Assembly: GCA_018823325.1 (NCBI GenBank)
Contig: JAHJIJ010000030.1
Span: 1 to 64,000 of the forward strand
DNA from: Alphaproteobacteria bacterium
Lineage (GTDB): Bacteria; Pseudomonadota; Alphaproteobacteria; Sphingomonadales; Sphingomonadaceae
Direction: 5' to 3'
Length of the DNA stretch: 64,000 nt
Part shown: positions 1 to 64,000 of the stretch, in pieces
How the letters are laid out: every line of letters begins with the position of its first letter
How positions within the stretch are numbered: the first letter of the stretch is position 1
Position numbers and translations under genes: made by a program
The notes under the pieces: model-generated
What the model saw: the letters and a program-made list of their open reading frames with translations, nothing else
Database searches by the model: none
What the model was told of the DNA's origin: nothing

Positions 1-333
1 CATACCTACCATGAAAATCCGTCGAACGTCCCAAAGGTCGCCACCTTGCCCCACGTTGCTCGCACGGTACATGTGCAGCGCGGAACGAACGGCCTCAGCG
101 ACTTCTTTCGCCGATTCGTACGTAGCGCCCCAGCACGAGACCTGCATGCGCACATGCTCAAGCCCGGTATCGCCCTCCATGTGGGGAAAGCGCTCCGTGC
201 TGATCCGCTCGTAGATCAGGAACGGCAACGAATCATTCTGGTTGGCGCGGCCCGGACGAATACGAGTCCCTACGTGCTGCGCAACCGGACCGTTATGTGC
301 CAGGATACTGTAGATAGCGCTCTCTACACTCAT
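1..333 (-). CDS. DUF3168-type phage tail-completion protein (partial, runs off the window)
   Basis: The reading frame opens with ATG at 333 and stays open to the window edge, so its 3' end is missing. It begins MSVESAIYSIL and continues with VAQHVGTRIRPGRANQN and LPFLIYERIS, the pattern of DUF3168/gp11-like proteins that complete the tail end of siphophages. Its ATG overlaps the stop codon of the gp10-like gene by one base (TAATG), which suggests coupled translation. The order gp10-like then DUF3168 is the usual one in HK97-type tail modules. The family call is by eye from a partial sequence; the prophage context is well supported by the neighbour. Confidence 0.72.
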   Translation of the reverse strand, partial: MSVESAIYSILAHNGPVAQHVGTRIRPGRANQNDSLPFLIYERISTERFPHMEGDTGLEHVRMQVSCWGATYESAKEVAEAVRSALHMYRASNVGQGGDLWDVRRIFMVGM

Positions 334-878
334 TAGACGCCCAACGATTTCTTCGCCGAGGAAGCAATTCCTTCCCACATTTTCTTACCGATCGCGTCAA
401 GCGTGGCCCTGACGTTTTCGTCAAAGGCCGGACGCAGAAATGGCTTGGGTCGCGCCCCGGGGTGCGCAACGGCCACTCCGCGTCGGCCGAGCCAGTTCGC
501 AATCTGATGCGCCGCAGTGCCGTGTTCAACGAGCCCGGCGTACTTCACCGGCCGGATATTGCCTTTCAATCCGGCCTTCCTGAACTCGCGCGCCTCTTTC
601 CCTTTCAGGAAAATGTACTTGTCGCCAGCGGCGTGGGCTACAAAATCTCTCCGTGGACCGATAACGACATACTCGCCACCACGATGGAATTTGCGATCCA
701 ACGAACGTTTCAGCGCACCAGTGCGCACCGGGACGTTTCGCTTGGCCGCTTTCAGCACAATGGTCGAGCCAGCGCGCAGGGTCTTTTTCTGCCACGCGAC
801 GGATTGCTTGTCGCTGGCGAGCACTTTCAGCGTTAGCAACAGGCTCGCATTTTCCAGATTGGCAGCAAACAGACTCAT
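333..878 (-). CDS. HK97 gp10-family phage protein
   Basis: A 181-residue protein of the HK97-gp10 family, which closes the tail end at the head-tail interface. The sequence shows the family hallmarks: AKRNVPVRTGALKRSL near residue 50, a basic central part, KYAGLVEHGT near 120, and the C-terminal signature KPFLRPAFDEN. I chose ATG 878 because a GAGG motif lies four bases upstream and because the ATG overlaps a stop codon in another frame (ATGA), as expected if a preceding phage gene ended here. The open frame continues upstream to 929, but those extra codons lie antisense to the hydrolase and are not phage-like. The gene is intact, but the module around it is cut at about position 900. Confidence 0.82.
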   Translation of the reverse strand: MSLFAANLENASLLLTLKVLASDKQSVAWQKKTLRAGSTIVLKAAKRNVPVRTGALKRSLDRKFHRGGEYVVIGPRRDFVAHAAGDKYIFLKGKEAREFRKAGLKGNIRPVKYAGLVEHGTAAHQIANWLGRRGVAVAHPGARPKPFLRPAFDENVRATLDAIGKKMWEGIASSAKKSLGV

Positions 879-899
879 ACGGCCTCGCGGCAGAACACC
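875..899 (-). pseudogene. possible 3' end of a phage head-closure gene, cut at the junction
   Basis: In the frame that overlaps the gp10 start codon (ATGA), the minus strand reads VFCREAV and then stop. A preceding head-tail adaptor gene would be expected to end in exactly this arrangement. Upstream of about position 900 the sequence instead reads, on the other strand, as hydrolase coding sequence, so only seven or eight codons remain. This is an inference from gene order and overlap and is too short for a homology claim. Confidence 0.3.
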
Positions 900-900
900 C

Positions 901-1911
901 AATCCGGTGCAGATCGATGCCGACGGCACCGTTCACGTGCCCGCCATGAGCGTGCCCGTCTCCAGCTTCCTCACCGATGAAGCCAAGAAATATCTCACCC
1001 AGCACCTGCACAACATGCAGGATCGGGAATCCAAGACGCTGCCTGAAAACGGCGTGCCCTTCTTCATGAAGCCCTACATGGCCTCGGCCAAGGCGATGTT
1101 CCCACTGGTCCGCGAGGAAACCACCATCGCGGGTGTCCCCGCCATCAGCTACACGCCGACACAGGGGGTCAAGCCGCAGAACCAGGAGCGCATCCTGCTC
1201 AATCTCCATGGCGGCGGCTTTGGCGGCTGCTACCCCGGCTGCGCGGAACTGGAGTCGATGCCGATCGCCTCGCTGGGCGGCTACAAGGTCATCACCATCG
1301 ATTATCGGCAGGCGCCGGAACATCGCTTCCCGGCGGCGAGCGAGGATGTCGCCAGCGTCTATCGGGAGCTGCTCAAGACCTACAAGCCAGCTGATATCGG
1401 CATCTATGGCTGTTCGGCAGGCGGAATGCTCGTCGGCATGGCCATGGCGTGGTTCGACAAGGAAGGCCTGCCCATGCCAGGCGCCGCCGGTGTCTTCTGC
1501 GCCGGCATGACGCTTGAAAAAGGCCCCGGCTTTGGCGGCGATGCGCATTACATGACTGCTGCCGTGGGCGAGGCGAACCCGCCCGCCGAACCGCCGCCGC
1601 CGCTCGGCAAGGGCCTGCCGCCGCTCCAGTATCTGGAGAATGTCGATGTGAAAGACCCGCTGGCGGCGCCAGCCAACTCGCCCGAGCTGCTCGCCAAGTT
1701 CCCGCCGACGCTGTTCATCACGGGCACGCGCGCGTTTGAACTCAGCTCGGCGGTCTACTCGCATGGCCAGATGATCAAGGCCGGCGCCGAGGCCGATCTG
1801 CATGTGTGGGACGGGCTGTTCCACGGCTTCTTCTACAACCCCGCCGTCCCGGAATCGCAGGACGCCTATAAGGTCATCATCGACTTCTTCGACGAGAAGC
1901 TCGGCCAGTAA
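901..1911 (+). pseudogene. 5'-truncated HSL-family alpha/beta hydrolase
   Basis: About 335 codons encode an alpha/beta hydrolase of the hormone-sensitive-lipase type. The oxyanion motif HGGGFGG, the nucleophile elbow GCSAGG and the late motif LFHGFFYN (catalytic His) are all present. Family-like sequence (VQIDADGTVHVP) already begins at about 904, upstream of the first usable ATG at 946. That ATG has no ribosome binding site, and everything before about 900 is phage sequence on the opposite strand. The native start and an export signal, which I would expect in this family, therefore seem to be lost. The usual acid position reads TRAFELS, with Ala where Asp is common; this may be a subfamily trait or decay. 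It could still be translated from ATG 946, but I treat it as a remnant. Confidence 0.7.
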
Positions 1912-1990
1912 GCTTAAGGGGGAGCCAGCCGCCCGCGTTCAGAAAACGGCGCGGGCGGTTTGGTTTAATGACACCCCTGCCCACCTTTTC

Positions 1991-2080
1991 TCCGTTCGGG
2001 CTGAGCTTGTCGAAGCCCTGTTCTTCTTTGGACGTGGCGCACAAGAAGTACAGCCCTTCGACAAGCTCAGGGCGAACGGA
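1991..2080. repeat. long inverted repeat (REP-like hairpin)
   Basis: Two arms of about 30 bases (1992-2020 and 2051-2080) are near-perfect inverted copies built on CTGAGCTTGTCGAAG. The pairing continues inward with one mismatch (CTGTTCTTCTT against AAGAAGTACAG), leaving a loop of about 10 bases. It lies between two convergent genes, where it could also end transcription. I recall this core as a dispersed intergenic repeat in sphingomonad genomes; copy number cannot be tested here. Confidence 0.75.
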
Positions 2081-2121
2081 TTTCGATTACTGGGCAATCG
2101 CTGACTGAGTGTTAGCAGCCC

Positions 2122-3801
2122 TCAATAAGCCACCGGCGGCGGCCCAGCCTTCATATCCGCCCCAACCCAGTCGAACCGATCATCATAGCCCTCCGGAACC
2201 GGCGCCGGTGCGAAGCTGCTCGCGGCATTGATGTCGCCCTTCCCGACATAGCGCGCCTGCACCGGAAAGGGATATGTCGGCCGCCGCCGCACGGTGCCGT
2301 CTTCCAGGATCGCCGCGCCCTCGACAGCACCCGGCGCCACCCCGCGCTCCACCCAATTCACCATCGGCCCCAGCAGATCATGTTGATAGCCGACATATCC
2401 ACCCGAGCAGTGATAGACGCCGGGGAACATATAGACACGCAGGAACGGATCGGTCCCAGCAAAGCCCCCCATTCTATCGCGCACGCGCTGATAATAATCG
2501 GGCAGCAGATACGAGCCCGCGGCATTGTCCGCCTCGCCCTGCCACATGATCAGCTTGCCCCCGCGCGCCTTGAAGGCCGAGAGATCAGGATTGCTCGCAT
2601 TGTAATAGCCGCCCTTCTCCATGAGGTCGGCCAGCGCCGCAGCATCCGGCTTCCAGCTGCGCCAGTCGAAATCCTGATTGGTCTCGCCATTGTAGATCAT
2701 GAACTTGATCTGGTTCGCGGCGAGCTGATAGCCATCGGCCACGAAGCTGCCCGGCCCGGTCCACAGCAACTCGGAGCCATAAGGCTCACCACCGAAGAAC
2801 AACCGCCTGCCCTGTGCATCGACCGGCCCCTCGTAGAGCCGCCGCATCGTCTCGGCCTGCTGCGCCGTCACGCAATCCGTGCTGTGCCCCGGCTTGCAGA
2901 CGAGCGTGCGCGGATCGAACTTGCAGCGGCGGGGATTGTCGATCTGACCGTCCTTCAACCCATCCAGACCATCGCAAGCGGCCATCACGGCCCGGTGCAG
3001 CAGCTGGGTCGACTGCGGCGTCAGGATCGGCTGGCCATCCGCACCGCGCGCCACCTGCGATTCATGAATGATGCGAACGACCCCCGGCGTGATCCACAGC
3101 GCCGGCGCTCCGGCACTGATCCCGTCGAAATCATCCGGGTAGCGCTGCGCCTCCATCATCGCCTCGCGCCCGCCATTGGAGCAGCCCATGAAGTAGGAAT
3201 AGGCCGGCTTCTGCCCATAGAAGCGCGCAATGATCTCCTTTACCACCCGCGCCGTCACATGGGAGGCGCGATAGGCGAAGTCCGCGCGAAGCTGCGGGGC
3301 GTAGGCCGCCCACAGCGTATCGCGCGCGTCCGGGCCGACATGCCCACTGTTGTTGAAGCTCACCGCGAAGGCGCCGCCGAACGCCGTCTCGTTGTTGCAG
3401 GAGGGCGAGACCGTCTCGTAGATCACGCCGCACGCGCCGCCGCATCCGCCCTGCAGATAGCGGCCGGTGTAGGTCTTTGTCGGCAGATGAAACTCGAACT
3501 GGATCTGCGGCGCGATCATGCCCTTGATGCGGCAGAACTCGATGCCGTTGGCGCGCGTCTCCACGGTGGCGCTGCTAATCCGCGCCGGCGCGCCCTCGAT
3601 GCTCAGCAAATCTTCGCCCGGCAGGGCATCGCACGCCATGACCGGCATCACCACCGCCCGCTCCGGCAGCGGCGTGAAGCGCACCGGTGGCATCGGCTGC
3701 TTGGCCGGCTGCGCGCGCAGGGGAACGTCCGCCATGCCGGCGATCATCAGCGCGGCACATGCAGCAATCGCGCCCAGCCGCTTCATCCAGCATCCCGTCA
3801 T
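2122..3801 (-). CDS. tannase/feruloyl esterase family protein, exported
   Basis: A 559-residue member of the tannase family, which hydrolyses ester bonds of phenolic acids. A signal peptide spans about residues 6-30 (hydrophobic core, then a RAQ-like cleavage region). The mature part shows the family Cys-Ser/Asp/His-Cys arrangement: nucleophile elbow GCSNGG, Asp in WQGEADN, and HC in GVYHCSGG. ATG 3801 is preceded by GGGGGAG with good spacing; the longer frame to 3858 has no such site. It is the last gene of a minus-strand run of three esterases, 28 bases after the carboxylesterase. The likely location is periplasm or outside the cell. Substrate is unknown; aryl or galloyl esters are typical of the family. 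Confidence 0.88.
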   Translation of the reverse strand: MTGCWMKRLGAIAACAALMIAGMADVPLRAQPAKQPMPPVRFTPLPERAVVMPVMACDALPGEDLLSIEGAPARISSATVETRANGIEFCRIKGMIAPQIQFEFHLPTKTYTGRYLQGGCGGACGVIYETVSPSCNNETAFGGAFAVSFNNSGHVGPDARDTLWAAYAPQLRADFAYRASHVTARVVKEIIARFYGQKPAYSYFMGCSNGGREAMMEAQRYPDDFDGISAGAPALWITPGVVRIIHESQVARGADGQPILTPQSTQLLHRAVMAACDGLDGLKDGQIDNPRRCKFDPRTLVCKPGHSTDCVTAQQAETMRRLYEGPVDAQGRRLFFGGEPYGSELLWTGPGSFVADGYQLAANQIKFMIYNGETNQDFDWRSWKPDAAALADLMEKGGYYNASNPDLSAFKARGGKLIMWQGEADNAAGSYLLPDYYQRVRDRMGGFAGTDPFLRVYMFPGVYHCSGGYVGYQHDLLGPMVNWVERGVAPGAVEGAAILEDGTVRRRPTYPFPVQARYVGKGDINAASSFAPAPVPEGYDDRFDWVGADMKAGPPPVAY

Positions 3802-3829
3802 GTTTGCTCCCCCCTCATGGCAACCGGCA

Positions 3830-5380
3830 TCAAGGTGCGGTCGCGCCGCTGTTCTCATGGTAATGCCGGTCGATCAGATCGAGCAGCACCGGCTCGCGTT
3901 CGCCAATGGGGGCCGCGCCTTCCGCGCTGAACCGCAGCGCGACATGCCCCGGCAGATCGTGGCTCGGCCAGCGCGGCAGGCCCTCGCCATTGGGATTGCC
4001 CGTGCGCGCAAAGTTCAGCCAGTAGCCGCTCAGCAGCCTGTGCATCATCTCTTCCTGCGGCTCCACGACCCGCCCGGCATTGCGGTAATTGCCGAACACA
4101 TAAGCCAGCTCTGCGCCATGATGCGCGATGCGCGGGCGCCCGGCGGGCTGCGGCGGCGCATAGTCGAAGACATAGCGATAGACCGGCGCGTCACCGGTCT
4201 TCGCCTGCAGGCCGGACCATGTCGCAGCAGTGAAATCGCCCCATTCGACATTGGTCAGCCGCCAGCGGGCATCGGTGGGGTCGGCCTGTCCATCCGCGCC
4301 AATGGCAGCGGCGATGGCTGGTGCAAGCGCGCCATATTCATCCCGCAACCCCGCGTTCAGCGCTTCCCGGCTGATCTCGGGTGGCCGCCCGAATTCCTGT
4401 GTGGTCGAGCCAATAATCATCGGCACGTCATTCTGTTCTCCGGCCAGATAGATGTCGCGCACACTGCGGGGCAGCAGCCAGCCGTCCACATTCGGCTCGT
4501 ATTTCTGGTCATCCGGGATCAGCAGCTTCTCGACCGATAGCTTGCGGAGCGCGGCAAGGCTCGTCACGCCACGCTCCGCCATGAACGCCTTGCCCAGCGC
4601 CTCGGCCTCGCGCAGCGGCAAGGCGGCGCGCACGCCGAAGGACGAGCCGGATTCGCCAATGGCCTTGGCAAACAGCCCTTTCGCCAGCGGCGATGCAGTC
4701 AGGATATTCACTGTTTCCGAGCCGGAGGACTGGCCGAACAGCGTCACATTCTCCGGATCGCCGCCGAACGCCGCGATGTTGTCTTTCACCCAGCGCAGCG
4801 CCGCAACGGCATCGAGGATGCCGTAATTGCCCGAGGCGCCAGGGCCGGACTCCGCGCTCAGCTCCGGGGTGGCGAGAAAGCCCAGCGCGCCCACCCGATA
4901 GCCGAAGCTGACCAGCACGACACCCTGCTGCGCCAGCGCGCGCCCATCAAATATGGGCAGCGCCGTCGATCCGCCGCGAAAGCCGCCGCCATAGATCCAC
5001 ACCATCACCGGGCGCTTGGCCTGTGCGCCGATCTCCGGCGTCCAGACGTTGAGATAAAGGCAATCCTCGGACGTGTCCTTGCGCGCCGGGAGACCACCGG
5101 GGCAAGCGGGAGCGAACGCTGTCGCGGCGCGCGGGCGTGTCCAGTCGGATGGCGCGGCAGGCGGCCGCCAGCGCAGATCGCCGGTCGGCGCAGCGGCGTA
5201 AGGCACGCCCTTGAAGGCAATCACCCCATCCTCACGCGCCCCGATGACGGGGCCATGCGCCGTGTCAGCGCGCGGCTGCTCCGTCTGCGCCAGCGCGGGG
5301 GCAAACATAATCGCGCTTGCGACCAGCAAAGCTGACGACAGTCGGCTCTTACCCCCCCTTCTTATCCGGCGGTCAGCCAT
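3830..5380 (-). CDS. carboxylesterase type B
   Basis: A 516-residue carboxylesterase type B with an N-terminal signal peptide (basic RRIRRGGK, hydrophobic stretch, ALAQ). Family motifs occur in order: FKGVPYAAAP, EDCLYLNVW, oxyanion YGGGFRGG, nucleophile GQSSGS, acidic region STTQEFG and the late His in HHGAELAYVF. The elbow has Gln before Ser, where Glu is usual in the family. ATG 5380 overlaps the end of the upstream lipoprotein esterase by eight bases, which points to one mRNA and coupled translation. Such enzymes hydrolyse carboxylic esters in the periplasm. The broad family is certain; the substrate cannot be read from the sequence. Confidence 0.9.
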   Translation of the reverse strand: MADRRIRRGGKSRLSSALLVASAIMFAPALAQTEQPRADTAHGPVIGAREDGVIAFKGVPYAAAPTGDLRWRPPAAPSDWTRPRAATAFAPACPGGLPARKDTSEDCLYLNVWTPEIGAQAKRPVMVWIYGGGFRGGSTALPIFDGRALAQQGVVLVSFGYRVGALGFLATPELSAESGPGASGNYGILDAVAALRWVKDNIAAFGGDPENVTLFGQSSGSETVNILTASPLAKGLFAKAIGESGSSFGVRAALPLREAEALGKAFMAERGVTSLAALRKLSVEKLLIPDDQKYEPNVDGWLLPRSVRDIYLAGEQNDVPMIIGSTTQEFGRPPEISREALNAGLRDEYGALAPAIAAAIGADGQADPTDARWRLTNVEWGDFTAATWSGLQAKTGDAPVYRYVFDYAPPQPAGRPRIAHHGAELAYVFGNYRNAGRVVEPQEEMMHRLLSGYWLNFARTGNPNGEGLPRWPSHDLPGHVALRFSAEGAAPIGEREPVLLDLIDRHYHENSGATAP

Positions 5381-6278
5381 TGCGCTGCGCCTCACCCGAG
5401 CAATCCTGCCCCGCAAAGAAATCCAGCGTCTGCGGGAGATAGCGAATCCACGCATCGCCATGTGTGCCTTCCGGGATCAGCTCCATCCGCGCATCGATCC
5501 CGGCGGTCTTCATCCGCTCCGTCAGCAACTGCGTGTCGGATGCCTTGGCCCGGTCGTCCTGCCCGCCATGGACCAGCAGTACGCCGGAAATGGGCTTCAA
5601 CCGCTCGACCGGATAGTCCGGCCAGGGCGGTCCACCGCTTGCCGAAATCGCGCACCAGCGCTCCGGCTCGGTCCGCGCGAAGTGCAGCACGCCGGTCATC
5701 CCCATAGAATTGCCCATCAGATACACACGGCGCGGATCGATATTGTAATCCGCCATGGCCTTGCCGAGCACGTTGCGCACGTCCGCCTCCGCCAGCGCGG
5801 ATTCTTCCTGCGGTGTCATGGCCGGCGCTTCACCGGCCCGGGGAAGCACCGAGGGTAGCTGCAGATTGGCACCATAATCCGCCATGCCATTATAGCCATT
5901 GGGTGAAACGACGACGAAGCCATGCTTCTCCGCCTCACGCTGAAGCGCGCCACCGGCATCGTCAAAAGGGCTATCCGCCGTGCCGCCATAGCCGTGCAGC
6001 ACGAGCACCATTGGCCATTGCCGGTCCGCGCTCCAGCTGGATGGCAGATAGACCCGATAGGCGATTGTCTCGCCATCGGCTTCCGGCATGGCATAGCTGA
6101 GCTTGAGATCGCCGGTTGCTGCCGCTTCGTTTCCTGCCATCGCGCTGACGTTGGCTTGGCTATCGGGCGTCGCACCACTGCAGGCGGTGAGCATCAAAGC
6201 CAGCCCGCCCAATCCGAAGAGCGCCTTTCGGCTGCCCAGCGCGCGGGCCTTGTTTTCAAGCCTGCTCAACCGGTGCAT
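5373..6278 (-). CDS. lipoprotein esterase of the PHB-depolymerase/LpqC type
   Basis: A 301-residue alpha/beta hydrolase with a lipoprotein signal (LTACSG lipobox at about residues 30-35), so it is probably anchored to a membrane facing the periplasm. It shows VLVLHGYGG (oxyanion region), GNSMGM (nucleophile elbow), VHGGQDD (acid) and GTHGDAW (His). ATG 6278 is chosen over two upstream ATGs because GAGGAGAGG lies directly before it. It is the first gene of the three-esterase operon. A predicted GntR-type site lies 56 bases upstream in the divergent promoter shared with the MFS gene, so this operon may belong to the same regulon as the aromatic genes. Confidence 0.85.
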   Translation of the reverse strand: MHRLSRLENKARALGSRKALFGLGGLALMLTACSGATPDSQANVSAMAGNEAAATGDLKLSYAMPEADGETIAYRVYLPSSWSADRQWPMVLVLHGYGGTADSPFDDAGGALQREAEKHGFVVVSPNGYNGMADYGANLQLPSVLPRAGEAPAMTPQEESALAEADVRNVLGKAMADYNIDPRRVYLMGNSMGMTGVLHFARTEPERWCAISASGGPPWPDYPVERLKPISGVLLVHGGQDDRAKASDTQLLTERMKTAGIDARMELIPEGTHGDAWIRYLPQTLDFFAGQDCSGEAQRNG

Positions 6279-6333
6279 AAACCTCTCCTCGATCATCGAC
6301 TTGCAATCCATTGCGAATCATATTTATTTACTA

Positions 6334-6344
6334 TCGTATAACAA
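6334..6344. promoter_or_regulatory. predicted GntR/FCD operator between esterase operon and MFS gene
   Basis: TCGTATAACAA matches the TNGTNNNACNA pattern known for FadR-subfamily GntR regulators. It lies between divergent starts at 6278 and 6412. Related elements recur in other promoter regions up to 24.4 kb. Confidence 0.55.
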
Positions 6345-6411
6345 AGTGACTGCGGCACCACCCTTTCTTATGGTGAGATGAATCGGCGCTGACATGACAG
6401 GGAGAGAGGCC

Positions 6412-7740
6412 ATGCCCAATCGTTCGATTTCGCTCTGGGCATTCACGGCGGCACTCGCCGGCCTGCTGTTCGGCTTCGACACGGCCGTGATTTCCGGCGC
6501 GGAACTGGCGATCCAGCGCACCTGGTCGATGGGCAGCGCGATGCACGGCCTTGCCATTTCTTCGGCGCTGTGGGGCACGGTGGTCGGCGCGCTGTTCGGC
6601 GCCATTCCCAGTGATCGCTATGGCCGCAAGCCGACGCTGATCTGGATCGGCATTCTCTATCTGGTCTCCGCCATCGGCTCGGCGCTGGCTTGGGACCCCT
6701 GGTCCTTCATGGCCTTTCGCATCATCGGCGGCCTCGCGATCGGCGCGTCGTCCATCGCTGCGCCAGCCTACATTTCAGAGATCGCCCCGCCCGCCTGGCG
6801 CGGCCGCCTGGGCATCCTGTTCCAGACGATGATCGTGCTCGGCATCCTCGTCGCTTATGTCTCGAACGCCCTCATCAGCGGCGCGAGCCCTGCCGACTGG
6901 CGGATCATGCTGGCAATCCCGGCCATTCCGGCGGTGTTCTTCCTCGCCGCGACTTTCCTGCTGCCGGAGAGCCCGCGCTGGCTGCTGCTCCACAAGGGCA
7001 ATGAGGCAGAGGCCCGGCGCGTGCTCGCGATGGCCGGCGGTGACATCGAGGCGATCCGCGCCACGGCCGATCCTGCGGATGCGCGCCGCATGAAGCTCAG
7101 CCGCTTCTTCGACGGGCATCTGCGCCGCCCGATCATGCTCGCCTTCCTCGTGGCCTTCTTCAACCAGCTCTCGGGCATCAACGCGATCATCTATTATGCC
7201 CCGCGCATCTTCGGCCTCACCGGCGCGGAAGCAAGCGCAACGCTCTACGCCACGGTGGGCGTCGGCGTGGTCAATCTCGTCTTCACGCTCATCGGCATGG
7301 CGCTGATCGACAGTGCCGGGCGCAAGAAGCTGATGCTGATCGGCTCGCTCGGCTACATCGTCTCGCTCGCCATGGTCGCTTATGGCTTTGCCAGCACGCA
7401 ATATGCGCTGGTGCCGATCTTCATCTTCATGTTCATCGCGGCTCACGCCATCGGTCAGGGCGCGATCATCTGGGTCTATATCTCGGAGATTTTCCCGAAC
7501 GCCGCGCGCGCCACCGGGCAGGCGCTCGGCACCGGCACCCATTGGGTGCTGGCTGCCGCGCTCACGCTGGTGATGCCCGGCGTGCTTGCCACCGTCGCCC
7601 CCGTGTGGATCTTCGGCTTCTTCGCCGTCATGATGGTGCTGCAGCTGCTGTTCGTGCTGTTCATGATGGTCGAGACGCGCGGGCGCTCGCTGGAGGAACT
7701 GTCGGTGGATCTCGCCAGCGAACCCACCGTTCGGTCCTGA
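6412..7740 (+). CDS. MFS transporter, sugar-porter type
   Basis: A 442-residue, 12-segment major facilitator of the sugar-porter family. Visible signatures are LLFGFDTAVISGA in TM1, SDRYGRKP after TM2, PESPRWLL before the central loop, FFNQLSGINAIIYYAPRIF in TM7 and a final ETRGRSLEEL. It should sit in the inner membrane and import a sugar or a sugar-like or acidic solute by proton symport. ATG 6412 is preferred to ATG 6394 because GGGAGAGAGG precedes it. It is transcribed divergently from the esterase operon over a predicted GntR-type site. Placement next to esterases suggests uptake of a product they release, which is inference. Confidence 0.88.
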   Translation: MPNRSISLWAFTAALAGLLFGFDTAVISGAELAIQRTWSMGSAMHGLAISSALWGTVVGALFGAIPSDRYGRKPTLIWIGILYLVSAIGSALAWDPWSFMAFRIIGGLAIGASSIAAPAYISEIAPPAWRGRLGILFQTMIVLGILVAYVSNALISGASPADWRIMLAIPAIPAVFFLAATFLLPESPRWLLLHKGNEAEARRVLAMAGGDIEAIRATADPADARRMKLSRFFDGHLRRPIMLAFLVAFFNQLSGINAIIYYAPRIFGLTGAEASATLYATVGVGVVNLVFTLIGMALIDSAGRKKLMLIGSLGYIVSLAMVAYGFASTQYALVPIFIFMFIAAHAIGQGAIIWVYISEIFPNAARATGQALGTGTHWVLAAALTLVMPGVLATVAPVWIFGFFAVMMVLQLLFVLFMMVETRGRSLEELSVDLASEPTVRS

Positions 7741-7749
7741 CAGCGGGGC

Positions 7750-7893
7750 TTATTTCCCGATGAGACCGACAAACAGATAGAAGTTGTAGGCCTGCAGCGC
7801 GATCGCAAACCAGCCGAACGCGTAGAAGGCGATCCGCAGCCAGCGCCGGCTCCGGCGGCGGGCCTTGCGGGGGCTGTCAGTCTGGTCTGTCAT
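7750..7893 (-). CDS. small single-TM protein, partner of a DoxX-like protein
   Basis: A 47-residue protein with a strongly basic N-terminus (RKARRRSRRW) followed by one hydrophobic helix. I do not recognise a family. Its ATG overlaps the stop of the DoxX-like gene (ATGA), so the two are almost certainly made together. The same arrangement, a DoxX-like gene followed by a short single-TM protein, recurs at 14596-15267. The positive N-terminus suggests the N-terminus stays in the cytoplasm. Confidence 0.65.
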   Translation of the reverse strand: MTDQTDSPRKARRRSRRWLRIAFYAFGWFAIALQAYNFYLFVGLIGK

Positions 7894-8369
7894 TCCCCGG
7901 CCTCCTTCGGTGTCGCTTTCCAGGCGAGCATCGGGCGATAGTAATCGACGTAGCACCAGAGCAGCCACAGGTGCAGCAGCAGCACGCACAGGCCGCCGAT
8001 GATCATGTCGCCAATGGCATAGAGTGCCGCGTCGGTCGTGACCGTGCCCTGAAGCCAGCCCCACAGATCATCGAGAATGAGCGCATCGAGCATGAAGGTG
8101 CCGAACATGACCGGGAAAGCGGCCACCAGCATCAGCGGCACGCCCCGGTTGAAGATGAGCGATAGCCCCAACGCGATCTCAATCACTTTCGCCAACTGGA
8201 ACATCCAGCCAGTGCGGATCATCTCGATGATGACCATATGTTTGATGGGCGTGTCGAGCGGCATGTAGATGCTGGGCAGCGGCATGAAGCCGAAGAACCA
8301 GTTGAGGCCGCTCAACAGGCTGAAAATGCCGAGCAACATCCGGGCGGAGAAGACCATTCCCTTGAACAT
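7890..8369 (-). CDS. DoxX-like four-helix membrane protein (module copy 1)
   Basis: A 159-residue protein with about four membrane helices. The core (LLSGLNWFFGF, then KVIEIALGLSLIFNRGVPL) is clearly shared with the protein at 14596, and the overall plan resembles the DoxX/DUF4267-type small membrane proteins. ATG 8369 is the likely start because everything upstream in the frame is not membrane-like; GGAGAGG lies somewhat far upstream. It is divergent from the MBL-fold gene, and a palindrome at 8425-8437 lies between them. Function is unknown. Related DoxX proteins are linked to oxidative or redox membrane complexes, but that is not shown here. Confidence 0.7.
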   Translation of the reverse strand: MFKGMVFSARMLLGIFSLLSGLNWFFGFMPLPSIYMPLDTPIKHMVIIEMIRTGWMFQLAKVIEIALGLSLIFNRGVPLMLVAAFPVMFGTFMLDALILDDLWGWLQGTVTTDAALYAIGDMIIGGLCVLLLHLWLLWCYVDYYRPMLAWKATPKEAGE

Positions 8370-8424
8370 TCTGATACCGATCCTCTCCGGATTCGAGTTG
8401 ACAGCGCCCTTGTAACGCGCATGA

Positions 8425-8437
8425 ATTGCTAGGCAAT
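8425..8437. promoter_or_regulatory. palindrome between DoxX-like and MBL genes, variant GntR-type site
   Basis: ATTGCTAGGCAAT is a 13-bp palindrome (arms ATTGC/GCAAT around TAG). It has the spacing of the perfect site ATTGTTAGACAAT at 10931 but differs at one base in each arm, so it is a weaker match to TNGTNNNACNA. Confidence 0.45.
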
Positions 8438-8455
8438 CATGTATTAGGATTTCTG

Positions 8456-9343
8456 ATGAAGCCGCAAACACTGGGCCGGATGACGATCAGCAGAGTCATG
8501 GAAATGGAAGCGGCCATGCCCTTCCCCATGATCTTTCCGGAGGTGACGGCGCAGGATCTCGCCAGCCTCTCGCACTGGTACAGCGATGACAGCATCAGCG
8601 GCGATCCGGCCACCTCCATGGTGACGCTCAGCATGCACAGCTTCATCGTGCAGCTCGACGGGCAGAACATCCTCATCGACAGCTGCAACGGCAATTGCAA
8701 GCAGCGCAGCCTGCCGGACGTGAACCAGCTGAACACGCCCTATCTCGAGAATCTCGCCAAGCTTGGCCTGCGCCCCGAGGACATCCACATGGTCCTCTGC
8801 ACTCACCTCCACATGGATCATGTCGGGTGGAACACGCGGCTGGAAAACGGCTGTTGGGTGCCGACCTTCCCCAACGCACGCTACATCTTCGGGCGGCGGG
8901 ACTATGATCACTGGTCCACCCAGCAGGACATCCCGCCGCATCGCGAAGCCTATGAGGATTCAGTGCTGCCGGTGGTCGAGGCCGGCCTGGCGGACATTGT
9001 GGATACGGATGATCCCCGCGCCGCGTTCAAGGAGATCGGCGAAGGCGTGTGGCTCGAGCCGGCTTACGGCCATTCACCGGGCAGCTGTGTCATCCATGCG
9101 CAGGGCGGCGGCGCGGCAGCGACCTTCTGGGGCGATGTGATCCACCATCCCGTCCAGCTCCTGCGGCCCGATCTGCAATTGATGTTCGATGATGACGGCC
9201 CGGCAGCCGCGCGGGTCCGCCAGTCACTCCTCAGCCGCCTAGCCGAGACGGATACGCTCTGCTGCCCCGCGCATTTCCGGGGCGCCACGGTCGGCCATAT
9301 CCGTAACGACGGAGAGGCCTACCGCTACGCGTTCGTCACCTGA
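8456..9343 (+). CDS. MBL-fold metallohydrolase (lactonase-like)
   Basis: A 295-residue metallo-beta-lactamase-fold hydrolase. The complete dinuclear metal set is visible: HLHMDHVGW, His in YGHSPGS, Asp in FWGDVIHH and a late His in CCPAHFRG. No signal peptide is evident, so it is probably cytoplasmic. Proteins of this shape include lactonases and other ester or thioester hydrolases. ATG 8456 follows AGGA with seven bases spacing. Its promoter faces the DoxX-like gene over a palindrome. In a ring-cleavage gene cluster, a lactone-opening role is plausible but unproved. Confidence 0.82.
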   Translation: MKPQTLGRMTISRVMEMEAAMPFPMIFPEVTAQDLASLSHWYSDDSISGDPATSMVTLSMHSFIVQLDGQNILIDSCNGNCKQRSLPDVNQLNTPYLENLAKLGLRPEDIHMVLCTHLHMDHVGWNTRLENGCWVPTFPNARYIFGRRDYDHWSTQQDIPPHREAYEDSVLPVVEAGLADIVDTDDPRAAFKEIGEGVWLEPAYGHSPGSCVIHAQGGGAAATFWGDVIHHPVQLLRPDLQLMFDDDGPAAARVRQSLLSRLAETDTLCCPAHFRGATVGHIRNDGEAYRYAFVT

Positions 9344-9359
9344 TCGATGCTCGCAGCGC

Positions 9360-9653
9360 CTAGCCGGCGCTCGGCGGCTTCATGGCAGCGATGCGATATC
9401 GACGCACGGAGACCAGCTCCAGCACCCCCGCCGCGACATAAGGGTCAGCCAGCGCCGCCGCCCGCGCCGCATCCATATCCTCTGCCTCGATGATGATGAC
9501 GCTCCCGACCGGGCGTTCATCCTCATCGAGCAGCGGCCCGGTCAGCGGCATGGCCGTGCCGAACCCCTTCCGATAGGCGATATGCTCGCCGCGCTTCGCC
9601 TCGCGCAGTTCGGCCGCACCAAGCTCGCGATATTCGACTAGAAAATGCGCCAT
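9360..9653 (-). CDS. YciI-family protein
   Basis: A 97-residue ferredoxin-like protein of the YciI family (MAHFLVEYRELG, GPLLDEDERPVGSVIII, ADPYVAAGVLE). The start codon follows immediately after the stop of the Rieske oxygenase gene (TGAATG), so they form one operon. YciI proteins often sit beside catabolic enzymes as small lyases, dehalogenases or muconolactone-isomerase-like partners. The exact role here is unknown. Confidence 0.8.
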   Translation of the reverse strand: MAHFLVEYRELGAAELREAKRGEHIAYRKGFGTAMPLTGPLLDEDERPVGSVIIIEAEDMDAARAAALADPYVAAGVLELVSVRRYRIAAMKPPSAG

Positions 9654-10916
9654 TCAGGCCGCCGCACCCACCGGCTGCAGATCGTCGGCAAGCGGCTGGA
9701 TGTCCTGCCACTTCTGCGTCGGCTCGAAGAGGAATGTCTCAGCCGTGATCTGCTCCCAGTCAAAATGGGCCTGATCGGCCTCGGGCAGTTCACCCGTCTC
9801 GGCCAGCCGCCGCGCGACCTTGAGCATCATGCGCCGGAAGGCCACGACCGCCATGTCCGAGCGCCCAAGATGTTCCTTGGAGCGATCGGCAATCTTGCCC
9901 ATCGTCTCACTCACTGCATGATCCTGCAGCGCCACGCCGACAATGCCGGACATGTTCTTCGTCCGCATCATCTCGCGGTCCTGATTATACCAGACCGACA
10001 TGCCGTTGGTTTTGAAGAAGTGCTCGTCATGCGGGGTGTTTGCCTCCGCCATGCGATGCGCGCGATCAATGGTCTGACCCGGATCGTAGAAGAACTGGAT
10101 GTGCCAGGTCGTATAATCGTCGCGCGGCACGAAGGCATTGACCAGCCGCCGGTTGCGGCGGAATTCGGGTGCCTTGGGGCCATCGGGCGGAATGAAGGTG
10201 TAAAACGGCAGCGGCACCTGCGTCATGCGGCCCTGCTTCTGCTCGCCATCGTTGCGCACGGCACAGTAGCGCATGCCATAGCGCGTATATTCGATCTCAA
10301 GTTTTGGGCGCAAATCCTTCTCATGCGGCCATTTTGCTGGCTGATCCCAGGCGCTGTCCCGGTGCAGGATGCCCGCATGCGAGCTATCGACAGCGCCTTC
10401 CAGCGCCTGCGCATAGTTGCACTCGTAAATGACCTTGAAGGCCTCGCAACTGCCCGGAGGCATGTCAAACCAGGGGAAGTGCGGGAAGGCCGGTTCCTTC
10501 TCCTTTGGCCCCATATAGGTCCACACCATGCCGCCCGCCACGCGGGTGGGATAGGCCTTCACGCGCATCGCCTTGGCGAGCTTTGAGTTCTCCGGCTCAG
10601 CCGGGGTATCGACGCACTGGCCGTTCACATCGAACTTCCAGCCATGAAACAGGCAGCGCAAGCCGCACTCGCCATTCACGCCCAGTGCCAGCGAGCTGCC
10701 TCGGTGCGGGCAATGCTCGTCCAGCAGGCCAATCCGCCCTTCGCTGTCCATGAACGCGACGAGGTCTTCGCCGAGGAGCTTGATGCGCACCGGCTTGCCG
10801 TCCGCCTGCAATTCCTGCGTCAGCAACGCCGGCATCCAGAAGCGGCGCATCACCTCCCCCATGGGCGTTCCGGGACCGATTCTGCAAAGCAGCTCGTTAT
10901 CTTCGTGAGAGAGCAT
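9654..10916 (-). CDS. Rieske non-heme iron oxygenase, alpha subunit
   Basis: A 420-residue ring-hydroxylating or O-demethylating oxygenase. The Rieske cluster ligands are clear: C69-P-H71 and C88-L-F-H91. The mononuclear iron region reads EGAVDSSHAGILH. The opening (LSHEDNELLCRIGPGTPMGE) resembles the phthalate 4,5-dioxygenase group, which also contains O-demethylases such as LigX. ATG 10916 follows AGGT with seven bases spacing; the GTG at 10925 is less well placed. No ferredoxin or reductase gene occurs in the window, so electron transfer must come from elsewhere. A perfect 13-bp palindrome lies 14 bases upstream of the start. Substrate unknown, probably an aromatic acid. Confidence 0.9.
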   Translation of the reverse strand: MLSHEDNELLCRIGPGTPMGEVMRRFWMPALLTQELQADGKPVRIKLLGEDLVAFMDSEGRIGLLDEHCPHRGSSLALGVNGECGLRCLFHGWKFDVNGQCVDTPAEPENSKLAKAMRVKAYPTRVAGGMVWTYMGPKEKEPAFPHFPWFDMPPGSCEAFKVIYECNYAQALEGAVDSSHAGILHRDSAWDQPAKWPHEKDLRPKLEIEYTRYGMRYCAVRNDGEQKQGRMTQVPLPFYTFIPPDGPKAPEFRRNRRLVNAFVPRDDYTTWHIQFFYDPGQTIDRAHRMAEANTPHDEHFFKTNGMSVWYNQDREMMRTKNMSGIVGVALQDHAVSETMGKIADRSKEHLGRSDMAVVAFRRMMLKVARRLAETGELPEADQAHFDWEQITAETFLFEPTQKWQDIQPLADDLQPVGAAA

Positions 10917-10930
10917 TTGACGCACCTGAC

Positions 10931-10943
10931 ATTGTTAGACAAT
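10931..10943. promoter_or_regulatory. predicted GntR/FCD operator upstream of the Rieske gene
   Basis: ATTGTTAGACAAT is a perfect palindrome (ATTGT-TAG-ACAAT). Its centre matches TNGTNNNACNA, and it lies just upstream of the Rieske gene start, where a repressor would block transcription. Confidence 0.6.
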
Positions 10944-11005
10944 AAGATATAAATATCGCAGCTGCGTGCAAAAGTCACTACCCAAAAACGGGCTGGCGGA
11001 TCAGC

Positions 11006-11332
11006 ATGCCGGCCATACTGACCAATCGGAGATATTGCGTGGACCTGGACGACATCCTGCCGGTGGAGAATTTCTCGGACCTGACGATCCAGACGCTCGC
11101 CGACCGGCTGCAACGCACAACCGGTGCCGAGCAGTGCATCTACCGCGAAAGCGAGCTGGACGAACTCTGGCGGCTGATCGACATCGCCCTCAAGACGGGC
11201 AGCGAGAGTCCACGCGATCCCGAGCAACTCCACCATCTGCGCGATCTGGTCCACCGTGCGCATGACCTCGTCGGCATGGAAAACCGTCCGCGCGAGGCCG
11301 CTGAGGTGCTGCGGGAAGCGCTGCTGAGCTAG
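11006..11332 (+). CDS. hypothetical small helical protein
   Basis: A 108-residue frame that encodes an acidic, mostly helical protein without cysteine clusters, signal peptide or membrane helix. The second half (LHHLRDLVHRAHDLVGM, then REAAEVLREALL) looks amphipathic. I do not recognise a family. A GTG at 11039 is an equally possible start (97 residues) and has the better upstream GGAGA. It is divergent from the Rieske gene. A longer frame on the opposite strand (10850-11425) has weaker composition and overlaps the Rieske start, so I prefer this one. Confidence 0.55.
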   Translation: MPAILTNRRYCVDLDDILPVENFSDLTIQTLADRLQRTTGAEQCIYRESELDELWRLIDIALKTGSESPRDPEQLHHLRDLVHRAHDLVGMENRPREAAEVLREALLS

Positions 11333-11444
11333 GCCTGCCTCAGCCGAGACCAACTTTTGCCACGCCCGACCGGTTGCGATCCGAGACGCCGCCGACGCCC
11401 GCGCAAGGTCTGTTACGATTGCCAAAGACGTCCAACCAGACTAT

Positions 11445-11457
11445 ATTCGGTCCGAAT
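11445..11457. promoter_or_regulatory. palindromic operator upstream of the toxin-antitoxin pair
   Basis: ATTCGGTCCGAAT has perfect arms around a central T and lies 20 bases before the antitoxin start. Phd/ParD-type pairs usually repress their own promoter at such a palindrome, so autoregulation is likely. Confidence 0.55.
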
Positions 11458-11476
11458 TTAGTTTCATGAGGACGCC

Positions 11477-11752
11477 ATGCGCTACAGCACCCAAGTCAGA
11501 CCGATCAGCTACCTGAAGGCTCATGCGGCGGAAATCCTGTCTGATATCGCAGAAAACCGCGAGCCGATGGTCATCACCCAGAATGGCGAGGCAAAAGCCG
11601 TTCTACAGGATGTCGCGTCGTTCGAACAGGCGCAGGAGACGCTGGCGCTGCTCAAACTGCTGGCGCTGGGTACGCGCGATGTCGAGGCCGGTCGCACGAA
11701 GCCCGCGCGCACGGTGGTCGAGCGTCTGCGCGCAAAGGCCAGCGATCGCTGA
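11477..11752 (+). CDS. Phd/YefM-type antitoxin
   Basis: A 91-residue antitoxin. The N-terminal half shows the Phd/YefM pattern: RPISYLKAHAAEILSDI, then PMVITQNGEAKAVLQDVASFEQ. The C-terminal half (KPARTVVERLRAKASDR) is charged and would fold on the toxin. It neutralises the ParE-like protein made from the next gene; the stop and start codons overlap by one base (TGATG). It should also bind the palindrome at 11445. The pair lies between catabolic genes and has no evident link to their chemistry. Confidence 0.87.
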   Translation: MRYSTQVRPISYLKAHAAEILSDIAENREPMVITQNGEAKAVLQDVASFEQAQETLALLKLLALGTRDVEAGRTKPARTVVERLRAKASDR

Positions 11753-12087
11753 TGCCACAGCCGCGCTTCGCCGTCGCGCTGACGCAAGGCGCGGAGGATG
11801 ACCTCGAAGAGATCCACGCCTATCTGGCGGAACAGCGTTCGCCCGACGACGCAGATGCGCTGCTCGATGAATGCCTCAGCGTGATCGAAAGTCTCGAGAG
11901 CTTCCCCGCGCGAGGCGCCGTCCCCAAGGAACTCGATGCCCTGGGCATCCGCGACTTCCGGCAGGTTCTGATGCGGCAGTATCGATTGATCTACCGCGTG
12001 ATCGATCACACCGTCTTCATTCTTCTCATCGCCGATGGGCGACGGGACATGCAGGCCTTGCTGGAGCGCCGGGTTCTGGGACGGTGA
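11752..12087 (+). CDS. ParE/RelE-superfamily toxin
   Basis: A 111-residue toxin of the RelE/ParE fold. Visible features are LTQGAEDDLEEIHAYL at the start, a central helical part and the C-terminal RQVLMRQYRLIYRVIDHTV followed by GRRDMQALLERR, the usual ParE ending. ParE relatives poison gyrase while RelE relatives cut mRNA; the sequence alone does not separate these, but the Phd-type partner and length favour ParE. Translation is coupled to the antitoxin gene. Confidence 0.85.
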   Translation: MPQPRFAVALTQGAEDDLEEIHAYLAEQRSPDDADALLDECLSVIESLESFPARGAVPKELDALGIRDFRQVLMRQYRLIYRVIDHTVFILLIADGRRDMQALLERRVLGR

Positions 12088-12150
12088 TCTGACTGGGTTA
12101 CGTGGGCTCGTCCAAATACCTGAACAAGAACGAGTTTCAAACGCGCCTCC

Positions 12151-13149
12151 TCACTTCCAATAAACAAACCCCATTGCATTCCCCGTCCCCGCTTCGCTGC
12201 GGTAGCAGGGCACATAATCCAGCACATGGCCTTGCAGCCCCAGTTGCGACATCGCACCGGCAACCGGCACCCAGTTTTTCATTTCCGATGTGCCATCGCG
12301 GAAGGTCGCCTCGCCCATGTTGAAGACGGGCTCGAAGTCCTTGCTTTCCAGCGCATTGAGGAACGTCTTGTCCACTGTTTCATCGATCACGAAATGCGTC
12401 AGCCCCCCGCTCGCGATCAGCGCGACGCGCTTGTCGCTGTCCCATTCGCGTATCGCTTCGAGGAGGGACTGGCCGAACTTGTAGCAACGCCGCACGCTCG
12501 GCTGATTGGGCGGGAAGAAGGTGTTCACCGTCACCATGACGCTGGGGCAAGGCCGGTCGCGCATGATGCGGCGATAGATGAAGCCCCAGGCATGGGGCGC
12601 TTCCGGGCGCGGCATGGCGGACATGGCGGCGACGTCGAACTCGTCCGCCATGGCCTGCTCGATGATCTTCAGCGCCAGCTCCGGGCAGCCGGGATAATCC
12701 GCGCCGCCGGCCGGAATATAGCCCTTGAGTGAGGGCGCGATGCCGGGCGGCAATTCCTTCAGCCGCTCCTGCGTAAACTCGTAATTGGTGATCGTGTCGC
12801 CATAATGCACCGCGAAGGCCGGGTTCAGCGTCTTGCGGAAAATCTCGTCCTGATCGTTGCCGACGATGACGGCGACATCCACGCGCGCTTCCTCGAACAG
12901 GTCGGCCAGCTTCTCGATATTCTGCTGGCAGCGCGCCTGCCGTTCGTCCCACACGGCCTTGACCGTCTGCTCGCCCAGCCGCTCCCCTGCCCGCGCTTCG
13001 ACCAGCTCGTCGAAGGTCCAGGTGCCGCCTTTCCAGGCATGCTTGTTCGCCTTGTCGGCCGGCACCCGCAGGCCCCAGCTCTCCGTTTCGGTGACCAGCA
13101 TCGGGCCATGGCTCGTGCCAATGCCAAGGACGATTTCTGCCATGCGCAT
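12151..13149 (-). CDS. LigB-type (class III) extradiol dioxygenase with a variant metal site
   Basis: A 332-residue member of the LigB/DODA superfamily, which opens catechol-type rings next to a hydroxyl group. His14 in GTSHGP fits the first iron ligand, and GGLTH fits the catalytic His region of LigB (GGMSH). Where LigB has its second iron His (motif NDH) this protein reads GNDQDE, with Gln100. I recall related proteins with GDDQ at this place, so it may mark a subfamily rather than a mutation. AGGAG lies directly before ATG 13149; ATG 13143 is also possible. No LigA-like small subunit is next to it. It is divergent from the flavin monooxygenase over a GntR-type site, so both may be induced together. 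Confidence 0.82.
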   Translation of the reverse strand: MRMAEIVLGIGTSHGPMLVTETESWGLRVPADKANKHAWKGGTWTFDELVEARAGERLGEQTVKAVWDERQARCQQNIEKLADLFEEARVDVAVIVGNDQDEIFRKTLNPAFAVHYGDTITNYEFTQERLKELPPGIAPSLKGYIPAGGADYPGCPELALKIIEQAMADEFDVAAMSAMPRPEAPHAWGFIYRRIMRDRPCPSVMVTVNTFFPPNQPSVRRCYKFGQSLLEAIREWDSDKRVALIASGGLTHFVIDETVDKTFLNALESKDFEPVFNMGEATFRDGTSEMKNWVPVAGAMSQLGLQGHVLDYVPCYRSEAGTGNAMGFVYWK

Positions 13150-13219
13150 GCTCTCCTGCGGATTGTTGTCCGGACCCAATTTCAGGGAGTTGATGTCCGG
13201 TGCAATATCGGATACCTGT

Positions 13220-13230
13220 TTGTATAACAA
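13220..13230. promoter_or_regulatory. predicted GntR/FCD operator between dioxygenase and monooxygenase
   Basis: TTGTATAACAA fits TNGTNNNACNA at every fixed base. It lies between divergent starts at 13149 and 13318. Confidence 0.6.
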
Positions 13231-13317
13231 TCTTGCCTTGCAGGTCAATTGCGGGCAATCGCCGAGGGGCGAGCAGGTTGGCGCAGCAGCGCCGGGCCTT
13301 GCTGAACAGAGGAAGGG

Positions 13318-14562
13318 ATGATGGATATGGCGAGCCAGGCAAGCGGGGATGTCGCAGAACTCGAGATCGCGGGCAGCTGGCCCGTTGTCGAATCGAGTGC
13401 CGATGCGCTGACCCGGGTGCGCGCGCTGCTGCCGCAGATCGCGGCGGCGGATGCCGAATCGGAAAGCGCGCGGCGCCTTTCGCCCGATGTTGTGGACGCC
13501 ATCCGTCAGACCGGCCTGTTCGGCGTGGTCATGCCCCGCAATCTCGGCGGCTCGGAACTTGGCTTTGCCGATCTTGTACGCGTCACGGCGGAAATCGGCA
13601 CCGTGTCCGGTTCCGCAGCGTGGATCTTCGGGGTGCTGGCCGGCCATAGCTGGCTCATCAATCTGTTCCCGGAAGAAGCCCAGCGCGAGGTGATGAGCGA
13701 CCCCACGACGCTGATCGGCACCGTGTTCCGGCTCGGCGGCGAGGTCGTTGAGGAAAATGGCGGCTATCGGCTCACCGGCGGCTCCGGGCGCTTCTGCTCG
13801 GGCATCGATTATGCGACCTGGGTGATCATCGGCAATGCCGTGAAGAAGGCGGATGGCTCAGTGGAGCCACGCTTCTTCGTGCTGCCCAAGTCGGAGATCG
13901 AGGTGGTGGACGACTGGTTCACCCTCGGTATGCGAGCCACAGGCAGCCGCTCCATCAAGATCGACAGCGCCTTCATTCCCGCGCATCGCAGCTGCAGCCT
14001 GGCGGACATGCTCTCCGGCTCCACGCCCGGCGCGCGGGTGCATGAGGGGGCGGTGTATCGCATGCCGTTCTCCAATATTGCGCCGTTTTCGATCGTGGGC
14101 GCACCGCTCGGCATGGCGCGCGGCATGGTCCAGCGCTTCGCGGCAGACATCGGGAAAAAGCTCCAAGGCGCAGACGCGCTCGAGATTGCCGAGCAATCCG
14201 CCACTCTCGCCCGCATCGCCGAAGTTGGCGCGGAAGTCGATGCAGCGATCGCCCTGATCATCAACGACGCCCAAATGGTCGACGATGCGCGCGATCCCTC
14301 GGACATATCTGCGCTGCAAGGAGCGCAAATCTCGCGCAACTGGGCATGGGGCGTGCAGCGCGCACGCCACGCCGCGAATCGTATTTTTGAGGCATCAGGC
14401 GGCAGCGCGATCTACGACAACAGCGCCATGCAGCGCCTGTTCCGCGATCTCAATTCCGGGTCGCAGCATTTCGCCTTCACCTGGGACCGTGCGATGACAG
14501 GCTATGGCCGCGCTGCAGCGGGCCTCCAGGCTGGCGCCTTCGCTCTCCCCAACCGCAAATGA
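13318..14562 (+). CDS. group D flavin-dependent monooxygenase (acyl-CoA dehydrogenase fold)
   Basis: A 414-residue protein with the acyl-CoA dehydrogenase fold. The lack of CoA context and the pattern GLFGVVMPRNLGGSELGF, GTVSGSAAWIFGVLAGH and YRLTGGSGRFCSGID place it with the group D monooxygenases (HpaB-C2/HsaA/DszC type). These hydroxylate phenols or similar rings with reduced flavin supplied by a separate reductase, which is absent from the window. AGAGGAAGGG precedes ATGATG, so the start is 13318 or 13321. It is divergent from the ring-cleavage dioxygenase, and the likely order of reactions is hydroxylation to a catechol and then cleavage. It heads a plus-strand run with the DoxX-like module. 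Confidence 0.82.
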   Translation: MMDMASQASGDVAELEIAGSWPVVESSADALTRVRALLPQIAAADAESESARRLSPDVVDAIRQTGLFGVVMPRNLGGSELGFADLVRVTAEIGTVSGSAAWIFGVLAGHSWLINLFPEEAQREVMSDPTTLIGTVFRLGGEVVEENGGYRLTGGSGRFCSGIDYATWVIIGNAVKKADGSVEPRFFVLPKSEIEVVDDWFTLGMRATGSRSIKIDSAFIPAHRSCSLADMLSGSTPGARVHEGAVYRMPFSNIAPFSIVGAPLGMARGMVQRFAADIGKKLQGADALEIAEQSATLARIAEVGAEVDAAIALIINDAQMVDDARDPSDISALQGAQISRNWAWGVQRARHAANRIFEASGGSAIYDNSAMQRLFRDLNSGSQHFAFTWDRAMTGYGRAAAGLQAGAFALPNRK

Positions 14563-14595
14563 AGCGGATGTAACCACGAATCCGGAGGGGTCGGC

Positions 14596-15045
14596 ATGTG
14601 GCGTATTATCGAGAAATATGGGGTTGTCTTCTGCCGCTATTATTTGGGCGGCTTCAATCTCGTGTCCGGCCTCAACTACTTCATTCTGTTCTGGCCGCAG
14701 CCCAAGATGGGAGCGGCCGCCGGTAATGAATTCGTGATCGCGGCGACCGACCTCAACCTCTTCACCTACGCGAAGATCATCGAGATCGTGGCCGGCGCCT
14801 GCCTCGTGTTCAACCGCTTCGTGCCGCTCGGGCTTGTCCTGCTGATGCCCGTCACCATGATGGTGTTTCTGACGAATGTGCCTTGGGTCCCGCTCCCCCA
14901 CATTCAGATGTCGGTGACGCGCAACCTTATCATGCACATCATCTTGCTGGCGGCTTATGCCAACTACTTCCTGCCGATGCTGAAATCCCGCGCCGCGCCC
15001 CAGCCGATCTGGCGGCGTCCCTCCCGGCTCATCCGCTCCCTTTAA
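14596..15045 (+). CDS. DoxX-like membrane protein (module copy 2)
   Basis: A 149-residue protein with about four membrane helices, paralogous to the one at 7890. The shared core is SGLNYFILFW, KIIEIVAGACLVFNRFVPL and the following proline-valine helix. GGAGGGG stands five bases before the ATG. It follows the monooxygenase gene by 33 bases, so it probably belongs to that operon. Function unknown; its repeated linkage to oxygenase genes is the best clue. Confidence 0.7.
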   Translation: MWRIIEKYGVVFCRYYLGGFNLVSGLNYFILFWPQPKMGAAAGNEFVIAATDLNLFTYAKIIEIVAGACLVFNRFVPLGLVLLMPVTMMVFLTNVPWVPLPHIQMSVTRNLIMHIILLAAYANYFLPMLKSRAAPQPIWRRPSRLIRSL

Positions 15046-15063
15046 CCCACGGACTGGCAAGAT

Positions 15064-15267
15064 ATGGCGAACTTCAGCTTCAGCTTCGATGGCCGGGTCG
15101 ACATGATGAGCCTCAATCCGCTCGAAATGACGAATTTTGAGATGGCAGGCACGATCTTCGGCATTACGGGGATACTCATTACCCTCTTCCTGAGCCGAAA
15201 GGCAGCCGATCGGCAGCGCCCGCATGAGTTCGTTCCCCAAGAGACAGACGAAGACGCGATCGATTAG
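15064..15267 (+). CDS. small single-TM protein, partner of the DoxX-like protein
   Basis: A 67-residue protein with a polar N-terminus (FSFSFDGRVDMMS), one hydrophobic helix (GTIFGITGILITLFL) and an acidic tail (QETDEDAID). It follows the DoxX-like gene by 18 bases. It does not obviously align with the 47-residue partner in module copy 1 beyond having one helix. No family recognised. Confidence 0.62.
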   Translation: MANFSFSFDGRVDMMSLNPLEMTNFEMAGTIFGITGILITLFLSRKAADRQRPHEFVPQETDEDAID

Positions 15268-15333
15268 CCAGCGGGTCCGTTGCGCCTGTGCGGTCGCCCT
15301 CGGCAATCGCCCTGAACCTCGCGCACGAGGTGG

Positions 15334-16746
15334 ATGGGGTTGAAGAGGTTCCTCGCTCTTAAAAGCCGCTCGGCAATCGCAGTCACCTCCATGGCCATGT
15401 TCATGGTGCAGCTGGACGCATCTGTATTGGCCGTTGCGATCCCCCAGATTTCTGCAGATTTCGGCCTACCGGTCATCGAGCTCAGTCTCTCGATCACAAT
15501 CTACCTCACCATGCAGATAGCGCTGCTTCCAATCAGCGGATGGGCGGCAGAGCGGTTCGGCGCGAAAGCCGTCTTCATGCTCGCAACGGCGGGTTTCGCC
15601 GTCTTCTCACTCTGCTGCGCCCTGGCGGACAGCTTCTGGCCGTTCATCGCGGCGCGGGCGATGCAGGGCGCCATGGCATCGCTGATGACACCGGTCGCGC
15701 GCCTGATCCTGCTTCGCCAGACCAGCAAGGAAGAGCTGGTCGACGCCATGTCCATCGTCGCCATGCCCATGCTCGTGGCCCCCACCCTTGGCCCCTCGAT
15801 TGGCGGCTTCATCGTTCAATATGCAAGCTGGGAGATCATCTTCCTGCTCAATCTGCCGATTTCTGCGGCGCTCTTGTTTGCCGTTCGAAAAATCGTTCCG
15901 GGGAGCCCACCAGATGCCACGCGTCGCCTCGACATTCTGGGAGCCGTGCTTCTGGGCGGCGCGCTCATCTGCCTGTTAACGGGCGTGGACCGTCTGGCCG
16001 GGAGCATTGCCCGCCCCCTCCCTTGGCTCCTCATCCTTGTCGGCGCGACACTGTGCCTCGCCGGCTTAAGGCATATCCGGCGGCACCCTGACCCGGTGCT
16101 GAGGCTGGACGCGCTGGCGGACCGGAGCTTCCGCACCACAGTTATCGGCGCTGGCGCGGTGGTCCGTATCCCGGCCCGCGCGATGCTGTTCGCGCTGCCG
16201 CTCATGTTTCAGATTGCCTATGGCTTCAGCCCGATCCTCGCTGGCGTAATGCTGATGGCGCTCAACGGCGGCGATCTTCTCGCCAAGCTCTTCATCCGCC
16301 CCCTGTTTGACCGGCGCGGCTTTGCCGGCCCTGTCATGATTGCGAGTTTCGCCGGACTTGCGGCCCTGACGATCGTCGCAGTCGCCGGACAAGGGCCATG
16401 GCTTCCCACGCTCATATTCGTCGCGCTGCTGGTTGCCGGCCTTGCCCGCTCGGTCCTCTTCACGGGGATGACGTCCCTCACCTACGCCACGCTTGATCAG
16501 GAGACGATGACGCAGGGCAACGTCCTGGCCAGTATCTCCATGCAGTTATTTGCTGCCCTTGCAGTCTCCCTGACGGCGCTTCTGCTCGGCATCTTCACGC
16601 AAATCGGGGGCCATCAGGAGCCCGGCCTGTTTGAGTATCGAGGCGCCCTGCTGGCGATTGTGGTCATCGGCGTCCTCGCCACTCTCCTGATGAAACCGCA
16701 CATGCCAAAGCATCTGAGCCACCTCTCCTTCAAAGAGGATGATTGA
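15334..16746 (+). CDS. MFS transporter, DHA2/EmrB type
   Basis: A 470-residue drug/proton antiporter-type major facilitator. The N-terminus has the DHA2 signature (MVQLDASVLAVAIPQI), followed by GWAAERFGAK after TM2, ARAMQGAMASLMTPV and GPSIGGFIV (antiporter motif C region). About 12-14 helices are visible. It is an inner-membrane exporter of organic compounds or possibly an importer of aromatic acids. ATG 15334 follows CACGAGGTGG. It lies downstream of the DoxX-like module on the same strand and may be co-transcribed. Confidence 0.85.
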   Translation: MGLKRFLALKSRSAIAVTSMAMFMVQLDASVLAVAIPQISADFGLPVIELSLSITIYLTMQIALLPISGWAAERFGAKAVFMLATAGFAVFSLCCALADSFWPFIAARAMQGAMASLMTPVARLILLRQTSKEELVDAMSIVAMPMLVAPTLGPSIGGFIVQYASWEIIFLLNLPISAALLFAVRKIVPGSPPDATRRLDILGAVLLGGALICLLTGVDRLAGSIARPLPWLLILVGATLCLAGLRHIRRHPDPVLRLDALADRSFRTTVIGAGAVVRIPARAMLFALPLMFQIAYGFSPILAGVMLMALNGGDLLAKLFIRPLFDRRGFAGPVMIASFAGLAALTIVAVAGQGPWLPTLIFVALLVAGLARSVLFTGMTSLTYATLDQETMTQGNVLASISMQLFAALAVSLTALLLGIFTQIGGHQEPGLFEYRGALLAIVVIGVLATLLMKPHMPKHLSHLSFKEDD

Positions 16747-16813
16747 CCCGGAGAGATAATCGCCTAACATTTTCAGCTAACGATCTATGACTTCCATTTG
16801 CTGAGGATGTAAC

Positions 16814-17620
16814 TTGCCCCTGATCGATGCCCATTGCCACGTCTCCCCCTTGTGGTTCGAACCGGTCGAAACACTGCTTTTCCAGATGGAAAGAAACGGG
16901 GTCGAGAAGGCCGTTCTCACCCAGATTCTGGGGCAATTCGATAACCGCTATCAGCGCGATTGCGTCACGCGTTACCCTGATCGATTTGTCAGCATAGGCG
17001 CCGTGAATGCGGCAGAGGAAAACGCACCGGACATCGTGGCATCGCTCGCGGCTGAAGGAATGGCAGGGCTGCGCCTGCGTCCTGATGCGCGCAGCCCCGG
17101 GCATGATCCTCTGGCGATCTGGCGCGCGGCGGCTTCGTCTGGCCTTGTCATCAGTTGCGGAGGGGCAAGCGAGCAATTGCTGGCACCGCAGTTTGCATAT
17201 CTCGTCGGCACCTTCCCCGATATGCCATTCATCGTCGAACATCTGGGCGGCTGGACAAGGCCGGACTGCGACAAGAGCGCCGATACGTGGAATGGCATCC
17301 TCGGCCTCGCGCGCTTCCCGAACATCTCGATCAAGATTCCGGCGTTGGGCCAGATCATCTCGCGTGGCGTGGGCAAGCCATTACCGGCTGCCGGCCCGGT
17401 GCTCGACCCATCAGGTGCGTCTGTGCTGACCGAGGCGCTCGCGGCTTTCGGTCATGAACGGCTGATGTGGGGAAGCGATTTCCCCGTGGTCTCTTCCCGG
17501 GAGGGCTATGCAAATGCGCTCGCCTGGACCCGCCAGATCTTCGACGGTTACGGACCCACAGCCGTGGACGCGATCTTCGGCATGAATGCAGAGCGAATAT
17601 TCTTCCAGCGTAAGGCTTGA
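16814..17620 (+). CDS. amidohydrolase (Amidohydro_2, LigI/ACMSD-like)
   Basis: A 268-residue TIM-barrel metal hydrolase. It has the HxH metal motif near the start (IDAHCHV), a strand-5/6 His (VEHLGGW) and the catalytic Asp in MWGSDFPV. The TTG at 16814 is the start, with GAGGATG upstream; no ATG fits. The family includes 2-pyrone-4,6-dicarboxylate lactonase (LigI) and several decarboxylases and hydratases. In this cluster a lactonase or decarboxylase acting after ring cleavage is the most reasonable guess. It lies 55 bases before the propeller gene, with a GntR-type site between them, so the next gene may have its own promoter. Confidence 0.82.
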   Translation: MPLIDAHCHVSPLWFEPVETLLFQMERNGVEKAVLTQILGQFDNRYQRDCVTRYPDRFVSIGAVNAAEENAPDIVASLAAEGMAGLRLRPDARSPGHDPLAIWRAAASSGLVISCGGASEQLLAPQFAYLVGTFPDMPFIVEHLGGWTRPDCDKSADTWNGILGLARFPNISIKIPALGQIISRGVGKPLPAAGPVLDPSGASVLTEALAAFGHERLMWGSDFPVVSSREGYANALAWTRQIFDGYGPTAVDAIFGMNAERIFFQRKA

Positions 17621-17633
17621 AGACCTCGCAAGA

Positions 17634-17644
17634 TCGTTATACAA
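17634..17644. promoter_or_regulatory. predicted GntR/FCD operator before the propeller gene
   Basis: TCGTTATACAA fits TNGTNNNACNA and so does its reverse complement. It lies between the amidohydrolase stop and the start at 17676. Confidence 0.5.
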
Positions 17645-17675
17645 AACGGTATATTTTATTGCTGGAGCAAATCCC

Positions 17676-18845
17676 ATGGCACAGGATGCCAAAACCACGA
17701 TCATCTGCGTTTCCGCGAACGGCAAGACCACGTCCACCAGTGAGACCGCCGCGCGCAGAATGCTGGTTGCGACGGCGGAAGGCCTTGTAGACTTCCGGCG
17801 GGAGACTGTCGAAAGCCCTTGGCAGCGCCAGGCCGAAATGCTGCTGCCGGGCCATCACGTCAGCGCGCTCGTCTATGACGAGCAGACGGATCTGCTGTTT
17901 GCGGGACTTCACTTCCAGGGCGGCCTGCTCGTCAGCGCCGATCAGGGCAAAAGCTGGGAGGCGCGCAACAACGGCCTGCAATCCGAGCATGTCTACAGTC
18001 TGCTGGTCCAGCATGTCGGCGATCAGACCATTCTCAACCTCGGCACCGAGCCGGTGATGTTCTACCGGAGCTTCGATCTGGGGAAGAGCTGGACGGCCTA
18101 TCCGAGCTGCACGCAGGTCGAGGGAACCGAGCACTGGTTCTTCCCGCGCTCGCAACCGCACATCAAGCACATCGCGTCTCATCCTTCCGAGCCTGAGACG
18201 ATTTACATCTGCGTCGAGCAAGGCGATCTGCTCCGCACGGAAGACGGCGGAAATAGCTGGACGTCCATCAACGCGATGGAACGCCCCGACGACAAGTTCC
18301 GGCGCGACCAGCATCGTGTAACATTCTTCCGCGACGATGCCTCGGAGATTTTCTTCACCACCGGTATCGGTCTCTATCACACCACCGACCGGGGGAATTC
18401 CTGGGAGCGGCTGACCGATACAAGTCATCCCTGCGCCTACCCGGACCCGTTCTTCGTGCATCCGCGCAAGGAACTGCTGTTCATGGTCGGAGCCGGCATG
18501 AACCCCAACCCGAACTGGGGGGCTGAAGGCACGGCCTATCCCAAGTTCATGATCAGTACCGACCATGGCAAGAGCTGGGCCGTCAGCATGGACGGCATGG
18601 CCGACCCGATCAGAGGCAATCTGGAAGTCGCAGCGATGCATGACTCCCCCGAGGGCGGCGTGGAGCTCTTCACCGGCTCTGCCTGCGGAGAACTCTACAC
18701 GAGCAAGGACGAAGCGAAGAGCTGGCAGCATATCTCCGAGAGCCTGCCCGCCATGTCCAAGGGCCCCCATTTCCGCCACTTCCTCCCACCCGAGGAACGG
18801 GCCGCCTATGAGGAAAAACTGCGAGCGCTGAACGCGTTCGCCTGA
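17676..18845 (+). CDS. Asp-box (BNR) beta-propeller protein, probably cytoplasmic
   Basis: A 389-residue protein with at least six Asp-box motifs of the form S/TxDxGxS/TW: SADQGKSW, SFDLGKSW, TEDGGNSW, TTDRGNSW, STDHGKSW and a degenerate SKDEAKSW. Regular spacing indicates a sialidase or VPS10-like propeller. No signal peptide is visible after ATG 17676 (GGAG eight bases upstream). It lacks the arginine triad pattern I would look for in a true sialidase. Asp-box propellers mostly bind or scaffold; a few act as lyases or hydrolases. Its place between two amidohydrolases suggests that it takes part in the same pathway, possibly as an enzyme of undescribed type. Confidence 0.75.
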   Translation: MAQDAKTTIICVSANGKTTSTSETAARRMLVATAEGLVDFRRETVESPWQRQAEMLLPGHHVSALVYDEQTDLLFAGLHFQGGLLVSADQGKSWEARNNGLQSEHVYSLLVQHVGDQTILNLGTEPVMFYRSFDLGKSWTAYPSCTQVEGTEHWFFPRSQPHIKHIASHPSEPETIYICVEQGDLLRTEDGGNSWTSINAMERPDDKFRRDQHRVTFFRDDASEIFFTTGIGLYHTTDRGNSWERLTDTSHPCAYPDPFFVHPRKELLFMVGAGMNPNPNWGAEGTAYPKFMISTDHGKSWAVSMDGMADPIRGNLEVAAMHDSPEGGVELFTGSACGELYTSKDEAKSWQHISESLPAMSKGPHFRHFLPPEERAAYEEKLRALNAFA

Positions 18846-19038
18846 CCCGGCAGCATTTCAATCGGTCGACCTGGGGCGGAAGCAACCCGGTGCGGCGTTT
18901 ACAGGGGGGACGGGTTTTGGATCGGTTTGGAATGGCGATTTTCCGTAACGGCGGTGTTCGACGATCGGTGTGTGCCGCACCTCGGTCGATGCTCCTTATC
19001 TGCCTCTCCGCAGCAGATTGACGAGCCCAGCGCACCCC

Positions 19039-19899
19039 ATGATCGATACGCACGCTCATCTTGTCTCTGACGACAAGGAGAAATACCCGCCGGCGCCTCC
19101 GGGCGGCATATTGCCACCCATGGCCTTCGACAATGTCATGACGGCAGAGACTCTGCTGCAGGAGATGGACCGGACGGCGGTCGACCGCGCGATACTGGTC
19201 CAGCGCGGCTCGATCTACGGATTCGACAGCGCCTATGTCTGCGAGAGCGCCAGGCTTTACCCGGATCGCTTCGCGGCCGTGTGCTCGATCGATGCGTCGC
19301 AGCCCGATTGCGGAGAGACAGTCCACTACTGGGTCAAGGAACGCGGCGCGGTCGGCATCAGGCTGATGGAACTCATCAAGGATTCGGACATCGGCTGGCT
19401 CGATTCCCGCGTCGGTCGCGATGCCTGGCATGCTGCCGCAGAGCTGAATGTCCCGGTTTGCGTCCATTTCTTCCCCTGGAACCGCGCCGTCGGTCTCGCC
19501 CGGCTACAGCAGATCCTCTCCGAGGTGCCGGGGCTTGTCGTCGTCGTCGATCATCTCAGTTCCATCCAGAGCGATGCGCCCGGCCCGGACTATGGTGTGG
19601 ACGACCGGCTGAGCTCGATCGCCCAGTTCGACAACGTCGTCGTCAAATTCACGACGATCCCGCTGGGCAGGCTGGACAAGGCGGGCATCGACGCGCGCCC
19701 GCTCATCGAGCGTGTCACACGGCTGTTCGGCGCAGATCGCATGATGTGGGGATCGGACATCACCCAGTCCCCGGGCAATTATGCCTATATGGCAGCGTTG
19801 GGCCAGTCGTCCGTCAGCGGGCTGCCGACCGCGCAGCAGGAGATGATCCTGGGTGGCACGGCGATGCGCGTCTACGGCAGACGCTGGAGCCGAGCCTGA
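19039..19899 (+). CDS. amidohydrolase (Amidohydro_2), second copy
   Basis: A 286-residue TIM-barrel hydrolase with HxH (IDTHAHLV), His in VVVDHLSS and Asp in MMWGSDITQ. It is related in plan to the protein at 16814 but diverged. The start ATG 19039 has only a weak GACGAG upstream. The region 18846-19038 before it holds no gene and no clear operator. Being followed by the alcohol dehydrogenase and then a GntR gene, it probably shares their transcript. A lactonase or decarboxylase role is inferred from the family. Confidence 0.82.
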   Translation: MIDTHAHLVSDDKEKYPPAPPGGILPPMAFDNVMTAETLLQEMDRTAVDRAILVQRGSIYGFDSAYVCESARLYPDRFAAVCSIDASQPDCGETVHYWVKERGAVGIRLMELIKDSDIGWLDSRVGRDAWHAAAELNVPVCVHFFPWNRAVGLARLQQILSEVPGLVVVVDHLSSIQSDAPGPDYGVDDRLSSIAQFDNVVVKFTTIPLGRLDKAGIDARPLIERVTRLFGADRMMWGSDITQSPGNYAYMAALGQSSVSGLPTAQQEMILGGTAMRVYGRRWSRA

Positions 19900-19950
19900 C
19901 CTTCGGATAGGGGCAAGGCTCTGCCCACGGGTGACGAGGATGGAGGGAAA

Positions 19951-21063
19951 ATGATGGAATCCGTGTCTCGTGCTTCTGTGAAGGTCGACATCGAACGATC
20001 TGAAATCAGGGAATTTCTACTGCCTCCTGTGGGCGACAATGACGGCCTTCTGAAAGTCGAGGCGTCTGGCGTGGGCGGCAGCGATCCGGAAATGTACCGG
20101 AAGGAAAATACCGCGCCGTGCATCATGGGCCACGAGAATGTCGGCACCGTCGCCAAGATCGGCGATGCGGCGGCGCGGCGGTGGGGCATAGGCCCCGGCG
20201 ACCGGATCGCCCTGCACGAATATCTGCCCTGCTGGCACTGCCACTGGTGCCGGCAAGGCGATTTCCGGCTTTGCATGGAAGCCGACTTCTTCAACGTGAA
20301 GGATCGGTTCAACACGCTGCGCTATGGCACCTGCAACGCCGATATCCCTCCCCATCTGTGGGGCGGCTTTTCCGAATATATGTATCTGGCGCCCAATGCG
20401 GTCATTCACAAAATCCCCGCAGATATGGACGCCCGCCTCGCAACGCTGGCGGTGCCCTTGGGCAATGGCGTCCAATGGGCCGTGCTGGATGGCGGCGCCG
20501 GACTGGGCAAGACCGTCCTCGTCTTCGGCCCCGGTCAACAGGGCCTGAGTTGCGCCCTTGCCGCCAAGCAGGCCGGGTCGCTTACCGTCATCATCGCCGG
20601 CCAGACGCGCGACCGGGCGCGGCTGGATCTTTCGCTCAGCCTGGGTGCCGACATCGCCGTGGATGTGCAGCAGGAAGACCTGACCGCTGCCGTGATGCGG
20701 GCGACTGACGGCAGAGGCGTGGATGTGGTGGTCGATACAACCGGCGATCCGGATGGGAGCATTGCCGCGCAGGCCATTGCCCTTTCCGCGAAAGGCGCCT
20801 GGCTCAGCCTGAACGGCCTCGGTGCCTCAGTGCCTTTGGGGGAGATCAAGAAGCGCTATCTCACCGTGCGGGCACCGCGTGGGCACAGCTACCGCGCGGT
20901 CCAGACAGCCCTCGATATTCTGGCGAGCAAGCAATGGCCGGCCGAGCGCCTGTGCAGCCATGATTTCGCGCTGAATCAGGTTCATGAGGCCATTCTGGCG
21001 ACGGCCGGCCGCGGCATCGAGGGCGCAATTCACGTGACCGTCTCACCGCACAAAGGTGATTGA
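19951..21063 (+). CDS. zinc-type alcohol dehydrogenase lacking the catalytic Cys
   Basis: A 370-residue medium-chain dehydrogenase. The structural zinc cysteines are present (C94, C97, C100, C108), as are MGHENVG (H61, E62) and the Rossmann motif VFGPGQQG. At the place of the catalytic zinc cysteine (usual GxCGTD) it reads GVGGSDPE, so residue 42 is Gly. The catalytic zinc may be absent or differently held, and the reaction may therefore not be a simple alcohol oxidation. GGAGGGAAA precedes ATG 19951. It follows the amidohydrolase by 51 bases and precedes the GntR gene. Confidence 0.85.
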   Translation: MMESVSRASVKVDIERSEIREFLLPPVGDNDGLLKVEASGVGGSDPEMYRKENTAPCIMGHENVGTVAKIGDAAARRWGIGPGDRIALHEYLPCWHCHWCRQGDFRLCMEADFFNVKDRFNTLRYGTCNADIPPHLWGGFSEYMYLAPNAVIHKIPADMDARLATLAVPLGNGVQWAVLDGGAGLGKTVLVFGPGQQGLSCALAAKQAGSLTVIIAGQTRDRARLDLSLSLGADIAVDVQQEDLTAAVMRATDGRGVDVVVDTTGDPDGSIAAQAIALSAKGAWLSLNGLGASVPLGEIKKRYLTVRAPRGHSYRAVQTALDILASKQWPAERLCSHDFALNQVHEAILATAGRGIEGAIHVTVSPHKGD

Positions 21064-21179
21064 ATGCGCATTGACGCGCCGAGCCTCCGGATGTTCGGGA
21101 AGGACGAGGTTTCGTTAGGTTTTTTAAGCGTACCAATTATCTTCCACGTTCGGATAAGCATGCCGCGAGGAGCAACCAT

Positions 21180-21824
21180 TTGGCCACAATGATCGACCTG
21201 GGGGACTCCCTGCCCAACGTGGTGGCGGACGAACTGCGCGCGCTGATTGTTCGAGGAACCCTCCTGCCCGGCGAGCATCTGGGCCAGACGCAGCTTGCTG
21301 GCAGATTTGGCCGCAGCAAGGTGCCGATCCGCGAGGCGCTCAAGCTGCTGGCGACGGAGGGCTTCCTGCGCCACGATCACAATCGCGGCTACTTCGTCGC
21401 TCCTCTGGAAATCGAAGAAGCGCGGCAACTCTACAAGCTGCGCCGGTGGCTCGAAGCCGAATTGCTCGCGACGGCAGTGTGGCCCACGGACGAGCAGATT
21501 GCCGGTTTCCGGCGCCAGTTCGATCAGCTCGACGCCATGGATCAGGTCGGCGACTTCAGCAACTGGGCCAAGGCGCTTGAAAGCCTGCGCCTCGCCCTCT
21601 TCGCGCTCTCACCCGAGACCATCTTGCTGCGCGAAGCAACACGGCTCTGGCGCCTGACGGACCGTTATCGGTCGCTCATGCCGCGCACCATGAGCGAGAG
21701 CCCGGAACGCAAGCTGATCGATGCGCTCGCGGCGCGCGACAGGGATGCCCTGCTGGCAGACTATATGCAGGCACGCCACAAGATCGAGGATGCTCTGGAA
21801 CAGGTTTTCCAGAACCGTCGCTAA
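21180..21824 (+). CDS. GntR-family regulator, FCD (FadR/VanR) subfamily, copy 1
   Basis: A 214-residue regulator. The winged helix-turn-helix spans about residues 10-75 (LGQTQLAGRFGRSKVPIREA is the recognition part) and a helical FCD ligand domain follows. It is paralogous to the regulator at 24459: both share NRGYF/NRGFF at the wing and LWxLTDRYR in the FCD domain. Several positions where FCD proteins usually carry metal-binding His are not His here (LRLALFAL, ERKLIDAL). TTG 21180 is chosen because GAGGAG stands seven bases before it. It probably binds the TNGTNNNACNA elements of this island, or half of them. Confidence 0.88.
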   Translation: MATMIDLGDSLPNVVADELRALIVRGTLLPGEHLGQTQLAGRFGRSKVPIREALKLLATEGFLRHDHNRGYFVAPLEIEEARQLYKLRRWLEAELLATAVWPTDEQIAGFRRQFDQLDAMDQVGDFSNWAKALESLRLALFALSPETILLREATRLWRLTDRYRSLMPRTMSESPERKLIDALAARDRDALLADYMQARHKIEDALEQVFQNRR

Positions 21825-21864
21825 CGCCCTGGAGCGGCCCTGCCCTCTCCACACCAATGCAAGA

Positions 21865-22524
21865 TCAGGGCTGCTTGCGGCTCTGGAGAGTGTGATATTT
21901 GAACTGCTTGCGGGCCTCATCGAGGCGCATGCCGGTGCGGCAGGCAGCGCGAATGCTCTCCTCGGCGGCGTGAATCTCCTCGGCGGCGGCAAGCACCGCC
22001 TCCTCATGCGCCTGCGGGATGACGATCACGCCGTCTGGATCGCCGCGCAAAATGTCGCCGGGCGCGACGCGCGCGCCGCCGATGTTGACCGGGCAGTTGG
22101 TGACCTCGACCTGCACCCGGTCCTTGCCCGTGCGCATCCAATGGCCCTTGCTGAACACCGGGTAGCCGAGCGCGCGGCACAGCGAGACATCGCGGCTGAT
22201 CCCGTCGATCACGGTGCCCGCCAGCCCGCGCCGGTGGGCGATCTCGGTGAGGATATCGCCCCAGATGGTCGCATCCTCGCGCCCGCCATTGTCGATGACC
22301 ACGACATGGCCCGGCGGCACATCGTCGATATAATCACCCACCGTCCCCGGCGGGGTCGAGGCCGGGCCGCAGAGCATCGTGTAAGCGCGACCCGCCATGC
22401 GGAAATCAGGATCCCGCCCGACGATCTTGTAGCACTGGCCAACAATGCCCAGCCGGTCGAGCGCATCACTCAGCGTGGCAGTGTCCAGCGCAGCAGCGCG
22501 CGCGACGTTGCGGTCTTCAGTCAT
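21865..22524 (-). CDS. RraA-family aldolase/decarboxylase-like protein 1
   Basis: A 219-residue RraA-fold protein, the family that includes HMG/CHA aldolase, which splits 4-carboxy-4-hydroxy-2-oxoadipate to pyruvate and oxaloacetate. It shows TLSDALDRLG, DNGGREDATIWGDI and GTVIDGISRDV. The Arg-Asp of the aldolase motif is present, but the following acidic residue (R-D-x-x-E/D) is replaced (RDVSL). It is the last gene of a three-gene minus-strand operon; the upstream stop and this start overlap by one base. It may form a hetero-oligomer with the second RraA protein or use a different substrate. Confidence 0.82.
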   Translation of the reverse strand: MTEDRNVARAAALDTATLSDALDRLGIVGQCYKIVGRDPDFRMAGRAYTMLCGPASTPPGTVGDYIDDVPPGHVVVIDNGGREDATIWGDILTEIAHRRGLAGTVIDGISRDVSLCRALGYPVFSKGHWMRTGKDRVQVEVTNCPVNIGGARVAPGDILRGDPDGVIVIPQAHEEAVLAAAEEIHAAEESIRAACRTGMRLDEARKQFKYHTLQSRKQP

Positions 22525-23210
22525 CAGCTGTCGCCCTTGAGCATATATTCGTAGTTCGTACCGAGCACGGCGCTCGCGCTCTCGCCGGTCGCCAGCCGCC
22601 GCGTCATCTCGCCCTCGCGGCGCACGATGTCCTCTGCAGCATCGAGCACACGGGCGATGTCACCCGGCGCGATGAACACCGCCGCACTGGAATCGCAGAT
22701 CACATAGAAACCCGGCTCGACGGTGAAGTCCCCCACCGTCACCGGCACATCGGTGGCGTCCTCATACACCCGGTTGCGCGCCGTGCGGGCGGTATAGCCC
22801 CGGCAGAAGACCGGGAAGCCGATCTCGCGGGCTTCGTCCACATCGCGGGCCAGCCCCTCGCAGATCACCCCGGCCACGCCCTTGTGCTGTGCCCCGCGCG
22901 ACAAAATCCCGCCCCAGCAGCCGGCATCGATGCCGGTGCGCTGCTCGACCACGATCACATCGTCCGGCCCGCTGGCATCGATCGCCGCTGCGCCCAGATG
23001 CACCGGCGGGCGATCCGCAGGCGCATTGCCGGCCTTGAGCTTCACCGTATGCACCCGCCCGGCGATCCGCTTGCCCGGCGAGGCTGAGCGCAGCCCGGTC
23101 ACGCAGCCGGCCAGCCCCAGCTTGTCCAGCGTGTCCGATACCGCGCAGGCATCAAGCTTGCGCAGGCGCGCGACATGGGGGTCTGTTGCTGTCACGTCCG
23201 GCCCGCTCAT
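22524..23210 (-). CDS. RraA-family aldolase-like protein 2
   Basis: A 228-residue RraA-fold protein with AVSDTLDKLG, CWGGILSRGAQHKGVAG and the full aldolase-type motif GLARDVDE (R-D-x-x-E). It is therefore the better candidate for true CHA-type aldolase activity (pyruvate release). It overlaps the LigJ-like gene by four bases (ATGA) and the next RraA gene by one base, so the three are translated as a unit. Such a hydratase-aldolase pair is the end of the 4,5-protocatechuate and gallate cleavage routes. Confidence 0.85.
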   Translation of the reverse strand: MSGPDVTATDPHVARLRKLDACAVSDTLDKLGLAGCVTGLRSASPGKRIAGRVHTVKLKAGNAPADRPPVHLGAAAIDASGPDDVIVVEQRTGIDAGCWGGILSRGAQHKGVAGVICEGLARDVDEAREIGFPVFCRGYTARTARNRVYEDATDVPVTVGDFTVEPGFYVICDSSAAVFIAPGDIARVLDAAEDIVRREGEMTRRLATGESASAVLGTNYEYMLKGDS

Positions 23211-24217
23211 GCCTGTGGCACATCCAGCTTGAAGAGCCGCGCGGCATTGCCGAACATGATCTTGTCCTTCTCCTCCTGGCTCAGCCAGTCAAAGCCGGTG
23301 ATGAAGGGCGCGATGTCATCCAGCGTCTTGCCGGTCGCGGGGTCCACGGCCGATCCGACGCCCGGGCATTCCGCGCCGAACAGACAATTGTCCGCCCCCA
23401 CGGTCTTGATAAGCAGCCGCAGCGCTTCCTCCGAATAAAGCACCGTATCATAATAGATGTGGCGCATCTTATCGAGGAACTCCTCGCCCTTGCGCAGGCC
23501 GGACGCCCGGAAGCGGCCGACGTGATAGGGAATCGCGCCGCCGCCATGGCTGCACACGATCTTGAGCGAAGGGAAATCCTTGAACACGTCGCTCTCCAGC
23601 AGGCCATAGACCGCCATCGTCTCCTCCAGCAGGAAGTTGAGCGTATAGGGCGCGCGGCGGCTACGCGATCCGGCGGAATGGATGTGCGCCGGCACGTCCA
23701 GTTCGCAGAGCTTCTCGTAGAGTGGATACCAGTAGCGATCCCCCATGGGCGGAGGCTCGGTGCCATCATTTTCATAAGGATCGGGGTTGAGCAGGCAGCC
23801 CTTGAAACCGAGCGTCTTCACGCAGCGCTCAAGCTCCGGCAGCACATTTTCAATGGGCTCGCCGGCGACCTGCGGAAGACCGCAGATCGGCGCAAAGCGA
23901 TCGGGTAAAAGCTGACACTGGCGCGCAATGATGTCGTTCGTCGCCTCGGTAAACCAGTGCACGAGAAAGCCCGGCTTTTCGGAATGCATCATCTGGAACG
24001 GGCGCGGGCTGAGCAGCTGATAATTGGTGCCGACCCGGTCGAGCATATCGAGATGACCGCAGGGCGCCATCTCCTTCTTGTTGGTGTAAGCGAGAATCTG
24101 TTCGTCCGTCAGATCCGGGAATTTCTTGCCGTGTTCGCCGCGATGGGAAAGCAGCAGGGACTTGTAAACCCACAGCTCTGCCGGTGCACTGACATGGCCG
24201 TGACAATCGATGATCAT
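23207..24217 (-). CDS. LigJ-like 4-oxalomesaconate hydratase family protein (amidohydrolase fold)
   Basis: A 336-residue amidohydrolase-fold protein that closely follows LigJ of Sphingobium SYK-6 as I remember it: IIDCHGH, LNPDP in the middle, WYPLYEKLCELDVPAHIH, and HGGGAIPYHVGRFR. LigJ hydrates 4-oxalomesaconate to CHA, which an RraA-type aldolase then splits; the next two genes are RraA-type. ATG 24217 follows GGGGA with proper spacing; the longer frame to 24253 has none. Its promoter region holds a near-match GntR-type site at 24268 and faces the second GntR gene. The substrate may differ from OMA if the ring-cleavage substrate differs. Confidence 0.82.
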   Translation of the reverse strand: MIIDCHGHVSAPAELWVYKSLLLSHRGEHGKKFPDLTDEQILAYTNKKEMAPCGHLDMLDRVGTNYQLLSPRPFQMMHSEKPGFLVHWFTEATNDIIARQCQLLPDRFAPICGLPQVAGEPIENVLPELERCVKTLGFKGCLLNPDPYENDGTEPPPMGDRYWYPLYEKLCELDVPAHIHSAGSRSRRAPYTLNFLLEETMAVYGLLESDVFKDFPSLKIVCSHGGGAIPYHVGRFRASGLRKGEEFLDKMRHIYYDTVLYSEEALRLLIKTVGADNCLFGAECPGVGSAVDPATGKTLDDIAPFITGFDWLSQEEKDKIMFGNAARLFKLDVPQA

Positions 24218-24267
24218 GGAAATTTCCCCGCGCAGGATCTCGCCCGAAGGCATTCAAGAATACATTT

Positions 24268-24278
24268 TTGTATACCAA
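24268..24278. promoter_or_regulatory. near-match GntR/FCD site upstream of the LigJ-like operon
   Basis: TTGTATACCAA departs from TNGTNNNACNA by one fixed base but keeps the palindromic TTG...CAA form of the element at 13220. It lies 50 bases before the operon start. Confidence 0.42.
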
Positions 24279-24372
24279 TCGAGGAAAGCGGGTCAAGCAG
24301 GCTTGGGGCTTTGAAGGACTGCATCCAGCGCAAAGCGCTCACAGTTCCCGCAGAGTGAAAATGTCTACATTT

Positions 24373-24383
24373 TTGTGAGACAG
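24373..24383. promoter_or_regulatory. near-match GntR/FCD site upstream of the second GntR gene
   Basis: TTGTGAGACAG fits TNGTNNNACNA except for the last base. Its place before the regulator at 24459 would allow autoregulation. Confidence 0.38.
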
Positions 24384-24458
24384 CACGCTAGGGAGAGCGC
24401 GGACGCTCAGGGCCGGCTCAGGCGCCCTGGCTGTCCGGACGACGAAGGAACGCTTGGA

Positions 24459-25124
24459 ATGCAGGAAACAGTGAAGTCCGAACGCGGAGTCCCCGCCAAG
24501 ATCGCCAATGAACTGCGGCAGCTCATCGCGCGGGGAACCCTGGCGCCGGGCATGCGCCTGGGCCAGACCGAATTGGCCGAACAGTTCAACGCCAGCCGGG
24601 TGCCCGTGCGTGAGGCGCTCAAGCTGCTGAGTTCGGAAGGGATCATCGAGCATGACCCCAATCGCGGCTTCTTCGTCACCCGCCTATCCCGTGACGAAGC
24701 CGAGCAGCTCTTTGCCCTGCGCCACCTCGTCGAGGACGAATTGCTCAAGACCGTGGAATGGCCCGACGCCGAGCAACTCGCCGAACTGGAGCGGCGCGAG
24801 CAGCGCCTCGAAGATCTGCTCGATGAAGGCGATCGCTCAAGCTGGTGGACAGAGCATCGCGAATTCCACACGATGATCTTCAACCTTTCCCCCAAGAAGA
24901 CCATCGTGCGCGAGGCAATGCGCCTCTGGGCCCTCACTGATCGCTATCGCGCGCTGCTGCCGCTTCCGCGCCGGAACAGCGAGGAACGCAAGGTCGTCGA
25001 CAAGCGCGAACTGCTGAACGCCATCCGCCAGAAGGACAGCAAGAAGCTGCTCGCCGCACGCCGGATGCGCCGGGAATCCTTCGAGCGCATGCTGCTCGAA
25101 ACATTGGAGGCTCGCGGGCTTTAA
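24459..25124 (+). CDS. GntR-family regulator, FCD subfamily, copy 2
   Basis: A 221-residue regulator with an N-terminal winged helix (LGQTELAEQFNASRVPVREA) and an FCD domain. One candidate metal His remains (EFHTMIF), but the late His of the family is Arg here (RRMRRESFER). AAGGA precedes ATG 24459 by nine bases. It is divergent from the LigJ-like operon and followed by a strong hairpin terminator. Two close FCD paralogs in one catabolic island suggest either overlapping control of the same sites or response to two intermediates. Confidence 0.88.
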   Translation: MQETVKSERGVPAKIANELRQLIARGTLAPGMRLGQTELAEQFNASRVPVREALKLLSSEGIIEHDPNRGFFVTRLSRDEAEQLFALRHLVEDELLKTVEWPDAEQLAELERREQRLEDLLDEGDRSSWWTEHREFHTMIFNLSPKKTIVREAMRLWALTDRYRALLPLPRRNSEERKVVDKRELLNAIRQKDSKKLLAARRMRRESFERMLLETLEARGL

Positions 25125-25215
25125 GTGCCGGATCAGGCCTCGTCTGTCCTATTTTCCCATATCGGACTAAGTTCGGGAACGGCCTGCGCCGGCTCGTTGA
25201 ACCTGTAAAACCTAT

Positions 25216-25260
25216 AAAATCAAAAGCTTATCCCACGGTGAGCGCGGGCTTTTGATTTTT
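25216..25260 (+). terminator. rho-independent terminator after the second GntR gene
   Basis: The 12-base arms AAAATCAAAAGC (25216-25227) and GCTTTTGATTTT (25248-25259) pair perfectly, and the right arm runs into Ts. The A-rich left flank would let it work from the other side as well. No gene is seen in the rest of 25125-25389. Confidence 0.75.
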
Positions 25261-25389
25261 CTTCCATGGCGCATATGCGAGAAGATCGAGAAGTTCCAAA
25301 CGCAGGCCTCGGAAAACTGCGCGCTTCATAACCTGCCACACCCAATCATGAGGACCGCCGACGTGCATTTTGCATCCACGCGGCGCGAA

Positions 25390-27003
25390 TCAGGGGTGTT
25401 GTCGACCAGAAACGGCTAGTTTTGGTGACCAGTCCTGAGCAACAGCCGAACCGATCTGATTCGCTGATCTGAGCTCTTGCAGCCTCGGGCAATCAACCTC
25501 CGCGCGGCCCCGTCCAAGCATCATCTTCTCCAGCACAGGATCGCTCTCGCACCGGCCATCGCCTCCCTCGTCGAAACTGAGCGAGTGGGGAAAGGCGCAG
25601 AGCGTCCGCGTGAAGGTCTGCTCATTCTGCTCAATCTTGGTCGCGAGAACAGACGCAGGCGCCTTGCCTTCCTCGACCCAACGGATCAACGCCCACAGCA
25701 TGTCGCGCTCAGGATCGCCGGGAAACGCCATTTGGCCCGACCCGCCGAAATTGTCCGCTCCAGGCCCGCGCGCGCAATGGTACATCCCCGGCACGATGAA
25801 CAGCCGTGCTGTCTGCGAGACGGCGTCCAGTCCGCCATTTTCGGCCGCCAGTCGGCGATAATAGTCGATGGTCGGCCCGGCATTCGTCGAGGGGTCCTCC
25901 CACCCCTGGTAAATGATCGCCTTGCCGCCCGCTCTCCTGAAAGCGTCAATCGAGGTGCGATCCGCGCGTAGCTCGGGCATCACGCGGTTGATCAGGGCAA
26001 GGTCTGCGGTGCGATCAAACTTGTCCTCATCCCATTGCGGATCGCCATGGGCTGCATCCGCCCACATCGCTCTCAGCAATGGGGATGGCGGACCGGGACG
26101 AGTCCGCACGCCCGGAAAGAGGCCGCCATCCATGGGTTCATTGTCAGCATTCGTGAGGGGGGCAATGATGCTCCTGAGCATATCCAGACGCTCGGCAGGA
26201 ATGCATGCGCCCGAGCTGCCATCCTGCCCTTCGGAACATGCCAGTTCTGCCGTGTCGAATGTGCACGCCGCGGGATTTTCGACGATCCCATCCCGCCGGC
26301 CGTCAATCCCGTCGCAGGCCGCAATAGCCCGGGTTGAATAGAGATCCCAGTCCGCCTCGGTCAGCGCTGCCTTGGGGTTCCATTTCTGCTGGAGCGCGAA
26401 CCACATCATCCGCACCGACTGCAGCGGCATGTTCGGCCCCGGCGCACCCGCGAGAATGCCGTCGAAGTCCTTGGGGTAGTTCTGCATGGACTTGAGCGCC
26501 TGCCGCCCACCGCCCGAACAGCCGGTGAAATAGGCATGACGGATCGGCTGGCCGTAGAAACGCTCGGTCAGCCGGCGCGCGGCGACGGTGGTAAGATGCA
26601 CGGCGCGATGCTCGTAATCTTGCCGCGCCTTGCCATCGAGCATCCAGTGCGCATCGCTCGCCTTGTGGCCGCTATCGGTACTGGCGACCGCAAAGCCCTC
26701 TCCGACCCGCAGACTCATGTCGAGATAGTTGAAAACCCCCGCATCGCCACCAACACCAGCGCCGAGATAGCGACCGTTCCACTGCTGGGGCAGCCACAGT
26801 TCGAAGCCAATATTGCCCTCGATCGTGCCCTCGACCCGGCACAGCGGCACCGAGACCTGACGCGGGGCATAAGCGCGTTGCTGCGCAGGCAGCCAGTTAT
26901 CGGCAGGCTGCACGGCGCGCGCGCTGCTGACCGTGACACCATCAGGATGACTGCCCATAAGAGCGGCACATCCAGCAAGCGACGCGGCCAGCAGCGCACT
27001 CAT
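25390..27003 (-). CDS. tannase-family lipoprotein esterase coupled to a TonB receptor
   Basis: A 537-residue tannase-family protein that starts with a very short lipoprotein signal (LLAASLAGC lipobox, Cys12), so it is probably membrane-anchored. The nucleophile elbow is GCSGGG, the acid lies in YQGWEDPS, and HC occurs in GMYHCARGPG, the family arrangement. The start codon overlaps the stop of the TonB receptor gene (TGATG), an unusually tight link between an outer-membrane importer and an esterase. This suggests that the ester is either processed at the surface before import or directly after it. Substrate unknown; phenolic esters fit the family. Confidence 0.87.
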   Translation of the reverse strand: MSALLAASLAGCAALMGSHPDGVTVSSARAVQPADNWLPAQQRAYAPRQVSVPLCRVEGTIEGNIGFELWLPQQWNGRYLGAGVGGDAGVFNYLDMSLRVGEGFAVASTDSGHKASDAHWMLDGKARQDYEHRAVHLTTVAARRLTERFYGQPIRHAYFTGCSGGGRQALKSMQNYPKDFDGILAGAPGPNMPLQSVRMMWFALQQKWNPKAALTEADWDLYSTRAIAACDGIDGRRDGIVENPAACTFDTAELACSEGQDGSSGACIPAERLDMLRSIIAPLTNADNEPMDGGLFPGVRTRPGPPSPLLRAMWADAAHGDPQWDEDKFDRTADLALINRVMPELRADRTSIDAFRRAGGKAIIYQGWEDPSTNAGPTIDYYRRLAAENGGLDAVSQTARLFIVPGMYHCARGPGADNFGGSGQMAFPGDPERDMLWALIRWVEEGKAPASVLATKIEQNEQTFTRTLCAFPHSLSFDEGGDGRCESDPVLEKMMLGRGRAEVDCPRLQELRSANQIGSAVAQDWSPKLAVSGRQHP

Positions 27004-29624
27004 CAGAAGCGAACCCCTGCCGTTACCGAGAACAGCCGCGGGAACGGATTGGCCGACTGCGGATCCCAGCCATTGGGCTGATCAACGAACGGCGGATTGG
27101 CATCGAACAGGTTACGCACGTCGAAGCCGATATTGAGCTGTTCGTTGATGTCATAAGTGAACGACAGATCGAACGTATTGTAATCGCTCACCTTCTGCAC
27201 CGGCGTGACGGTCGTGTTGTCATAGCCGTTCAGATAGTTCCACACGAGGCGCGTCTTGAACCCCTCATAGTTGAACCCGATGTCGCTCTGTGTGCGGAAG
27301 CGATGTGCAAAGCCGATCGTGTTGAGCACATCACGGAAGCCCGCGCCGGGGACAGCCTCGAAAATATAGTCGAGAACATAAGTGCCCTGCACGCCGGCAG
27401 ACCAGTTCATCGGTCCCATCGCCCAATCATAGGCCAACGAGAAATCGAGGCCCCGCATCTTGGTGGTGCCAAGATTCTGCCGGCGACCGTCTGCAATGTA
27501 CGTCACCTGCGACGCGTTGATCGCCGCATTGATCGGCAGGCCCGAGTTGATGAGCGCATCGATTTCCGCCGGCGTCGGATTGAACTGCACGAAATCAGCG
27601 TAGAGCGGATTGGTGAGCAGGCCGGGCGTGCCGCGCAGCGCCTGGATCTGATTCGAGTAATCGATGCGGAAGTAGCTCAGCGAAGCTCGCAATCCCGGCA
27701 CCGCAACCGGTGCAAGCTCTGCCGTGAACGACCATGTTTCGGCCGTCTCCGGCTGAAGATCCGGATTGCCGCCAGCAATGCCGATGCCGATCTGGTTGCC
27801 ATTGGGTCCCGGCAGGGTATCGAAGTAAAGACCCGCACCACCGGCAATGGTCGACACTTCGGTATAGGTCGGCGCCCGGAACGAGGTGCCATAGGTGCCC
27901 TTGAGCGAGAGACCGCTCACCGGAACCCAGGTAACGCCGAACTTCGGATTGGTCGTGCTACCGAAATCGCTGTATTTCTCGTGCCGCACCGCCGCCGACA
28001 GCGAGAGCTGTTCGAGGCCGGACTGGGCGTTGCCGCTGCCGAAGACAGGCACGAACAATTCGCCGAAGAAGGCATCTACGTTGCGGCTGCCGTCAGCAGC
28101 GGTCGAGCGGATGTTGTTGGATTGCCCTGTGAGCAAGTCCGTAAAGGTATATTCCACACGATGTTCGGCACCCAAGGCGATCCGCACGTTGCCACCGGGC
28201 AGGGATGCCAGTGAACCGTCGATCTGCGCGTTCAGCACCTCGAGACGGGTGCGACCGATGATGACAAACAGATTGTCCGTAATGTTGGCAATCGTTGCTG
28301 GATTGTTTGGCCCACCAAAAAGGTTGAGCGCGGTTGCCGGATTGGTATCGGCAAGTGCTGCCTGCAAGGCGCCCGCATTGATGCCGGACTGACGGCGATC
28401 AGCGACTTCCGACGATTTGCCGTAGGCATAATAAACCGTACCCTGGAAATCACCGAAGAGATCGGCTTCGACCCCCGCTACCGCATTCCAGGAATCGGAC
28501 CTGTACGGATTCTCCTGAAGCCCGATGGTGGGTACCAGCGAGTAGGTCACGTTCACGGATGTGGCGCCCGGCACCGGGCTCACGAAGAACGGATTGGTGT
28601 TCGGCACCGTAGCATTGATGTTGGGCGTAATCGGCGCGATGCCGTTGCGCTCGGAATAGAAGCCGTCGGCGAAGATACGGATCGGGCCGAATTCCTGGCT
28701 GAAATTGCCAACGACACTGGTCCGCTCCTGGCTCCAGATCACATGATCGAGCCCGCCATAGAAGCACTGATTGCGTGTGCCCGGCACAAGCGCGCCCACA
28801 TTGGCATTGGTCACGCCTCCCGCCGGAATGGCATAGCTCGTACCGCCAACCGTGATCGTGCCCGGATCGCAATTCGTGTTGCGCAGATCCCGCCCGCCGC
28901 GTGCGCGATTATCCTGCTGATACCATTCGGAAACCTCCGCGCCGAAGAGGGGATCGTTCTGTGAATATTCGCCAGCGATCATGAAGCGGCCCGTATCCCA
29001 GCGATGGCCGGCCATCAGAGCGAACTGCTTTTCGGCATAGTCGCCTTCGGTCAGGCCGAAACGGAACCGTCCTTCGACGCCCTCGACATCATTGCGCAGG
29101 ATGAGATTGACCACGCCGGCCACGGCGTCGGAGCCGTAAATTGCGGATGCACCGTCGGCGACGACCTCGACACGGCCCAACGCGATCGACGGGAGCACGG
29201 ATGGATCAGTGAACTGGCCCTGCGTGCCCTGCGCCGGAAAGCGGCGACCGTTGTAAAGCAGGAGTGTAGCATTGGTGGAAATGCCGCGCAGGTTGATACC
29301 CGCACCGCGTGTCGCGTTTGCAGCGCCATTCTGCGCTGCGCCGCCCGCGCGGTTCGCGCCAAGCGAGACAACCTGCGGCACACGGCGGAGAAGATCGTTG
29401 GTGGAAATCACTGGTTCGGCGAGGATTTCCTCGGAATCGATCGCGATGATGTTTGAACCGATCGGCTCGATGCCACGGATGCGGCTGCCGGTCACGACAA
29501 CGGCCTGCACTTCTTCTGCGGCAACCCCGGTATCCTGCGCCTGAGCGACACCCCCCACCAGACCAGTCGCCACCAGAGCCGTTAGCGACGCACCCCAATG
29601 CAAGCGATTGCATATAGATTTCAT
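27003..29624 (-). CDS. TonB-dependent outer-membrane receptor 1
   Basis: An 873-residue receptor. After a signal peptide (cleavage near VAQAQD) come a TonB-box-like region (VVVTGSRIRG), a plug with LRGISTNATLLLYNGRRFP and SAIYGSDAVAGVVNLI, and a 22-strand barrel ending in Phe. No STN domain is seen, so signalling through an anti-sigma factor is unlikely. ATG 29624 is set by GGAGGGG four bases upstream. The promoter has a LacI-type palindrome at 29760, and a second one overlaps the first codons (29599). Together with the tannase it forms an uptake operon for a bulky ester or glycoside, by inference. Confidence 0.92.
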   Translation of the reverse strand: MKSICNRLHWGASLTALVATGLVGGVAQAQDTGVAAEEVQAVVVTGSRIRGIEPIGSNIIAIDSEEILAEPVISTNDLLRRVPQVVSLGANRAGGAAQNGAANATRGAGINLRGISTNATLLLYNGRRFPAQGTQGQFTDPSVLPSIALGRVEVVADGASAIYGSDAVAGVVNLILRNDVEGVEGRFRFGLTEGDYAEKQFALMAGHRWDTGRFMIAGEYSQNDPLFGAEVSEWYQQDNRARGGRDLRNTNCDPGTITVGGTSYAIPAGGVTNANVGALVPGTRNQCFYGGLDHVIWSQERTSVVGNFSQEFGPIRIFADGFYSERNGIAPITPNINATVPNTNPFFVSPVPGATSVNVTYSLVPTIGLQENPYRSDSWNAVAGVEADLFGDFQGTVYYAYGKSSEVADRRQSGINAGALQAALADTNPATALNLFGGPNNPATIANITDNLFVIIGRTRLEVLNAQIDGSLASLPGGNVRIALGAEHRVEYTFTDLLTGQSNNIRSTAADGSRNVDAFFGELFVPVFGSGNAQSGLEQLSLSAAVRHEKYSDFGSTTNPKFGVTWVPVSGLSLKGTYGTSFRAPTYTEVSTIAGGAGLYFDTLPGPNGNQIGIGIAGGNPDLQPETAETWSFTAELAPVAVPGLRASLSYFRIDYSNQIQALRGTPGLLTNPLYADFVQFNPTPAEIDALINSGLPINAAINASQVTYIADGRRQNLGTTKMRGLDFSLAYDWAMGPMNWSAGVQGTYVLDYIFEAVPGAGFRDVLNTIGFAHRFRTQSDIGFNYEGFKTRLVWNYLNGYDNTTVTPVQKVSDYNTFDLSFTYDINEQLNIGFDVRNLFDANPPFVDQPNGWDPQSANPFPRLFSVTAGVRF
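29599..29612. promoter_or_regulatory. LacI-type palindrome inside the first codons of TonB receptor 1
   Basis: TGCAAGCGATTGCA has the form of the LacI-type elements upstream of other genes in this half, but lies at codons 5-9 of the receptor gene. An intragenic roadblock or looping site is possible, but coincidence is not excluded. Confidence 0.35.
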
Positions 29625-29995
29625 AAAACCCCTCCCTGAATGCCCGCCACCTATGAGCGGATTAGACTTGAGAGGGGGCGAGAATGGCGACTTTAGGTCG
29701 CGTTTCAGTCCGCTTTGCCTCACAAGATGCAAACAAGTTTAATATCGGGCGGCCGCTCATGCAAGCGCTGTCACAAACGAATTCCTAGTGTGGGGATTTA
29801 GCCACAGTGGCACGGAAGCGCCGCTACCGACGCGGAACTCCTACTTTCGCCTTCGCCCGAGCGAGTGCCCGAATGCTTGGCAGAACGAACAGGGGCTTCG
29901 GCGCCAGTGCTGAAGCCACTCAATCACTGCAAAGAGTTTCAGAGCAGTTGGCAAAGCAGTGCAAACAGTGGCCGCAGGGTGATCCTCTGCCCGGC
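29625..29995. other. gene-free stretch between TonB receptor 1 and the CapA gene
   Basis: About 370 bases carry the receptor's leader and promoter, including the operator at 29760. The part from 29776 to 29995 shows no gene-like frame, hairpin or repeat that I can support. Confidence 0.5.
29760..29773. promoter_or_regulatory. predicted LacI operator upstream of TonB receptor 1
   Basis: TGCAAGCGCTGTCA carries the AAGCGCT core of LacI/GalR sites, with one weaker half. It is 136 bases before the receptor start. Confidence 0.5.
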
Positions 29996-31117
29996 CTAGA
30001 CAGTCAGATCCAACTCTACCATGTCCCGCCCCTTATGGTAGCGGGCATTGAGCCCCGCTTCGGCCGTGACGGCATTCAGATAATCGATCACGGCTTCATG
30101 CTCGGCTGTGCCGGGCGCGGCGAAGCGCGGAACGGCATCGCGACCGATGTGGAGCGGCAAGAAGCCAGCCTTGAGCAGCTTACCCTCGGCAATCTCGAAC
30201 CGCGCGACCATCGCAAGGCGTGAGGCTGTCGGGAAATTATAAAGCCCCTCGAAATCCGGCTCCCATTCCTCAGCCAGAACACGGATTTCGTTCCAGCTCT
30301 TCGACTTGGCGTGCGCCTCGTCCATGGCGAGATCGGTCGCGAAATTGCACAGGCAGTGGAACACCGGCTTGCCGTCGATCACCTGACAGCCTTTGATAAT
30401 ATGCGGATGGCCACCGATGATCGAGTCAGCCCCTGCCTCGATCGCGGCGCGCGCAACATCGTGCTCATAGTCAGCAATCACAGCGCGAACGAAGTGAATG
30501 CCCCAGTGCTGGGACACGAAGACGAGGTCCGCCTGCGCCTTTGCCGCGCGAATATCGGCCTGCATAGCAGCGAGATCGTCGCGATGCGGGTAGGTGTGCA
30601 CCCGCGCCGGTGTACCCGGCTGATCATGCTCGATCTGCTCGTAGACGGTATGCGCACGCATCGGGACGCAACCCGGCCGGCGCTCGTCCGCCCAATAGGA
30701 GTGCGGGAGAATGCTGGAATAGGAGAGGAACGCCACCCGCGTGCCATCGCCTAAGGTAAAGATCACCGGCCGGCGTGCCTCCTCGATATTGGCACCGGCG
30801 CCGACGACACGGATGCCCGCCTGCTCCAGATTGTCGCGCGTCTCGAAAAAGGCTTCCCGACCCCAATCCATGCAGTGATTGCCGGCCATTGAAATGACAT
30901 CGAAGCCCGCGCGGGCAAGCGACTGCGCCCCGTCGGGACGCGCTAGAACGGCATGACGGGCCTGCGGGAGACGCGAGCCCTTCTCGGCGAAGCTGGTTTC
31001 AAGCTGGCCAAACACGATGTCGGCTGACTGGAGAACGTCGCGGGTTGCGACATAGCTCTCGTCGTAATTGTCCCGGTCGGGTGCCAGATCGCCGGTTGCC
31101 AGAAGAATATGCGTCAC
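29996..31117 (-). CDS. CapA-family metallophosphatase-like protein
   Basis: A 373-residue protein of the CapA/PgsA (poly-gamma-glutamate system) family, which has a calcineurin-like fold. Typical motifs are visible: ATGDLAPDRDN, MAGNHCMDWG, ISQHWG-like VSQHWGIHF and GGHPHIIKGCQ. It lacks the N-terminal membrane anchor of true PgsA, so it may act in the cytoplasm as a phosphodiesterase or hydrolase. GTG 31117 follows GGAGAGACAC. A LacI-type site lies 61 bases upstream, placing it in the predicted regulon next to its regulator gene. The reaction is unknown. Confidence 0.82.
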   Translation of the reverse strand: MTHILLATGDLAPDRDNYDESYVATRDVLQSADIVFGQLETSFAEKGSRLPQARHAVLARPDGAQSLARAGFDVISMAGNHCMDWGREAFFETRDNLEQAGIRVVGAGANIEEARRPVIFTLGDGTRVAFLSYSSILPHSYWADERRPGCVPMRAHTVYEQIEHDQPGTPARVHTYPHRDDLAAMQADIRAAKAQADLVFVSQHWGIHFVRAVIADYEHDVARAAIEAGADSIIGGHPHIIKGCQVIDGKPVFHCLCNFATDLAMDEAHAKSKSWNEIRVLAEEWEPDFEGLYNFPTASRLAMVARFEIAEGKLLKAGFLPLHIGRDAVPRFAAPGTAEHEAVIDYLNAVTAEAGLNARYHKGRDMVELDLTV

Positions 31118-31177
31118 GTGTCTCTCCTACCGCGATACCACGGTATATGTCTCGAATTCACAGCCTGAATCGGCCTC

Positions 31178-31191
31178 GTAAGCGCTTTCAT
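31178..31191. promoter_or_regulatory. predicted LacI operator upstream of the CapA gene
   Basis: GTAAGCGCTTTCAT keeps the AAGCGCTT core and lies in the short gap between lacI and the CapA gene. Confidence 0.5.
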
Positions 31192-31242
31192 GGCAGGCAA
31201 GGTCCAGCGGTTCAAGTGAACCGACAGACTCGCTCGCGTGCT

Positions 31243-32241
31243 TCAGACGCTTTCACGCGCGATGAGGCGGAAGCCGACATCGACCTTGCGCGAGGGGAAT
31301 TTCCGCCCTTCCTGATGGCAGGCGATAGCGGCCATGACTTCCCGAGCGATGCGGGCGCCGTCCACATCGACGGACGTGATGGTAGGGCGCATTTCGCCCG
31401 CAATCGTGTTGTTGCCGAAGCCGATAACGCCCAGATCGTCCGGCACCCGCAGGCCCGCGCCTTGCGCCTCCACGATCAACCCCTGAGCCAGATGGTCCGA
31501 GCCGCAAACAACCACATCCGGACGCTTGTCCATCCGGCGGATGTCGGCAAACACGCGTCGGGCGTGGCCGAAGCGGGTCGGCATATCAACGATGGATTCG
31601 CTTGGTGGTGCGTGTCCCAGCGCCTGCCACTCCGTAAAGAAACCCTCGCGACGGTTCTGAGCACGGGGGCTGTCCGCCGTCACGACATGCGGCCGCTGGT
31701 AACCACGTGACGCGAGAAAGCGCGCGATGTCCCGCCCGGCGTCGACATGGCTAAAGCCGATTGCGACCCCAATGGGGTCCGCAGGCAGCTCCCAAACCTG
31801 GATGAACAGAGTGCGACTACGCGAAACCATGCTGTCCACCAGATCGCTTGCAGGACCGGTGGAAATGATAGCATCGACACGGCGGGAGAGCGCAGCGCGC
31901 ACGAGACTGTCCGTGCGATCGCGGGAGGTGCCGGTAAGGCCGATCATGACATTGTTGCCACTCGCGGTCATCTCGCCGACCATGCGCTCGATCATGTCAT
32001 TAAATAGCGAATGCTCCAGATGCGGGATCAGAACCGCGACCATGCGACTCTTGTTGCTCGCCAGATCGCCGGCCAGTGCGTTGGGAATATAGCCGGTCAA
32101 CTCGATGGCGGCACGAATGCGAACCGCAGTTTCCTCCGCAACAACAGCAGGATTGTTGAGAAAGCGACTGACGGTCGCCGCCGAGACTTTCGCCTCGCGC
32201 GCGACATCGTTGAGCGTGGGGGCCTTGGGCAGGTTGGGCAT
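31243..32241 (-). CDS. LacI-family transcriptional regulator
   Basis: A 332-residue repressor with the N-terminal helix-turn-helix (TLNDVAREAKVSAATVSRFL, residues 9-28), a hinge with NALAGDLAS, and a periplasmic-binding-protein-like ligand domain. Two palindromes of the type it should bind lie in the divergent promoter region upstream (32291 and 32335). Elements of the same form occur at six other promoters from 29 to 60 kb, so it is the natural candidate for a local master regulator. The ligand is unknown; a sugar-like or hydroxy-acid effector is usual. Confidence 0.92.
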   Translation of the reverse strand: MPNLPKAPTLNDVAREAKVSAATVSRFLNNPAVVAEETAVRIRAAIELTGYIPNALAGDLASNKSRMVAVLIPHLEHSLFNDMIERMVGEMTASGNNVMIGLTGTSRDRTDSLVRAALSRRVDAIISTGPASDLVDSMVSRSRTLFIQVWELPADPIGVAIGFSHVDAGRDIARFLASRGYQRPHVVTADSPRAQNRREGFFTEWQALGHAPPSESIVDMPTRFGHARRVFADIRRMDKRPDVVVCGSDHLAQGLIVEAQGAGLRVPDDLGVIGFGNNTIAGEMRPTITSVDVDGARIAREVMAAIACHQEGRKFPSRKVDVGFRLIARESV

Positions 32242-32290
32242 CGTATCTCCGCCTTATCTTGGGCGGACCATGCCCGAGCGGAACCCGGCT

Positions 32291-32305
32291 TGCAATGCGA
32301 TTGCA
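32291..32305. promoter_or_regulatory. second palindrome in the lacI/CocE promoter region
   Basis: TGCAATGCGATTGCA is a 15-base palindrome with the same outer half-sites TGCAA/TTGCA as the LacI elements but one extra central base. It lies 50 bases before lacI, so it may serve autoregulation. Confidence 0.42.
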
Positions 32306-32334
32306 GAGTGGAAGGGCGTTAGAATGAAAATTAC

Positions 32335-32348
32335 GTAAGCGCTTGCAT
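32335..32348. promoter_or_regulatory. predicted LacI operator upstream of the CocE hydrolase
   Basis: GTAAGCGCTTGCAT has the intact AAGCGCTT centre and lies 51 bases before the CocE start. Confidence 0.58.
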
Positions 32349-32398
32349 CATCGCGAGCTCCCTGGCTACTGTTCAGCGTGTTCATCTGGAGAGGCGAT

Positions 32399-34189
32399 AT
32401 GACCCTGTCGGCTGCGTATCGGGCGATACGCGCTCTTTCGTTCGTGCTGGGCTTCGGCCTTACGCTGGGGGTGCTCCTCCCCGGAGCTGTACGCGCGCAG
32501 CAGGGCAGCGTTGCCGACTATGACGGAATCTCCAGTCAGTCCCTGCATATTCCGAGTTTCGACGGGACCCGCATTGCGATCACCGTGTATCGCCCGACCA
32601 GAAACGGTTCGGAAGCGGGCGAGCGGTTGCCGGTCATCGTCACCCAAAACCGCAGCGAAGCGAATCCGCGCATGCTGGCGGAAATGCGGCGCTATACTGA
32701 CAGCGGCTACATCTGGATCGCGCAGGATCGGCGAGGGACCGGAGCATCCTTCGGCGTGCAAACGGGTTTCGTGAACCAGGCCGACGCCAAGGACGCGAAA
32801 GCGGTGATCGATTGGGCGGCGGCGCAGCCGTTCAGCAGCGGCAAGACGGTCGCGCTGGGCTGCTCCAATCAGGGTGCGTGGCAGTATCTGGTGGCGACCA
32901 TGCGACCGGAGAGTCTGGTGGCGATTGCCCCGGCCTGTGCCAGCCCGATGTTCTATGACGATGCGGTCGCGATCAACGGAATCCCGATGATCGCGCTGGC
33001 GGACAAGCCCTATGCTGGAGAATGCCGGGAAGGAAATACCGGCGCGCGGCCGGGCAATATGGCGCCGCCGCCCCCTGCCCCGGTCGATGCCGATACGGAC
33101 GGCGCCCTGCTGCGCGCGGCGCAGGCCGAGCAGCGCTGCGGCGCGCCAATGCTCGGCCAATATTGGCGTAACATGCCCCGTGACGGGATGAACCATTTTG
33201 CCGGCTATCAGCCAGCGCTGGCGGATACGGCCATGACTCGATGGGAGGTGCTCCGGGATTCCGGCATCGCAATCCTGCAGATCGGCGGCTGGTTCGACGC
33301 TGCTGTACCTGGCCAGATAGAGGGGCAGCGCGCGTTCGGCGGCCGGGTGATCATGGGGCCGTGGGTCCATGGAAATCGTGCGCCGCGCAATGCGACACTG
33401 CCCAATGAAGCGATGGATCTGACGGCCGAAACGCTGGCGTTCTTTGACCGCTACGCGAAGGAGGTCCCAAACGGCGCGGATAAGCCGGCGTTTCGCTACT
33501 ATACCATCAACGCTGCGGCTGGCGATGAATGGCGAAGCGCGGAACGCTGGCCCAGCCTGCCGCGTCGCACGCTGTACCTCGGCGCAGGCAGCACGCTTAC
33601 CGCTACAACGCCGAGCCAAGCGGGGCGAGATACGCTGGCGCCGGGCGGAGCGCGTTGGTTCGATGGGCGCTACAGCCCGCTGGCGCGCTGGCATGCGGGC
33701 GACTTCACGGCCACCAACAGCGGCAGCCTGACCCACGAGAGCGCGGCGATGACGCAGGCAATGGAACTGACCGGGACGGTCACCGCGAACCTTTGGATCA
33801 GTGCCGACCGGCCGGACGCCAATGTCTTTGCGATGCTGCAGGATGTCGCGCCCGATGGCAGCGCCACCTATGTAACCGATGGACGGCTGCGCGCCTCCTG
33901 GCGGGCCACCGCGCCGCTGCCTTGGCCCGGCGCCGAACGCACTTGGCACCGCGGCAATGCTGAAGATATCAAACCACTCGCTCCCGGCGAGCCGACGCTG
34001 TTGCGCTTCGACTTTTTCCCGATTTCCTATGTACTGCGCGAGGGCCACCGGCTGAGGCTGGCGATCACCAGCGCGATCGGGCAGGATCATGACGCGCCGC
34101 CGCTGGCCGGAGACCAGCCGGTCACCCTGACGCTGCACCGGGGCGCCGAACACCCCTCTGCGCTGACACTGCCGCTCAAGCCCTACTGA
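32399..34189 (+). CDS. CocE/NonD-family hydrolase (peptidase S15 type), exported
   Basis: A 596-residue hydrolase with a signal peptide ending near AVRAQQ. The alpha/beta part shows QDRRGTGAS, nucleophile motif GCSNQGAWQ and the late His in GPWVHGNR; a C-terminal jelly-roll domain (TVTANLWISADRPDANVF) completes the X-Pro dipeptidyl-peptidase/CocE architecture. Members cleave esters (cocaine esterase), beta-lactam acyl groups or peptides. GGAGAGG precedes ATG 32399. It is divergent from lacI over two palindromes and 60 bases ahead of an alpha/beta hydrolase gene in the same direction. Confidence 0.88.
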   Translation: MTLSAAYRAIRALSFVLGFGLTLGVLLPGAVRAQQGSVADYDGISSQSLHIPSFDGTRIAITVYRPTRNGSEAGERLPVIVTQNRSEANPRMLAEMRRYTDSGYIWIAQDRRGTGASFGVQTGFVNQADAKDAKAVIDWAAAQPFSSGKTVALGCSNQGAWQYLVATMRPESLVAIAPACASPMFYDDAVAINGIPMIALADKPYAGECREGNTGARPGNMAPPPPAPVDADTDGALLRAAQAEQRCGAPMLGQYWRNMPRDGMNHFAGYQPALADTAMTRWEVLRDSGIAILQIGGWFDAAVPGQIEGQRAFGGRVIMGPWVHGNRAPRNATLPNEAMDLTAETLAFFDRYAKEVPNGADKPAFRYYTINAAAGDEWRSAERWPSLPRRTLYLGAGSTLTATTPSQAGRDTLAPGGARWFDGRYSPLARWHAGDFTATNSGSLTHESAAMTQAMELTGTVTANLWISADRPDANVFAMLQDVAPDGSATYVTDGRLRASWRATAPLPWPGAERTWHRGNAEDIKPLAPGEPTLLRFDFFPISYVLREGHRLRLAITSAIGQDHDAPPLAGDQPVTLTLHRGAEHPSALTLPLKPY

Positions 34190-34249
34190 CCCTGAATAAT
34201 CAGATATGTGATGCTGAGAATCCTATACAAACAACCGAGGAGGATGCCC

Positions 34250-35245
34250 GTGAGACGACTTGCCCTGACGATTGCCCCGACCATCGCGATGGCACTGCTG
34301 GCGGCCACAGCCGCGCCCGCCCAGCAAGAGCCCACCGCTCAGGGCGCGACGCCCCCAGCCCCGCCCCCATTCAGCGCGGAGGAGCAGGCGGCGATGGCGG
34401 CAGCCATGGCGAAATTCAATGCGATGCCTGACACGCCGGGCACCGGCCCCTACCCCGCGATCAAGGAAATTGCGCGCAACCTGCCGGGCAACACCGTCTA
34501 TCGCCCGGCCAATCTCGCGGCGATCCAACCCGGCACGCTGGGCGTCGTCGGCTGGGGCAATGGCGGCTGCTCGCCGGACGGTGCATCCCAGCGGCTGCAC
34601 CTCGCCGAGCTCGCCTCGCACGGCTATGTCGTGGTTGCCGCCGGACAGATCCTCTCCGGTCCCGGCATCGAGGCACGCCCGCCCGGCGAACAGGGCGAGC
34701 GCACCAGCGAGAAGGATGTCATGGCCGGCATCGAATGGGCGCTGGCCGAGAACCAGCGCGAAGGCAGCCCGCTGCATGGTCTGATCGACCCGAACAAGGT
34801 CGCCGTCTCCGGCTTCAGTTGCGGCGGCGTGCAGGCGCTGTCCCTCGCGCGCGATCCGCGTATCAAGGCCATCGTCGTCCACAATACGGGTCTGTTCCCT
34901 AGCGGCGCGCCGATGATGGCTGGCATGACCAGCGACAAGGCATGGCTCAAAGCGCTGCACACGCCGGTCCTCTACATTCAAGGCGGCAAGACCGACATCG
35001 CCTATGAAAACGGCATGGACGACTTCAAGCGCATAGACCATGTGCCCGCTGCGATCCTGAATCAGGATACTGGCCATGGCGGCAACTTCATGGACGAAAA
35101 TGGCGGCCCGGCCGCGACGGCCGCCGTCAACTGGCTGGAATGGCAGCTGCGTGGCGACGCCGAGGCTGCGGCCATGTTCAAGGGTCCGAACTGCGGTTAC
35201 TGCACCGACAGCCATTGGACCTATGAGCGCAAGAAGCTGGACTGA
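34250..35245 (+). CDS. exported alpha/beta hydrolase with C-terminal CGYC motif (copy 1)
   Basis: A 331-residue exported hydrolase (signal cleaved near APAQQ). It shows GVVGWGNGGC (oxyanion region), GFSCGG (nucleophile elbow), GGKTDIAYEN (acid) and a late GHGGNF (His). The C-terminus has a paired cysteine motif, CGYC, followed by an aromatic tail. It is paralogous to the protein at 47644 along its whole length. GAGGAGG touches ATG 34244, so the GTG six bases later (34250) is the better start. It probably shares the CocE transcript. Chlorophyllase- or polyesterase-like enzymes have a similar plan; substrate unknown. Confidence 0.82.
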   Translation: MRRLALTIAPTIAMALLAATAAPAQQEPTAQGATPPAPPPFSAEEQAAMAAAMAKFNAMPDTPGTGPYPAIKEIARNLPGNTVYRPANLAAIQPGTLGVVGWGNGGCSPDGASQRLHLAELASHGYVVVAAGQILSGPGIEARPPGEQGERTSEKDVMAGIEWALAENQREGSPLHGLIDPNKVAVSGFSCGGVQALSLARDPRIKAIVVHNTGLFPSGAPMMAGMTSDKAWLKALHTPVLYIQGGKTDIAYENGMDDFKRIDHVPAAILNQDTGHGGNFMDENGGPAATAAVNWLEWQLRGDAEAAAMFKGPNCGYCTDSHWTYERKKLD

Positions 35246-35256
35246 GTTGTGATCTG

Positions 35257-35298
35257 AACAGGGAGAGCGCCAGCTTGGTGGCCGGGCTCTTCCTGTTT
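35257..35298 (+). terminator. hairpin terminator after the hydrolase
   Basis: Arms AACAGGGAGAGC (35257-35268) and GCTCTTCCTGTT (35286-35297) pair with one mismatch just after the stop at 35245. Only three Ts follow, so termination may be partial. Confidence 0.5.
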
Positions 35299-35429
35299 GG
35301 TGTAGAGATGCGCTTTCCCGGTCCTGGATGACTGATACGAGGTCGGCTGCTGCCAATACGACGTCCTCGACCAGCGCCAAGCGCGCTGGCTTTCGCCTTC
35401 ATCGGAAAACATCGAGGTCTGTCTAAATC

Positions 35430-36281
35430 TTACCGGACCAGAAGCACAGGCACCCTTACCGTGCGGATCATCGCGGTGGTCGTGCTGCCGACGATCAGCG
35501 TGCGCAGCGGTGAGTGGCCATAGGCGCCCATCATCAGCATGGCACCCGGCGTCTGCGCAACGATGTCGCCAATCAACTGCTCGGGCTTGGCTTTGCGAAG
35601 CGTGGTTGTGACCTCGTGCCCGGCACGCAGCTGCGCAGCGGCATTATCGAGCGAGCGGCGATGTGCCTCATTGTCACTGTCCGCCATAACCAGATGGACG
35701 GGAAGCCCGGCAAACAGAGGTGAATTGACCAGTCGTTCCAGCGCGCGATTTGCCGCTGCACTTGCATCATAGGCGAATACGATCTGGCGCGGTTCTTCCG
35801 CCACCCGGCTCGCGATCAAAATCGGTTTGCTGCTGGCGCGCACCACCCGCTCGATCTTCGAGCCAATATGATCGGTTGCGAACTCATGGCTCGCGCCACG
35901 TTTACCGATGACGACGACCCGCGCATCGGTCTCCTGTTCAAGGATCGTCTCAACAATGCCGCCGTGCCGATGCAGGACGCGAACGTTTGAGACACCGCTC
36001 TCCCGCAAGCGCGCTTCGGCGGCCGCGAGAAGCGCGCGACCGCGCTCGACCTGAAGCCGGGCATCGGCCTCCTCAAGGCGCACCAATTCTTCCATGAGCT
36101 CTGTCTTGGCGCCGAGGCCGATCGCCCCCGAGAGATCTCCACGCGCCGCTACGGCATCCTTGCGCTGGACGACGTGAAGCAGCTCGACCGGCAGCCCGAG
36201 GCGCCTAGCGGCCCATGCGGAGAGATCGCAGACCGAATTGGCGTAGCTCGATGCATCGATGCAGGCGAGAACGTTCTCCAT
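35430..36281 (-). CDS. tandem universal stress protein (UspA-type)
   Basis: A 283-residue protein with two Usp domains. The first starts ENVLACIDASSYA and the second near residue 155 (QIVFAYDASAAAN). Each has a late glycine-rich nucleotide motif, of which GAYGHSPLRTLIVGSTT is the clearer one. Translation probably starts at ATG 36281, six bases after GGAGA, rather than at the ATG two codons earlier. It lies 13 bases behind the SulP transporter gene, a pairing seen often for SulP anion transporters in Proteobacteria, so it may tune transport in response to nucleotide state. Confidence 0.87.
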   Translation of the reverse strand: MENVLACIDASSYANSVCDLSAWAARRLGLPVELLHVVQRKDAVAARGDLSGAIGLGAKTELMEELVRLEEADARLQVERGRALLAAAEARLRESGVSNVRVLHRHGGIVETILEQETDARVVVIGKRGASHEFATDHIGSKIERVVRASSKPILIASRVAEEPRQIVFAYDASAAANRALERLVNSPLFAGLPVHLVMADSDNEAHRRSLDNAAAQLRAGHEVTTTLRKAKPEQLIGDIVAQTPGAMLMMGAYGHSPLRTLIVGSTTTAMIRTVRVPVLLVR

Positions 36282-36294
36282 ACCCATTCTCCTA

Positions 36295-37779
36295 TCAATG
36301 TCCGCCGAGTTGCGCTTGCGCGCCCGGCTTGTCGTGAACCGCGAACCGCTGGACCATGGAGGCGCTTGCCTCGTTCAGGCCGACAATCTCCACGGTCGTC
36401 CCTTCGCGACGGAACTTCAGGATTGCCTTGTCCAGCGTACCAATCGCCGAAATATCCCAGAAATGGGCTTGGGCGACATCGATGACGACATGATCCAGCA
36501 CTTCCTTGAAATCAAACGCTTCGGCAAAGCGATCTGAAGAGGCGAAAAACACCTGGCCGGCAATGGTGTACGTGCGCGTCGCGCCGTCCGCCGAGAGAAC
36601 GGAGGTGACGGTGAACATTTGCTTGACCTTGCTCGCGAAGAACAGGCCGGAGAGGATGACGCCCGCAAGCACGCCCCGCGCAAGATCATGCGTCCAGACC
36701 GTGATGATCACGGTGACCAGCATGACCAGAGACGACTGCCACGGGTGACGGCGCACATCCGTAATCGAGCGCCAGCTGAACGTGCCGATCGATACCATGA
36801 TCATCACCGCGACCAGCGCCGCCATGGGGATGATCGCGACGAGCGGGCCAAGCACGAGCAGGAGGAACAGCAAGAACACACCCGCAACCATCGTGGAAAG
36901 GCGCGTGAGGCCGCCGGACTTCACGTTGATGACCGACTGGCCGATCATCGCGCAACCGCCCATGCCGCCGAGGAAGCCGGTGAAGAAGTTGGCAATGCCC
37001 TGCCCCTTCATCTCGCGCTGCTTGTCCGATCCGGAGTCCGTCAAATCGTCCACGATCTGCGCCGTCATCATCGATTCGAGCAGGCCCACGGCAGCCATGG
37101 TGAGCGAATAGGGCAGGATGATCTGCAGCGTCTCCAGCGTGAAGGGCACATCGGGGATCAGCCAGGCGGGGAGCGACGAGGGTAGCTCGCCCATGTCGCC
37201 GACGGTGCGGACATCATAGCCCATGCACCAGACGAGCGCTGTCAGCACGATGATGGTGATGAGCGGCGAAGGGATGGACCTGGTCAGACGCGGAAAAAGA
37301 TAGATGATCGCAAGACCGGCTGCGACCAGCACATAAGTAAGCGGCGCAACGCCGGTCAACTCGGGCAGCTGCGCCATGAAGATGAGGATCGCGAGTGCAT
37401 TGACGAAGCCGGTGATAACCGAGCGCGACACATATTGCATGAGAAGGTGCAGACGCAGGAAGCCCGCAACGACCTGAATGATACCCATCAGGACCGTCGC
37501 GGCGAACAGATATTCGACGCCATGCTCGCGCACCAGTGGCACGACCAGCACCGCAACCGCAGCCGTCGCCGCCGAGATCATGCCGGGACGGCCGCCGACG
37601 AACGCAATGATCACCGCGATCGAAAATGAGGCGTAGAGCCCGACACGCGGATCAACGCCGGCAATGATCGAAAAGCCGATGGCCTCCGGGATCAGCGCAA
37701 GCGCGACGACGACACCCGCAAGGATGTCACCGCGAGGATTGGAAAGCCATTCGCGTTGCAGCGAAGCTGTTGTTGGCAT
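36295..37779 (-). CDS. SulP-family anion transporter with STAS domain
   Basis: A 494-residue inner-membrane protein. The N-terminal part ([20 protein letters not shown]) and about 12-14 helices mark the SulP/SLC26 family, and the C-terminal 100 residues form a STAS domain ([20 protein letters not shown]). Substrates of such proteins are sulfate, bicarbonate or dicarboxylates; a bicarbonate transporter of the BicA type is as likely as sulfate. ATG 37779 follows AAGG with eight bases spacing. A G+C-rich folded leader lies upstream. The UspA gene follows in the operon. Confidence 0.87.
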
Positions 37780-37869
37780 TTGTAAACCTTGGAAAATTGC
37801 TAACAGCACTGGCCACGGCACACTCGGCGGAACGCGATTGCAATGACAGAGCGGCAGAAAGCCGAAGTG

Positions 37870-37965
37870 CTAGAAGGTTATCCCGGGGATAGGCGCCGGG
37901 CCGAGCCACCCGGTAAGCCCCGGGTCCGGCGAATGCCGCGAGCATCTACCGGAGCCTCGTATGGA
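37870..37965 (-). ncRNA. structured 5' leader upstream of the SulP gene
   Basis: On the minus strand, before the SulP gene, a compact G+C-rich segment can fold into nested helices. In plus-strand terms the hairpin ACCCGG/CCGGGT (loop TAAGCC, about 37907-37924) lies inside CGCCGG/CCGGCG, and an alternative helix TCCGG/CCGGA competes with the outer one. Two exclusive folds are what a switch would show. Alphaproteobacteria have a reported sul1 RNA motif before sulfate transporters; I cannot confirm that this is it. It could also be only a stable leader. Confidence 0.35.
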
Positions 37966-38027
37966 ACACAAATATTTTCGGGGGCGATGTGCTCCCTGCA
38001 GCACGCGCCCGCTGGCGGCCACCGCAA

Positions 38028-38984
38028 TTATTTGTCGGCGGGGAGTATCTTCTGTTCGCGCATCCAGTCGAAAAGGCGCGGCCCCCAGAGGTCCACGGTC
38101 ATCGTGAAATTCGGGACCTGATAGATGTGCAACTCTGCGCTCTGATAAGCATTGTTCCAGATGCGGAAGGCCTCGATAAGCCCATCCGTGACTGCTCCGT
38201 GCTCGGCCTCGACAGCCATGAACAGCGGCGGCGCACCCTCCCAGACGGTCACATCCTGCAAAGCGGGACCGAAGATGGAGATGAGGAAATCGGGTCGCTC
38301 TTCGTCCGGCGCCGTCCGGTCGAGCAGCGCACCAAACGCGACGCCGCCGCCGGCCGAGGTTCCCATCACACCGATGCGTGCCGGATCGATCCTCCAGGCA
38401 TCGGCTTTCTCGTGGAGCAGGCGCAGCGCGGCCTGTGCGTCATCCGTCGCAAGCCGCAGCACTTCGTCCAGCTTGGCATTGCCCTTCCCCGGATTGGCAT
38501 TGCCGTTGACGATCTCCATACGCGGGAAGCGCGGCGGCGGTGCATTGGGATCGCGCGGCGGCGGCGGGGCGCTCGCACGTTCCAGCTCTGCTTTGGTCAT
38601 CTGGATCGTGCGATATTCGAGCAGCATCACAGCGACGCCTTGCGCGACCAGCGCATCGATCTCGTCATAGAGATCCGCGCCAACGCCGAGATTACGCAGG
38701 CCGCCGCCGGGCAGCATCACCACCGCAGCGCCGCTGGCCCGCTCCGGGCGAGGCAGATGCAGCTCATAGACCGGCTGGCTGGTGTTGAAGACCGAGACGC
38801 GCTCGCCCTTGCGGATTTCGGTGCGTGCCTCCGTCCAGCGCTCCGAGCCCGGTGCAGGGCCGTCATAGAGCGGCACACGCTCGACATGGGCCGCCGCCGG
38901 GGTGCCAGCAATCAACGCGCCGGCCAGAAAGGTAGCGGCAAGCAGAGGGGCAGCGAGCAAGCGCGCAGATGCGGTCAGCCTCAT
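38028..38984 (-). CDS. exported alpha/beta hydrolase (BD-FAE/acetyl-xylan-esterase-like)
   Basis: A 318-residue exported esterase (signal peptide ends near AAAHVE). It has VVMLPGGGLRNLG (oxyanion), GVMGTSAGGG (nucleophile elbow), and a C-terminal region with FMAVEAEHG. The late His of the triad is not at an obvious place: the region near residue 295 reads VPNFTMTVDLW, without the common H-G. This enzyme may therefore use another His, or be altered. GGAGAAGAAG precedes ATG 38984. It lies 32 bases behind the P450 gene on the same strand. Confidence 0.8.
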   Translation of the reverse strand: MRLTASARLLAAPLLAATFLAGALIAGTPAAAHVERVPLYDGPAPGSERWTEARTEIRKGERVSVFNTSQPVYELHLPRPERASGAAVVMLPGGGLRNLGVGADLYDEIDALVAQGVAVMLLEYRTIQMTKAELERASAPPPPRDPNAPPPRFPRMEIVNGNANPGKGNAKLDEVLRLATDDAQAALRLLHEKADAWRIDPARIGVMGTSAGGGVAFGALLDRTAPDEERPDFLISIFGPALQDVTVWEGAPPLFMAVEAEHGAVTDGLIEAFRIWNNAYQSAELHIYQVPNFTMTVDLWGPRLFDWMREQKILPADK

Positions 38985-39016
38985 GGTCTTCTTCTCCTGA
39001 GTGTCCGGGGCCTGCC

Positions 39017-40210
39017 TCAGGCCGGAATGAACCGCAGCGGCGTGCTGGTGGGACCCAGTTCCGGCAGACGGGTCATTTCCAGCTCGCCGGCCAGTTCCAG
39101 TCCGCGCGTACGAGAGAGCAACTCCTCCAGGAAGATGCGCATCTCCAGACGGACAAGACCCGCGCCGGCGCACTGGTGCGCGCCCCGCCCGAAAGCGAGA
39201 TGCTGGCGGATGTTCTCCCGGTCGAACCGGAACGTGTCCGGATCATCGAACACGCGCTCGTCCCGATTGGCCGAAGCATAGACCATCGTCACCGGGTCAT
39301 CCTTGGGGATCACGCGGCCGTGCATCTCGACATCGCAGGTCGTGGTGCGCGCAAACCCGCGATAAGGCGAGTAAAGACGCAGGAACTCCTCGACCGCCGC
39401 CGGAATGCGATCCGGATTGGCGCGCAGTTCATCCTGCAGATCGGGATGGCGGACAAGGTGCACGCAGATCGCGCCGAACAGCGGTGGCGGCGCCATCAGG
39501 CCAACAACCAGAACCTGGCGAATGGTGTCGATGATGTACGCGTCCGGGATCGGGCCGTCCGGCGTCTCCTCGGCGAGCAAGGCAGAAGCGGGATCGCTCT
39601 CAACCGGCCGGGGATTGCGCTTGCGATCCTCAACCACGCCAGTGGCGACATCATAAAGCTTGGCGCTGGTCTGCGCCACGGCATCCAGATTCTCGTTGCG
39701 CCAGGCAATGTTGTAAAGCCGCGCAACCTCCGCCAGCAGCGGGGCATTGGAGGGATCAAGGTTAAGCCACTCCACCTCGACCCAGGCCGGGTAGATGGTG
39801 GCGAAATCGCTGGAGATATCGCCTTCACCTGCCGCAATCATCCGCTCCAGCTCCCGCGCAGCGTGAGCGCGCAGGGCGGGCTCCATGCTTGTGATGCGCG
39901 AGTGACGCAGCGTGCGGTCCAGCGCGCGACGGAATGGCGTGTGCTCCGGCGGATCCTTGCCAAGCGGGGGCCGCCGCTTGCCGAGCGACATGTTGGGGAT
40001 AACGTTGATCTTCGACGTAATGAACCGATCATTGTCCGTAACGGCCGCCACGATGTCGTCATAGCGCGTAAGCGCCCAGAAGCCGCCATGAGCGCTGGAA
40101 TGCGCCACACGGCATTCCGCACGCATGCGTCGATATTCGACATGCGGACTGTCAAACGTCTCCTCGACATGAGGATCGAAATCGTCCTGCGGCGGCGTGT
40201 CCGTCATCAT
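39017..40210 (-). CDS. cytochrome P450
   Basis: A 397-residue soluble bacterial P450. The heme motif FGRGAHQCAG and the K-helix EEFLRL are clear. In the I helix, where AGxDT is usual, it reads VVGLMAPPPLFGA; the acid-alcohol pair for oxygen activation is absent. I recall P450 groups with similar proline-rich I helices, so this may be a subfamily with altered proton delivery. No ferredoxin or reductase gene is adjacent. GAAGGAG stands directly before ATGATG (40210 or 40207). A perfect 16-base LacI-type palindrome lies 54 bases upstream, shared with the divergent MFS gene. Confidence 0.88.
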   Translation of the reverse strand: MMTDTPPQDDFDPHVEETFDSPHVEYRRMRAECRVAHSSAHGGFWALTRYDDIVAAVTDNDRFITSKINVIPNMSLGKRRPPLGKDPPEHTPFRRALDRTLRHSRITSMEPALRAHAARELERMIAAGEGDISSDFATIYPAWVEVEWLNLDPSNAPLLAEVARLYNIAWRNENLDAVAQTSAKLYDVATGVVEDRKRNPRPVESDPASALLAEETPDGPIPDAYIIDTIRQVLVVGLMAPPPLFGAICVHLVRHPDLQDELRANPDRIPAAVEEFLRLYSPYRGFARTTTCDVEMHGRVIPKDDPVTMVYASANRDERVFDDPDTFRFDRENIRQHLAFGRGAHQCAGAGLVRLEMRIFLEELLSRTRGLELAGELEMTRLPELGPTSTPLRFIPA

Positions 40211-40264
40211 CTCCTTCACCCTTATCCCCTTGAACTCTCGACCAGCCTTCAGCCGCAGTTGATA

Positions 40265-40280
40265 CTGTAAGCGCTTACAG
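40265..40280. promoter_or_regulatory. predicted LacI operator between P450 and MFS genes
   Basis: CTGTAAGCGCTTACAG is a perfect 16-base palindrome and the most symmetric element of this type in the window. It lies in the divergent P450/MFS region. Confidence 0.65.
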
Positions 40281-40491
40281 TTATCCTTCCGCTGGTTCAA
40301 GGCTTATAGACCTGCGATGCACATCCGTGCACCACAGGGCATCCGAACAGCAGGCAGAACGACGCGAAAGCGGAGAGCCAGCGGGCAATCGCGGGCACGC
40401 TGCAGACCGGGACTCGGGGGATTGGGAGAGTGAATGTGATCCGGAACAACAGGGCGGCCAAGAGGCTACAACCCGACGGCTGCAGCACGCG

Positions 40492-41703
40492 ATGACGAAC
40501 CACGCATCGCCGCCCGGGCTGACTGCATCAACATTACGCGGAACAATCCTGCTGCTCGGCGGAATCGCAGCACTCGGGTCACTTGCCACGCAACTGCTCA
40601 TCCCCGCCCTCCCCTCGATCGCCAGCGAACTCAACGTGGGCGTCGCGTCCGCGCAGCTCGTGGTGGGCGTTTTCCTCATCGGGCTGGGCGGAGGGCAGCT
40701 GATGCTCGGCCCAATTTCTGACCGCATGGACCGGCGCCTGCTGCTCGTGCTCGGTCTCCTGCTCTATTCACTGGGCAGCCTCGCCGCCGGCTTTGCCGCG
40801 AGCCTCGGCCTGCTGCTCACCGCCCGGCTCGTGCAGGCTCTCGGCAGTTCTGCTGGGCTGGTCACGACGCGCGTACTGCTCAACGCCATGGTGCCGCCGG
40901 AGAAATCCGTCTCCGCGCAGGCCAGCCTGATGACGATCGTGCTCATCTCCCCGGCGCTGGCCCCAGTGCTGGGCGGACTCATGACCGAGTGGATGGGCTG
41001 GCGCACCATCATGTTCGTGCTGAGTGGCGCGGGACTGATCGGCGCGCTGGTGGTGCTGCGCAAGATACCCGCTACGCAACGCAGCGAGGCGCGCCCTGCT
41101 CGCCCGCCTCTGCGGGAATCCTATGCCCGTGTCCTGCGCAACGGAAGGTTCCGCGCCGCGGCGACGGCAATGGGCTTCTCCAGCGCGAGCTTGTATCTGT
41201 TCCTGGGCGCCGCGCCGTTCCTGCTTCAACGAGACTATCAGCTGAGCCCGCGCGAAATCGGGCTCTTCATGCTGGCCATCGCGGGGATGAGCATTGTCGG
41301 CACGCGTTTCGTGGGGCGCATGCAGAAATGGGTGAACCCACTGCGGCTCGGCACCCTGCTGGCGCTCGTCGCGGCGCTCCTGCTGGCGGCGCTCTCTTCC
41401 CAGGGGCCGCCGCATATCCTGCTCATGCTCGCGCCGCTGGCGCTGACCGGCCTGACAGCTGGGATGATCGGACCGACGGCGATCACGCATATCCTTGGCA
41501 GCGAGCCGGGCCTCGAAGGTACGGCAACCAGCCTGGCCGGGGCGCTGCAGATGGGGGCGAGCGCACTGCTCGCGTGGCTGCTCGGCCCATTCGCCGCGCA
41601 GGCGCCGCTCAATCTGGCGCTTGCGCTGCTTCCACTGACCTGTGTCGCAGCGCTTGGCGCCGTCGCCGTAGATCGCGCTGGTCGGAGGCGCGAAGCGGTC
41701 TAG
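40492..41703 (+). CDS. MFS transporter, Bcr/CflA (DHA1) type
   Basis: A 403-residue, 12-helix antiporter-type major facilitator. TM1 carries ATQLLIPALPSI, the loop after TM2 GPISDRMDRR, and TM5 the SPALAPVLGG motif of the Bcr/CflA drug exporters. ATG 40492 lies where the hydrophobic sequence begins; the 55 codons upstream in the frame are polar and unlikely. No strong ribosome site is seen. Its stop overlaps the stop of the convergent PrpD-like gene (shared CTAG). It probably exports a small molecule, perhaps a product or toxic intermediate of the same regulon. Confidence 0.83.
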   Translation: MTNHASPPGLTASTLRGTILLLGGIAALGSLATQLLIPALPSIASELNVGVASAQLVVGVFLIGLGGGQLMLGPISDRMDRRLLLVLGLLLYSLGSLAAGFAASLGLLLTARLVQALGSSAGLVTTRVLLNAMVPPEKSVSAQASLMTIVLISPALAPVLGGLMTEWMGWRTIMFVLSGAGLIGALVVLRKIPATQRSEARPARPPLRESYARVLRNGRFRAAATAMGFSSASLYLFLGAAPFLLQRDYQLSPREIGLFMLAIAGMSIVGTRFVGRMQKWVNPLRLGTLLALVAALLLAALSSQGPPHILLMLAPLALTGLTAGMIGPTAITHILGSEPGLEGTATSLAGALQMGASALLAWLLGPFAAQAPLNLALALLPLTCVAALGAVAVDRAGRRREAV

Positions 41704-43094
41704 TCAGCAAATGCGATGAGCGCGCCGACATCCTCGCAGCTTTCGAGTGCAAGGATGCGATCCGCGAGCTGCCGTGCCTGCTGCGCGGATAGCGGCACGG
41801 CAGCGCGAGCGGTGCAATCGAGGAACTTGTCCAGCAGCTCCTGCTCGCTGAGGGGAGACTCTGGTGTGCCGCGAGCGAGGGGAAGCGTGGCGGACAGATA
41901 CCGTCCGTCAGCAAGCGTGATGGCGATCGTGCCGGCATCGCCTCGCCATTGCGCGGCGCCTTCCGGCTCTTCGAAATCCACCTTCGCCGCGAGCTTCAAG
42001 ACGGCAGCATTACGCAAGCTGTCGGCACCGAAGCTGTCCAGTCCCACGCCGCCATCGACCAAGGCGGTCGCGACGCAGAAAGGCACCGAGAATTTGGCGT
42101 CGATCGCCACCGCAGGCGCGCGCTTGCGGTCGATCGGCTCGACCAGCATCCGCTGCATCGGCCCGACGCCAACCCGAATGCCGCGGATATCATCCGGTGC
42201 GAAGCCATGCTGCGCTTGCAGCGCGAGCGCCATCTCGATGAAGGGGTGCGTCCCGCGGCAGCTCGGCCAGGCCTTGAATGTCAGCTCCTCGATATGGAAG
42301 TGCCCCTCCAGCGGAGCCAGCAGCACATCCGGCGAAAACCGGCCATCGGCATAAAGGGCGTAGAAGCCCGCTCTGCCCTCCAGCGGTTGCTCGAAGCCAG
42401 CCAAGCCCTGCTCGGCCAACAGAACGGACTGTACGGCGGTCTGCGCGGGGAAGGCTTCGCGGATCGCACGAATGACCGTCCGCTCGCTATATTTGATCTC
42501 GCCAGGCATCGTCATCTGGCAAAGCGCGAGCGACAAGGCGTCTGCCATTTGCTGACTGCTGAGGCCCAGCAAATGCGCAGCGCCCAGCGTTGCGCCGTGT
42601 CCGGCCAATATGGGAGGCGGATACCAGCCGCCGACTTCCATCCGCTGTTCCAGCGCCATGGCCATGCGGCAGGCGAGTTCACATCCGGCCACCATTGCGG
42701 TGAGGAAGCGCGGACCACTGACCGGTGCGCGACTCTGCGAGAGCGCCAGCAGAGCCGGAACAAGGCTGGCGTTGGGATGGCCAGGCGCGGGATCGAAGGA
42801 ATCCTCATAATCCAGCGCATGCATCATCGCCCCGTTGGCGAGCGCGGCCATCAACGGCGTGACATTGTGCTGCGTGCCAAGGATACGACACGGCCCCGGC
42901 CCCATGCCAGTCGCGAGCTGCGAGAAGACGTCGACATCGGGCGACAATCCGCTTGCCGCCATCATCACGCCGATCCCATCCAACAGTGCATATTTGGCCG
43001 AGTTCAGCGCGGCCGTGGGCACGTCGGAAGGCTGGAACGCAGCGAAGCGCTCGGTCAGTTCGTGTGTCAGCATAGCGCCGAAATCTTTTGCCAT
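41700..43094 (-). CDS. MmgE/PrpD-family protein
   Basis: A 464-residue member of the MmgE/PrpD family (2-methylcitrate dehydratase, cis-aconitate decarboxylase, iminodisuccinate epimerase). Visible signatures are YALLDGIGVMMAASG, HALDYEDSFDPAPGHPNASLVPALLAL, GATLGAAHLLGL and KAWPSCRGTHPFIE. GAGG precedes ATG 43094. It sits seven bases behind the DUF819 membrane protein, and the pair has a perfect LacI-type palindrome upstream. It may dehydrate, decarboxylate or epimerise a di- or tricarboxylic acid imported by its partner, which is inference. Confidence 0.87.
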   Translation of the reverse strand: MAKDFGAMLTHELTERFAAFQPSDVPTAALNSAKYALLDGIGVMMAASGLSPDVDVFSQLATGMGPGPCRILGTQHNVTPLMAALANGAMMHALDYEDSFDPAPGHPNASLVPALLALSQSRAPVSGPRFLTAMVAGCELACRMAMALEQRMEVGGWYPPPILAGHGATLGAAHLLGLSSQQMADALSLALCQMTMPGEIKYSERTVIRAIREAFPAQTAVQSVLLAEQGLAGFEQPLEGRAGFYALYADGRFSPDVLLAPLEGHFHIEELTFKAWPSCRGTHPFIEMALALQAQHGFAPDDIRGIRVGVGPMQRMLVEPIDRKRAPAVAIDAKFSVPFCVATALVDGGVGLDSFGADSLRNAAVLKLAAKVDFEEPEGAAQWRGDAGTIAITLADGRYLSATLPLARGTPESPLSEQELLDKFLDCTARAAVPLSAQQARQLADRILALESCEDVGALIAFAD

Positions 43095-43101
43095 GCTGAC
43101 C

Positions 43102-44253
43102 TCAGCTGATCAGAAGTTGATAGCCGAACACGGCGATGAACGTGCTGATCACCACCCCCGAGAGCGCGCAGAGAATGCCCGGCGTCACTAGATCCTCGCG
43201 CCCATGTGCGGCGGCGACAGCTGCGGTGGAGGTCGGGCCGCCCACTCCGGCCAGCGAGGCGAGGAACAGCACTTGCGGATCGGCTTTGAACAGACGGCCG
43301 ATGGCGATGAGGAACACGAGATTGAGCGTCAGCACCACGGTCATGAACAGCATGACCCGCAAGCTGAAGAAGCCCAAAGCGCCAAGATCGATCTGGGCGG
43401 AAATCGCGCCGATGAACAGGAACATCGCGATCATACCGATCTCGCGCGCGTTGCTCATGTAATTGCGGATGCGGGGGAACAGATTGGGCACCGCCACAGC
43501 CACGGCGGTTACGACGAGAATGGCGTAATTTGCGATCCCCGCAAGACGCGAGAAATAGTCCACCACGAGGAATACGCCCAAGGCATAAAGGATAGCGTAG
43601 AGCTGCCCGAGCGGGGCAGCCGGTGCGCTGACCGGTGGCTTTTCGCTTTCTCGCGGCGTCAACTTCACTGTAAACGAGCCGAGGCTTGCGCCGGGCGGGA
43701 CGCCGATGAGGCGGCCGACGGCCTTGCTCTGCATCATGATCATCAACACCGCGAGATAGGCCGGCGCAACGAGCGCATTGGCGGCGATGATGCCGGCAAT
43801 GAGTGTCTGGTCAGACTGGATGGCTCCGGCGGCGGCAACCACGTTCAGAACGCTGCCGACGAACAGGGCGGTCGACAGTGCCCACAGCCCGGCATCGTCC
43901 TCGAAATGCATGATCTGACCGACAAGCAGGATCGCGATGATGACACCGACTGCCGAGCTCAGGAATAGCGGGAGCATCTTGCCGGAAGAACGCAGGATTT
44001 CGCCGATATTGGCGCGCAGCAACAGCAGCGTGACGCCGAAGGGAATGGCAATATCCGAGATGGAAATATAGATGGGCGACTGCGATGGCAGAAAGCCGAT
44101 ATTGGCCAATGTGCAGGGAATGATCAGGACCAGGATCGGCCCGGGAATATAGCGCTGGAAACGGCTACGCTCGAGGATCGTCGAGAGCGCAATGGTTGCC
44201 AGCATGATCCAGATGATGGCGAACAAACCATCCGCCTTGAAAGCCCAATCCAC
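43102..44253 (-). CDS. DUF819-family integral membrane protein
   Basis: A 383-residue protein with about ten to twelve helices of the DUF819 (YjcL) family. Two inverted halves are suggested by SSAVGVIIAILLVGQ and LNLVFLIAIGRLF, and by the conserved loop LASLAGVGGPTSTAAVAAA. The start is GTG 44253, with a weak AGG upstream. It precedes the PrpD-like gene in an operon. DUF819 proteins are thought to be transporters, but substrates are unknown to me; the PrpD link suggests an organic acid. Confidence 0.8.
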   Translation of the reverse strand: MDWAFKADGLFAIIWIMLATIALSTILERSRFQRYIPGPILVLIIPCTLANIGFLPSQSPIYISISDIAIPFGVTLLLLRANIGEILRSSGKMLPLFLSSAVGVIIAILLVGQIMHFEDDAGLWALSTALFVGSVLNVVAAAGAIQSDQTLIAGIIAANALVAPAYLAVLMIMMQSKAVGRLIGVPPGASLGSFTVKLTPRESEKPPVSAPAAPLGQLYAILYALGVFLVVDYFSRLAGIANYAILVVTAVAVAVPNLFPRIRNYMSNAREIGMIAMFLFIGAISAQIDLGALGFFSLRVMLFMTVVLTLNLVFLIAIGRLFKADPQVLFLASLAGVGGPTSTAAVAAAHGREDLVTPGILCALSGVVISTFIAVFGYQLLIS

Positions 44254-44396
44254 GACCTAGTTCATCCCCTCGCCTGCATGTTCATCCGATCGCGGTCCTC
44301 AGGCCAAATGATCCGCGTCAGGGCTTTCCATTCGGGGCAGACATAGGGTCGGGCCGAACAACAGGATAGGGTCTTTAGCAGGCCGCCACTGGCAGG

Positions 44397-44410
44397 TGCA
44401 AGCGCTTGCA
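44397..44410. promoter_or_regulatory. predicted LacI operator upstream of the DUF819-PrpD operon
   Basis: TGCAAGCGCTTGCA is a perfect 14-base palindrome, 144 bases before the GTG start. The gap 44254-44650 otherwise holds only a terminator hairpin and no supportable gene. Confidence 0.6.
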
Positions 44411-44565
44411 GTTATGATTTTGCCCGGCTGCATCTGCCGGGCTGCTGTATGGGGCGGTTGAACGAGGCCCGAGTTCGCAAGAAACGGCTTCGGCGCCACT
44501 TCCGATGCGCCGTGCGCACGTCCCAGCATTCGGAGATCGCCCATACACTGCCTTGCCACACACAT

Positions 44566-44600
44566 GGAAAAGCCGGAGCGCTCATGCGCCCCGGCTTCCC
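44566..44600 (-). terminator. rho-independent terminator of TonB receptor 2
   Basis: On the minus strand AAGCCGGGGCGC and GCGCTCCGGCTT pair around a four-base loop and run into TTTTCC. It lies about 50 bases after the receptor stop. Confidence 0.7.
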
Positions 44601-44650
44601 AATTCTCATCAGTCCGGCGTTTTCGCGCCGGGCCGTGCTCGTCTCGCAGA

Positions 44651-47251
44651 TCAGAAGCTGGCGCGCACGCCCACTGCGATGGTGCGGCCGATGGCGCTGT
44701 GCGCGTTGGCGTCAAAGGCCAGCGTGCCGCTCTGGACGAAGGGCGGATCGTTATCAAACAGGTCCTGCACATCCAGCGAGAAGGTGAGGCCCTTGGTCAG
44801 CCAGAAGGGCGAGTCCACCGTGTAGCGCAGGGCCAGATCGACCTCGGTGTGCGAAGGCACGTCGGCGACCGGCGTGACGGTGTTGTTCTCGTAGGAGCCG
44901 TAGTGGTTCACGAACACCGTACCGGAGAAGCCACCCATCTCGGCGCCAACATAGCCCCGGGCAATGAAGCCGGCCGGATTGTTGATGGTGTTCACCACGT
45001 CTACCAGCGGTGTGCCGGTGACGATCGAGCGACGGAAGTTCAGGATCTTGGCGGCATTGAAGCCAAGACGCCAGCTGCCCCAGCTCGCATCGGCACGATA
45101 ATCGCCGATAAACTCGAGCCCTTCGGTCTTGGTGCGGCCGATGTTGAGCTTGCGCCCGTCCACGATGGCAAAGACATCGCTCGCGCTTGCCGGAGGCGGG
45201 CTGAACAGACCACCATTGACGATGGCGTTGACTGCATCCAGCGACGGATTGAGCGTGACCACGGGCGCCAGCTCAGCCTTCTGAAGCGCAGCAAGATCGT
45301 TACCCGGCGTGGCAATGCGGTTCGAGTAATCCACATTATAGTAGGTTACCGACAGCTTCAGGCCGGGCAGATCGACCGGCTCGAAGTCCGCACCCAGTGA
45401 CCAGGTCGTCGCTGTCTCCGGACGCAGACCGGCGTTGCCGCCACGGAGGAACAGGACGTTCTGCTGCACATTGCTGCTATCGAACATCGTCGTGTAGATG
45501 TTGAACGGCAGACCAGTGTCCGACAGGCTCGGCGCGCGGAACGACGTGCCGTAACTGCCGCGCAGAGTGAGGGAGTCGATCGGCTTGAAATTCACGCCAA
45601 ACTTCGGATTGGTCGTGTCTCCCACGTCCGAATAATTGTCGTAGCGCACTGCGGCCGAGATGTTCAACTCGGGGCCGCTGGCACCGTCCAGCACCGGAAT
45701 GAACAGCTCGCCGAACACGGAGTCGATGCTGCGGCCAAAATCCGTCACGAAAGGTGCGAGATCCTGCCAGGTGATGTCCTGACGGGCAACGCCAAGCGCG
45801 ACCTTCACGTCGCCATTGGGCAGCGCGAACAGCGGACCATCGACCGAGGCACCATATTCCTTGATGAAATAGTTGGTGTCCACGCGGAAGCTGCCGCCGG
45901 CAATCGCCGCCAGCGTGGCGGGATTGTTGTTGCCGTTGGACGAGAAAGGATTGAACGCGGTTGCGGGATCGGTGTCAGCCAGCGCCGCCTGCAGCGCGGC
46001 GTTGTTGATCTGGCGGTTGAAAGAACGCTCGCGGTTCTCGCCATAAGCGAAGAACGCATTGGCCGACCATCCGCCACCCAGCTCGGCATCCAGGCCGCCG
46101 GTGATGTGCGCGAACTCCTGCGTCGATTCCTGCTGCTCGGTGCCGAGATCGTTCAGGAAGCTGTAGCTCACCGTCACGCGCTCGCCGGGCGTGCCGGGAT
46201 TGACGTAGAAGGGATTGGTGACGGGCACATCGAACTGCGCGGACAGCGCCGGCGTCACGAACCTGCCCTTGCGGTGGGCATAGACGCCCTGGGCGTTGAA
46301 GGTCAGCCAGTCGCCCAGATCCTGCGCGAAGGTTGTGGCAACGCTGTAGCGCTCCTGCTCAGGAAGAGCCGAGACGCCCACATAAGCGCTCTGCAGGTTG
46401 CGCGTACCGGCGGTAAAATCAGCCGGGGTAAGGCCGACGCCATCACCCTGCGGAATGGCATAGTTCACGCCATCGACGACGACATTGCCGGGCGCCGAGC
46501 GGAGCGAGCGAAGGTCCGGGCCGCCATAGGGCCGCAAATCATCCGTGTAGAAATCGCGGTCGGACGCCATCAGCATGCCGCGCTTGTTGTAATCGCCGGC
46601 GATCATCAGGGAGCCGGAACCCCAGTCCTTGCCGACGACGCCGCCGGCCTGATACTCTTCGAAGCCATCCGCGAACTTGACGCGGCCACTCACTTCAGCG
46701 CCATCATAATTGCGGCGCAGGAGGATGTTGACCACACCGCCGACCGCGTCCGAACCATAAATACCCGAGGAGCCATCCGCGAGCACTTCAAGCCGCGCAA
46801 TCGCCATGGTGGGGATCACCGCGGGATCGAAATACTGGCTCTGCGTGCCGGCCGAGGGGAGACGGCGGCCATCAAGCAGCGTGAGCGTGGACTCGGTGCC
46901 GAGGCCGCGCAGGTTGACGCCGGTGCCGAAGGTGCGGTTGGCGCTCTGGTTGTTGGCGGCGGTGAAGGAGGCGTCGGTCGCACCCAGGTTGAAGACCTGC
47001 GGAAGCTCCGAAAGCAGCTCGGTCGTGGTCGTGCCGGCGCTCAGCTCCATCTCTTCGCGGCCAAGGCCAACGACGGGCGAACCGATGGGATCGATGCCGC
47101 GGATGCGGCTGCCAGTGACGATGACAGCTTCAACTTCAGCAGCTTCCTGAGGAGCAGGAACGTCCTGAGCGTGGGCCGGCGCGACGGCGCCGACCGCGAG
47201 CATCGCGGCGAGCGAGGCGCCCATTTGAAATCGATTGCGCGAGAATTGCAT
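44651..47251 (-). CDS. TonB-dependent outer-membrane receptor 2
   Basis: An 866-residue receptor closely related in plan to receptor 1: signal peptide ending PAHAQD, VIVTGSRIRGIDPIGSP, plug motifs NLRGLGTESTLTLLDGRRLP and SGIYGSDAVGGVVNILL, barrel, and a terminal Phe (VGVRASF). No STN domain. GGAGAGAGTA precedes ATG 47251. A LacI-type element lies 120 bases upstream at 47371. It is a single-gene unit with its own terminator, and shares the 47252-47643 promoter region with a divergent exported hydrolase. That pairing is the same receptor-plus-esterase theme as at 25-29 kb. Confidence 0.92.
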   Translation of the reverse strand: MQFSRNRFQMGASLAAMLAVGAVAPAHAQDVPAPQEAAEVEAVIVTGSRIRGIDPIGSPVVGLGREEMELSAGTTTTELLSELPQVFNLGATDASFTAANNQSANRTFGTGVNLRGLGTESTLTLLDGRRLPSAGTQSQYFDPAVIPTMAIARLEVLADGSSGIYGSDAVGGVVNILLRRNYDGAEVSGRVKFADGFEEYQAGGVVGKDWGSGSLMIAGDYNKRGMLMASDRDFYTDDLRPYGGPDLRSLRSAPGNVVVDGVNYAIPQGDGVGLTPADFTAGTRNLQSAYVGVSALPEQERYSVATTFAQDLGDWLTFNAQGVYAHRKGRFVTPALSAQFDVPVTNPFYVNPGTPGERVTVSYSFLNDLGTEQQESTQEFAHITGGLDAELGGGWSANAFFAYGENRERSFNRQINNAALQAALADTDPATAFNPFSSNGNNNPATLAAIAGGSFRVDTNYFIKEYGASVDGPLFALPNGDVKVALGVARQDITWQDLAPFVTDFGRSIDSVFGELFIPVLDGASGPELNISAAVRYDNYSDVGDTTNPKFGVNFKPIDSLTLRGSYGTSFRAPSLSDTGLPFNIYTTMFDSSNVQQNVLFLRGGNAGLRPETATTWSLGADFEPVDLPGLKLSVTYYNVDYSNRIATPGNDLAALQKAELAPVVTLNPSLDAVNAIVNGGLFSPPPASASDVFAIVDGRKLNIGRTKTEGLEFIGDYRADASWGSWRLGFNAAKILNFRRSIVTGTPLVDVVNTINNPAGFIARGYVGAEMGGFSGTVFVNHYGSYENNTVTPVADVPSHTEVDLALRYTVDSPFWLTKGLTFSLDVQDLFDNDPPFVQSGTLAFDANAHSAIGRTIAVGVRASF

Positions 47252-47370
47252 TACTCTCTCCTACAGCGAACGAAGCCGCCAATCTCAGCGACAGTTTCTA
47301 GATGGCAAGCACCCGCCCCGATCCGCGAGGCGAATATGTGGGCGGCCAGATAGGGCATGCGAAGACACTA

Positions 47371-47384
47371 TGCAAGCGCTCTCA
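47371..47384. promoter_or_regulatory. predicted LacI operator upstream of TonB receptor 2
   Basis: TGCAAGCGCTCTCA has one consensus and one weaker half-site. It is the nearer of two elements to the receptor start. Confidence 0.5.
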
Positions 47385-47539
47385 TTCAACTTGTCGGAGC
47401 GCTGTTGATTTCTTGCCACAGGCCAGAGAACGGATAGCCATGGATTTACTTAACATGTTATATTACTGTCCTTTTGTTCAACAAGATCCGCGCTGAACTA
47501 GCTACAGAGCACTACTCAGCGACCATCTACAATAGCTTA

Positions 47540-47553
47540 CGCAAGCGCTTGCA
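47540..47553. promoter_or_regulatory. predicted LacI operator upstream of hydrolase copy 2
   Basis: CGCAAGCGCTTGCA contains the perfect 12-base palindrome GCAAGCGCTTGC, 91 bases before the hydrolase start. The rest of 47252-47643 is A+T-richer and shows no gene. Confidence 0.6.
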
Positions 47554-47643
47554 TTAGCACCGTCGGTTTCCTATTCGGTTCGCGATCAGCTCGACGTCCC
47601 GCCTGCATTGGGGACGCGCGAGTGCCTGTTTGGAGACTCCCGC

Positions 47644-48627
47644 ATGACCATTGCCCGCACACTCATGCCCTTGCTTCTGCTGACGACCACGCCGTTGATC
47701 GCGCAGGGGAGCGCGGCGCAGTCAGAAAACGTACCGCCCCCGCCGACGGCCGAGATGCGCGAGGAGATGGCCAAGCGGCAGGTCGAGCTCGATGCCATTC
47801 CGGATAGCGTGGGGTCCGGCCCCTACCCCGCTATCAAGGAAGTCGCGCGCAATCTCCCGGACCACACAGTCTATCGCCCCGCCGACCTGGCGCGGATCAA
47901 GTCCGGGTCGCTCGGTGTCGTCGGCTGGGGCAATGGCGGCTGCTATACGGATGGCGCAAGCGCACGGCTGCACCTCGCGGAACTGGCCTCACATGGCTAT
48001 GTCGTGGTTGCGCCAGGGCGGATCGTCACCGGCCCCGGACAGCCCGCGCGCACCCCTGATGACTTCGGCAAGATCAGCTTCAGCACGACCGGCGACATCA
48101 TGACCGGAATCGAGTGGGCACTTGCCGAAAACGAACGCGAAGGCAGTCCTCTCCAGGGTCTGATCGATCCACGCAAGGTGGCAGTGGCGGGCCATAGCTG
48201 CGGTGGAGTCCAGGCGATCTATTTGGGCCGGGACCCGCGCGTAGCGGCTGTAATCGTCCACAACAGCGGCATGTTCCCCGCGGGGGGACCGATGATGGCC
48301 AACATGCACATGTCGAAGGAGTGGCTCACGCATCTGCGCACGCCAGTGCTCTACATTCTGGGCGGTCCGACCGACATCGCCTACCCCAATGGCATGGACG
48401 ACTTCGCGAAGATCGATCATGTGCCGGTGGCCGTGCTCAATTCCGACAAGGGCCACGAGGGCTCATTCTGGGAAACCAATGGCGGCGGCGCGGCGCAGGC
48501 TGCTGTCAACTGGTTGGAATGGCAGCTGCGCGGCGACAAGCAAGCGGCTGCGAAGTTCACCGGCAAGGATTGCGGCTACTGTGGCGACCCGAACTGGAGC
48601 TATGAAGCCAAGCGGCTGAAACCATAG
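47644..48627 (+). CDS. exported alpha/beta hydrolase with C-terminal CGYC motif (copy 2)
   Basis: A 327-residue exported hydrolase, paralogous to the protein at 34250. Both share GSGPYPAIKE/GTGPYPAIKE near residue 60, GVVGWGNGGC, an SCGG nucleophile elbow (here GHSCGG), DIAYPNGMDDF, GHEGSF with the late His, and the C-terminal CGYC. The conserved cysteines suggest a disulfide, which fits a periplasmic or secreted location. ATG 47644 follows GGAG by ten bases. It is divergent from TonB receptor 2 and has its own LacI-type palindrome. The substrate is probably of the same class as that of copy 1. Confidence 0.83.
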   Translation: MTIARTLMPLLLLTTTPLIAQGSAAQSENVPPPPTAEMREEMAKRQVELDAIPDSVGSGPYPAIKEVARNLPDHTVYRPADLARIKSGSLGVVGWGNGGCYTDGASARLHLAELASHGYVVVAPGRIVTGPGQPARTPDDFGKISFSTTGDIMTGIEWALAENEREGSPLQGLIDPRKVAVAGHSCGGVQAIYLGRDPRVAAVIVHNSGMFPAGGPMMANMHMSKEWLTHLRTPVLYILGGPTDIAYPNGMDDFAKIDHVPVAVLNSDKGHEGSFWETNGGGAAQAAVNWLEWQLRGDKQAAAKFTGKDCGYCGDPNWSYEAKRLKP

Positions 48628-48668
48628 TGCTTTGGTCGTCGACACCGGGCAACGCGACCGGCTGTGCG

Positions 48669-48989
48669 CTAGTTTGTCTCGCTTGACGTTTCCCCAAAGC
48701 GATCGCACATGAACTCCATCAGGTCATCCACATGGGGGCTGACGAGCCGATAATAGATCGTCTGGGCGTCGCGGCGTGTGTCCAGAATGCCGCCCTCGCG
48801 CATCTTGGCAAGATGCTGCGACACGCTGGATTGCGCCAAGCCGCAGAGCGCGACCAACTCGCCCACTGATGCCTCGCCTTCCCGCAAGCGGCAAAGCAAC
48901 ACGAGGCGCTGCTGATTGGCGACAAGTTTCAGCAAGTCCGCAACCTCGGCCGCGCGCTCGCACAGCTGGTTGAGCTTCATATCAGCCAT
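48669..48989 (-). CDS. ArsR-family repressor, SqrR/BigR-like
   Basis: A 106-residue ArsR protein. The winged helix contains GELVALCGLAQSSVSQHLAKM and the wing DTRRDAQTIYYRL. Two cysteines, one in LVLLCRL and one near the end in EFMCDRF, sit about where SqrR and BigR carry the pair that senses sulfane sulfur. A sulfide oxidoreductase and a rhodanese lie nearby, which supports that reading. The start is uncertain: GTG 48995 overlaps the RND stop, while ATG 48989 or 48980 are also possible. It is the last gene of the RND operon, so the cassette probably controls itself. Confidence 0.85.
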   Translation of the reverse strand: MADMKLNQLCERAAEVADLLKLVANQQRLVLLCRLREGEASVGELVALCGLAQSSVSQHLAKMREGGILDTRRDAQTIYYRLVSPHVDDLMEFMCDRFGETSSETN

Positions 48990-48991
48990 CT

Positions 48992-51900
48992 TCACGAAGT
49001 CATGGGCCTTTCATCATCTCTAAGCACGACGTAAATCGCTGGAATAACGAGGACCGTCAGCAGCGTCGAGGACGCGAGACCGAAGAGTAGCGAAATGGCC
49101 AAGCCCTGGAAAATCGGGTCGGTCAGGATCACGGCAGCTCCAATCATCGCGGCAGCGGCAGTCAGGACGATCGGCTTGAACCGGATGGCCCCAGCCTCAA
49201 TGAGTACATCGCGCAAGGGCTTGCCCGGTTCCGCCGCATGGCGAATGAAATCCACCAGCAGGATCGAATTGCGCACGATGATGCCCGCCAGCGCGATGAA
49301 GCCGATCATCGAGGTGGCCGTGAAAGGCGCACCGAACAGCATGTGACCGATCACGATACCGACCAGCGTGAGCGGGATCGGCGTGAGGATCACCAGCGGC
49401 AGGCGGAAGCTACGGAACTGCGCGACCACCAGAATGTAGATGCCGAGCAGGGCCACCATGAACGCCCCGCCCATGTCGCGGAACGTCACCCAGGTGATTT
49501 CCCACTCGCCATCCCAAAGCAGGCTGGTGGTGGACTCATCCTCCGGCTGGCCATTGAGGCGGATCGTCGGCTTTTGGAGGCCCTGCGCCGCCCAATCATA
49601 AGCCTCCACCGCCCGGTTGACGGCGAGCATGCCATAGATCGGCGCTTCGTAATCGCCGGCCAGCTCCGCCGTGACCATGTCGGCATAGCGACCATCACGG
49701 CGGAAGATCGCCACGCTGCCCTGCTCGGTGCGCGCGTCGACGATCGTCCCCAGATCAACAAGCTGCCCGCCCGGCGTCTGCGCAATGGGGACCGACGAAA
49801 GCGCCCGCGTCCAGCTGCGGTCCTTCTGGTCGAGCGCGATGGTGATCGGGAGCGGGGCGCGTTCGTCCCCGCGCGTCGCATAGCCGACGGTCTGGCTGCC
49901 CATCAGCATGCCGATGCTGTCCAGTACCTGCCGCTCGGACAGGCCATAGTAGTCCAGCCGATCGCGCTGCGGCACCAGGCGCAGCCGTGGCCGGGCCTCG
50001 CCGAAGCTGTTGTCGACATCGACGATGAAGGGGACGGAACGGAAGATCTTCTCCAGTTCGGCCGCGGTCTTCTGGCGCGTCTGCGCGTCCGGCCCGTAGA
50101 CTTCCGCCAGCAAGGTGGCGAGCACCGGCGGCCCCGGGGGCGTCTCGACGACCTTGACCGATGCCGAGGCCGGAAGGCCCAGGGCCTTGAGCCGCTCGCG
50201 CAGATCAAGCGCGATTTCGTGGCTGGAGCGGCTGCGCTCGCCCTTGGGCAGCAGCGTCACCATGACATCGCCCTGCTCCGGCTGCGCGCGCAGGAAGTAA
50301 TGGCGGACAAGCCCGCTGAAATTGAACGGCGCCGAAGTGCCGACATAGGCTTCCATGGCGCTCGCCTCGGGCAACTGACGCACTGTGGCAGCAACGCTCT
50401 CCAGCACCCGGCTGGTGTTTTCGAGCGCGGTGCCCTCGGGCATGTCGACAACCACTTGCAGTTCCGACTTGTTGTCGAATGGCAGCAGCTTCACCGTCAC
50501 GGCCTTGAAGTAGAACATCGAGCAGGCAACCAGCGTCGCGATGCCGACAGCGATGAGGAAGCGCCACGCCGACTTGCGGCTGGCGATGACGGGTCTTGCA
50601 ACCCTTGCATACAGAGCGCCGAGCCTGCCGCCGCCTTCATGGTGGCCTGCGTCATGACCGCCAGCGCCATGCCCGCCCGCCAGCGCCTTGCGCGCAAAGC
50701 GGATCATCAGCCAGGGCGCGATGATCACCGCGACGAAGAAGGAAAAGATCATCGCCGCCGATGCATTGACGGGGATCGGCGCCATATAGGGCCCCATCAG
50801 CCCGGAGACGAACAGCATCGGCAGCAGCGCGGCAACCACGGTGAGCGTGGCAACGACGGTGGGATTGCCCACCTCGGCCACGGCCTCGATGGCGGCTTGC
50901 GTGCGGCTGCGCCCACCTCCCGTGCCGACATCGTCCATGGCCCAGTGGCGTGCGATGTTCTCGATCATCACGATCGCGTCATCGACGAGAATGCCGATCG
51001 AGAAGATGAGCGCGAACAGGCTGACGCGGTTGATGGTGTAGCCCATCAGGTTCGAGGCGAACATGGTGAGCAGGATGGTGGTGGGGATCACGACAGCCGT
51101 GACCGCCGCTTCCCGCCAGCCGATCGCAAAGCCGATCAGCGCCACAATGGAGACAGTTGCGAGCGCGAGGTGGAAGAGAAGCTCATTGGCTTTCTCGTTG
51201 GCGGTCTCGCCATAATTGCGAGTGACGGCGACATCGACACTGTCCGGGATCAGACTGCCCTTGAGGCTTTCGACCCGCTCCAGCACGGCGTCCGAAACGA
51301 CGACCGCGTTCGCGCCTGCACGCTTGGCGATGGCAATGCTGACCGCTGGCGCCGAGGTCCATGCACCGCCCTCCCCCTTCGTCCAGCGCCATGCGCGGGC
51401 CTGATCCTCGCGCGGCCCCTGCGTGACGGTCGCAACGTCGCGCAGATAGACCGGCGCCCCGGTGGCCGAGCGGACGGTCAGCAGGCCGACATCCTGCGCA
51501 GACGAGAGCGTGCGCCCGGCGGTGACTGCAACCGCCTTGCCCTGCTCCCTGATCGTCCCGACGGGAAAGCCGCGATTGGCCTGCGCCGCTGCCTCCATGA
51601 CATGGCCCAATGGCACGCCATATTGCCGCAGCTTTGCCGGGTCCGGCGCAATGCGGATTTCCTCCGCGCGGCCACCGGCGAGGAAGGTCAGGCCGATATC
51701 GTCCACCTTGGCGATCTCGGTGCGCAGCTTGGCGGCGAGTTCATAGAGGCTGGCGTCGTTCCACTGCCCCGCAGCCCCGGCCCGGGGCGTCAGCGTCAGC
51801 ACAACGGCAGGCACATCGTTGATGCCGCGCACCGTGACCTTGGGATCGGGGATGCCGACCGGCTTCCTGTCCCAGTTCGCCCGGAGCTTCTCCTCCACGC

Positions 51901-52234
51901 GGATCGCGGCGTCCTCCGGATCCGAGCCGACGAGGAACCGGGCGGTAACCATCACGCCATCGTCCTGCGCCTGCGTGTAGACATGCTCCACGCCATCGAT
52001 GCTCTTGACGATGGTCTCCAGCGGGATGCCGACCAGCTCGGTCGCGTCCGCTGCATCGAGACCCGGCGCCATGACCTGGATATCGACCATCGGCACGCTG
52101 ATCTGCGGCTCTTCCTCGCGGGGAATGGAGAACAGGGCAAGCAGGCCGACCGCAAGCGAGGCCAGCAGCAGCAATGGCGTCAGGGGCGATGCAATGGTCG
52201 CGCGCGTGAGGCGCCCCGAGATGCCGAGGTTCAT
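48992..52234 (-). CDS. RND efflux pump, inner-membrane permease
   Basis: A 1080-residue AcrB/MdtC-type permease. The N-terminal helix is followed by SIPREEEPQISVPMVDI, the proton-relay Asp pair lies in TM4 (SIGILVDDAIVMIENI), and two large periplasmic domains and 12 helices are present. An unusual Gly/His-rich stretch occurs at about residues 515-533 (GGHGAGGHDAGHH), at the cytoplasmic loop between the halves; it might bind metal. The gene overlaps the adaptor gene by four bases (ATGA). With the adaptor and the outer-membrane protein at 55222 it makes a full tripartite pump. Context suggests export of a sulfur-related or other toxic compound. Confidence 0.93.
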   Translation of the reverse strand: MNLGISGRLTRATIASPLTPLLLLASLAVGLLALFSIPREEEPQISVPMVDIQVMAPGLDAADATELVGIPLETIVKSIDGVEHVYTQAQDDGVMVTARFLVGSDPEDAAIRVEEKLRANWDRKPVGIPDPKVTVRGINDVPAVVLTLTPRAGAAGQWNDASLYELAAKLRTEIAKVDDIGLTFLAGGRAEEIRIAPDPAKLRQYGVPLGHVMEAAAQANRGFPVGTIREQGKAVAVTAGRTLSSAQDVGLLTVRSATGAPVYLRDVATVTQGPREDQARAWRWTKGEGGAWTSAPAVSIAIAKRAGANAVVVSDAVLERVESLKGSLIPDSVDVAVTRNYGETANEKANELLFHLALATVSIVALIGFAIGWREAAVTAVVIPTTILLTMFASNLMGYTINRVSLFALIFSIGILVDDAIVMIENIARHWAMDDVGTGGGRSRTQAAIEAVAEVGNPTVVATLTVVAALLPMLFVSGLMGPYMAPIPVNASAAMIFSFFVAVIIAPWLMIRFARKALAGGHGAGGHDAGHHEGGGRLGALYARVARPVIASRKSAWRFLIAVGIATLVACSMFYFKAVTVKLLPFDNKSELQVVVDMPEGTALENTSRVLESVAATVRQLPEASAMEAYVGTSAPFNFSGLVRHYFLRAQPEQGDVMVTLLPKGERSRSSHEIALDLRERLKALGLPASASVKVVETPPGPPVLATLLAEVYGPDAQTRQKTAAELEKIFRSVPFIVDVDNSFGEARPRLRLVPQRDRLDYYGLSERQVLDSIGMLMGSQTVGYATRGDERAPLPITIALDQKDRSWTRALSSVPIAQTPGGQLVDLGTIVDARTEQGSVAIFRRDGRYADMVTAELAGDYEAPIYGMLAVNRAVEAYDWAAQGLQKPTIRLNGQPEDESTTSLLWDGEWEITWVTFRDMGGAFMVALLGIYILVVAQFRSFRLPLVILTPIPLTLVGIVIGHMLFGAPFTATSMIGFIALAGIIVRNSILLVDFIRHAAEPGKPLRDVLIEAGAIRFKPIVLTAAAAMIGAAVILTDPIFQGLAISLLFGLASSTLLTVLVIPAIYVVLRDDERPMTS

Positions 52235-53265
52235 CGGGCGGCCTTCGGCGCAAAGAGAATGTCGCCCGCCGCGACGCCGCTCAGGATCTCGACCGTTCCG
52301 GGATCATCCGTGGCGGCGATCTGCACGGGCACGGTGCTCAGGCTCTTGTCTGCACCCAGGACCTGCACCTGATCGATGCCGTAGCGCGTCGTAACGAAGC
52401 GCCGTGGCACCGTAAGCGCCTTGCGCTGGCCGACGGCGACGGACGCACTGATCCGGCGGCCGACAAAATCGATGGTGAGTCCCGGGAGCGTGGCATCGAC
52501 CCGCAACTGACCGGCATTGATACCGGGATAGACTTGCACCACGCTGCCCTCTCGCGCGCCCGCATAATTTGCTTCCGTCACGAGCACGCGCGAGCCCGGA
52601 CGGACGGCGCCGATGGCGGACTCGGGCAGCATCAGGCGCAGGATCGGCGGCCCCGCGGTCACGGTCGCAAGCGACATGCCGGGTGCGACAACCGATCCAG
52701 CCGGCACATCGGCCCGCAGCACGCGTCCGCTTGCCGGGGCAAGCACCGCGCCCTGCGCCGCGACGCTGTTGCTGGCGCCCTGCTGCGCCCGCACCGCAGC
52801 GACCTGCGCGTTGGCCGCCCTGGCGGCGGCGAGCGCCTGATCGAGCCGGCCCTTGGCATAAACGCCATTGTCGTAAAGATACTGAATGCGCTTCAGCTCG
52901 GCATCGGCGCGCGCGGCCTCGGCCTGCGCGGCGGCCACCTGCGCGCCGTAAGCGCTGCTTTCATAGCCCAGCCGCGTATCGACGATCATGCCGATGCGCT
53001 GCCCCTTCTGAACCTGGTCGCCAGCACGGACCGTCAGACTGGTCAGGGTTCCGGGAATGCGGGCGAGCGCCTCCGCCTGATCGCGCGTGGCGATCTCGGC
53101 GCCGACGGCCTTCATGTCGGCAATCTCGCGCAACGCGAGGCGCAAGGTTTCGCCGGCGGGCGCGGCGGCTGCCACACGCTCGGCAGGCTCGTCACTGCTG
53201 CATGCCGACAAGGCCAGCGCCGCGATACCGAGCCCCGCACGACTCAGGCCAAACCATTTCGCCAT
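52231..53265 (-). CDS. RND periplasmic adaptor (membrane-fusion lipoprotein)
   Basis: A 344-residue adaptor with a lipoprotein signal (LALSACSS). It shows LTSLTVRAGDQVQKGQRIG (first half of the lipoyl domain), a coiled-coil hairpin rich in Ala and Gln (about residues 105-155), the second lipoyl half (VLAPASGRVLRADVPAGSVV) and a beta-barrel domain. GGGAGAG precedes ATG 53265. It overlaps the permease gene and follows the rhodanese gene by 29 bases on the same strand, so rhodanese, adaptor, pump and ArsR form one operon. Confidence 0.9.
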   Translation of the reverse strand: MAKWFGLSRAGLGIAALALSACSSDEPAERVAAAAPAGETLRLALREIADMKAVGAEIATRDQAEALARIPGTLTSLTVRAGDQVQKGQRIGMIVDTRLGYESSAYGAQVAAAQAEAARADAELKRIQYLYDNGVYAKGRLDQALAAARAANAQVAAVRAQQGASNSVAAQGAVLAPASGRVLRADVPAGSVVAPGMSLATVTAGPPILRLMLPESAIGAVRPGSRVLVTEANYAGAREGSVVQVYPGINAGQLRVDATLPGLTIDFVGRRISASVAVGQRKALTVPRRFVTTRYGIDQVQVLGADKSLSTVPVQIAATDDPGTVEILSGVAAGDILFAPKAAR

Positions 53266-53294
53266 CAAAGCTCTCCCTTTGCCCTTTCGTGGGC

Positions 53295-53633
53295 CTAATC
53301 CTGAACGACCGGGAAGCCGGCTGACTTCCAGGCGCCGATGCCGCCTGCCAGATGCGTGTCGATCACTGACTGCGCGGTGGCGCACTTCTCGAGCGCCATG
53401 GCCGAACGCTTGCCGCCCGCACATTGCAGCACCACGGTCCGGCCATTGGCCTCCGGAACGTCCCCGGGGGAAAAGCGCGACAGCGGGAGATTCATGGCGC
53501 CGGGGATGTGGCCCGAAGCGAATTCATCCGGCTCGCGCACGTCCACAACCAGCACGGAATTCTGCTGCATCATGGCGTTGAGTTCCGCGGCGTCTATTTC
53601 GCGGTGCGGTTTGGGCTTTCCGAATCCAAACAT
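53295..53633 (-). CDS. rhodanese-domain protein
   Basis: A 112-residue single-domain sulfurtransferase. The active-site loop CAGGKRS holds the catalytic Cys, and VLVVDVREPDEFASGHIPGA is the typical N-terminal part. AAGGAG touches an ATG at 53639, so the second ATG (53633, six bases later) is the better start. It is the first gene of the efflux operon and is divergent from the sulfide:quinone oxidoreductase gene. It probably moves the sulfane sulfur made by that enzyme to an acceptor. Confidence 0.9.
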   Translation of the reverse strand: MFGFGKPKPHREIDAAELNAMMQQNSVLVVDVREPDEFASGHIPGAMNLPLSRFSPGDVPEANGRTVVLQCAGGKRSAMALEKCATAQSVIDTHLAGGIGAWKSAGFPVVQD

Positions 53634-53657
53634 GGGCATCTCCTTAATTTCTGGTTG

Positions 53658-53680
53658 CGTATATCGTATTCTTCGTATAT
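53658..53680. promoter_or_regulatory. repeated CGTATAT elements in the sulfide cassette promoter
   Basis: CGTATAT occurs at 53658-53664 and 53674-53680, 16 bases apart, with a partial CGTATT between them. This A+T-rich block lies between divergent starts at 53633 and 53713 and is the most likely place for the ArsR-type repressor to bind. Confidence 0.45.
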
Positions 53681-53712
53681 TCGTCAACAACGATTGATAA
53701 GGAGCGGGGCCG

Positions 53713-54993
53713 ATGAGCAAGCCAAGGATCGTTGTGTTGGGCGCAGGTCTGGGCGGGACGATTGCCGCCTACGAGATTAAGGCGGCCGTCAAGGACCGGG
53801 CGGAGGTGATGACCGTCTCCGACTCGGACATGTACAGCTTCGTCCCCTCCAACCCCTGGGTGGCAGTGCGCTGGCGCGAGCCCGAGGCCATTCAGGTCCA
53901 TCTGCCGCCGATCTTTGCCAAAAAGAAGATCGGCTTCACGGCAGTAGGAGCAAAGCGGGTGCACCCGCAGGACAAGCGCCTTGACCTCAATGACGGCACC
54001 TCGCTCGACTATGACTATCTCGTCATCGCAACCGGCCCCGATCTGGCCTTCGACGAGATCGAGGGGCTTGGCCCCGATGGCGGCCACACCGTCTCCATTT
54101 GTCAGACGCCGCACGCATCTCATGCTGCGGATGCTTTTGATCGCTTTTGCGAAAATCCGGGACCGATCATCGTGGGCGCGGCGCAAGGCGCCTCCTGTTT
54201 CGGCCCGGCCTATGAATTCGCGCTGATCCTCGACACCGAGCTGCGCAGGCGCAAGATCCGCGACAAGGTGCCGATGACGTTCGTCACGCCCGAGCCCTAT
54301 ATCGGACATCTCGGCCTCGACGGCGTGGGCGACACCAAGAGCCTGCTCGAAAGCGAATTGCGCAACCGGCACATCAAGTGGGTGACGAACGCACGAATGA
54401 CGAAAGTCGAACCCGCGGTCATGCATGTGGAGGAAGTGGCGGACGATGGCGCCGTCGTCAAAACCCACACCCTGCCCTTCGCCTTCTCCATGATGCTGCC
54501 GGCTTTCCGCGGCGTGCCGGCTGTGCACGGCATCGAAGGGCTGACCAATCCGCGCGGATTCATCCTCATCGACAAGCACCAGCGCAACCCTGCTTATCCG
54601 GACATCTTCGCGCTGGGCGTCTGCGTCGCCATTCCGCCGACGGGTCCGACACCGGTCCCGGTGGGCGTGCCCAAGACCGGCTTCATGATCGAATCCATGG
54701 TCACCGCGATCGCAACCAATCTCGCCGCGCTGCTCGACGGCAGGGAGGCCGAGGCGGAGGCGACCTGGAATGCCGTCTGCCTCGCGGACTTCGGCGACGG
54801 CGGCGTCGCCTTCGTGGCCCAGCCGCAAATCCCGCCGCGCAACGTCAATTGGTCCGCGAGCGGAAAGTGGGTGCATCTCGCCAAGATCGGCTTCGAGAAG
54901 TACTTCCTGCGCAAGGTGAGAAAGGGCGAGAGCGAGCCCTTCTACGAGAAGCTTGCCCTTCATGTGATGGGCATCCGCAAGCTGAGACTGTGA
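53713..54993 (+). CDS. sulfide:quinone oxidoreductase-type flavoprotein
   Basis: A 426-residue FAD protein. The N-terminus has the dinucleotide fold IVVLGAGLGG and the FAD contact YLVIATGPD near residue 102. Three cysteines at about 130 (SICQTP), 162 (GASCFGP) and 357 (NAVCLAD) match the spacing of the redox cysteines of SQR enzymes. It would oxidise sulfide at the membrane surface and pass electrons to quinone, yielding sulfane sulfur. AAGGAG lies upstream of ATG 53713. Linked genes (DUF2892, rhodanese, ArsR) agree with this. A different flavoprotein of the same superfamily remains possible. Confidence 0.82.
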   Translation: MSKPRIVVLGAGLGGTIAAYEIKAAVKDRAEVMTVSDSDMYSFVPSNPWVAVRWREPEAIQVHLPPIFAKKKIGFTAVGAKRVHPQDKRLDLNDGTSLDYDYLVIATGPDLAFDEIEGLGPDGGHTVSICQTPHASHAADAFDRFCENPGPIIVGAAQGASCFGPAYEFALILDTELRRRKIRDKVPMTFVTPEPYIGHLGLDGVGDTKSLLESELRNRHIKWVTNARMTKVEPAVMHVEEVADDGAVVKTHTLPFAFSMMLPAFRGVPAVHGIEGLTNPRGFILIDKHQRNPAYPDIFALGVCVAIPPTGPTPVPVGVPKTGFMIESMVTAIATNLAALLDGREAEAEATWNAVCLADFGDGGVAFVAQPQIPPRNVNWSASGKWVHLAKIGFEKYFLRKVRKGESEPFYEKLALHVMGIRKLRL

Positions 54994-55018
54994 CCCGATC
55001 CCTCAAGGAGTATCTGAC

Positions 55019-55222
55019 ATGAATGTCGATCGCGCTGTTCTCGTGTTCGCCGGCTTCGTCGTGCTGCTCGGCGTGGCCTTGTCACTGACCGTCCATCCCT
55101 GGTGGATCGGCCTCACGATCTTTGCCGGCCTCAACATGGCCCAGGCGGGGATCACCGGTTTTTGCCCTGCGGCCATGATCTTCAAGGCGCTTGGCCTGCG
55201 CCCGGGCAGCGCCTTCCGGTGA
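55019..55222 (+). CDS. DUF2892 (YgaP-like) membrane protein
   Basis: A 67-residue protein with two membrane helices. The start NVDRAVLVFAGFVVLLG, a central HPWW and the later NMAQAGITGFCPAAMIFKALG mark the DUF2892 family, often fused or linked to rhodanese domains. The Cys in TGFCP is typical. AAGGAG precedes the ATG. It follows the SQR gene by 25 bases and overlaps the next start codon by one base. Confidence 0.87.
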   Translation: MNVDRAVLVFAGFVVLLGVALSLTVHPWWIGLTIFAGLNMAQAGITGFCPAAMIFKALGLRPGSAFR

Positions 55223-56472
55223 TGCGCATGCGGCGGCTGATCCTCCTCGCCCTGCTTGCAAGCAGCGCGCCGGCCGCGCAGGCGACCACGCTTGACGAGG
55301 CGATCGCTGCTGCCCTCGCCCATGCGCCTGCCATCGAGGCGGCGCGAGCGGAGAGCGATGCTGCCGCCGCGCGCGTGCGCGAGGCGCAGGCCGGGCAGCT
55401 CCCGACCGCGACCGTGACCGGCACCATTGGCTGGGGACGCCTGGACCCGCAGAGCTTCTTCGGGCTGGGCGCGGCGAACGTCACGCCTCGTGCCGCGCAG
55501 GTCACGGTCGAACAACCGCTCTTCACGGGTGGCCGCGTCAGCGCCGGCATCGCGCAGGCGCGCGCCGGTGACGAGGCAGCGAAGGCGCGGGAGAATATGA
55601 CGCGCAGCCAGACCATCGCTGCCGTGGCGCAGGCCTATGGAAATGTGCTGACCGGACGGGAACTCGTCGCCCTCCAGAGCGAGCTTGTCGCGCAGATGCA
55701 GGAGATCGCACGGCAGGCACAGCTGCGCTACAAGGCCGGCGAAAGTCCGCGCACCGACATCTCCCAGGCCGCCGCCCGCCTCGCCGAAGCGGAAGCAGCA
55801 CTGGCCGCCGCGCAGGGCCATGCCATTGCCGCCAATGCCCGGTTCACGAACCTGACAGGGCTGACGCCTGACGATCTGGCGCCGCTGCCGGCAAACCCCG
55901 CCCTCCCCGCCGCGCTGGACGAGGCGCTGGATGCCGCCCTCCAAACCAATCCCTCACTGGCGCAGGCGGAGGCTGGCCTGCGGGCAGCCCAGGCGGCGGC
56001 GCGCGCGGCGCGGGCGGAACGGCTGCCCACGGTCGGCGCTTTTGCGGAAGGCGCACTGGTTCGCGATCAGTTCTTCCCCGATTATCGCGCGGACAGCGCC
56101 ACAGTGGGCGTGCGGGCGCGCTGGCAGCTGTTCAACCCCGGCACCTCCGCCCGCGTCGCCGGCAGCGACAGCGCAGTGACCGCCGCCGAAGCGCGCCTGA
56201 AGGCTGCGCAGGACATGGTGCGCGAACAGGTGATCGCCACGTTTCAGGCCGTCCGCACCTCCCTGCTGGTCGAGGCGGCCGCGCAACGGCAGGCCGACGC
56301 TGCGGCGCAGGCGAGAGACAGCATTCGACATGAAGTGCATGTGGGCATGAAGCCCCAGCTCGACCTGCTTGACGCCGAGCGGGAAGCCACCGCCGCCAGA
56401 GCTGCTCTTGCTCGGGCACAGGCGGATCGGGCGACCGCCGCCTACCAGCTGCTTGCCTTGATCGGTCAGTAA
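55222..56472 (+). CDS. TolC-family outer-membrane efflux protein
   Basis: A 416-residue outer-membrane channel with a signal peptide ending PAAQATT. Two TolC repeats are seen; the first begins TLDEAIAAALAHAPAIEAAR and the second ALDEALDAALQTNPSLAQAEA, each followed by long Ala/Gln-rich helices, with beta-strand segments (ATVTGTIGWGR; TVGVRARWQLF) between. ATG 55222 overlaps the DUF2892 stop (TGATG). It completes the RND pump whose other parts lie on the opposite strand. It may be translated only with the upstream genes, as no ribosome site of its own is evident. Confidence 0.9.
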   Translation: MRMRRLILLALLASSAPAAQATTLDEAIAAALAHAPAIEAARAESDAAAARVREAQAGQLPTATVTGTIGWGRLDPQSFFGLGAANVTPRAAQVTVEQPLFTGGRVSAGIAQARAGDEAAKARENMTRSQTIAAVAQAYGNVLTGRELVALQSELVAQMQEIARQAQLRYKAGESPRTDISQAAARLAEAEAALAAAQGHAIAANARFTNLTGLTPDDLAPLPANPALPAALDEALDAALQTNPSLAQAEAGLRAAQAAARAARAERLPTVGAFAEGALVRDQFFPDYRADSATVGVRARWQLFNPGTSARVAGSDSAVTAAEARLKAAQDMVREQVIATFQAVRTSLLVEAAAQRQADAAAQARDSIRHEVHVGMKPQLDLLDAEREATAARAALARAQADRATAAYQLLALIGQ

Positions 56473-56496
56473 GGCCGAGGACGATTCTGCGTACGG

Positions 56497-57288
56497 CTAG
56501 TCGACGTCCTGCCCGAGCTCCGGGAGAGCATTGACGACCTCGACATTATGCTCCGCGCAAACCGCAGCAAGCTCCGGGCTATCGAGATAATCGGTCACGA
56601 ACACATCGATGGCGCCGATATGCCCGATGCGAACCGGGGCGCTGCGGGTCAGCTTGCTCCGATCGGCCACGAGAATGACCGATCGCGAGTTTTCGACAAT
56701 CGCATGCGACACCTGGACCTCGTTGAGATCGAAATCGAGCAGCGAGCCGTCGTCATCGATGGCGGAGGCGCCGATAACAGCAAAATCGACCTTGAAGTTC
56801 CTGATGAAGTCGACCGCCGTCGGGCCAACGGCGGCGCGATCCGCATGGCGAACGCGGCCGCCAACGACGATCAGGTCAATTGCGGGATTGCGACAGAGAA
56901 TATCGACGACGTTCAGATTGTTGGTGAGAACAAGGAGATTCGTGCGTCCGGCCAGAGCCCGCGCCACTTCTTCCGTCGTCGTGCCGATGTTGATGAACAG
57001 GGAGGCGCCATCCGGGATGCGCGCCGCGGCTTCCCGCCCGATGGCCGCCTTTTCCTCGACAGAGAGCCGGCGCCGCGCCTCGTACTGCAGGTTTTCGACA
57101 CCCGAACCCAGAATCGCGCCGCCGTGGACCCTGGAAAGATACCCGCGTTCGCAAAGGTCGTTGAGATCCTTGCGGATGGTCTGGGGCGTGACGTTGAGGC
57201 GCGAGACGAGATCCTCGACCGTCACCTTGCCATTGCGCCGGGCCAGATCGAGGATCTGGCGGTGGCGGGTGTTGGATGCGCTCGTCAT
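56497..57288 (-). CDS. glpR: DeoR-family repressor of glycerol genes
   Basis: A 263-residue DeoR regulator. The helix-turn-helix (VTVEDLVSRLNVTPQTIRKDL) and the sugar-phosphate sensor domain with FINIGTTTEEVARAL, LTNNLNVVDIL and VVGGRVRHADRAAVG fit GlpR. Its ligand should be glycerol-3-phosphate. The glpD-glpF-glpK genes lie on the same strand upstream, separated by a TonB receptor gene. The start ATG 57288 has only a weak ribosome site. Assignment to glp rests on domain and neighbourhood. Confidence 0.85.
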   Translation of the reverse strand: MTSASNTRHRQILDLARRNGKVTVEDLVSRLNVTPQTIRKDLNDLCERGYLSRVHGGAILGSGVENLQYEARRRLSVEEKAAIGREAAARIPDGASLFINIGTTTEEVARALAGRTNLLVLTNNLNVVDILCRNPAIDLIVVGGRVRHADRAAVGPTAVDFIRNFKVDFAVIGASAIDDDGSLLDFDLNEVQVSHAIVENSRSVILVADRSKLTRSAPVRIGHIGAIDVFVTDYLDSPELAAVCAEHNVEVVNALPELGQDVD

Positions 57289-57357
57289 GTCGGCGTTCTG
57301 ACGCGTCGACTCTTCAGTTGCAAGGGCTGTTGCACAAGCCGTCCGTGACGGGGTATC

Positions 57358-57385
57358 GGGCCAGGCTGCGGCAACAGCCTGGCCC
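57358..57385 (-). terminator. hairpin between TonB receptor 3 and glpR
   Basis: Perfect 11-base arms GGGCCAGGCTG and CAGCCTGGCCC around a six-base loop lie just after the receptor stop. No T-run follows on the minus strand, so it may stabilise mRNA ends or only weaken read-through into glpR. Confidence 0.5.
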
Positions 57386-57398
57386 TCCCCTTTAGCTG

Positions 57399-60134
57399 CT
57401 AGAACGCTTTCGACAGCGAGAGGCCGATCACGCGCCCGATCGGGTTGGCGGCCTGCGGATCGAATCCGCCGCCACCATTCGCATTGGCAACGATGTTCAC
57501 GAACGGCGGATCGGCATCGAACAGGTTGCGGACGTCCAGCCCGACCCTCACGCCGCCGAGCATCGAAACATCGTCCTCAAACCGGTAGGCCACGCTGAGA
57601 TCGACCGTCGTATAGGCGTCCACCTTCTGAACCGGCGTGGCCAGATCGTTGGTGTAGCCACCCATATGATTGACGAAGGCGAACGCCGACAGTCCGCCCT
57701 GATGCCAGCCGACCGTTCCGCGCGCGCGGAACCGGACGGGGTAACCGATGCGGTTGACGACATTGACTTCCGGAGCGCCCGGCGTCTGCGAGAGGCGATA
57801 TTCGAGATAATAGGTACCGCTCAGCCCAAGGCTCAGTTCACCGTCCGTCGTTGCGCCGAAGCGGTAGTTGAATTCGAAATCGAGGCCACTGGCTTTGGTC
57901 GTGGCCAGATTCTGCTCAAGGCCATTCACGAAGACGCCCGGCGCAGGCAACAGCGGCCCGAAGAGTGGCAGTGGCGTCGGGTCCGGCCCTACGCCCAGAA
58001 TGAACTTGTCGATCAGCGCCGAGCATTCCGCCGAAGGGCAATAAGAGATGACGCCTGCATAGGCCTCCGGCTTCTGAAGGATGTTGAGATTGCTCAAATA
58101 GGAGCTGATTTGGTTCTCATAGTTGATGTTGAAGTAGTTGAGGCTTGCGCGCAGGCCCGGAATGTTGAGCGGACGCCATTCAGCGCCAAGCGACCAGGTC
58201 GTCGCGGTTTCCGGCTTAAGCCCCAGATTACCACCCCCTGTGGTGTAGCCAAGGACCGGGCCGTTCGGCGTCGCATAATTCTGGACGAAGACCGCAGAGA
58301 CCGGGCCAACCAGCTGCGTGAGGCCAGGCGCGCGGAAGGATGTGCCGTAGCTGCCGTGGAACTTCAGCCCGCCCCCGACGAGCCAGTTGACGCCGATCTT
58401 GGGGTCCGTCGTGCGGCCGACCACGGTGTAGTTGGTCGTCCGCAAGCCGAAGTCGAGGGTGAGTTCTTCGACCCCCGGCATGCCGTTGCCCGCTCCAACC
58501 ACCGGCACCAGCAATTCGCCGTAGAAGGCGTCAGATGTGCGAGACAGATCCTTCAGGCCGCCAAACGCTGGCGCGTTGTTCTCCGGCGTTCCGAGAATGA
58601 GGCCGTTGAGCACCTTGTCCGTCTGACGCTGATAGCCGACGGCCAGCTGGACATTGCCACCCGGCAGGGCAAACAGCGTGCCGTCCAGCTTCGCTTCATA
58701 GACATATTGTCGGCTGCGTCCGGGCGCGTCGAACAGGTCATTGTTGATCCCCGCCAACACTTCCGGTCGATTGGGGCCGAACAGATTGAGTGCAGTAGCC
58801 GGGTCGGTGCTCGCCAGCGCTGCGGCGACCTGCGGCGAGGTGCTGGCAATCCGCACCTGATAGGCTTCATCCTTGTTCTGCCCATAGGAGCCGCTGACGG
58901 TCAGGCGCCAGTCGCCCCACAGCTTCGCTTCTGCGCCGAGATAGGCCGTGTAGTTCTCGGAAAAGCCACTATCCGTCCAGGTATCGCCAAGCGATTGGCC
59001 GCCGAACCAGTAATTCACGATCACCGAGGTGTCGTTGGTGCCCGGAGGCGCCACGAAATAGGGATTGGCATCCGTCACCACCAGAGGACCGGATTCAAAC
59101 GGCACCTGGCGGCGATAGCGGCGGTGCGAATAATGCCCATCGGCAAAAATGCGAAGGCCCTCGGTAATCTCCTGATCGAAGGTGAACGCGACGCTGTGCT
59201 GCTTCTGGTGGGGGAGCAGATCCTGAGACTTGATCGGGTCGCACAGATTGACGGTGCCGGGCACGAGTTGCCCTGCAGTCGCCTGCGTGACGCCACCAGC
59301 GGGGATGGCATAGGTCGTGCCGTTGACCTCAATGGTCCCCGGATTGCAGGCTGTCCTGCGGTTGTCCGCGCCGCCCCGGCCGGACAGATCCGCCGAATAG
59401 AAGTCGCGATCCAGCCCGCTCAGGGCGCTTCGCTGCGAAATCTCGCCGCCGATCGTCAGCTGGCCGGTGCTCCAGCGATGGCCGGCGAGCGCATTGACTT
59501 GCCACTCATCATAATTGTCGCCGAAGCCATAGCGGCCGCCGACCTGAAACCCCTCGAAATTGCGACGGGTGATCAGGTTCACCACACCGGCAATCGCGTC
59601 CGAGCCGTAAGTCGCCGAAGCGCCATCCGCGACGATATCGACCCGCTGAAGCATGACGGTCGGGATCGCGGTCGGGTCGACCGCCAGGCCGACGGTGCCG
59701 GCCGGTACGGCGCGATGACTGTTCACAAGTGTCAGCGTGGCGAAGGGGCTGAGCCCGCGCAGGTTGATGGCGTTGCCATAAGTGATGTTGCCAGCCCCGC
59801 CCGTCCCGCTGCGCGAAGATTCCGAAACCCCGAGGTTGAACACCTGCGGTTGAAGCTGCAGCACCTGATTGGTCGTGACCGCATTGACAGCATCAATCGT
59901 ATCGCGATCAACCGTGATGAGTGACGATCCGACCGGAGCGACGCCGCGCAATTGCGTGCCGGTGACAATCACTTCAGTGGCGGGTTCGTCGGGCTGAGCG
60001 CTGCCCGCGCCGTCATTCGTCTGCGCTTGCGTGGTCGCCGATGCTCCAACTGTAAGCGCAATCACGGCAGTTCCCAGAGACAGCCGCCGAACATGGCGAA
60101 TGGCGGACTCCAGTTGTGAAGCTGATTTCGTCAT
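57399..60134 (-). CDS. TonB-dependent outer-membrane receptor 3
   Basis: A 911-residue receptor: signal peptide ending TTQAQT, VIVTGTQLRGVAPVGSS, plug motifs NLRGLSPFATLTLVNSHRAV and SATYGSDAIAGVVNLI, barrel and a final Phe. It is of the same subfamily as receptors 1 and 2 but more diverged. GGGGAGGAA precedes ATG 60134. A LacI-type element at 60220 links it to the central regulon although it stands inside the glp cluster. It follows the glpK terminator, so it is probably not read from the glp promoter. One hypothesis is that it imports a glycerol-containing ester or glycoside. Confidence 0.92.
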   Translation of the reverse strand: MTKSASQLESAIRHVRRLSLGTAVIALTVGASATTQAQTNDGAGSAQPDEPATEVIVTGTQLRGVAPVGSSLITVDRDTIDAVNAVTTNQVLQLQPQVFNLGVSESSRSGTGGAGNITYGNAINLRGLSPFATLTLVNSHRAVPAGTVGLAVDPTAIPTVMLQRVDIVADGASATYGSDAIAGVVNLITRRNFEGFQVGGRYGFGDNYDEWQVNALAGHRWSTGQLTIGGEISQRSALSGLDRDFYSADLSGRGGADNRRTACNPGTIEVNGTTYAIPAGGVTQATAGQLVPGTVNLCDPIKSQDLLPHQKQHSVAFTFDQEITEGLRIFADGHYSHRRYRRQVPFESGPLVVTDANPYFVAPPGTNDTSVIVNYWFGGQSLGDTWTDSGFSENYTAYLGAEAKLWGDWRLTVSGSYGQNKDEAYQVRIASTSPQVAAALASTDPATALNLFGPNRPEVLAGINNDLFDAPGRSRQYVYEAKLDGTLFALPGGNVQLAVGYQRQTDKVLNGLILGTPENNAPAFGGLKDLSRTSDAFYGELLVPVVGAGNGMPGVEELTLDFGLRTTNYTVVGRTTDPKIGVNWLVGGGLKFHGSYGTSFRAPGLTQLVGPVSAVFVQNYATPNGPVLGYTTGGGNLGLKPETATTWSLGAEWRPLNIPGLRASLNYFNINYENQISSYLSNLNILQKPEAYAGVISYCPSAECSALIDKFILGVGPDPTPLPLFGPLLPAPGVFVNGLEQNLATTKASGLDFEFNYRFGATTDGELSLGLSGTYYLEYRLSQTPGAPEVNVVNRIGYPVRFRARGTVGWHQGGLSAFAFVNHMGGYTNDLATPVQKVDAYTTVDLSVAYRFEDDVSMLGGVRVGLDVRNLFDADPPFVNIVANANGGGGFDPQAANPIGRVIGLSLSKAF

Positions 60135-60219
60135 TTCCTCCCCTTTCCGAGCCTGAGACAGCCTTTATCGGCCGATTCGATTTTCGGTTTATAGAGATTA
60201 CGAAATAAACGAACCTTCA

Positions 60220-60233
60220 TGCAAGCGTTTTCA
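60220..60233. promoter_or_regulatory. predicted LacI operator upstream of TonB receptor 3
   Basis: TGCAAGCGTTTTCA has one perfect half and one weak half, 86 bases before the receptor start. It is the weakest of the promoter-located elements. Confidence 0.42.
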
Positions 60234-60265
60234 TAGCGTCACCCCGTTCGCTTAGACGGGCAAAA

Positions 60266-60300
60266 AACGCAATGCCGGCCCCACTTGGGGGCCGGCAGCG
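60266..60300 (-). terminator. rho-independent terminator of the glp operon
   Basis: On the minus strand TGCCGGCCCC and GGGGCCGGCA pair perfectly around a five-base loop and lead into six Ts. It lies 40 bases after the glpK stop. Confidence 0.82.
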
Positions 60301-60339
60301 CAAAAATTAGAAATATATTTTCGCGAGCCTGTCGCGAAC

Positions 60340-61827
60340 TCAGGAAATGGCGCGTTCGACGGCCTTTCGCCAGCCCTCAACCATTGCCGCCCGGGTCGCC
60401 TCCTGCATCTTCGGCTCAAAGCGACGTTCGCGCGTCCAGATCTCATCAAGTGCGTCGAGCCCGCTCCAGACGCCAGTTGCGAGCCCCGCCATAAACGCCG
60501 CACCAAGGGCTGTCGTTTCCACAATCGCAGGTCGCTCGACCGGCGCCACAAGCACGTCAGACAGGAACTGGCAGAGCCAGTCATTCACCGCCATGCCGCC
60601 ATCCACGCGGAGCGCGGTTGCACCTTCTCCGACGTCCGCCTTCATCGCGTCGATCAGGTCCATCGTCTGATAGGCGACGGATTCCAGCGCCGCGCGGGCG
60701 AGGTGCGCATCCGTGGCGTCGAGCGTGAGACCGCAGATCAGTCCCCGTGCGTGCGGATCCCAATATGGCGCGCCAAGCCCGACGAAGGCAGGGACCATAT
60801 AGACGCCGTGGCTATCGGGCACCCGCGTGGCCATGCTGTCCGTCTGCGATGCATGCGTGATGATCTTCAAGCCATCCCGCAGCCATTTCACCGCCGCGCC
60901 GGCAACGAAGATCGATCCCTCAAGGGCATAAGTCATCGTGCCGTCCAGACGATAGGCCGGTGTCGTGAGCATCCGCATCTTCGACAGAACCGGCTCGGTG
61001 CCGATGTTCATCAGCGCAAAGCAACCCGTGCCGTAGGTCGATTTCGCCATACCCGTCCGGAAACATCCCTGCCCGAAAAGCGCGGACTGCTGGTCCCCGA
61101 TCATACCTGCGACGGGGATAGCCTTGCCGAGAATCTCGGCGTCGCAATGGCCGAAAATGCAGGCGTTATCGCGCACATCGGGCAGCATCGCGGCGGGGAC
61201 GCGGAAGAGGCTGAGCAACTCATCGTCCCAGGCCTGCTCCATGATGTTGAACAGCAGCGTGCGACCTGCATTGGTCGGATCGGTCGCATGGACCTTGCCG
61301 CCCGTCAGCCGCCAGAGCAGAAAGCTGTCGATGGTGCCAAAAGCCAACTCACCCCGCTCTGCGGCAGCGCGAGCGCCTGAGACGTTGTCCAAAATCCAGG
61401 CGGCCTTGGTCGCCGAGAAATAAGGGTCGATCAGCAGGCCAGTCTTCGCCGTGACCATCTCCTCGGCACCGGAGGCCTTGAGCCGGGCGCACTCGTCCGC
61501 TGTCCGGCGATCCTGCCAGACAATCGCGTTATGAATGGGCTTGCCGGTTGCCCGGTCCCACACGACGACCGTTTCCCGCTGATTGGTGATGCCAATCGCC
61601 GCGACATCGGCAACATCAACGCCGGCCTTTGCGACCACGTCCTGCATCGTGGCGACGGTGTCGCGCCAGATGTCTTCCGGATCATGCTCCACCCAGCCAA
61701 GATTGGGATAATGCTGCTTGAACTCGCGCTGCGTCGTGGCGACCGGATTGGCCGCAGCATCGAACAATATGCAACGCGTCGAGGTCGTGCCCTGGTCTAT
61801 CGCAAGAATATAAGGCGGCTGCGCCAT
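60340..61827 (-). CDS. glpK: glycerol kinase
   Basis: A 495-residue FGGY-family kinase that phosphorylates glycerol to glycerol-3-phosphate with ATP. The N-terminal phosphate motif [13 protein letters not shown], the ligand region [10 protein letters not shown] and [17 protein letters not shown] are typical of GlpK, and the length is that of the family. GGAGAGCAACC precedes ATG 61827. It follows glpF by 39 bases and ends the operon, with a strong terminator behind it. Confidence 0.96.
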
Positions 61828-61866
61828 GGTTGCTCTCCTGAGGTCGCCGGCTGAGCGGCGACTGTG

Positions 61867-62703
61867 TCAATTGGCCGCGTCTGGTTCGGCGGGGATGGAT
61901 TCCTGGGCGACCCGTTTGTGCCGCGATGGCAGGAAGGGCCGGATCAGCCAGTGGTAAATGCTGGCACCCAGCACACCGCCACAGAACGGGCCGGCAATCG
62001 GCACCCACCAGTAGTTGCCGGGTCCGGGAAAGGCGGATTCTCCCCAACCGGCGAGATAACCGAAAATGCGCGGACCAAGGTCGCGCGCGGGGTTGATCGG
62101 CCACCCTTCGAGATAGCCAGCACCGCCGCCGATCATGGCTACGAGCAGGCCGATAATCAGGGCACTGGAATTGGCCTCAGGGGCCTGGGTGTTATATTCC
62201 TCGGTGATCGCAAAGATGCCAAGCAGCAGGAAACCCGTCAGCACGATCTCGTTGAAGAAGGCCCGGATCGGCGTGATGTGCGCGCCGGGCGCGGTAAAGA
62301 ACACGCCCGCTCCGCCGCCGGCTGCCCGGTCGATGCCCTGCGTCGCGTTGAACGCGTCAATCACCGGCGAAAACATCATGTAGACGACCGCAGCGCCCAG
62401 AAATGCGCCAATCGTCTGGGCGATCCAGAACGGCACAACCTTGCGCTTGGGGAAGCCACGATAGATTGTGAGCGCGAGAGTGACAGCGGGATTGGCATGT
62501 GTGCCGGACACCGCGCCCGTCACGTAGATCGCAATCGTAACGGCCAGACCCCAGGTGATGCACACCCCGAAATAGGCCGTGCTGTACGGGCTGGGATCAT
62601 ACAGAAAATACATTGCGGCTGCCGAACAGCCGATGGTGATGATAATGAAAACTGCAATGCATTCGGAGATCAGTTCTCCAATAAATGCCTTTCCCGGTGA
62701 CAT
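61867..62703 (-). CDS. glpF: glycerol facilitator (aquaglyceroporin)
   Basis: A 278-residue six-helix channel with both pore motifs: HANPAVT in the first half and PINPARD in the second. Asp after the second NPAR is the mark of glycerol-conducting members. ATG 62703 follows GGAGGGG; the upstream GTG 62715 would place that sequence inside the gene. It lies between glpD and glpK and moves glycerol across the inner membrane. Confidence 0.95.
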   Translation of the reverse strand: MSPGKAFIGELISECIAVFIIITIGCSAAAMYFLYDPSPYSTAYFGVCITWGLAVTIAIYVTGAVSGTHANPAVTLALTIYRGFPKRKVVPFWIAQTIGAFLGAAVVYMMFSPVIDAFNATQGIDRAAGGGAGVFFTAPGAHITPIRAFFNEIVLTGFLLLGIFAITEEYNTQAPEANSSALIIGLLVAMIGGGAGYLEGWPINPARDLGPRIFGYLAGWGESAFPGPGNYWWVPIAGPFCGGVLGASIYHWLIRPFLPSRHKRVAQESIPAEPDAAN

Positions 62704-62732
62704 TGGCCCCTCCACGGATATTCGTTGTATCG

Positions 62733-64000
62733 TTACTCAGCTGCTTTGGCTTCAACCCGCGCATGATCGGCCAGATAGGCCTTCAGCGCCTCCACTTCTT
62801 CCGCACGCATATGCAGGCCCAGCTTCGATCGACGCCACAGTATGTCGTCCGCCGTTTGTGCCCACTCATTCACCAGAAGATAATCCACTTCCGCCTGCGT
62901 GAGGCCAGCCCCGAAGCTCCGTCCGAGGTCGTCCATCGTCTTGGCAGTACCCAGAAACGCAAAGACCCGCGAGCCATAGCTCTGCGCCAGGCGACGAACC
63001 GTCTGCTCATCCAGGAAGCCAGCTTCCCGTTGCACGTCCGCGATAAGACCAGCCAGCCCGCGCTCCCCCAGATCGCCGCCAGGCAGCGGCGCCTTGCCTG
63101 TCCAGGCCGACTGCAGGCCCGGGAGGTGCCGTGCCAGCTTGTCCATCACCTCCTCTGCCAGCGCACGATGGGTGGTGATCTTGCCGCCGAATATGCTCAT
63201 CACGGGGGCCGCACCGTCGGTATGATCGAGGGAGAGCACGTAGTCGCGGCTGATTTCCGACGCGTTGGTCGTCGCATCGTCATAGAGAGGACGCACGCCA
63301 GCAAAGCTCCAGAGAACGTCCCGCGGGGCGATCTGGGTCGTGAACCAGCGGTTCACGGATTCGCATAGATAATCCGTTTCGGCAGCGTCGATCGCCACGG
63401 CATCTGGCGCGCCCTGCCATTCCACATCCGTTGTGCCGATCAGCGTGAACTCGTCTTCATACGGAATGGCAAAGACAATCCGCTTGTCCGGATTCTGCAG
63501 GATGTAAGCGTGTTCCCCCTCGAACAGCTTTCGGGTGACGATATGACTGCCCTTGATCAGCCGCAGCGTTCCAGCGCCCGGGATGCCGGCGCGCTGTGGC
63601 AGGAAATCCGCCGCCCAGGAGCCAGTAGCGTTCACCAGAATACGGGCCGTGACGGATTTCGTGGTTCCATCGGCGCACTGTAGGGAAAGGGTCCAGCCTT
63701 CCCGGTGCCTCTGTGCTGAGAGGCATCTCGTGCGCGTCATGACCGTTGCACTGTGTTCGGCGGCATCCTGAACATTCGCGACAACGAGGCGGCTGTCGTC
63801 GCCCCAACAGTCCGCATAGCGATAGCCCTGCGTATATTTCGACTGAATGGCATTGCCATAGCCATCCGCGTCCAGCCGGATGGCGCGCGAGCGCGGCAGG
63901 CTGCTCCGTCCGCCCAGATGATCGTAGAGAAACAGGCCGATCCGCATCATCCAGACTGGCCGCATCCCGCGATCATGCGGCAGAACGAACTCGAGCGGCC
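62733..64000 (-). CDS. glpD: aerobic glycerol-3-phosphate dehydrogenase (5' end outside the window)
   Basis: At least 420 residues of the flavoprotein that oxidises glycerol-3-phosphate to dihydroxyacetone phosphate at the membrane. The frame is open to the window edge (PLEFVLPHDRGMRPVW) and lacks the N-terminal FAD fold. Visible are LFLYDHLGGR, LVNATGSWAADF, FAIPYEDEFTLIGTTDVEW and the C-terminal DUF-like cap ending VEAKAAE. It is the first of three glp genes on this strand, 29 bases before glpF. Confidence 0.95.
   Translation of the reverse strand, partial: PLEFVLPHDRGMRPVWMMRIGLFLYDHLGGRSSLPRSRAIRLDADGYGNAIQSKYTQGYRYADCWGDDSRLVVANVQDAAEHSATVMTRTRCLSAQRHREGWTLSLQCADGTTKSVTARILVNATGSWAADFLPQRAGIPGAGTLRLIKGSHIVTRKLFEGEHAYILQNPDKRIVFAIPYEDEFTLIGTTDVEWQGAPDAVAIDAAETDYLCESVNRWFTTQIAPRDVLWSFAGVRPLYDDATTNASEISRDYVLSLDHTDGAAPVMSIFGGKITTHRALAEEVMDKLARHLPGLQSAWTGKAPLPGGDLGERGLAGLIADVQREAGFLDEQTVRRLAQSYGSRVFAFLGTAKTMDDLGRSFGAGLTQAEVDYLLVNEWAQTADDILWRRSKLGLHMRAEEVEALKAYLADHARVEAKAAE

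Follow-up and report, generated by a model that had tools for sequence, protein, structure and literature searches.

In excerpts of PMC4494728, operators of the FadR subfamily are described as TKGT/ACMA boxes mostly 3 nt apart, with paired sites occurring at a relatively constant distance. The gene island examined here, which lies in a 64,000-nucleotide stretch of Sphingomonadaceae DNA (the window), resembles this description by its AT-rich GT-N3-AC palindromes, its divergent promoters and a regulator gene within the cluster, and differs from it by a fixed centre distance of 13 bp and by a core placed on a -10-like hexamer. A second parallel is NanR of E. coli, a GntR-type repressor of which several dimers sit side by side on a (GGTATA)3 operator; however, the NanR portrayed in the relevant parts of PMC8012715 uses direct GGTATA repeats and has a 32-residue N-terminal extension, and a NanR-like arrangement, in which three dimers bind direct hexamer repeats, does not fit the island, whose elements are palindromes at 13 bp. 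Regarding CsiR of Pseudomonas putida, this GntR-family repressor gives two protected regions, one of them covering -10 and -35, comparable to the island model, whereas its pathway is that of glutarate and no operator sequence is given (PMC6667623, in excerpt).

On the metabolic side, the DDVA pathway of Sphingobium SYK-6 (LigXa, LigZ, LigY) is mirrored in the island by a Rieske oxygenase with a LigXa_C domain, a LigB-type dioxygenase and a LigY-like hydrolase. In contrast, the SYK-6 repressor DdvR is of the MarR type while the two island regulators examined are GntR/FCD proteins, and the island adds a propeller protein, a flavin monooxygenase and an RraA pair to the DDVA genes named in the excerpted sections of PMC6874591. 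In the open-licence PMC literature, we found no report on FCD/GntR regulators with overlapping palindromes, two dimers or a tandem operator, nor on a GntR/FCD operator in connection with gallate or Novosphingobium.

Genes and putative operators of the island

Table 1. Island features, with matrix scores in bits for the 24-mer and for its single-palindrome core
Feature	Position	Strand	Remarks
Carboxylesterase	3830-5461	-	
Dienelactone-hydrolase-like esterase	5373-6311	-	
Putative operator, esterase operon (-) / sugar MFS (+)	6324..6347	-	core 6334-6344 TCGTATAACAA; 20.7, core 14.5
Sugar-type MFS transporter	6394..7740	+	
DoxX-like membrane protein (label of the preliminary description)	7890..8369	-	start codon by eye; no Pfam match for longer ORF, no NCBIfam match
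Putative operator, DoxX-like (-) / MBL (+)	8423..8446	+	core 8426-8436 TTGCTAGGCAA plus downstream half; 20.1, core alone 9.8
MBL-fold hydrolase, AHL-lactonase-like	8456..9343	+	Pfam Lactamase_B on longer ORF; NCBIfam below cut-off; start by eye
Rieske oxygenase with LigXa_C domain	9654..10925	-	
Putative operator, Rieske (-) / small conserved ORF 11006 (+)	10929..10952	+	core 10932-10942 TTGTTAGACAA; 24.6, core 15.4
LigB-type extradiol dioxygenase, LigZ-like by context	12151..13149	-	Pfam LigB on longer ORF; start by eye
Putative operator, LigZ-like dioxygenase (-) / flavin monooxygenase (+)	13210..13233	-	core 13220-13230 TTGTATAACAA, TATACA on - strand; 25.6, core 16.1
-35-like TTGACC	13243..13248	-	16 nt upstream of TATACA inside 13210..13233
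HsaA-like flavin monooxygenase	13318..14562	+	NCBIfam below cut-off
Weak putative tandem operator, amidohydrolase A (amidA)	16760..16786		TCGCCTAACAT + TCAGCTAACGA, 13 bp apart (8.0 + 5.8); 24-mer at 16763, 15.3
-35-like TTGAAG, propeller promoter	17617..17622	+	
Putative operator, propeller gene	17631..17654	+	core 17634-17644 TCGTTATACAA with TATACA; 27.9, core 14.5
BNR/sortilin-type propeller protein	17676..18845	+	
GntR1, FCD regulator	21180..21824	+	Pfam GntR + FCD over cut-off; orthologues carry SKVP(I/V)REAL
Two RraA-like aldolase genes	21865..23210	-	Pfam RraA-like
LigY-like C-C hydrolase	23207..24253	-	
Putative operator, LigY-like operon, region divergent with GntR2	24258..24281	-	core 24268-24278 TTGTATACCAA, TATACA on - strand; 28.2 (top window score), core 13.2
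-35-like TTGACC, LigY-like promoter	24291..24296	-	
Weak operator-like element upstream of GntR2	24361..24383	+	ATGTCTACATT + TTGTGAGACAG; core 5.3
GntR2, FCD regulator, likely cognate repressor	24459..25124	+	Pfam GntR + FCD over cut-off; SRVPVREAL

LigXa-, LigZ- and LigY-type genes thus stand together in the island as homologues, that of LigZ being recognised by its LigB domain and its context only. The hydrolase had been taken for LigJ, a 4-oxalomesaconate hydratase; this label was dropped since its closest solved relative is LigY (PDB 5vn5, E 9.6e-146; 6e6i, E 2e-145) and LigJ is more distant (E 3.9e-64). Because the copy nearest to SYK-6 LigY sits on another contig (C4; 774 bits versus 489 for the island copy), the island gene is apparently part of a second DDVA-type pathway. 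The RraA-like pair is 97-98% identical to a pair on the same contig C4, and the propeller gene is clustered with these genes in Paraburkholderia too (L046-L048, L051).

Strength and recurrence of the palindrome

A FadR-type palindrome with the consensus TTGTTATACAA is present in at least six island promoters and before orthologous genes in related genomes. The preliminary description had listed seven elements, all of which are in the sequence (one coordinate being 10932 instead of 10931); six of them reach at least 15 bits as 24-mers, while the one at 24373 is weak. It had relied on the loose pattern TNGTNNNACNA, for which the window has 6 matches where 4.54 are expected, a count attained by 30 of 100 shuffles; the two matches missing from the earlier list are that at 1450, which falls within long ORFs, and that at 47474, intergenic and outside the island (12.4 bits as a single palindrome). 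At this chance-level frequency, the loose pattern was rejected as evidence for a regulon. The FadR-subfamily palindrome TNGT-N3-ACNA has four full matches in the island. Stricter forms behave differently. TYGTWWDACAA, derived post hoc from these four, gives 5 strand matches in 3.88 Mb, only at the same four places, versus 18 for the reversed pattern. With at most one mismatch, TTGTTATACAA occurs at 10 genome places (the 13220 core being the sole one with no mismatch), five of them within 6334-24278 and all in promoter regions of the gene map. Among the five off-island places, three fall within ORFs 438 to 788 aa long and one in the overlap of two long ORFs. The fifth, on contig C9, is covered by nothing but short mechanical ORFs and precedes a TonB-receptor ORF by about 74 bp. 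The proposed comparison with coding DNA hence favours the strict motif, which is concentrated in promoters, and not the loose one.

A 24-mer weight matrix learned only from homologous loci, with the window excluded, scores exactly seven window positions at 15 bits or more (6324, 8423, 10929, 13210, 16763, 17631 and 24258), all in island promoters, whereas 100 Markov sequences yield a mean of 0.08 and the reversed window a single one; the top score in 25001-64000 is 10.3 bits. The site at 16763 was absent from the earlier list, the other six being elements of it. These counts support the earlier proposals of a FadR-type (GT-N3-AC) operator common to the esterase/MFS, MBL/DoxX, Rieske, dioxygenase/monooxygenase, propeller and hydrolase promoters, and of one regulon that includes genes of unknown function. 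Genome promoters elsewhere occasionally reach at least 15 bits, in an own-genome control that is biased, most of its 31 loci having been retrieved for their near match to the motif. The core at 8426 is unremarkable as a single palindrome, about 8 such scores being expected by chance at 9 bits. Moreover, a de novo search of 64 homologous upstream regions without the window (120 starts) recovered a motif with a log-likelihood of 206, against 44-51 in three mononucleotide shuffles of 60 starts each, and in the core matrix, likewise learned with the window excluded, G and C each reach 0.89 at the key positions. In the window, good sites are lacking before MFS2, ADH and amidB (5.5, 0.8 and 4.7 bits), so the regulon would not cover every gene. 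The survey of upstream regions was confined to genes that match island proteins, with one top-scoring site recorded for each region; it missed 8426 because the MBL and DoxX regions were cut at mis-set ORF starts.

Predicted sites recur before orthologues in other sphingomonads. Rieske orthologues are preceded by them in L091, L096 and L099, amidA is so in L091 and L093 and is not in L037, L095 and L096, and in five orthologous promoters, which are non-independent samples, the propeller operator core is 96% identical versus 34% for the outer flanks. At the genome level (at most one mismatch), all five places of G117 are on the island contig and 9 of the 11 of G138 on two island contigs. No such concentration is seen in three others: the island contig of G270 holds 2 of 10 places, the stretch of the cluster read in G195 holds 1 of 6, and the count for G144 is 0 of 6. 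Totals are no higher in the cluster genomes (5, 11, 10, 6 and 6) than in G102, G237 and G076 (7, 8 and 2), and only location differs. Beyond sphingomonads, there is weak evidence for conservation of the motif. In Paraburkholderia L046 and L048, a related element lies about 85 bp upstream of GntR2 relatives (20.4 and 20.5 bits), these being the 2 above 20 bits among 10 GntR2-type promoters scanned in Paraburkholderia and Cupriavidus. Such suggestive sites came only from the scan with the sphingomonad matrix; an unsupervised search of 46 Paraburkholderia intergenic regions did not find the motif and returned AT-rich, mutually inconsistent motifs only.

Tandem pairing and overlap with -10-like hexamers

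Two features, both of which had escaped the preliminary description, together make a concrete architectural rule: palindromes are paired at a fixed 13 bp, and the operator encloses a -10-like hexamer. Twenty-five palindrome pairs have a centre distance of exactly 13 bp (22 without the near-duplicate locus L038), no other distance has more than two, and reversed DNA has none at 13 bp. In 33 cleaned control loci there is one such pair, the C9 site before the TonB receptor; the original 37, which included one island locus (L010) and some overlaps, gave the same single pair. The offset profile around 30 sites peaks at +13 and -13 only. The second copy is usually degenerate, including in most window operators, and is a whole palindrome in several promoters (e.g., L090 5203, L093 3621, L094 14474, L041 11040).

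In the LigY-type, LigZ-type and propeller promoters, the core holds a -10-like TATACA or TATACG, with TTGACC, TTGAA, TTGA or TTGC 15-17 nt upstream; binding should therefore block RNA polymerase. TTGACC stands at 15-16 nt in all nine LigY-type promoters listed, a conservation which led us to drop a -10 hexamer 5 nt downstream of the core in favour of the in-core TATACA. Across the 33 oriented sites, TTGA or TTGC precedes the core hexamer by 15-17 nt in 18 cases, and in a single case in the opposite orientation; the histogram uses 33 of 44 rows and omits the divergent ones (Rieske, 11006, 6334 and 8426). TTGAM-N(14-17)-TATACRA is found three times in the genome, each time at an island operator, versus two for the reversed pattern. 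A clear -35/-10 layout is limited to the LigY-type, LigZ-type and propeller promoters and perhaps that of amidA, where the hexamer of the first repeat is preceded by TTGACC at 15 nt; at 6334, 8426 and 10932 the core hexamer has no matching -35 at that distance.

Candidate regulators and competing readings

As stated earlier from the sequence, two FCD regulators are encoded in the region, each with an N-terminal GntR winged helix-turn-helix and a C-terminal FCD domain; the genome has only six FCD regulators in all. The FCD domain has metal-binding His residues. By eye, GntR1 is without the first FCD His motif, and GntR2 has HREFH and an Arg where most close orthologues have NKH. Both have short N-termini and match the CsiR model below its cut-off. 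GntR2 would be the likelier cognate regulator of the two; the best operator lies between it and the divergently oriented LigY-like operon. In five of the seven loci tallied, GntR1 has no site of its own of at least 10 bits.

On balance, we favour the view that the elements are operators of one local GntR/FCD repressor regulon, and the paired palindrome is very probably the switch by which such a repressor controls the lignin-type aromatic degradation cluster and its companions of unknown function. An FCD-family GntR repressor, most likely GntR2, would bind as two neighbouring dimers, which would cover the -10 and start region and block RNA polymerase, until a pathway substrate or intermediate on the FCD domain releases it. 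The regulon would join the esterases, transporter, MBL/DoxX pair, Rieske oxygenase, monooxygenase, ring-cleavage dioxygenase, LigY-like hydrolase with aldolases and propeller into one pathway paralleling the degradation of DDVA (5,5'-dehydrodivanillate).

The number of dimers is the point most open to another reading, namely that the second repeat is a promoter part (the start region) common to these genes and that one dimer binds. GTAT, the second half, is found on the downstream side, towards the gene, in nearly all aligned LigY-, propeller and LigZ-type promoters, and NanR-type cooperative assembly is called unique among reported GntR mechanisms in the excerpted PMC8012715; yet the whole-palindrome second copies, the offset peaks on both sides of primary sites and the other orientation of the amidA pair (by eye) make this reading rather doubtful. 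We regard as unlikely a composite operator, in which GntR1 and GntR2, with Lys (SKVP) and Arg (SRVP) respectively in their recognition-region motif, would sit side by side as different dimers and the pathway would open only when both sense their ligands.

Less likely still, the sites could be real operators that answer to some regulator encoded beyond the island, which might be a further FCD protein, with GntR1 and GntR2 acting elsewhere or only on themselves. The weakness of the GntR2 site, the lack of any GntR1 site in the window and the four further FCD genes, two of which have one 12-bit site each in their vicinity (12.3 and 12.6 bits), speak for it. GT-N3-AC is, however, the FadR-subfamily signature as given in the excerpts of PMC4494728, in G117 and G138 the motif is concentrated on those contigs that hold the cluster together with its GntR genes, and 10 bits or more are reached by sites in the GntR2 promoters of four homologous loci (L090, L092, L094 and L096). 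A sequence resembling the weak window element precedes GntR2 in L092. That a loose 6-base palindrome merely recurs by chance in AT-rich promoter DNA is very improbable: TNGTNNNACNA is at chance level and other AT-rich promoters occasionally score high, but the window-excluded homologue matrix, the 13-bp pairing, the genome-wide rarity and the conservation relative to flanks are against it. In our view chance is refuted for the six strong sites and may hold for 24373.

A local GntR/FCD regulon is thus offered for an apparently uncharacterised second LigXa/LigZ/LigY-type pathway, and it assigns genes of unknown function to it, including the propeller, the MBL/DoxX pair and possibly a TonB receptor on another contig. 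If the composite operator were true, it would be an AND-gate made from duplicated repressors of one family, over a DDVA-like biaryl pathway with a propeller protein. The 13-bp and -10 rule can help in annotating such clusters of other sphingomonads and in constructing an inducible promoter for lignin-derived aromatics.

Predicted operator motif of the catabolic island

The preliminary description had proposed that seven GntR/FCD operator-like palindromes (6334, 8425, 10931, 13220, 17634, 24268 and 24373; the second and third appear below as 8426 and 10932) recur in the island's promoter regions. Their shared similarity was borne out, a strict motif reaching far beyond the loose pattern, whereas the frequency of TNGTNNNACNA proved to be at chance level. 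Across the 64-kb window, TNGTNNNACNA has 6 matches (the four originally named as full, plus 1450 and 47474) for a shuffled mean of 4.54, and 30 of 100 shuffles reached this count; the loose pattern by itself therefore shows nothing. TYGTWWDACAA, the pattern just covering the four full matches, gave 5 strand matches at these four places and none elsewhere in the 3,882,647-base genome (18 strand matches for the control pattern read backwards). With at most one mismatch, TTGTTATACAA was found at 10 genome places, five within 6334-24278 (13220, 6334, 10932, 17634 and 24268); among the five outside the island, three fall within long ORFs (438 to 788 aa), one falls in the overlap of two ORFs (500 and 506 aa), and the C9 contig place is covered by nothing but short mechanical ORFs (127 and 236 aa). 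As both patterns were derived after seeing the sites, an independent motif test was sought.

Homologous loci were obtained from a search with the FCD regulator GntR2 (15 loci) and from a comparison of the LigY-like and propeller proteins with 298 family genomes, longer stretches of six genomes being also taken in. LigY-like matches were present in 77 of the 298 genomes, most of them at LigJ level, and propeller matches in 7 (own genome included in both counts). When expectation-maximisation was run over 64 merged upstream regions totalling 14.7 kb, with the window and the near-duplicate L038 left out, the 15-wide motif obtained (consensus TATTGTTATACAAAA) had a log-likelihood of 206, versus 44-51 in three mononucleotide shuffles given half as many starts. 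A 24-wide motif, GTATACAATTTTGTATAACAATCT, was likewise derived from homologous upstream regions, and its matrix reached 15 bits or more at seven window places and no others (Table). One hundred Markov sequences contained a mean of 0.08 such places (highest single score 20.5), the backward-read window contained 1, and the top score within 25001-64000 was only 10.3 bits. Elsewhere in this genome, 31 further loci (128,620 bases), chosen mostly as near matches of the motif, contained two places that reached 15 bits, one on C9 (22.8 bits, overlapping offsets) and one on contig C4 (17.2 bits, contained in two overlapping loci). The 24-mer matrix thus confirmed six of the seven elements, rescuing the near-match 8426, and added a site before amidohydrolase A that was absent from the original list, while 24373, with 5.3 bits as a single palindrome, was not confirmed.

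Coordinates of predicted operators and associated features
Position	Feature	24-mer score (bits)	Remark
6324	operator, esterase/sugar MFS	20.7	
8423	operator, DoxX-like/MBL	20.1	
10929	operator, Rieske/ORF 11006	24.6	
13210	operator, LigZ-like (LigB-type) dioxygenase/flavin monooxygenase	25.6	
16763	operator, amidohydrolase A (amidA)	15.3	
17631	operator, propeller	27.9	
24258	operator, LigY-like operon	28.2	
G000:C9:34898-34908	C9 site	22.8	
L104:927-3824	TonB-receptor ORF		downstream of C9 site
8456-9343	MBL protein		
11006-11332	small ORF		
11477-12087	two small overlapping ORFs		
17676-18845	propeller		BNR/sortilin-type
21180-21824 (+)	GntR1		
24459-25124 (+)	GntR2		
L102:11834-15208	second LigY-RraA-RraA-LigB operon		own genome, contig C4; LigY close to SYK-6 LigY structure

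Tandem arrangement and promoter geometry

Palindrome pairs with centres 6 to 40 bp apart were scored in 16 sphingomonad loci (269 kb, counting the window's first 30 kb), a pair being accepted when each partner had 4 bits or more and the two together 16 or more. At a centre distance of 13 bp, 25 pairs were found, two three-palindrome chains being counted twice, with at most 2 at every other distance and none at 13 bp in the backward-read DNA. Dropping L038 left 22 pairs, and 33 clean control loci (221 kb) contained a single one, the C9 site. In the surroundings of 30 primary sites scoring 10 bits or more, a second site with a minimum of 4 bits appeared five times at -13, four times at +13 and at most once at any other offset from 6 to 32. 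Most window operators have only a half site as second copy, and the tandem is there best seen via the 24-mer.

Regarding promoters, TTGACC lies 15-16 nt upstream of TATACA, TATACG or TATACC in the operator core in 9 of the 9 LigY-type promoters listed and in 2 of 3 LigB promoters, and in all five propeller promoters a TTGA or TTGC stands 15-17 nt upstream. Among 33 oriented sites, with orthologues counted separately, 18 possess the upstream element in gene orientation versus 1 in the opposite one. The whole genome contains only three copies of TTGAM-N(14-17)-TATACRA (2 of the reversed control pattern), and these are the operators of LigZ type, propeller and LigY type; at 10932, 6334 and 8426 the core/promoter layout is different or without clear fit. 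On a simple reading of this geometry, a repressor would cover the -10.

The palindrome class is already known. FadR-subfamily operators are described as palindromic, GT and AC being separated mostly by 3 nt, and paired sites at relatively constant distance are known among them (PMC4494728); NanR binds direct repeats as three dimers (PMC8012715), and Pseudomonas putida CsiR protects two regions, one over -10 and -35 (PMC6667623). A few searches of open-licence PMC papers turned up neither a 13-bp pairing of this exact kind fused with the -10 nor a GntR-controlled LigY-type pathway.

The C9 site, a single case in an AT-rich region, is located ~74 bp upstream of the 965-aa TonB-receptor ORF and displays, by eye, TTGACG 17 nt before TATACA. 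This receptor may serve the regulon in uptake, as a distant member, although the island loci encode no close homologue of it (best 38%). The divergent region of another TonB receptor and an alpha/beta-hydrolase gene contains TTGTTCAACAA (47474-47484, 12.4 bits) and the palindrome GCAAGCGCTTGC (~47540-47555), which we take to resemble a LacI-type operator.

Conservation and candidate regulator

Upstream sites of at least 10 bits, counted per gene for those genes that also occur beyond the window, with divergent pairs sharing sites (the counts are not independent), were present for LigY-like (6/9), propeller (5/7), GntR2 (5/11, the window's own site stemming from the region shared with LigY), Rieske (4/6), LigB (3/3), ORF 11006 (3/3), flavin monooxygenase (2/3), GntR1 (2/7), amidA (2/6), ADH (2/10), RraA1 (1/4) and MBL (1/2); none was found upstream of amidB (0/5), 14596 (0/5), MFS2 (0/3) or RraA2 (0/3). 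When orthologous promoters of four genes were core-aligned, identity was 81-96% in the core versus 24-34% in the outer flanks. A propeller gene belongs to the cluster in sphingomonads and in Paraburkholderia alike, and its operator core is almost invariant in five genomes. Novosphingobium sp. MD-1 carries an orthologous cluster (L037).

Places with at most one mismatch fall on the island contigs in genomes G117 (5/5) and G138 (9/11, two contigs); in G270 (10 places) and G195 (6) the majority lie outside the cluster stretches read, and in G144, which carries much of the cluster, none of 6 is in the stretch examined. G102, G237 and G076, in which the cluster as sought here is absent (G102 has a 36% propeller homologue), contain 7, 8 and 2 scattered places; it is therefore the location, not the total number, that differs.

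Six FCD proteins are encoded in the genome, two of them in the island. GntR2 is divergent from the LigY-like operon, and the recognition region of its orthologues reads SRVPVREAL (a few SRVPIREAL), that of GntR1 orthologues SKVP(I/V)REAL. In three Paraburkholderia loci (L046-L048), a GntR2 relative (~52%) adjoins RraA-RraA-LigB-LigY-propeller-monooxygenase-11006(-Rieske) genes, and the sphingomonad matrix scores 20.4 bits (L046) and 20.5 (L048) ~85 bp upstream of it, and 15.0 in L047. The other seven GntR2-type promoters scanned gave 15.3 (L049, different position), 13.3 (L050) and at most 11.2 bits, two from Cupriavidus being below zero, and an unsupervised motif search in the Paraburkholderia promoters did not recover the operator motif. 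GntR2 appears a likelier binder of the operators than GntR1. Two other FCD genes of the genome have 12-bit sites nearby, which slightly reduces confidence in a local regulator. By eye, the FCD domain of GntR2 carries Arg at the NKH-motif position that is His in most close orthologues, and the first FCD His motif is absent from GntR1.

Island pathway and its counterpart on contig C4

LigY is the hydrolase of the OH-DDVA ring-cleavage product (DDVA, 5,5'-dehydrodivanillate). The gene initially assigned to LigJ matches LigY far better (PDB 5vn5, E 9.6e-146; 6e6i, E 2e-145) than LigJ (3.9e-64) and, with a LigXa_C Rieske oxygenase and a LigB-type dioxygenase, points to a DDVA-like pathway, though not the standard one. 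Several neighbours deserve mention: the MBL protein has AHL-lactonase model matches below cut-offs, and in G117 (L090) the LigY operator lies between its orthologue and the divergent LigY; ORF 11006, without family match, keeps its place beside the monooxygenase and Rieske genes in other sphingomonads as well as in Paraburkholderia; the two small ORFs between the Rieske and dioxygenase genes have, by eye, a Phd/RelE-type toxin-antitoxin look.

On C4, LigY adjoins RraA genes 97-98% identical to the island pair, while LigY and LigB are only 62% and 45% identical to their island counterparts, which suggests a recent copying or conversion of the aldolase pair only. Tannase/feruloyl-esterase-type enzymes encoded in the island suggest that its substrate could be an esterified plant phenolic. 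The C4 LigY is nearer to the known enzyme (774 bits to its structure versus 489 for the island copy) and SYK-6 DDVA genes are controlled by the MarR-type DdvR (PMC6874591); from this, the island appears to encode a parallel second pathway acting on a related compound.
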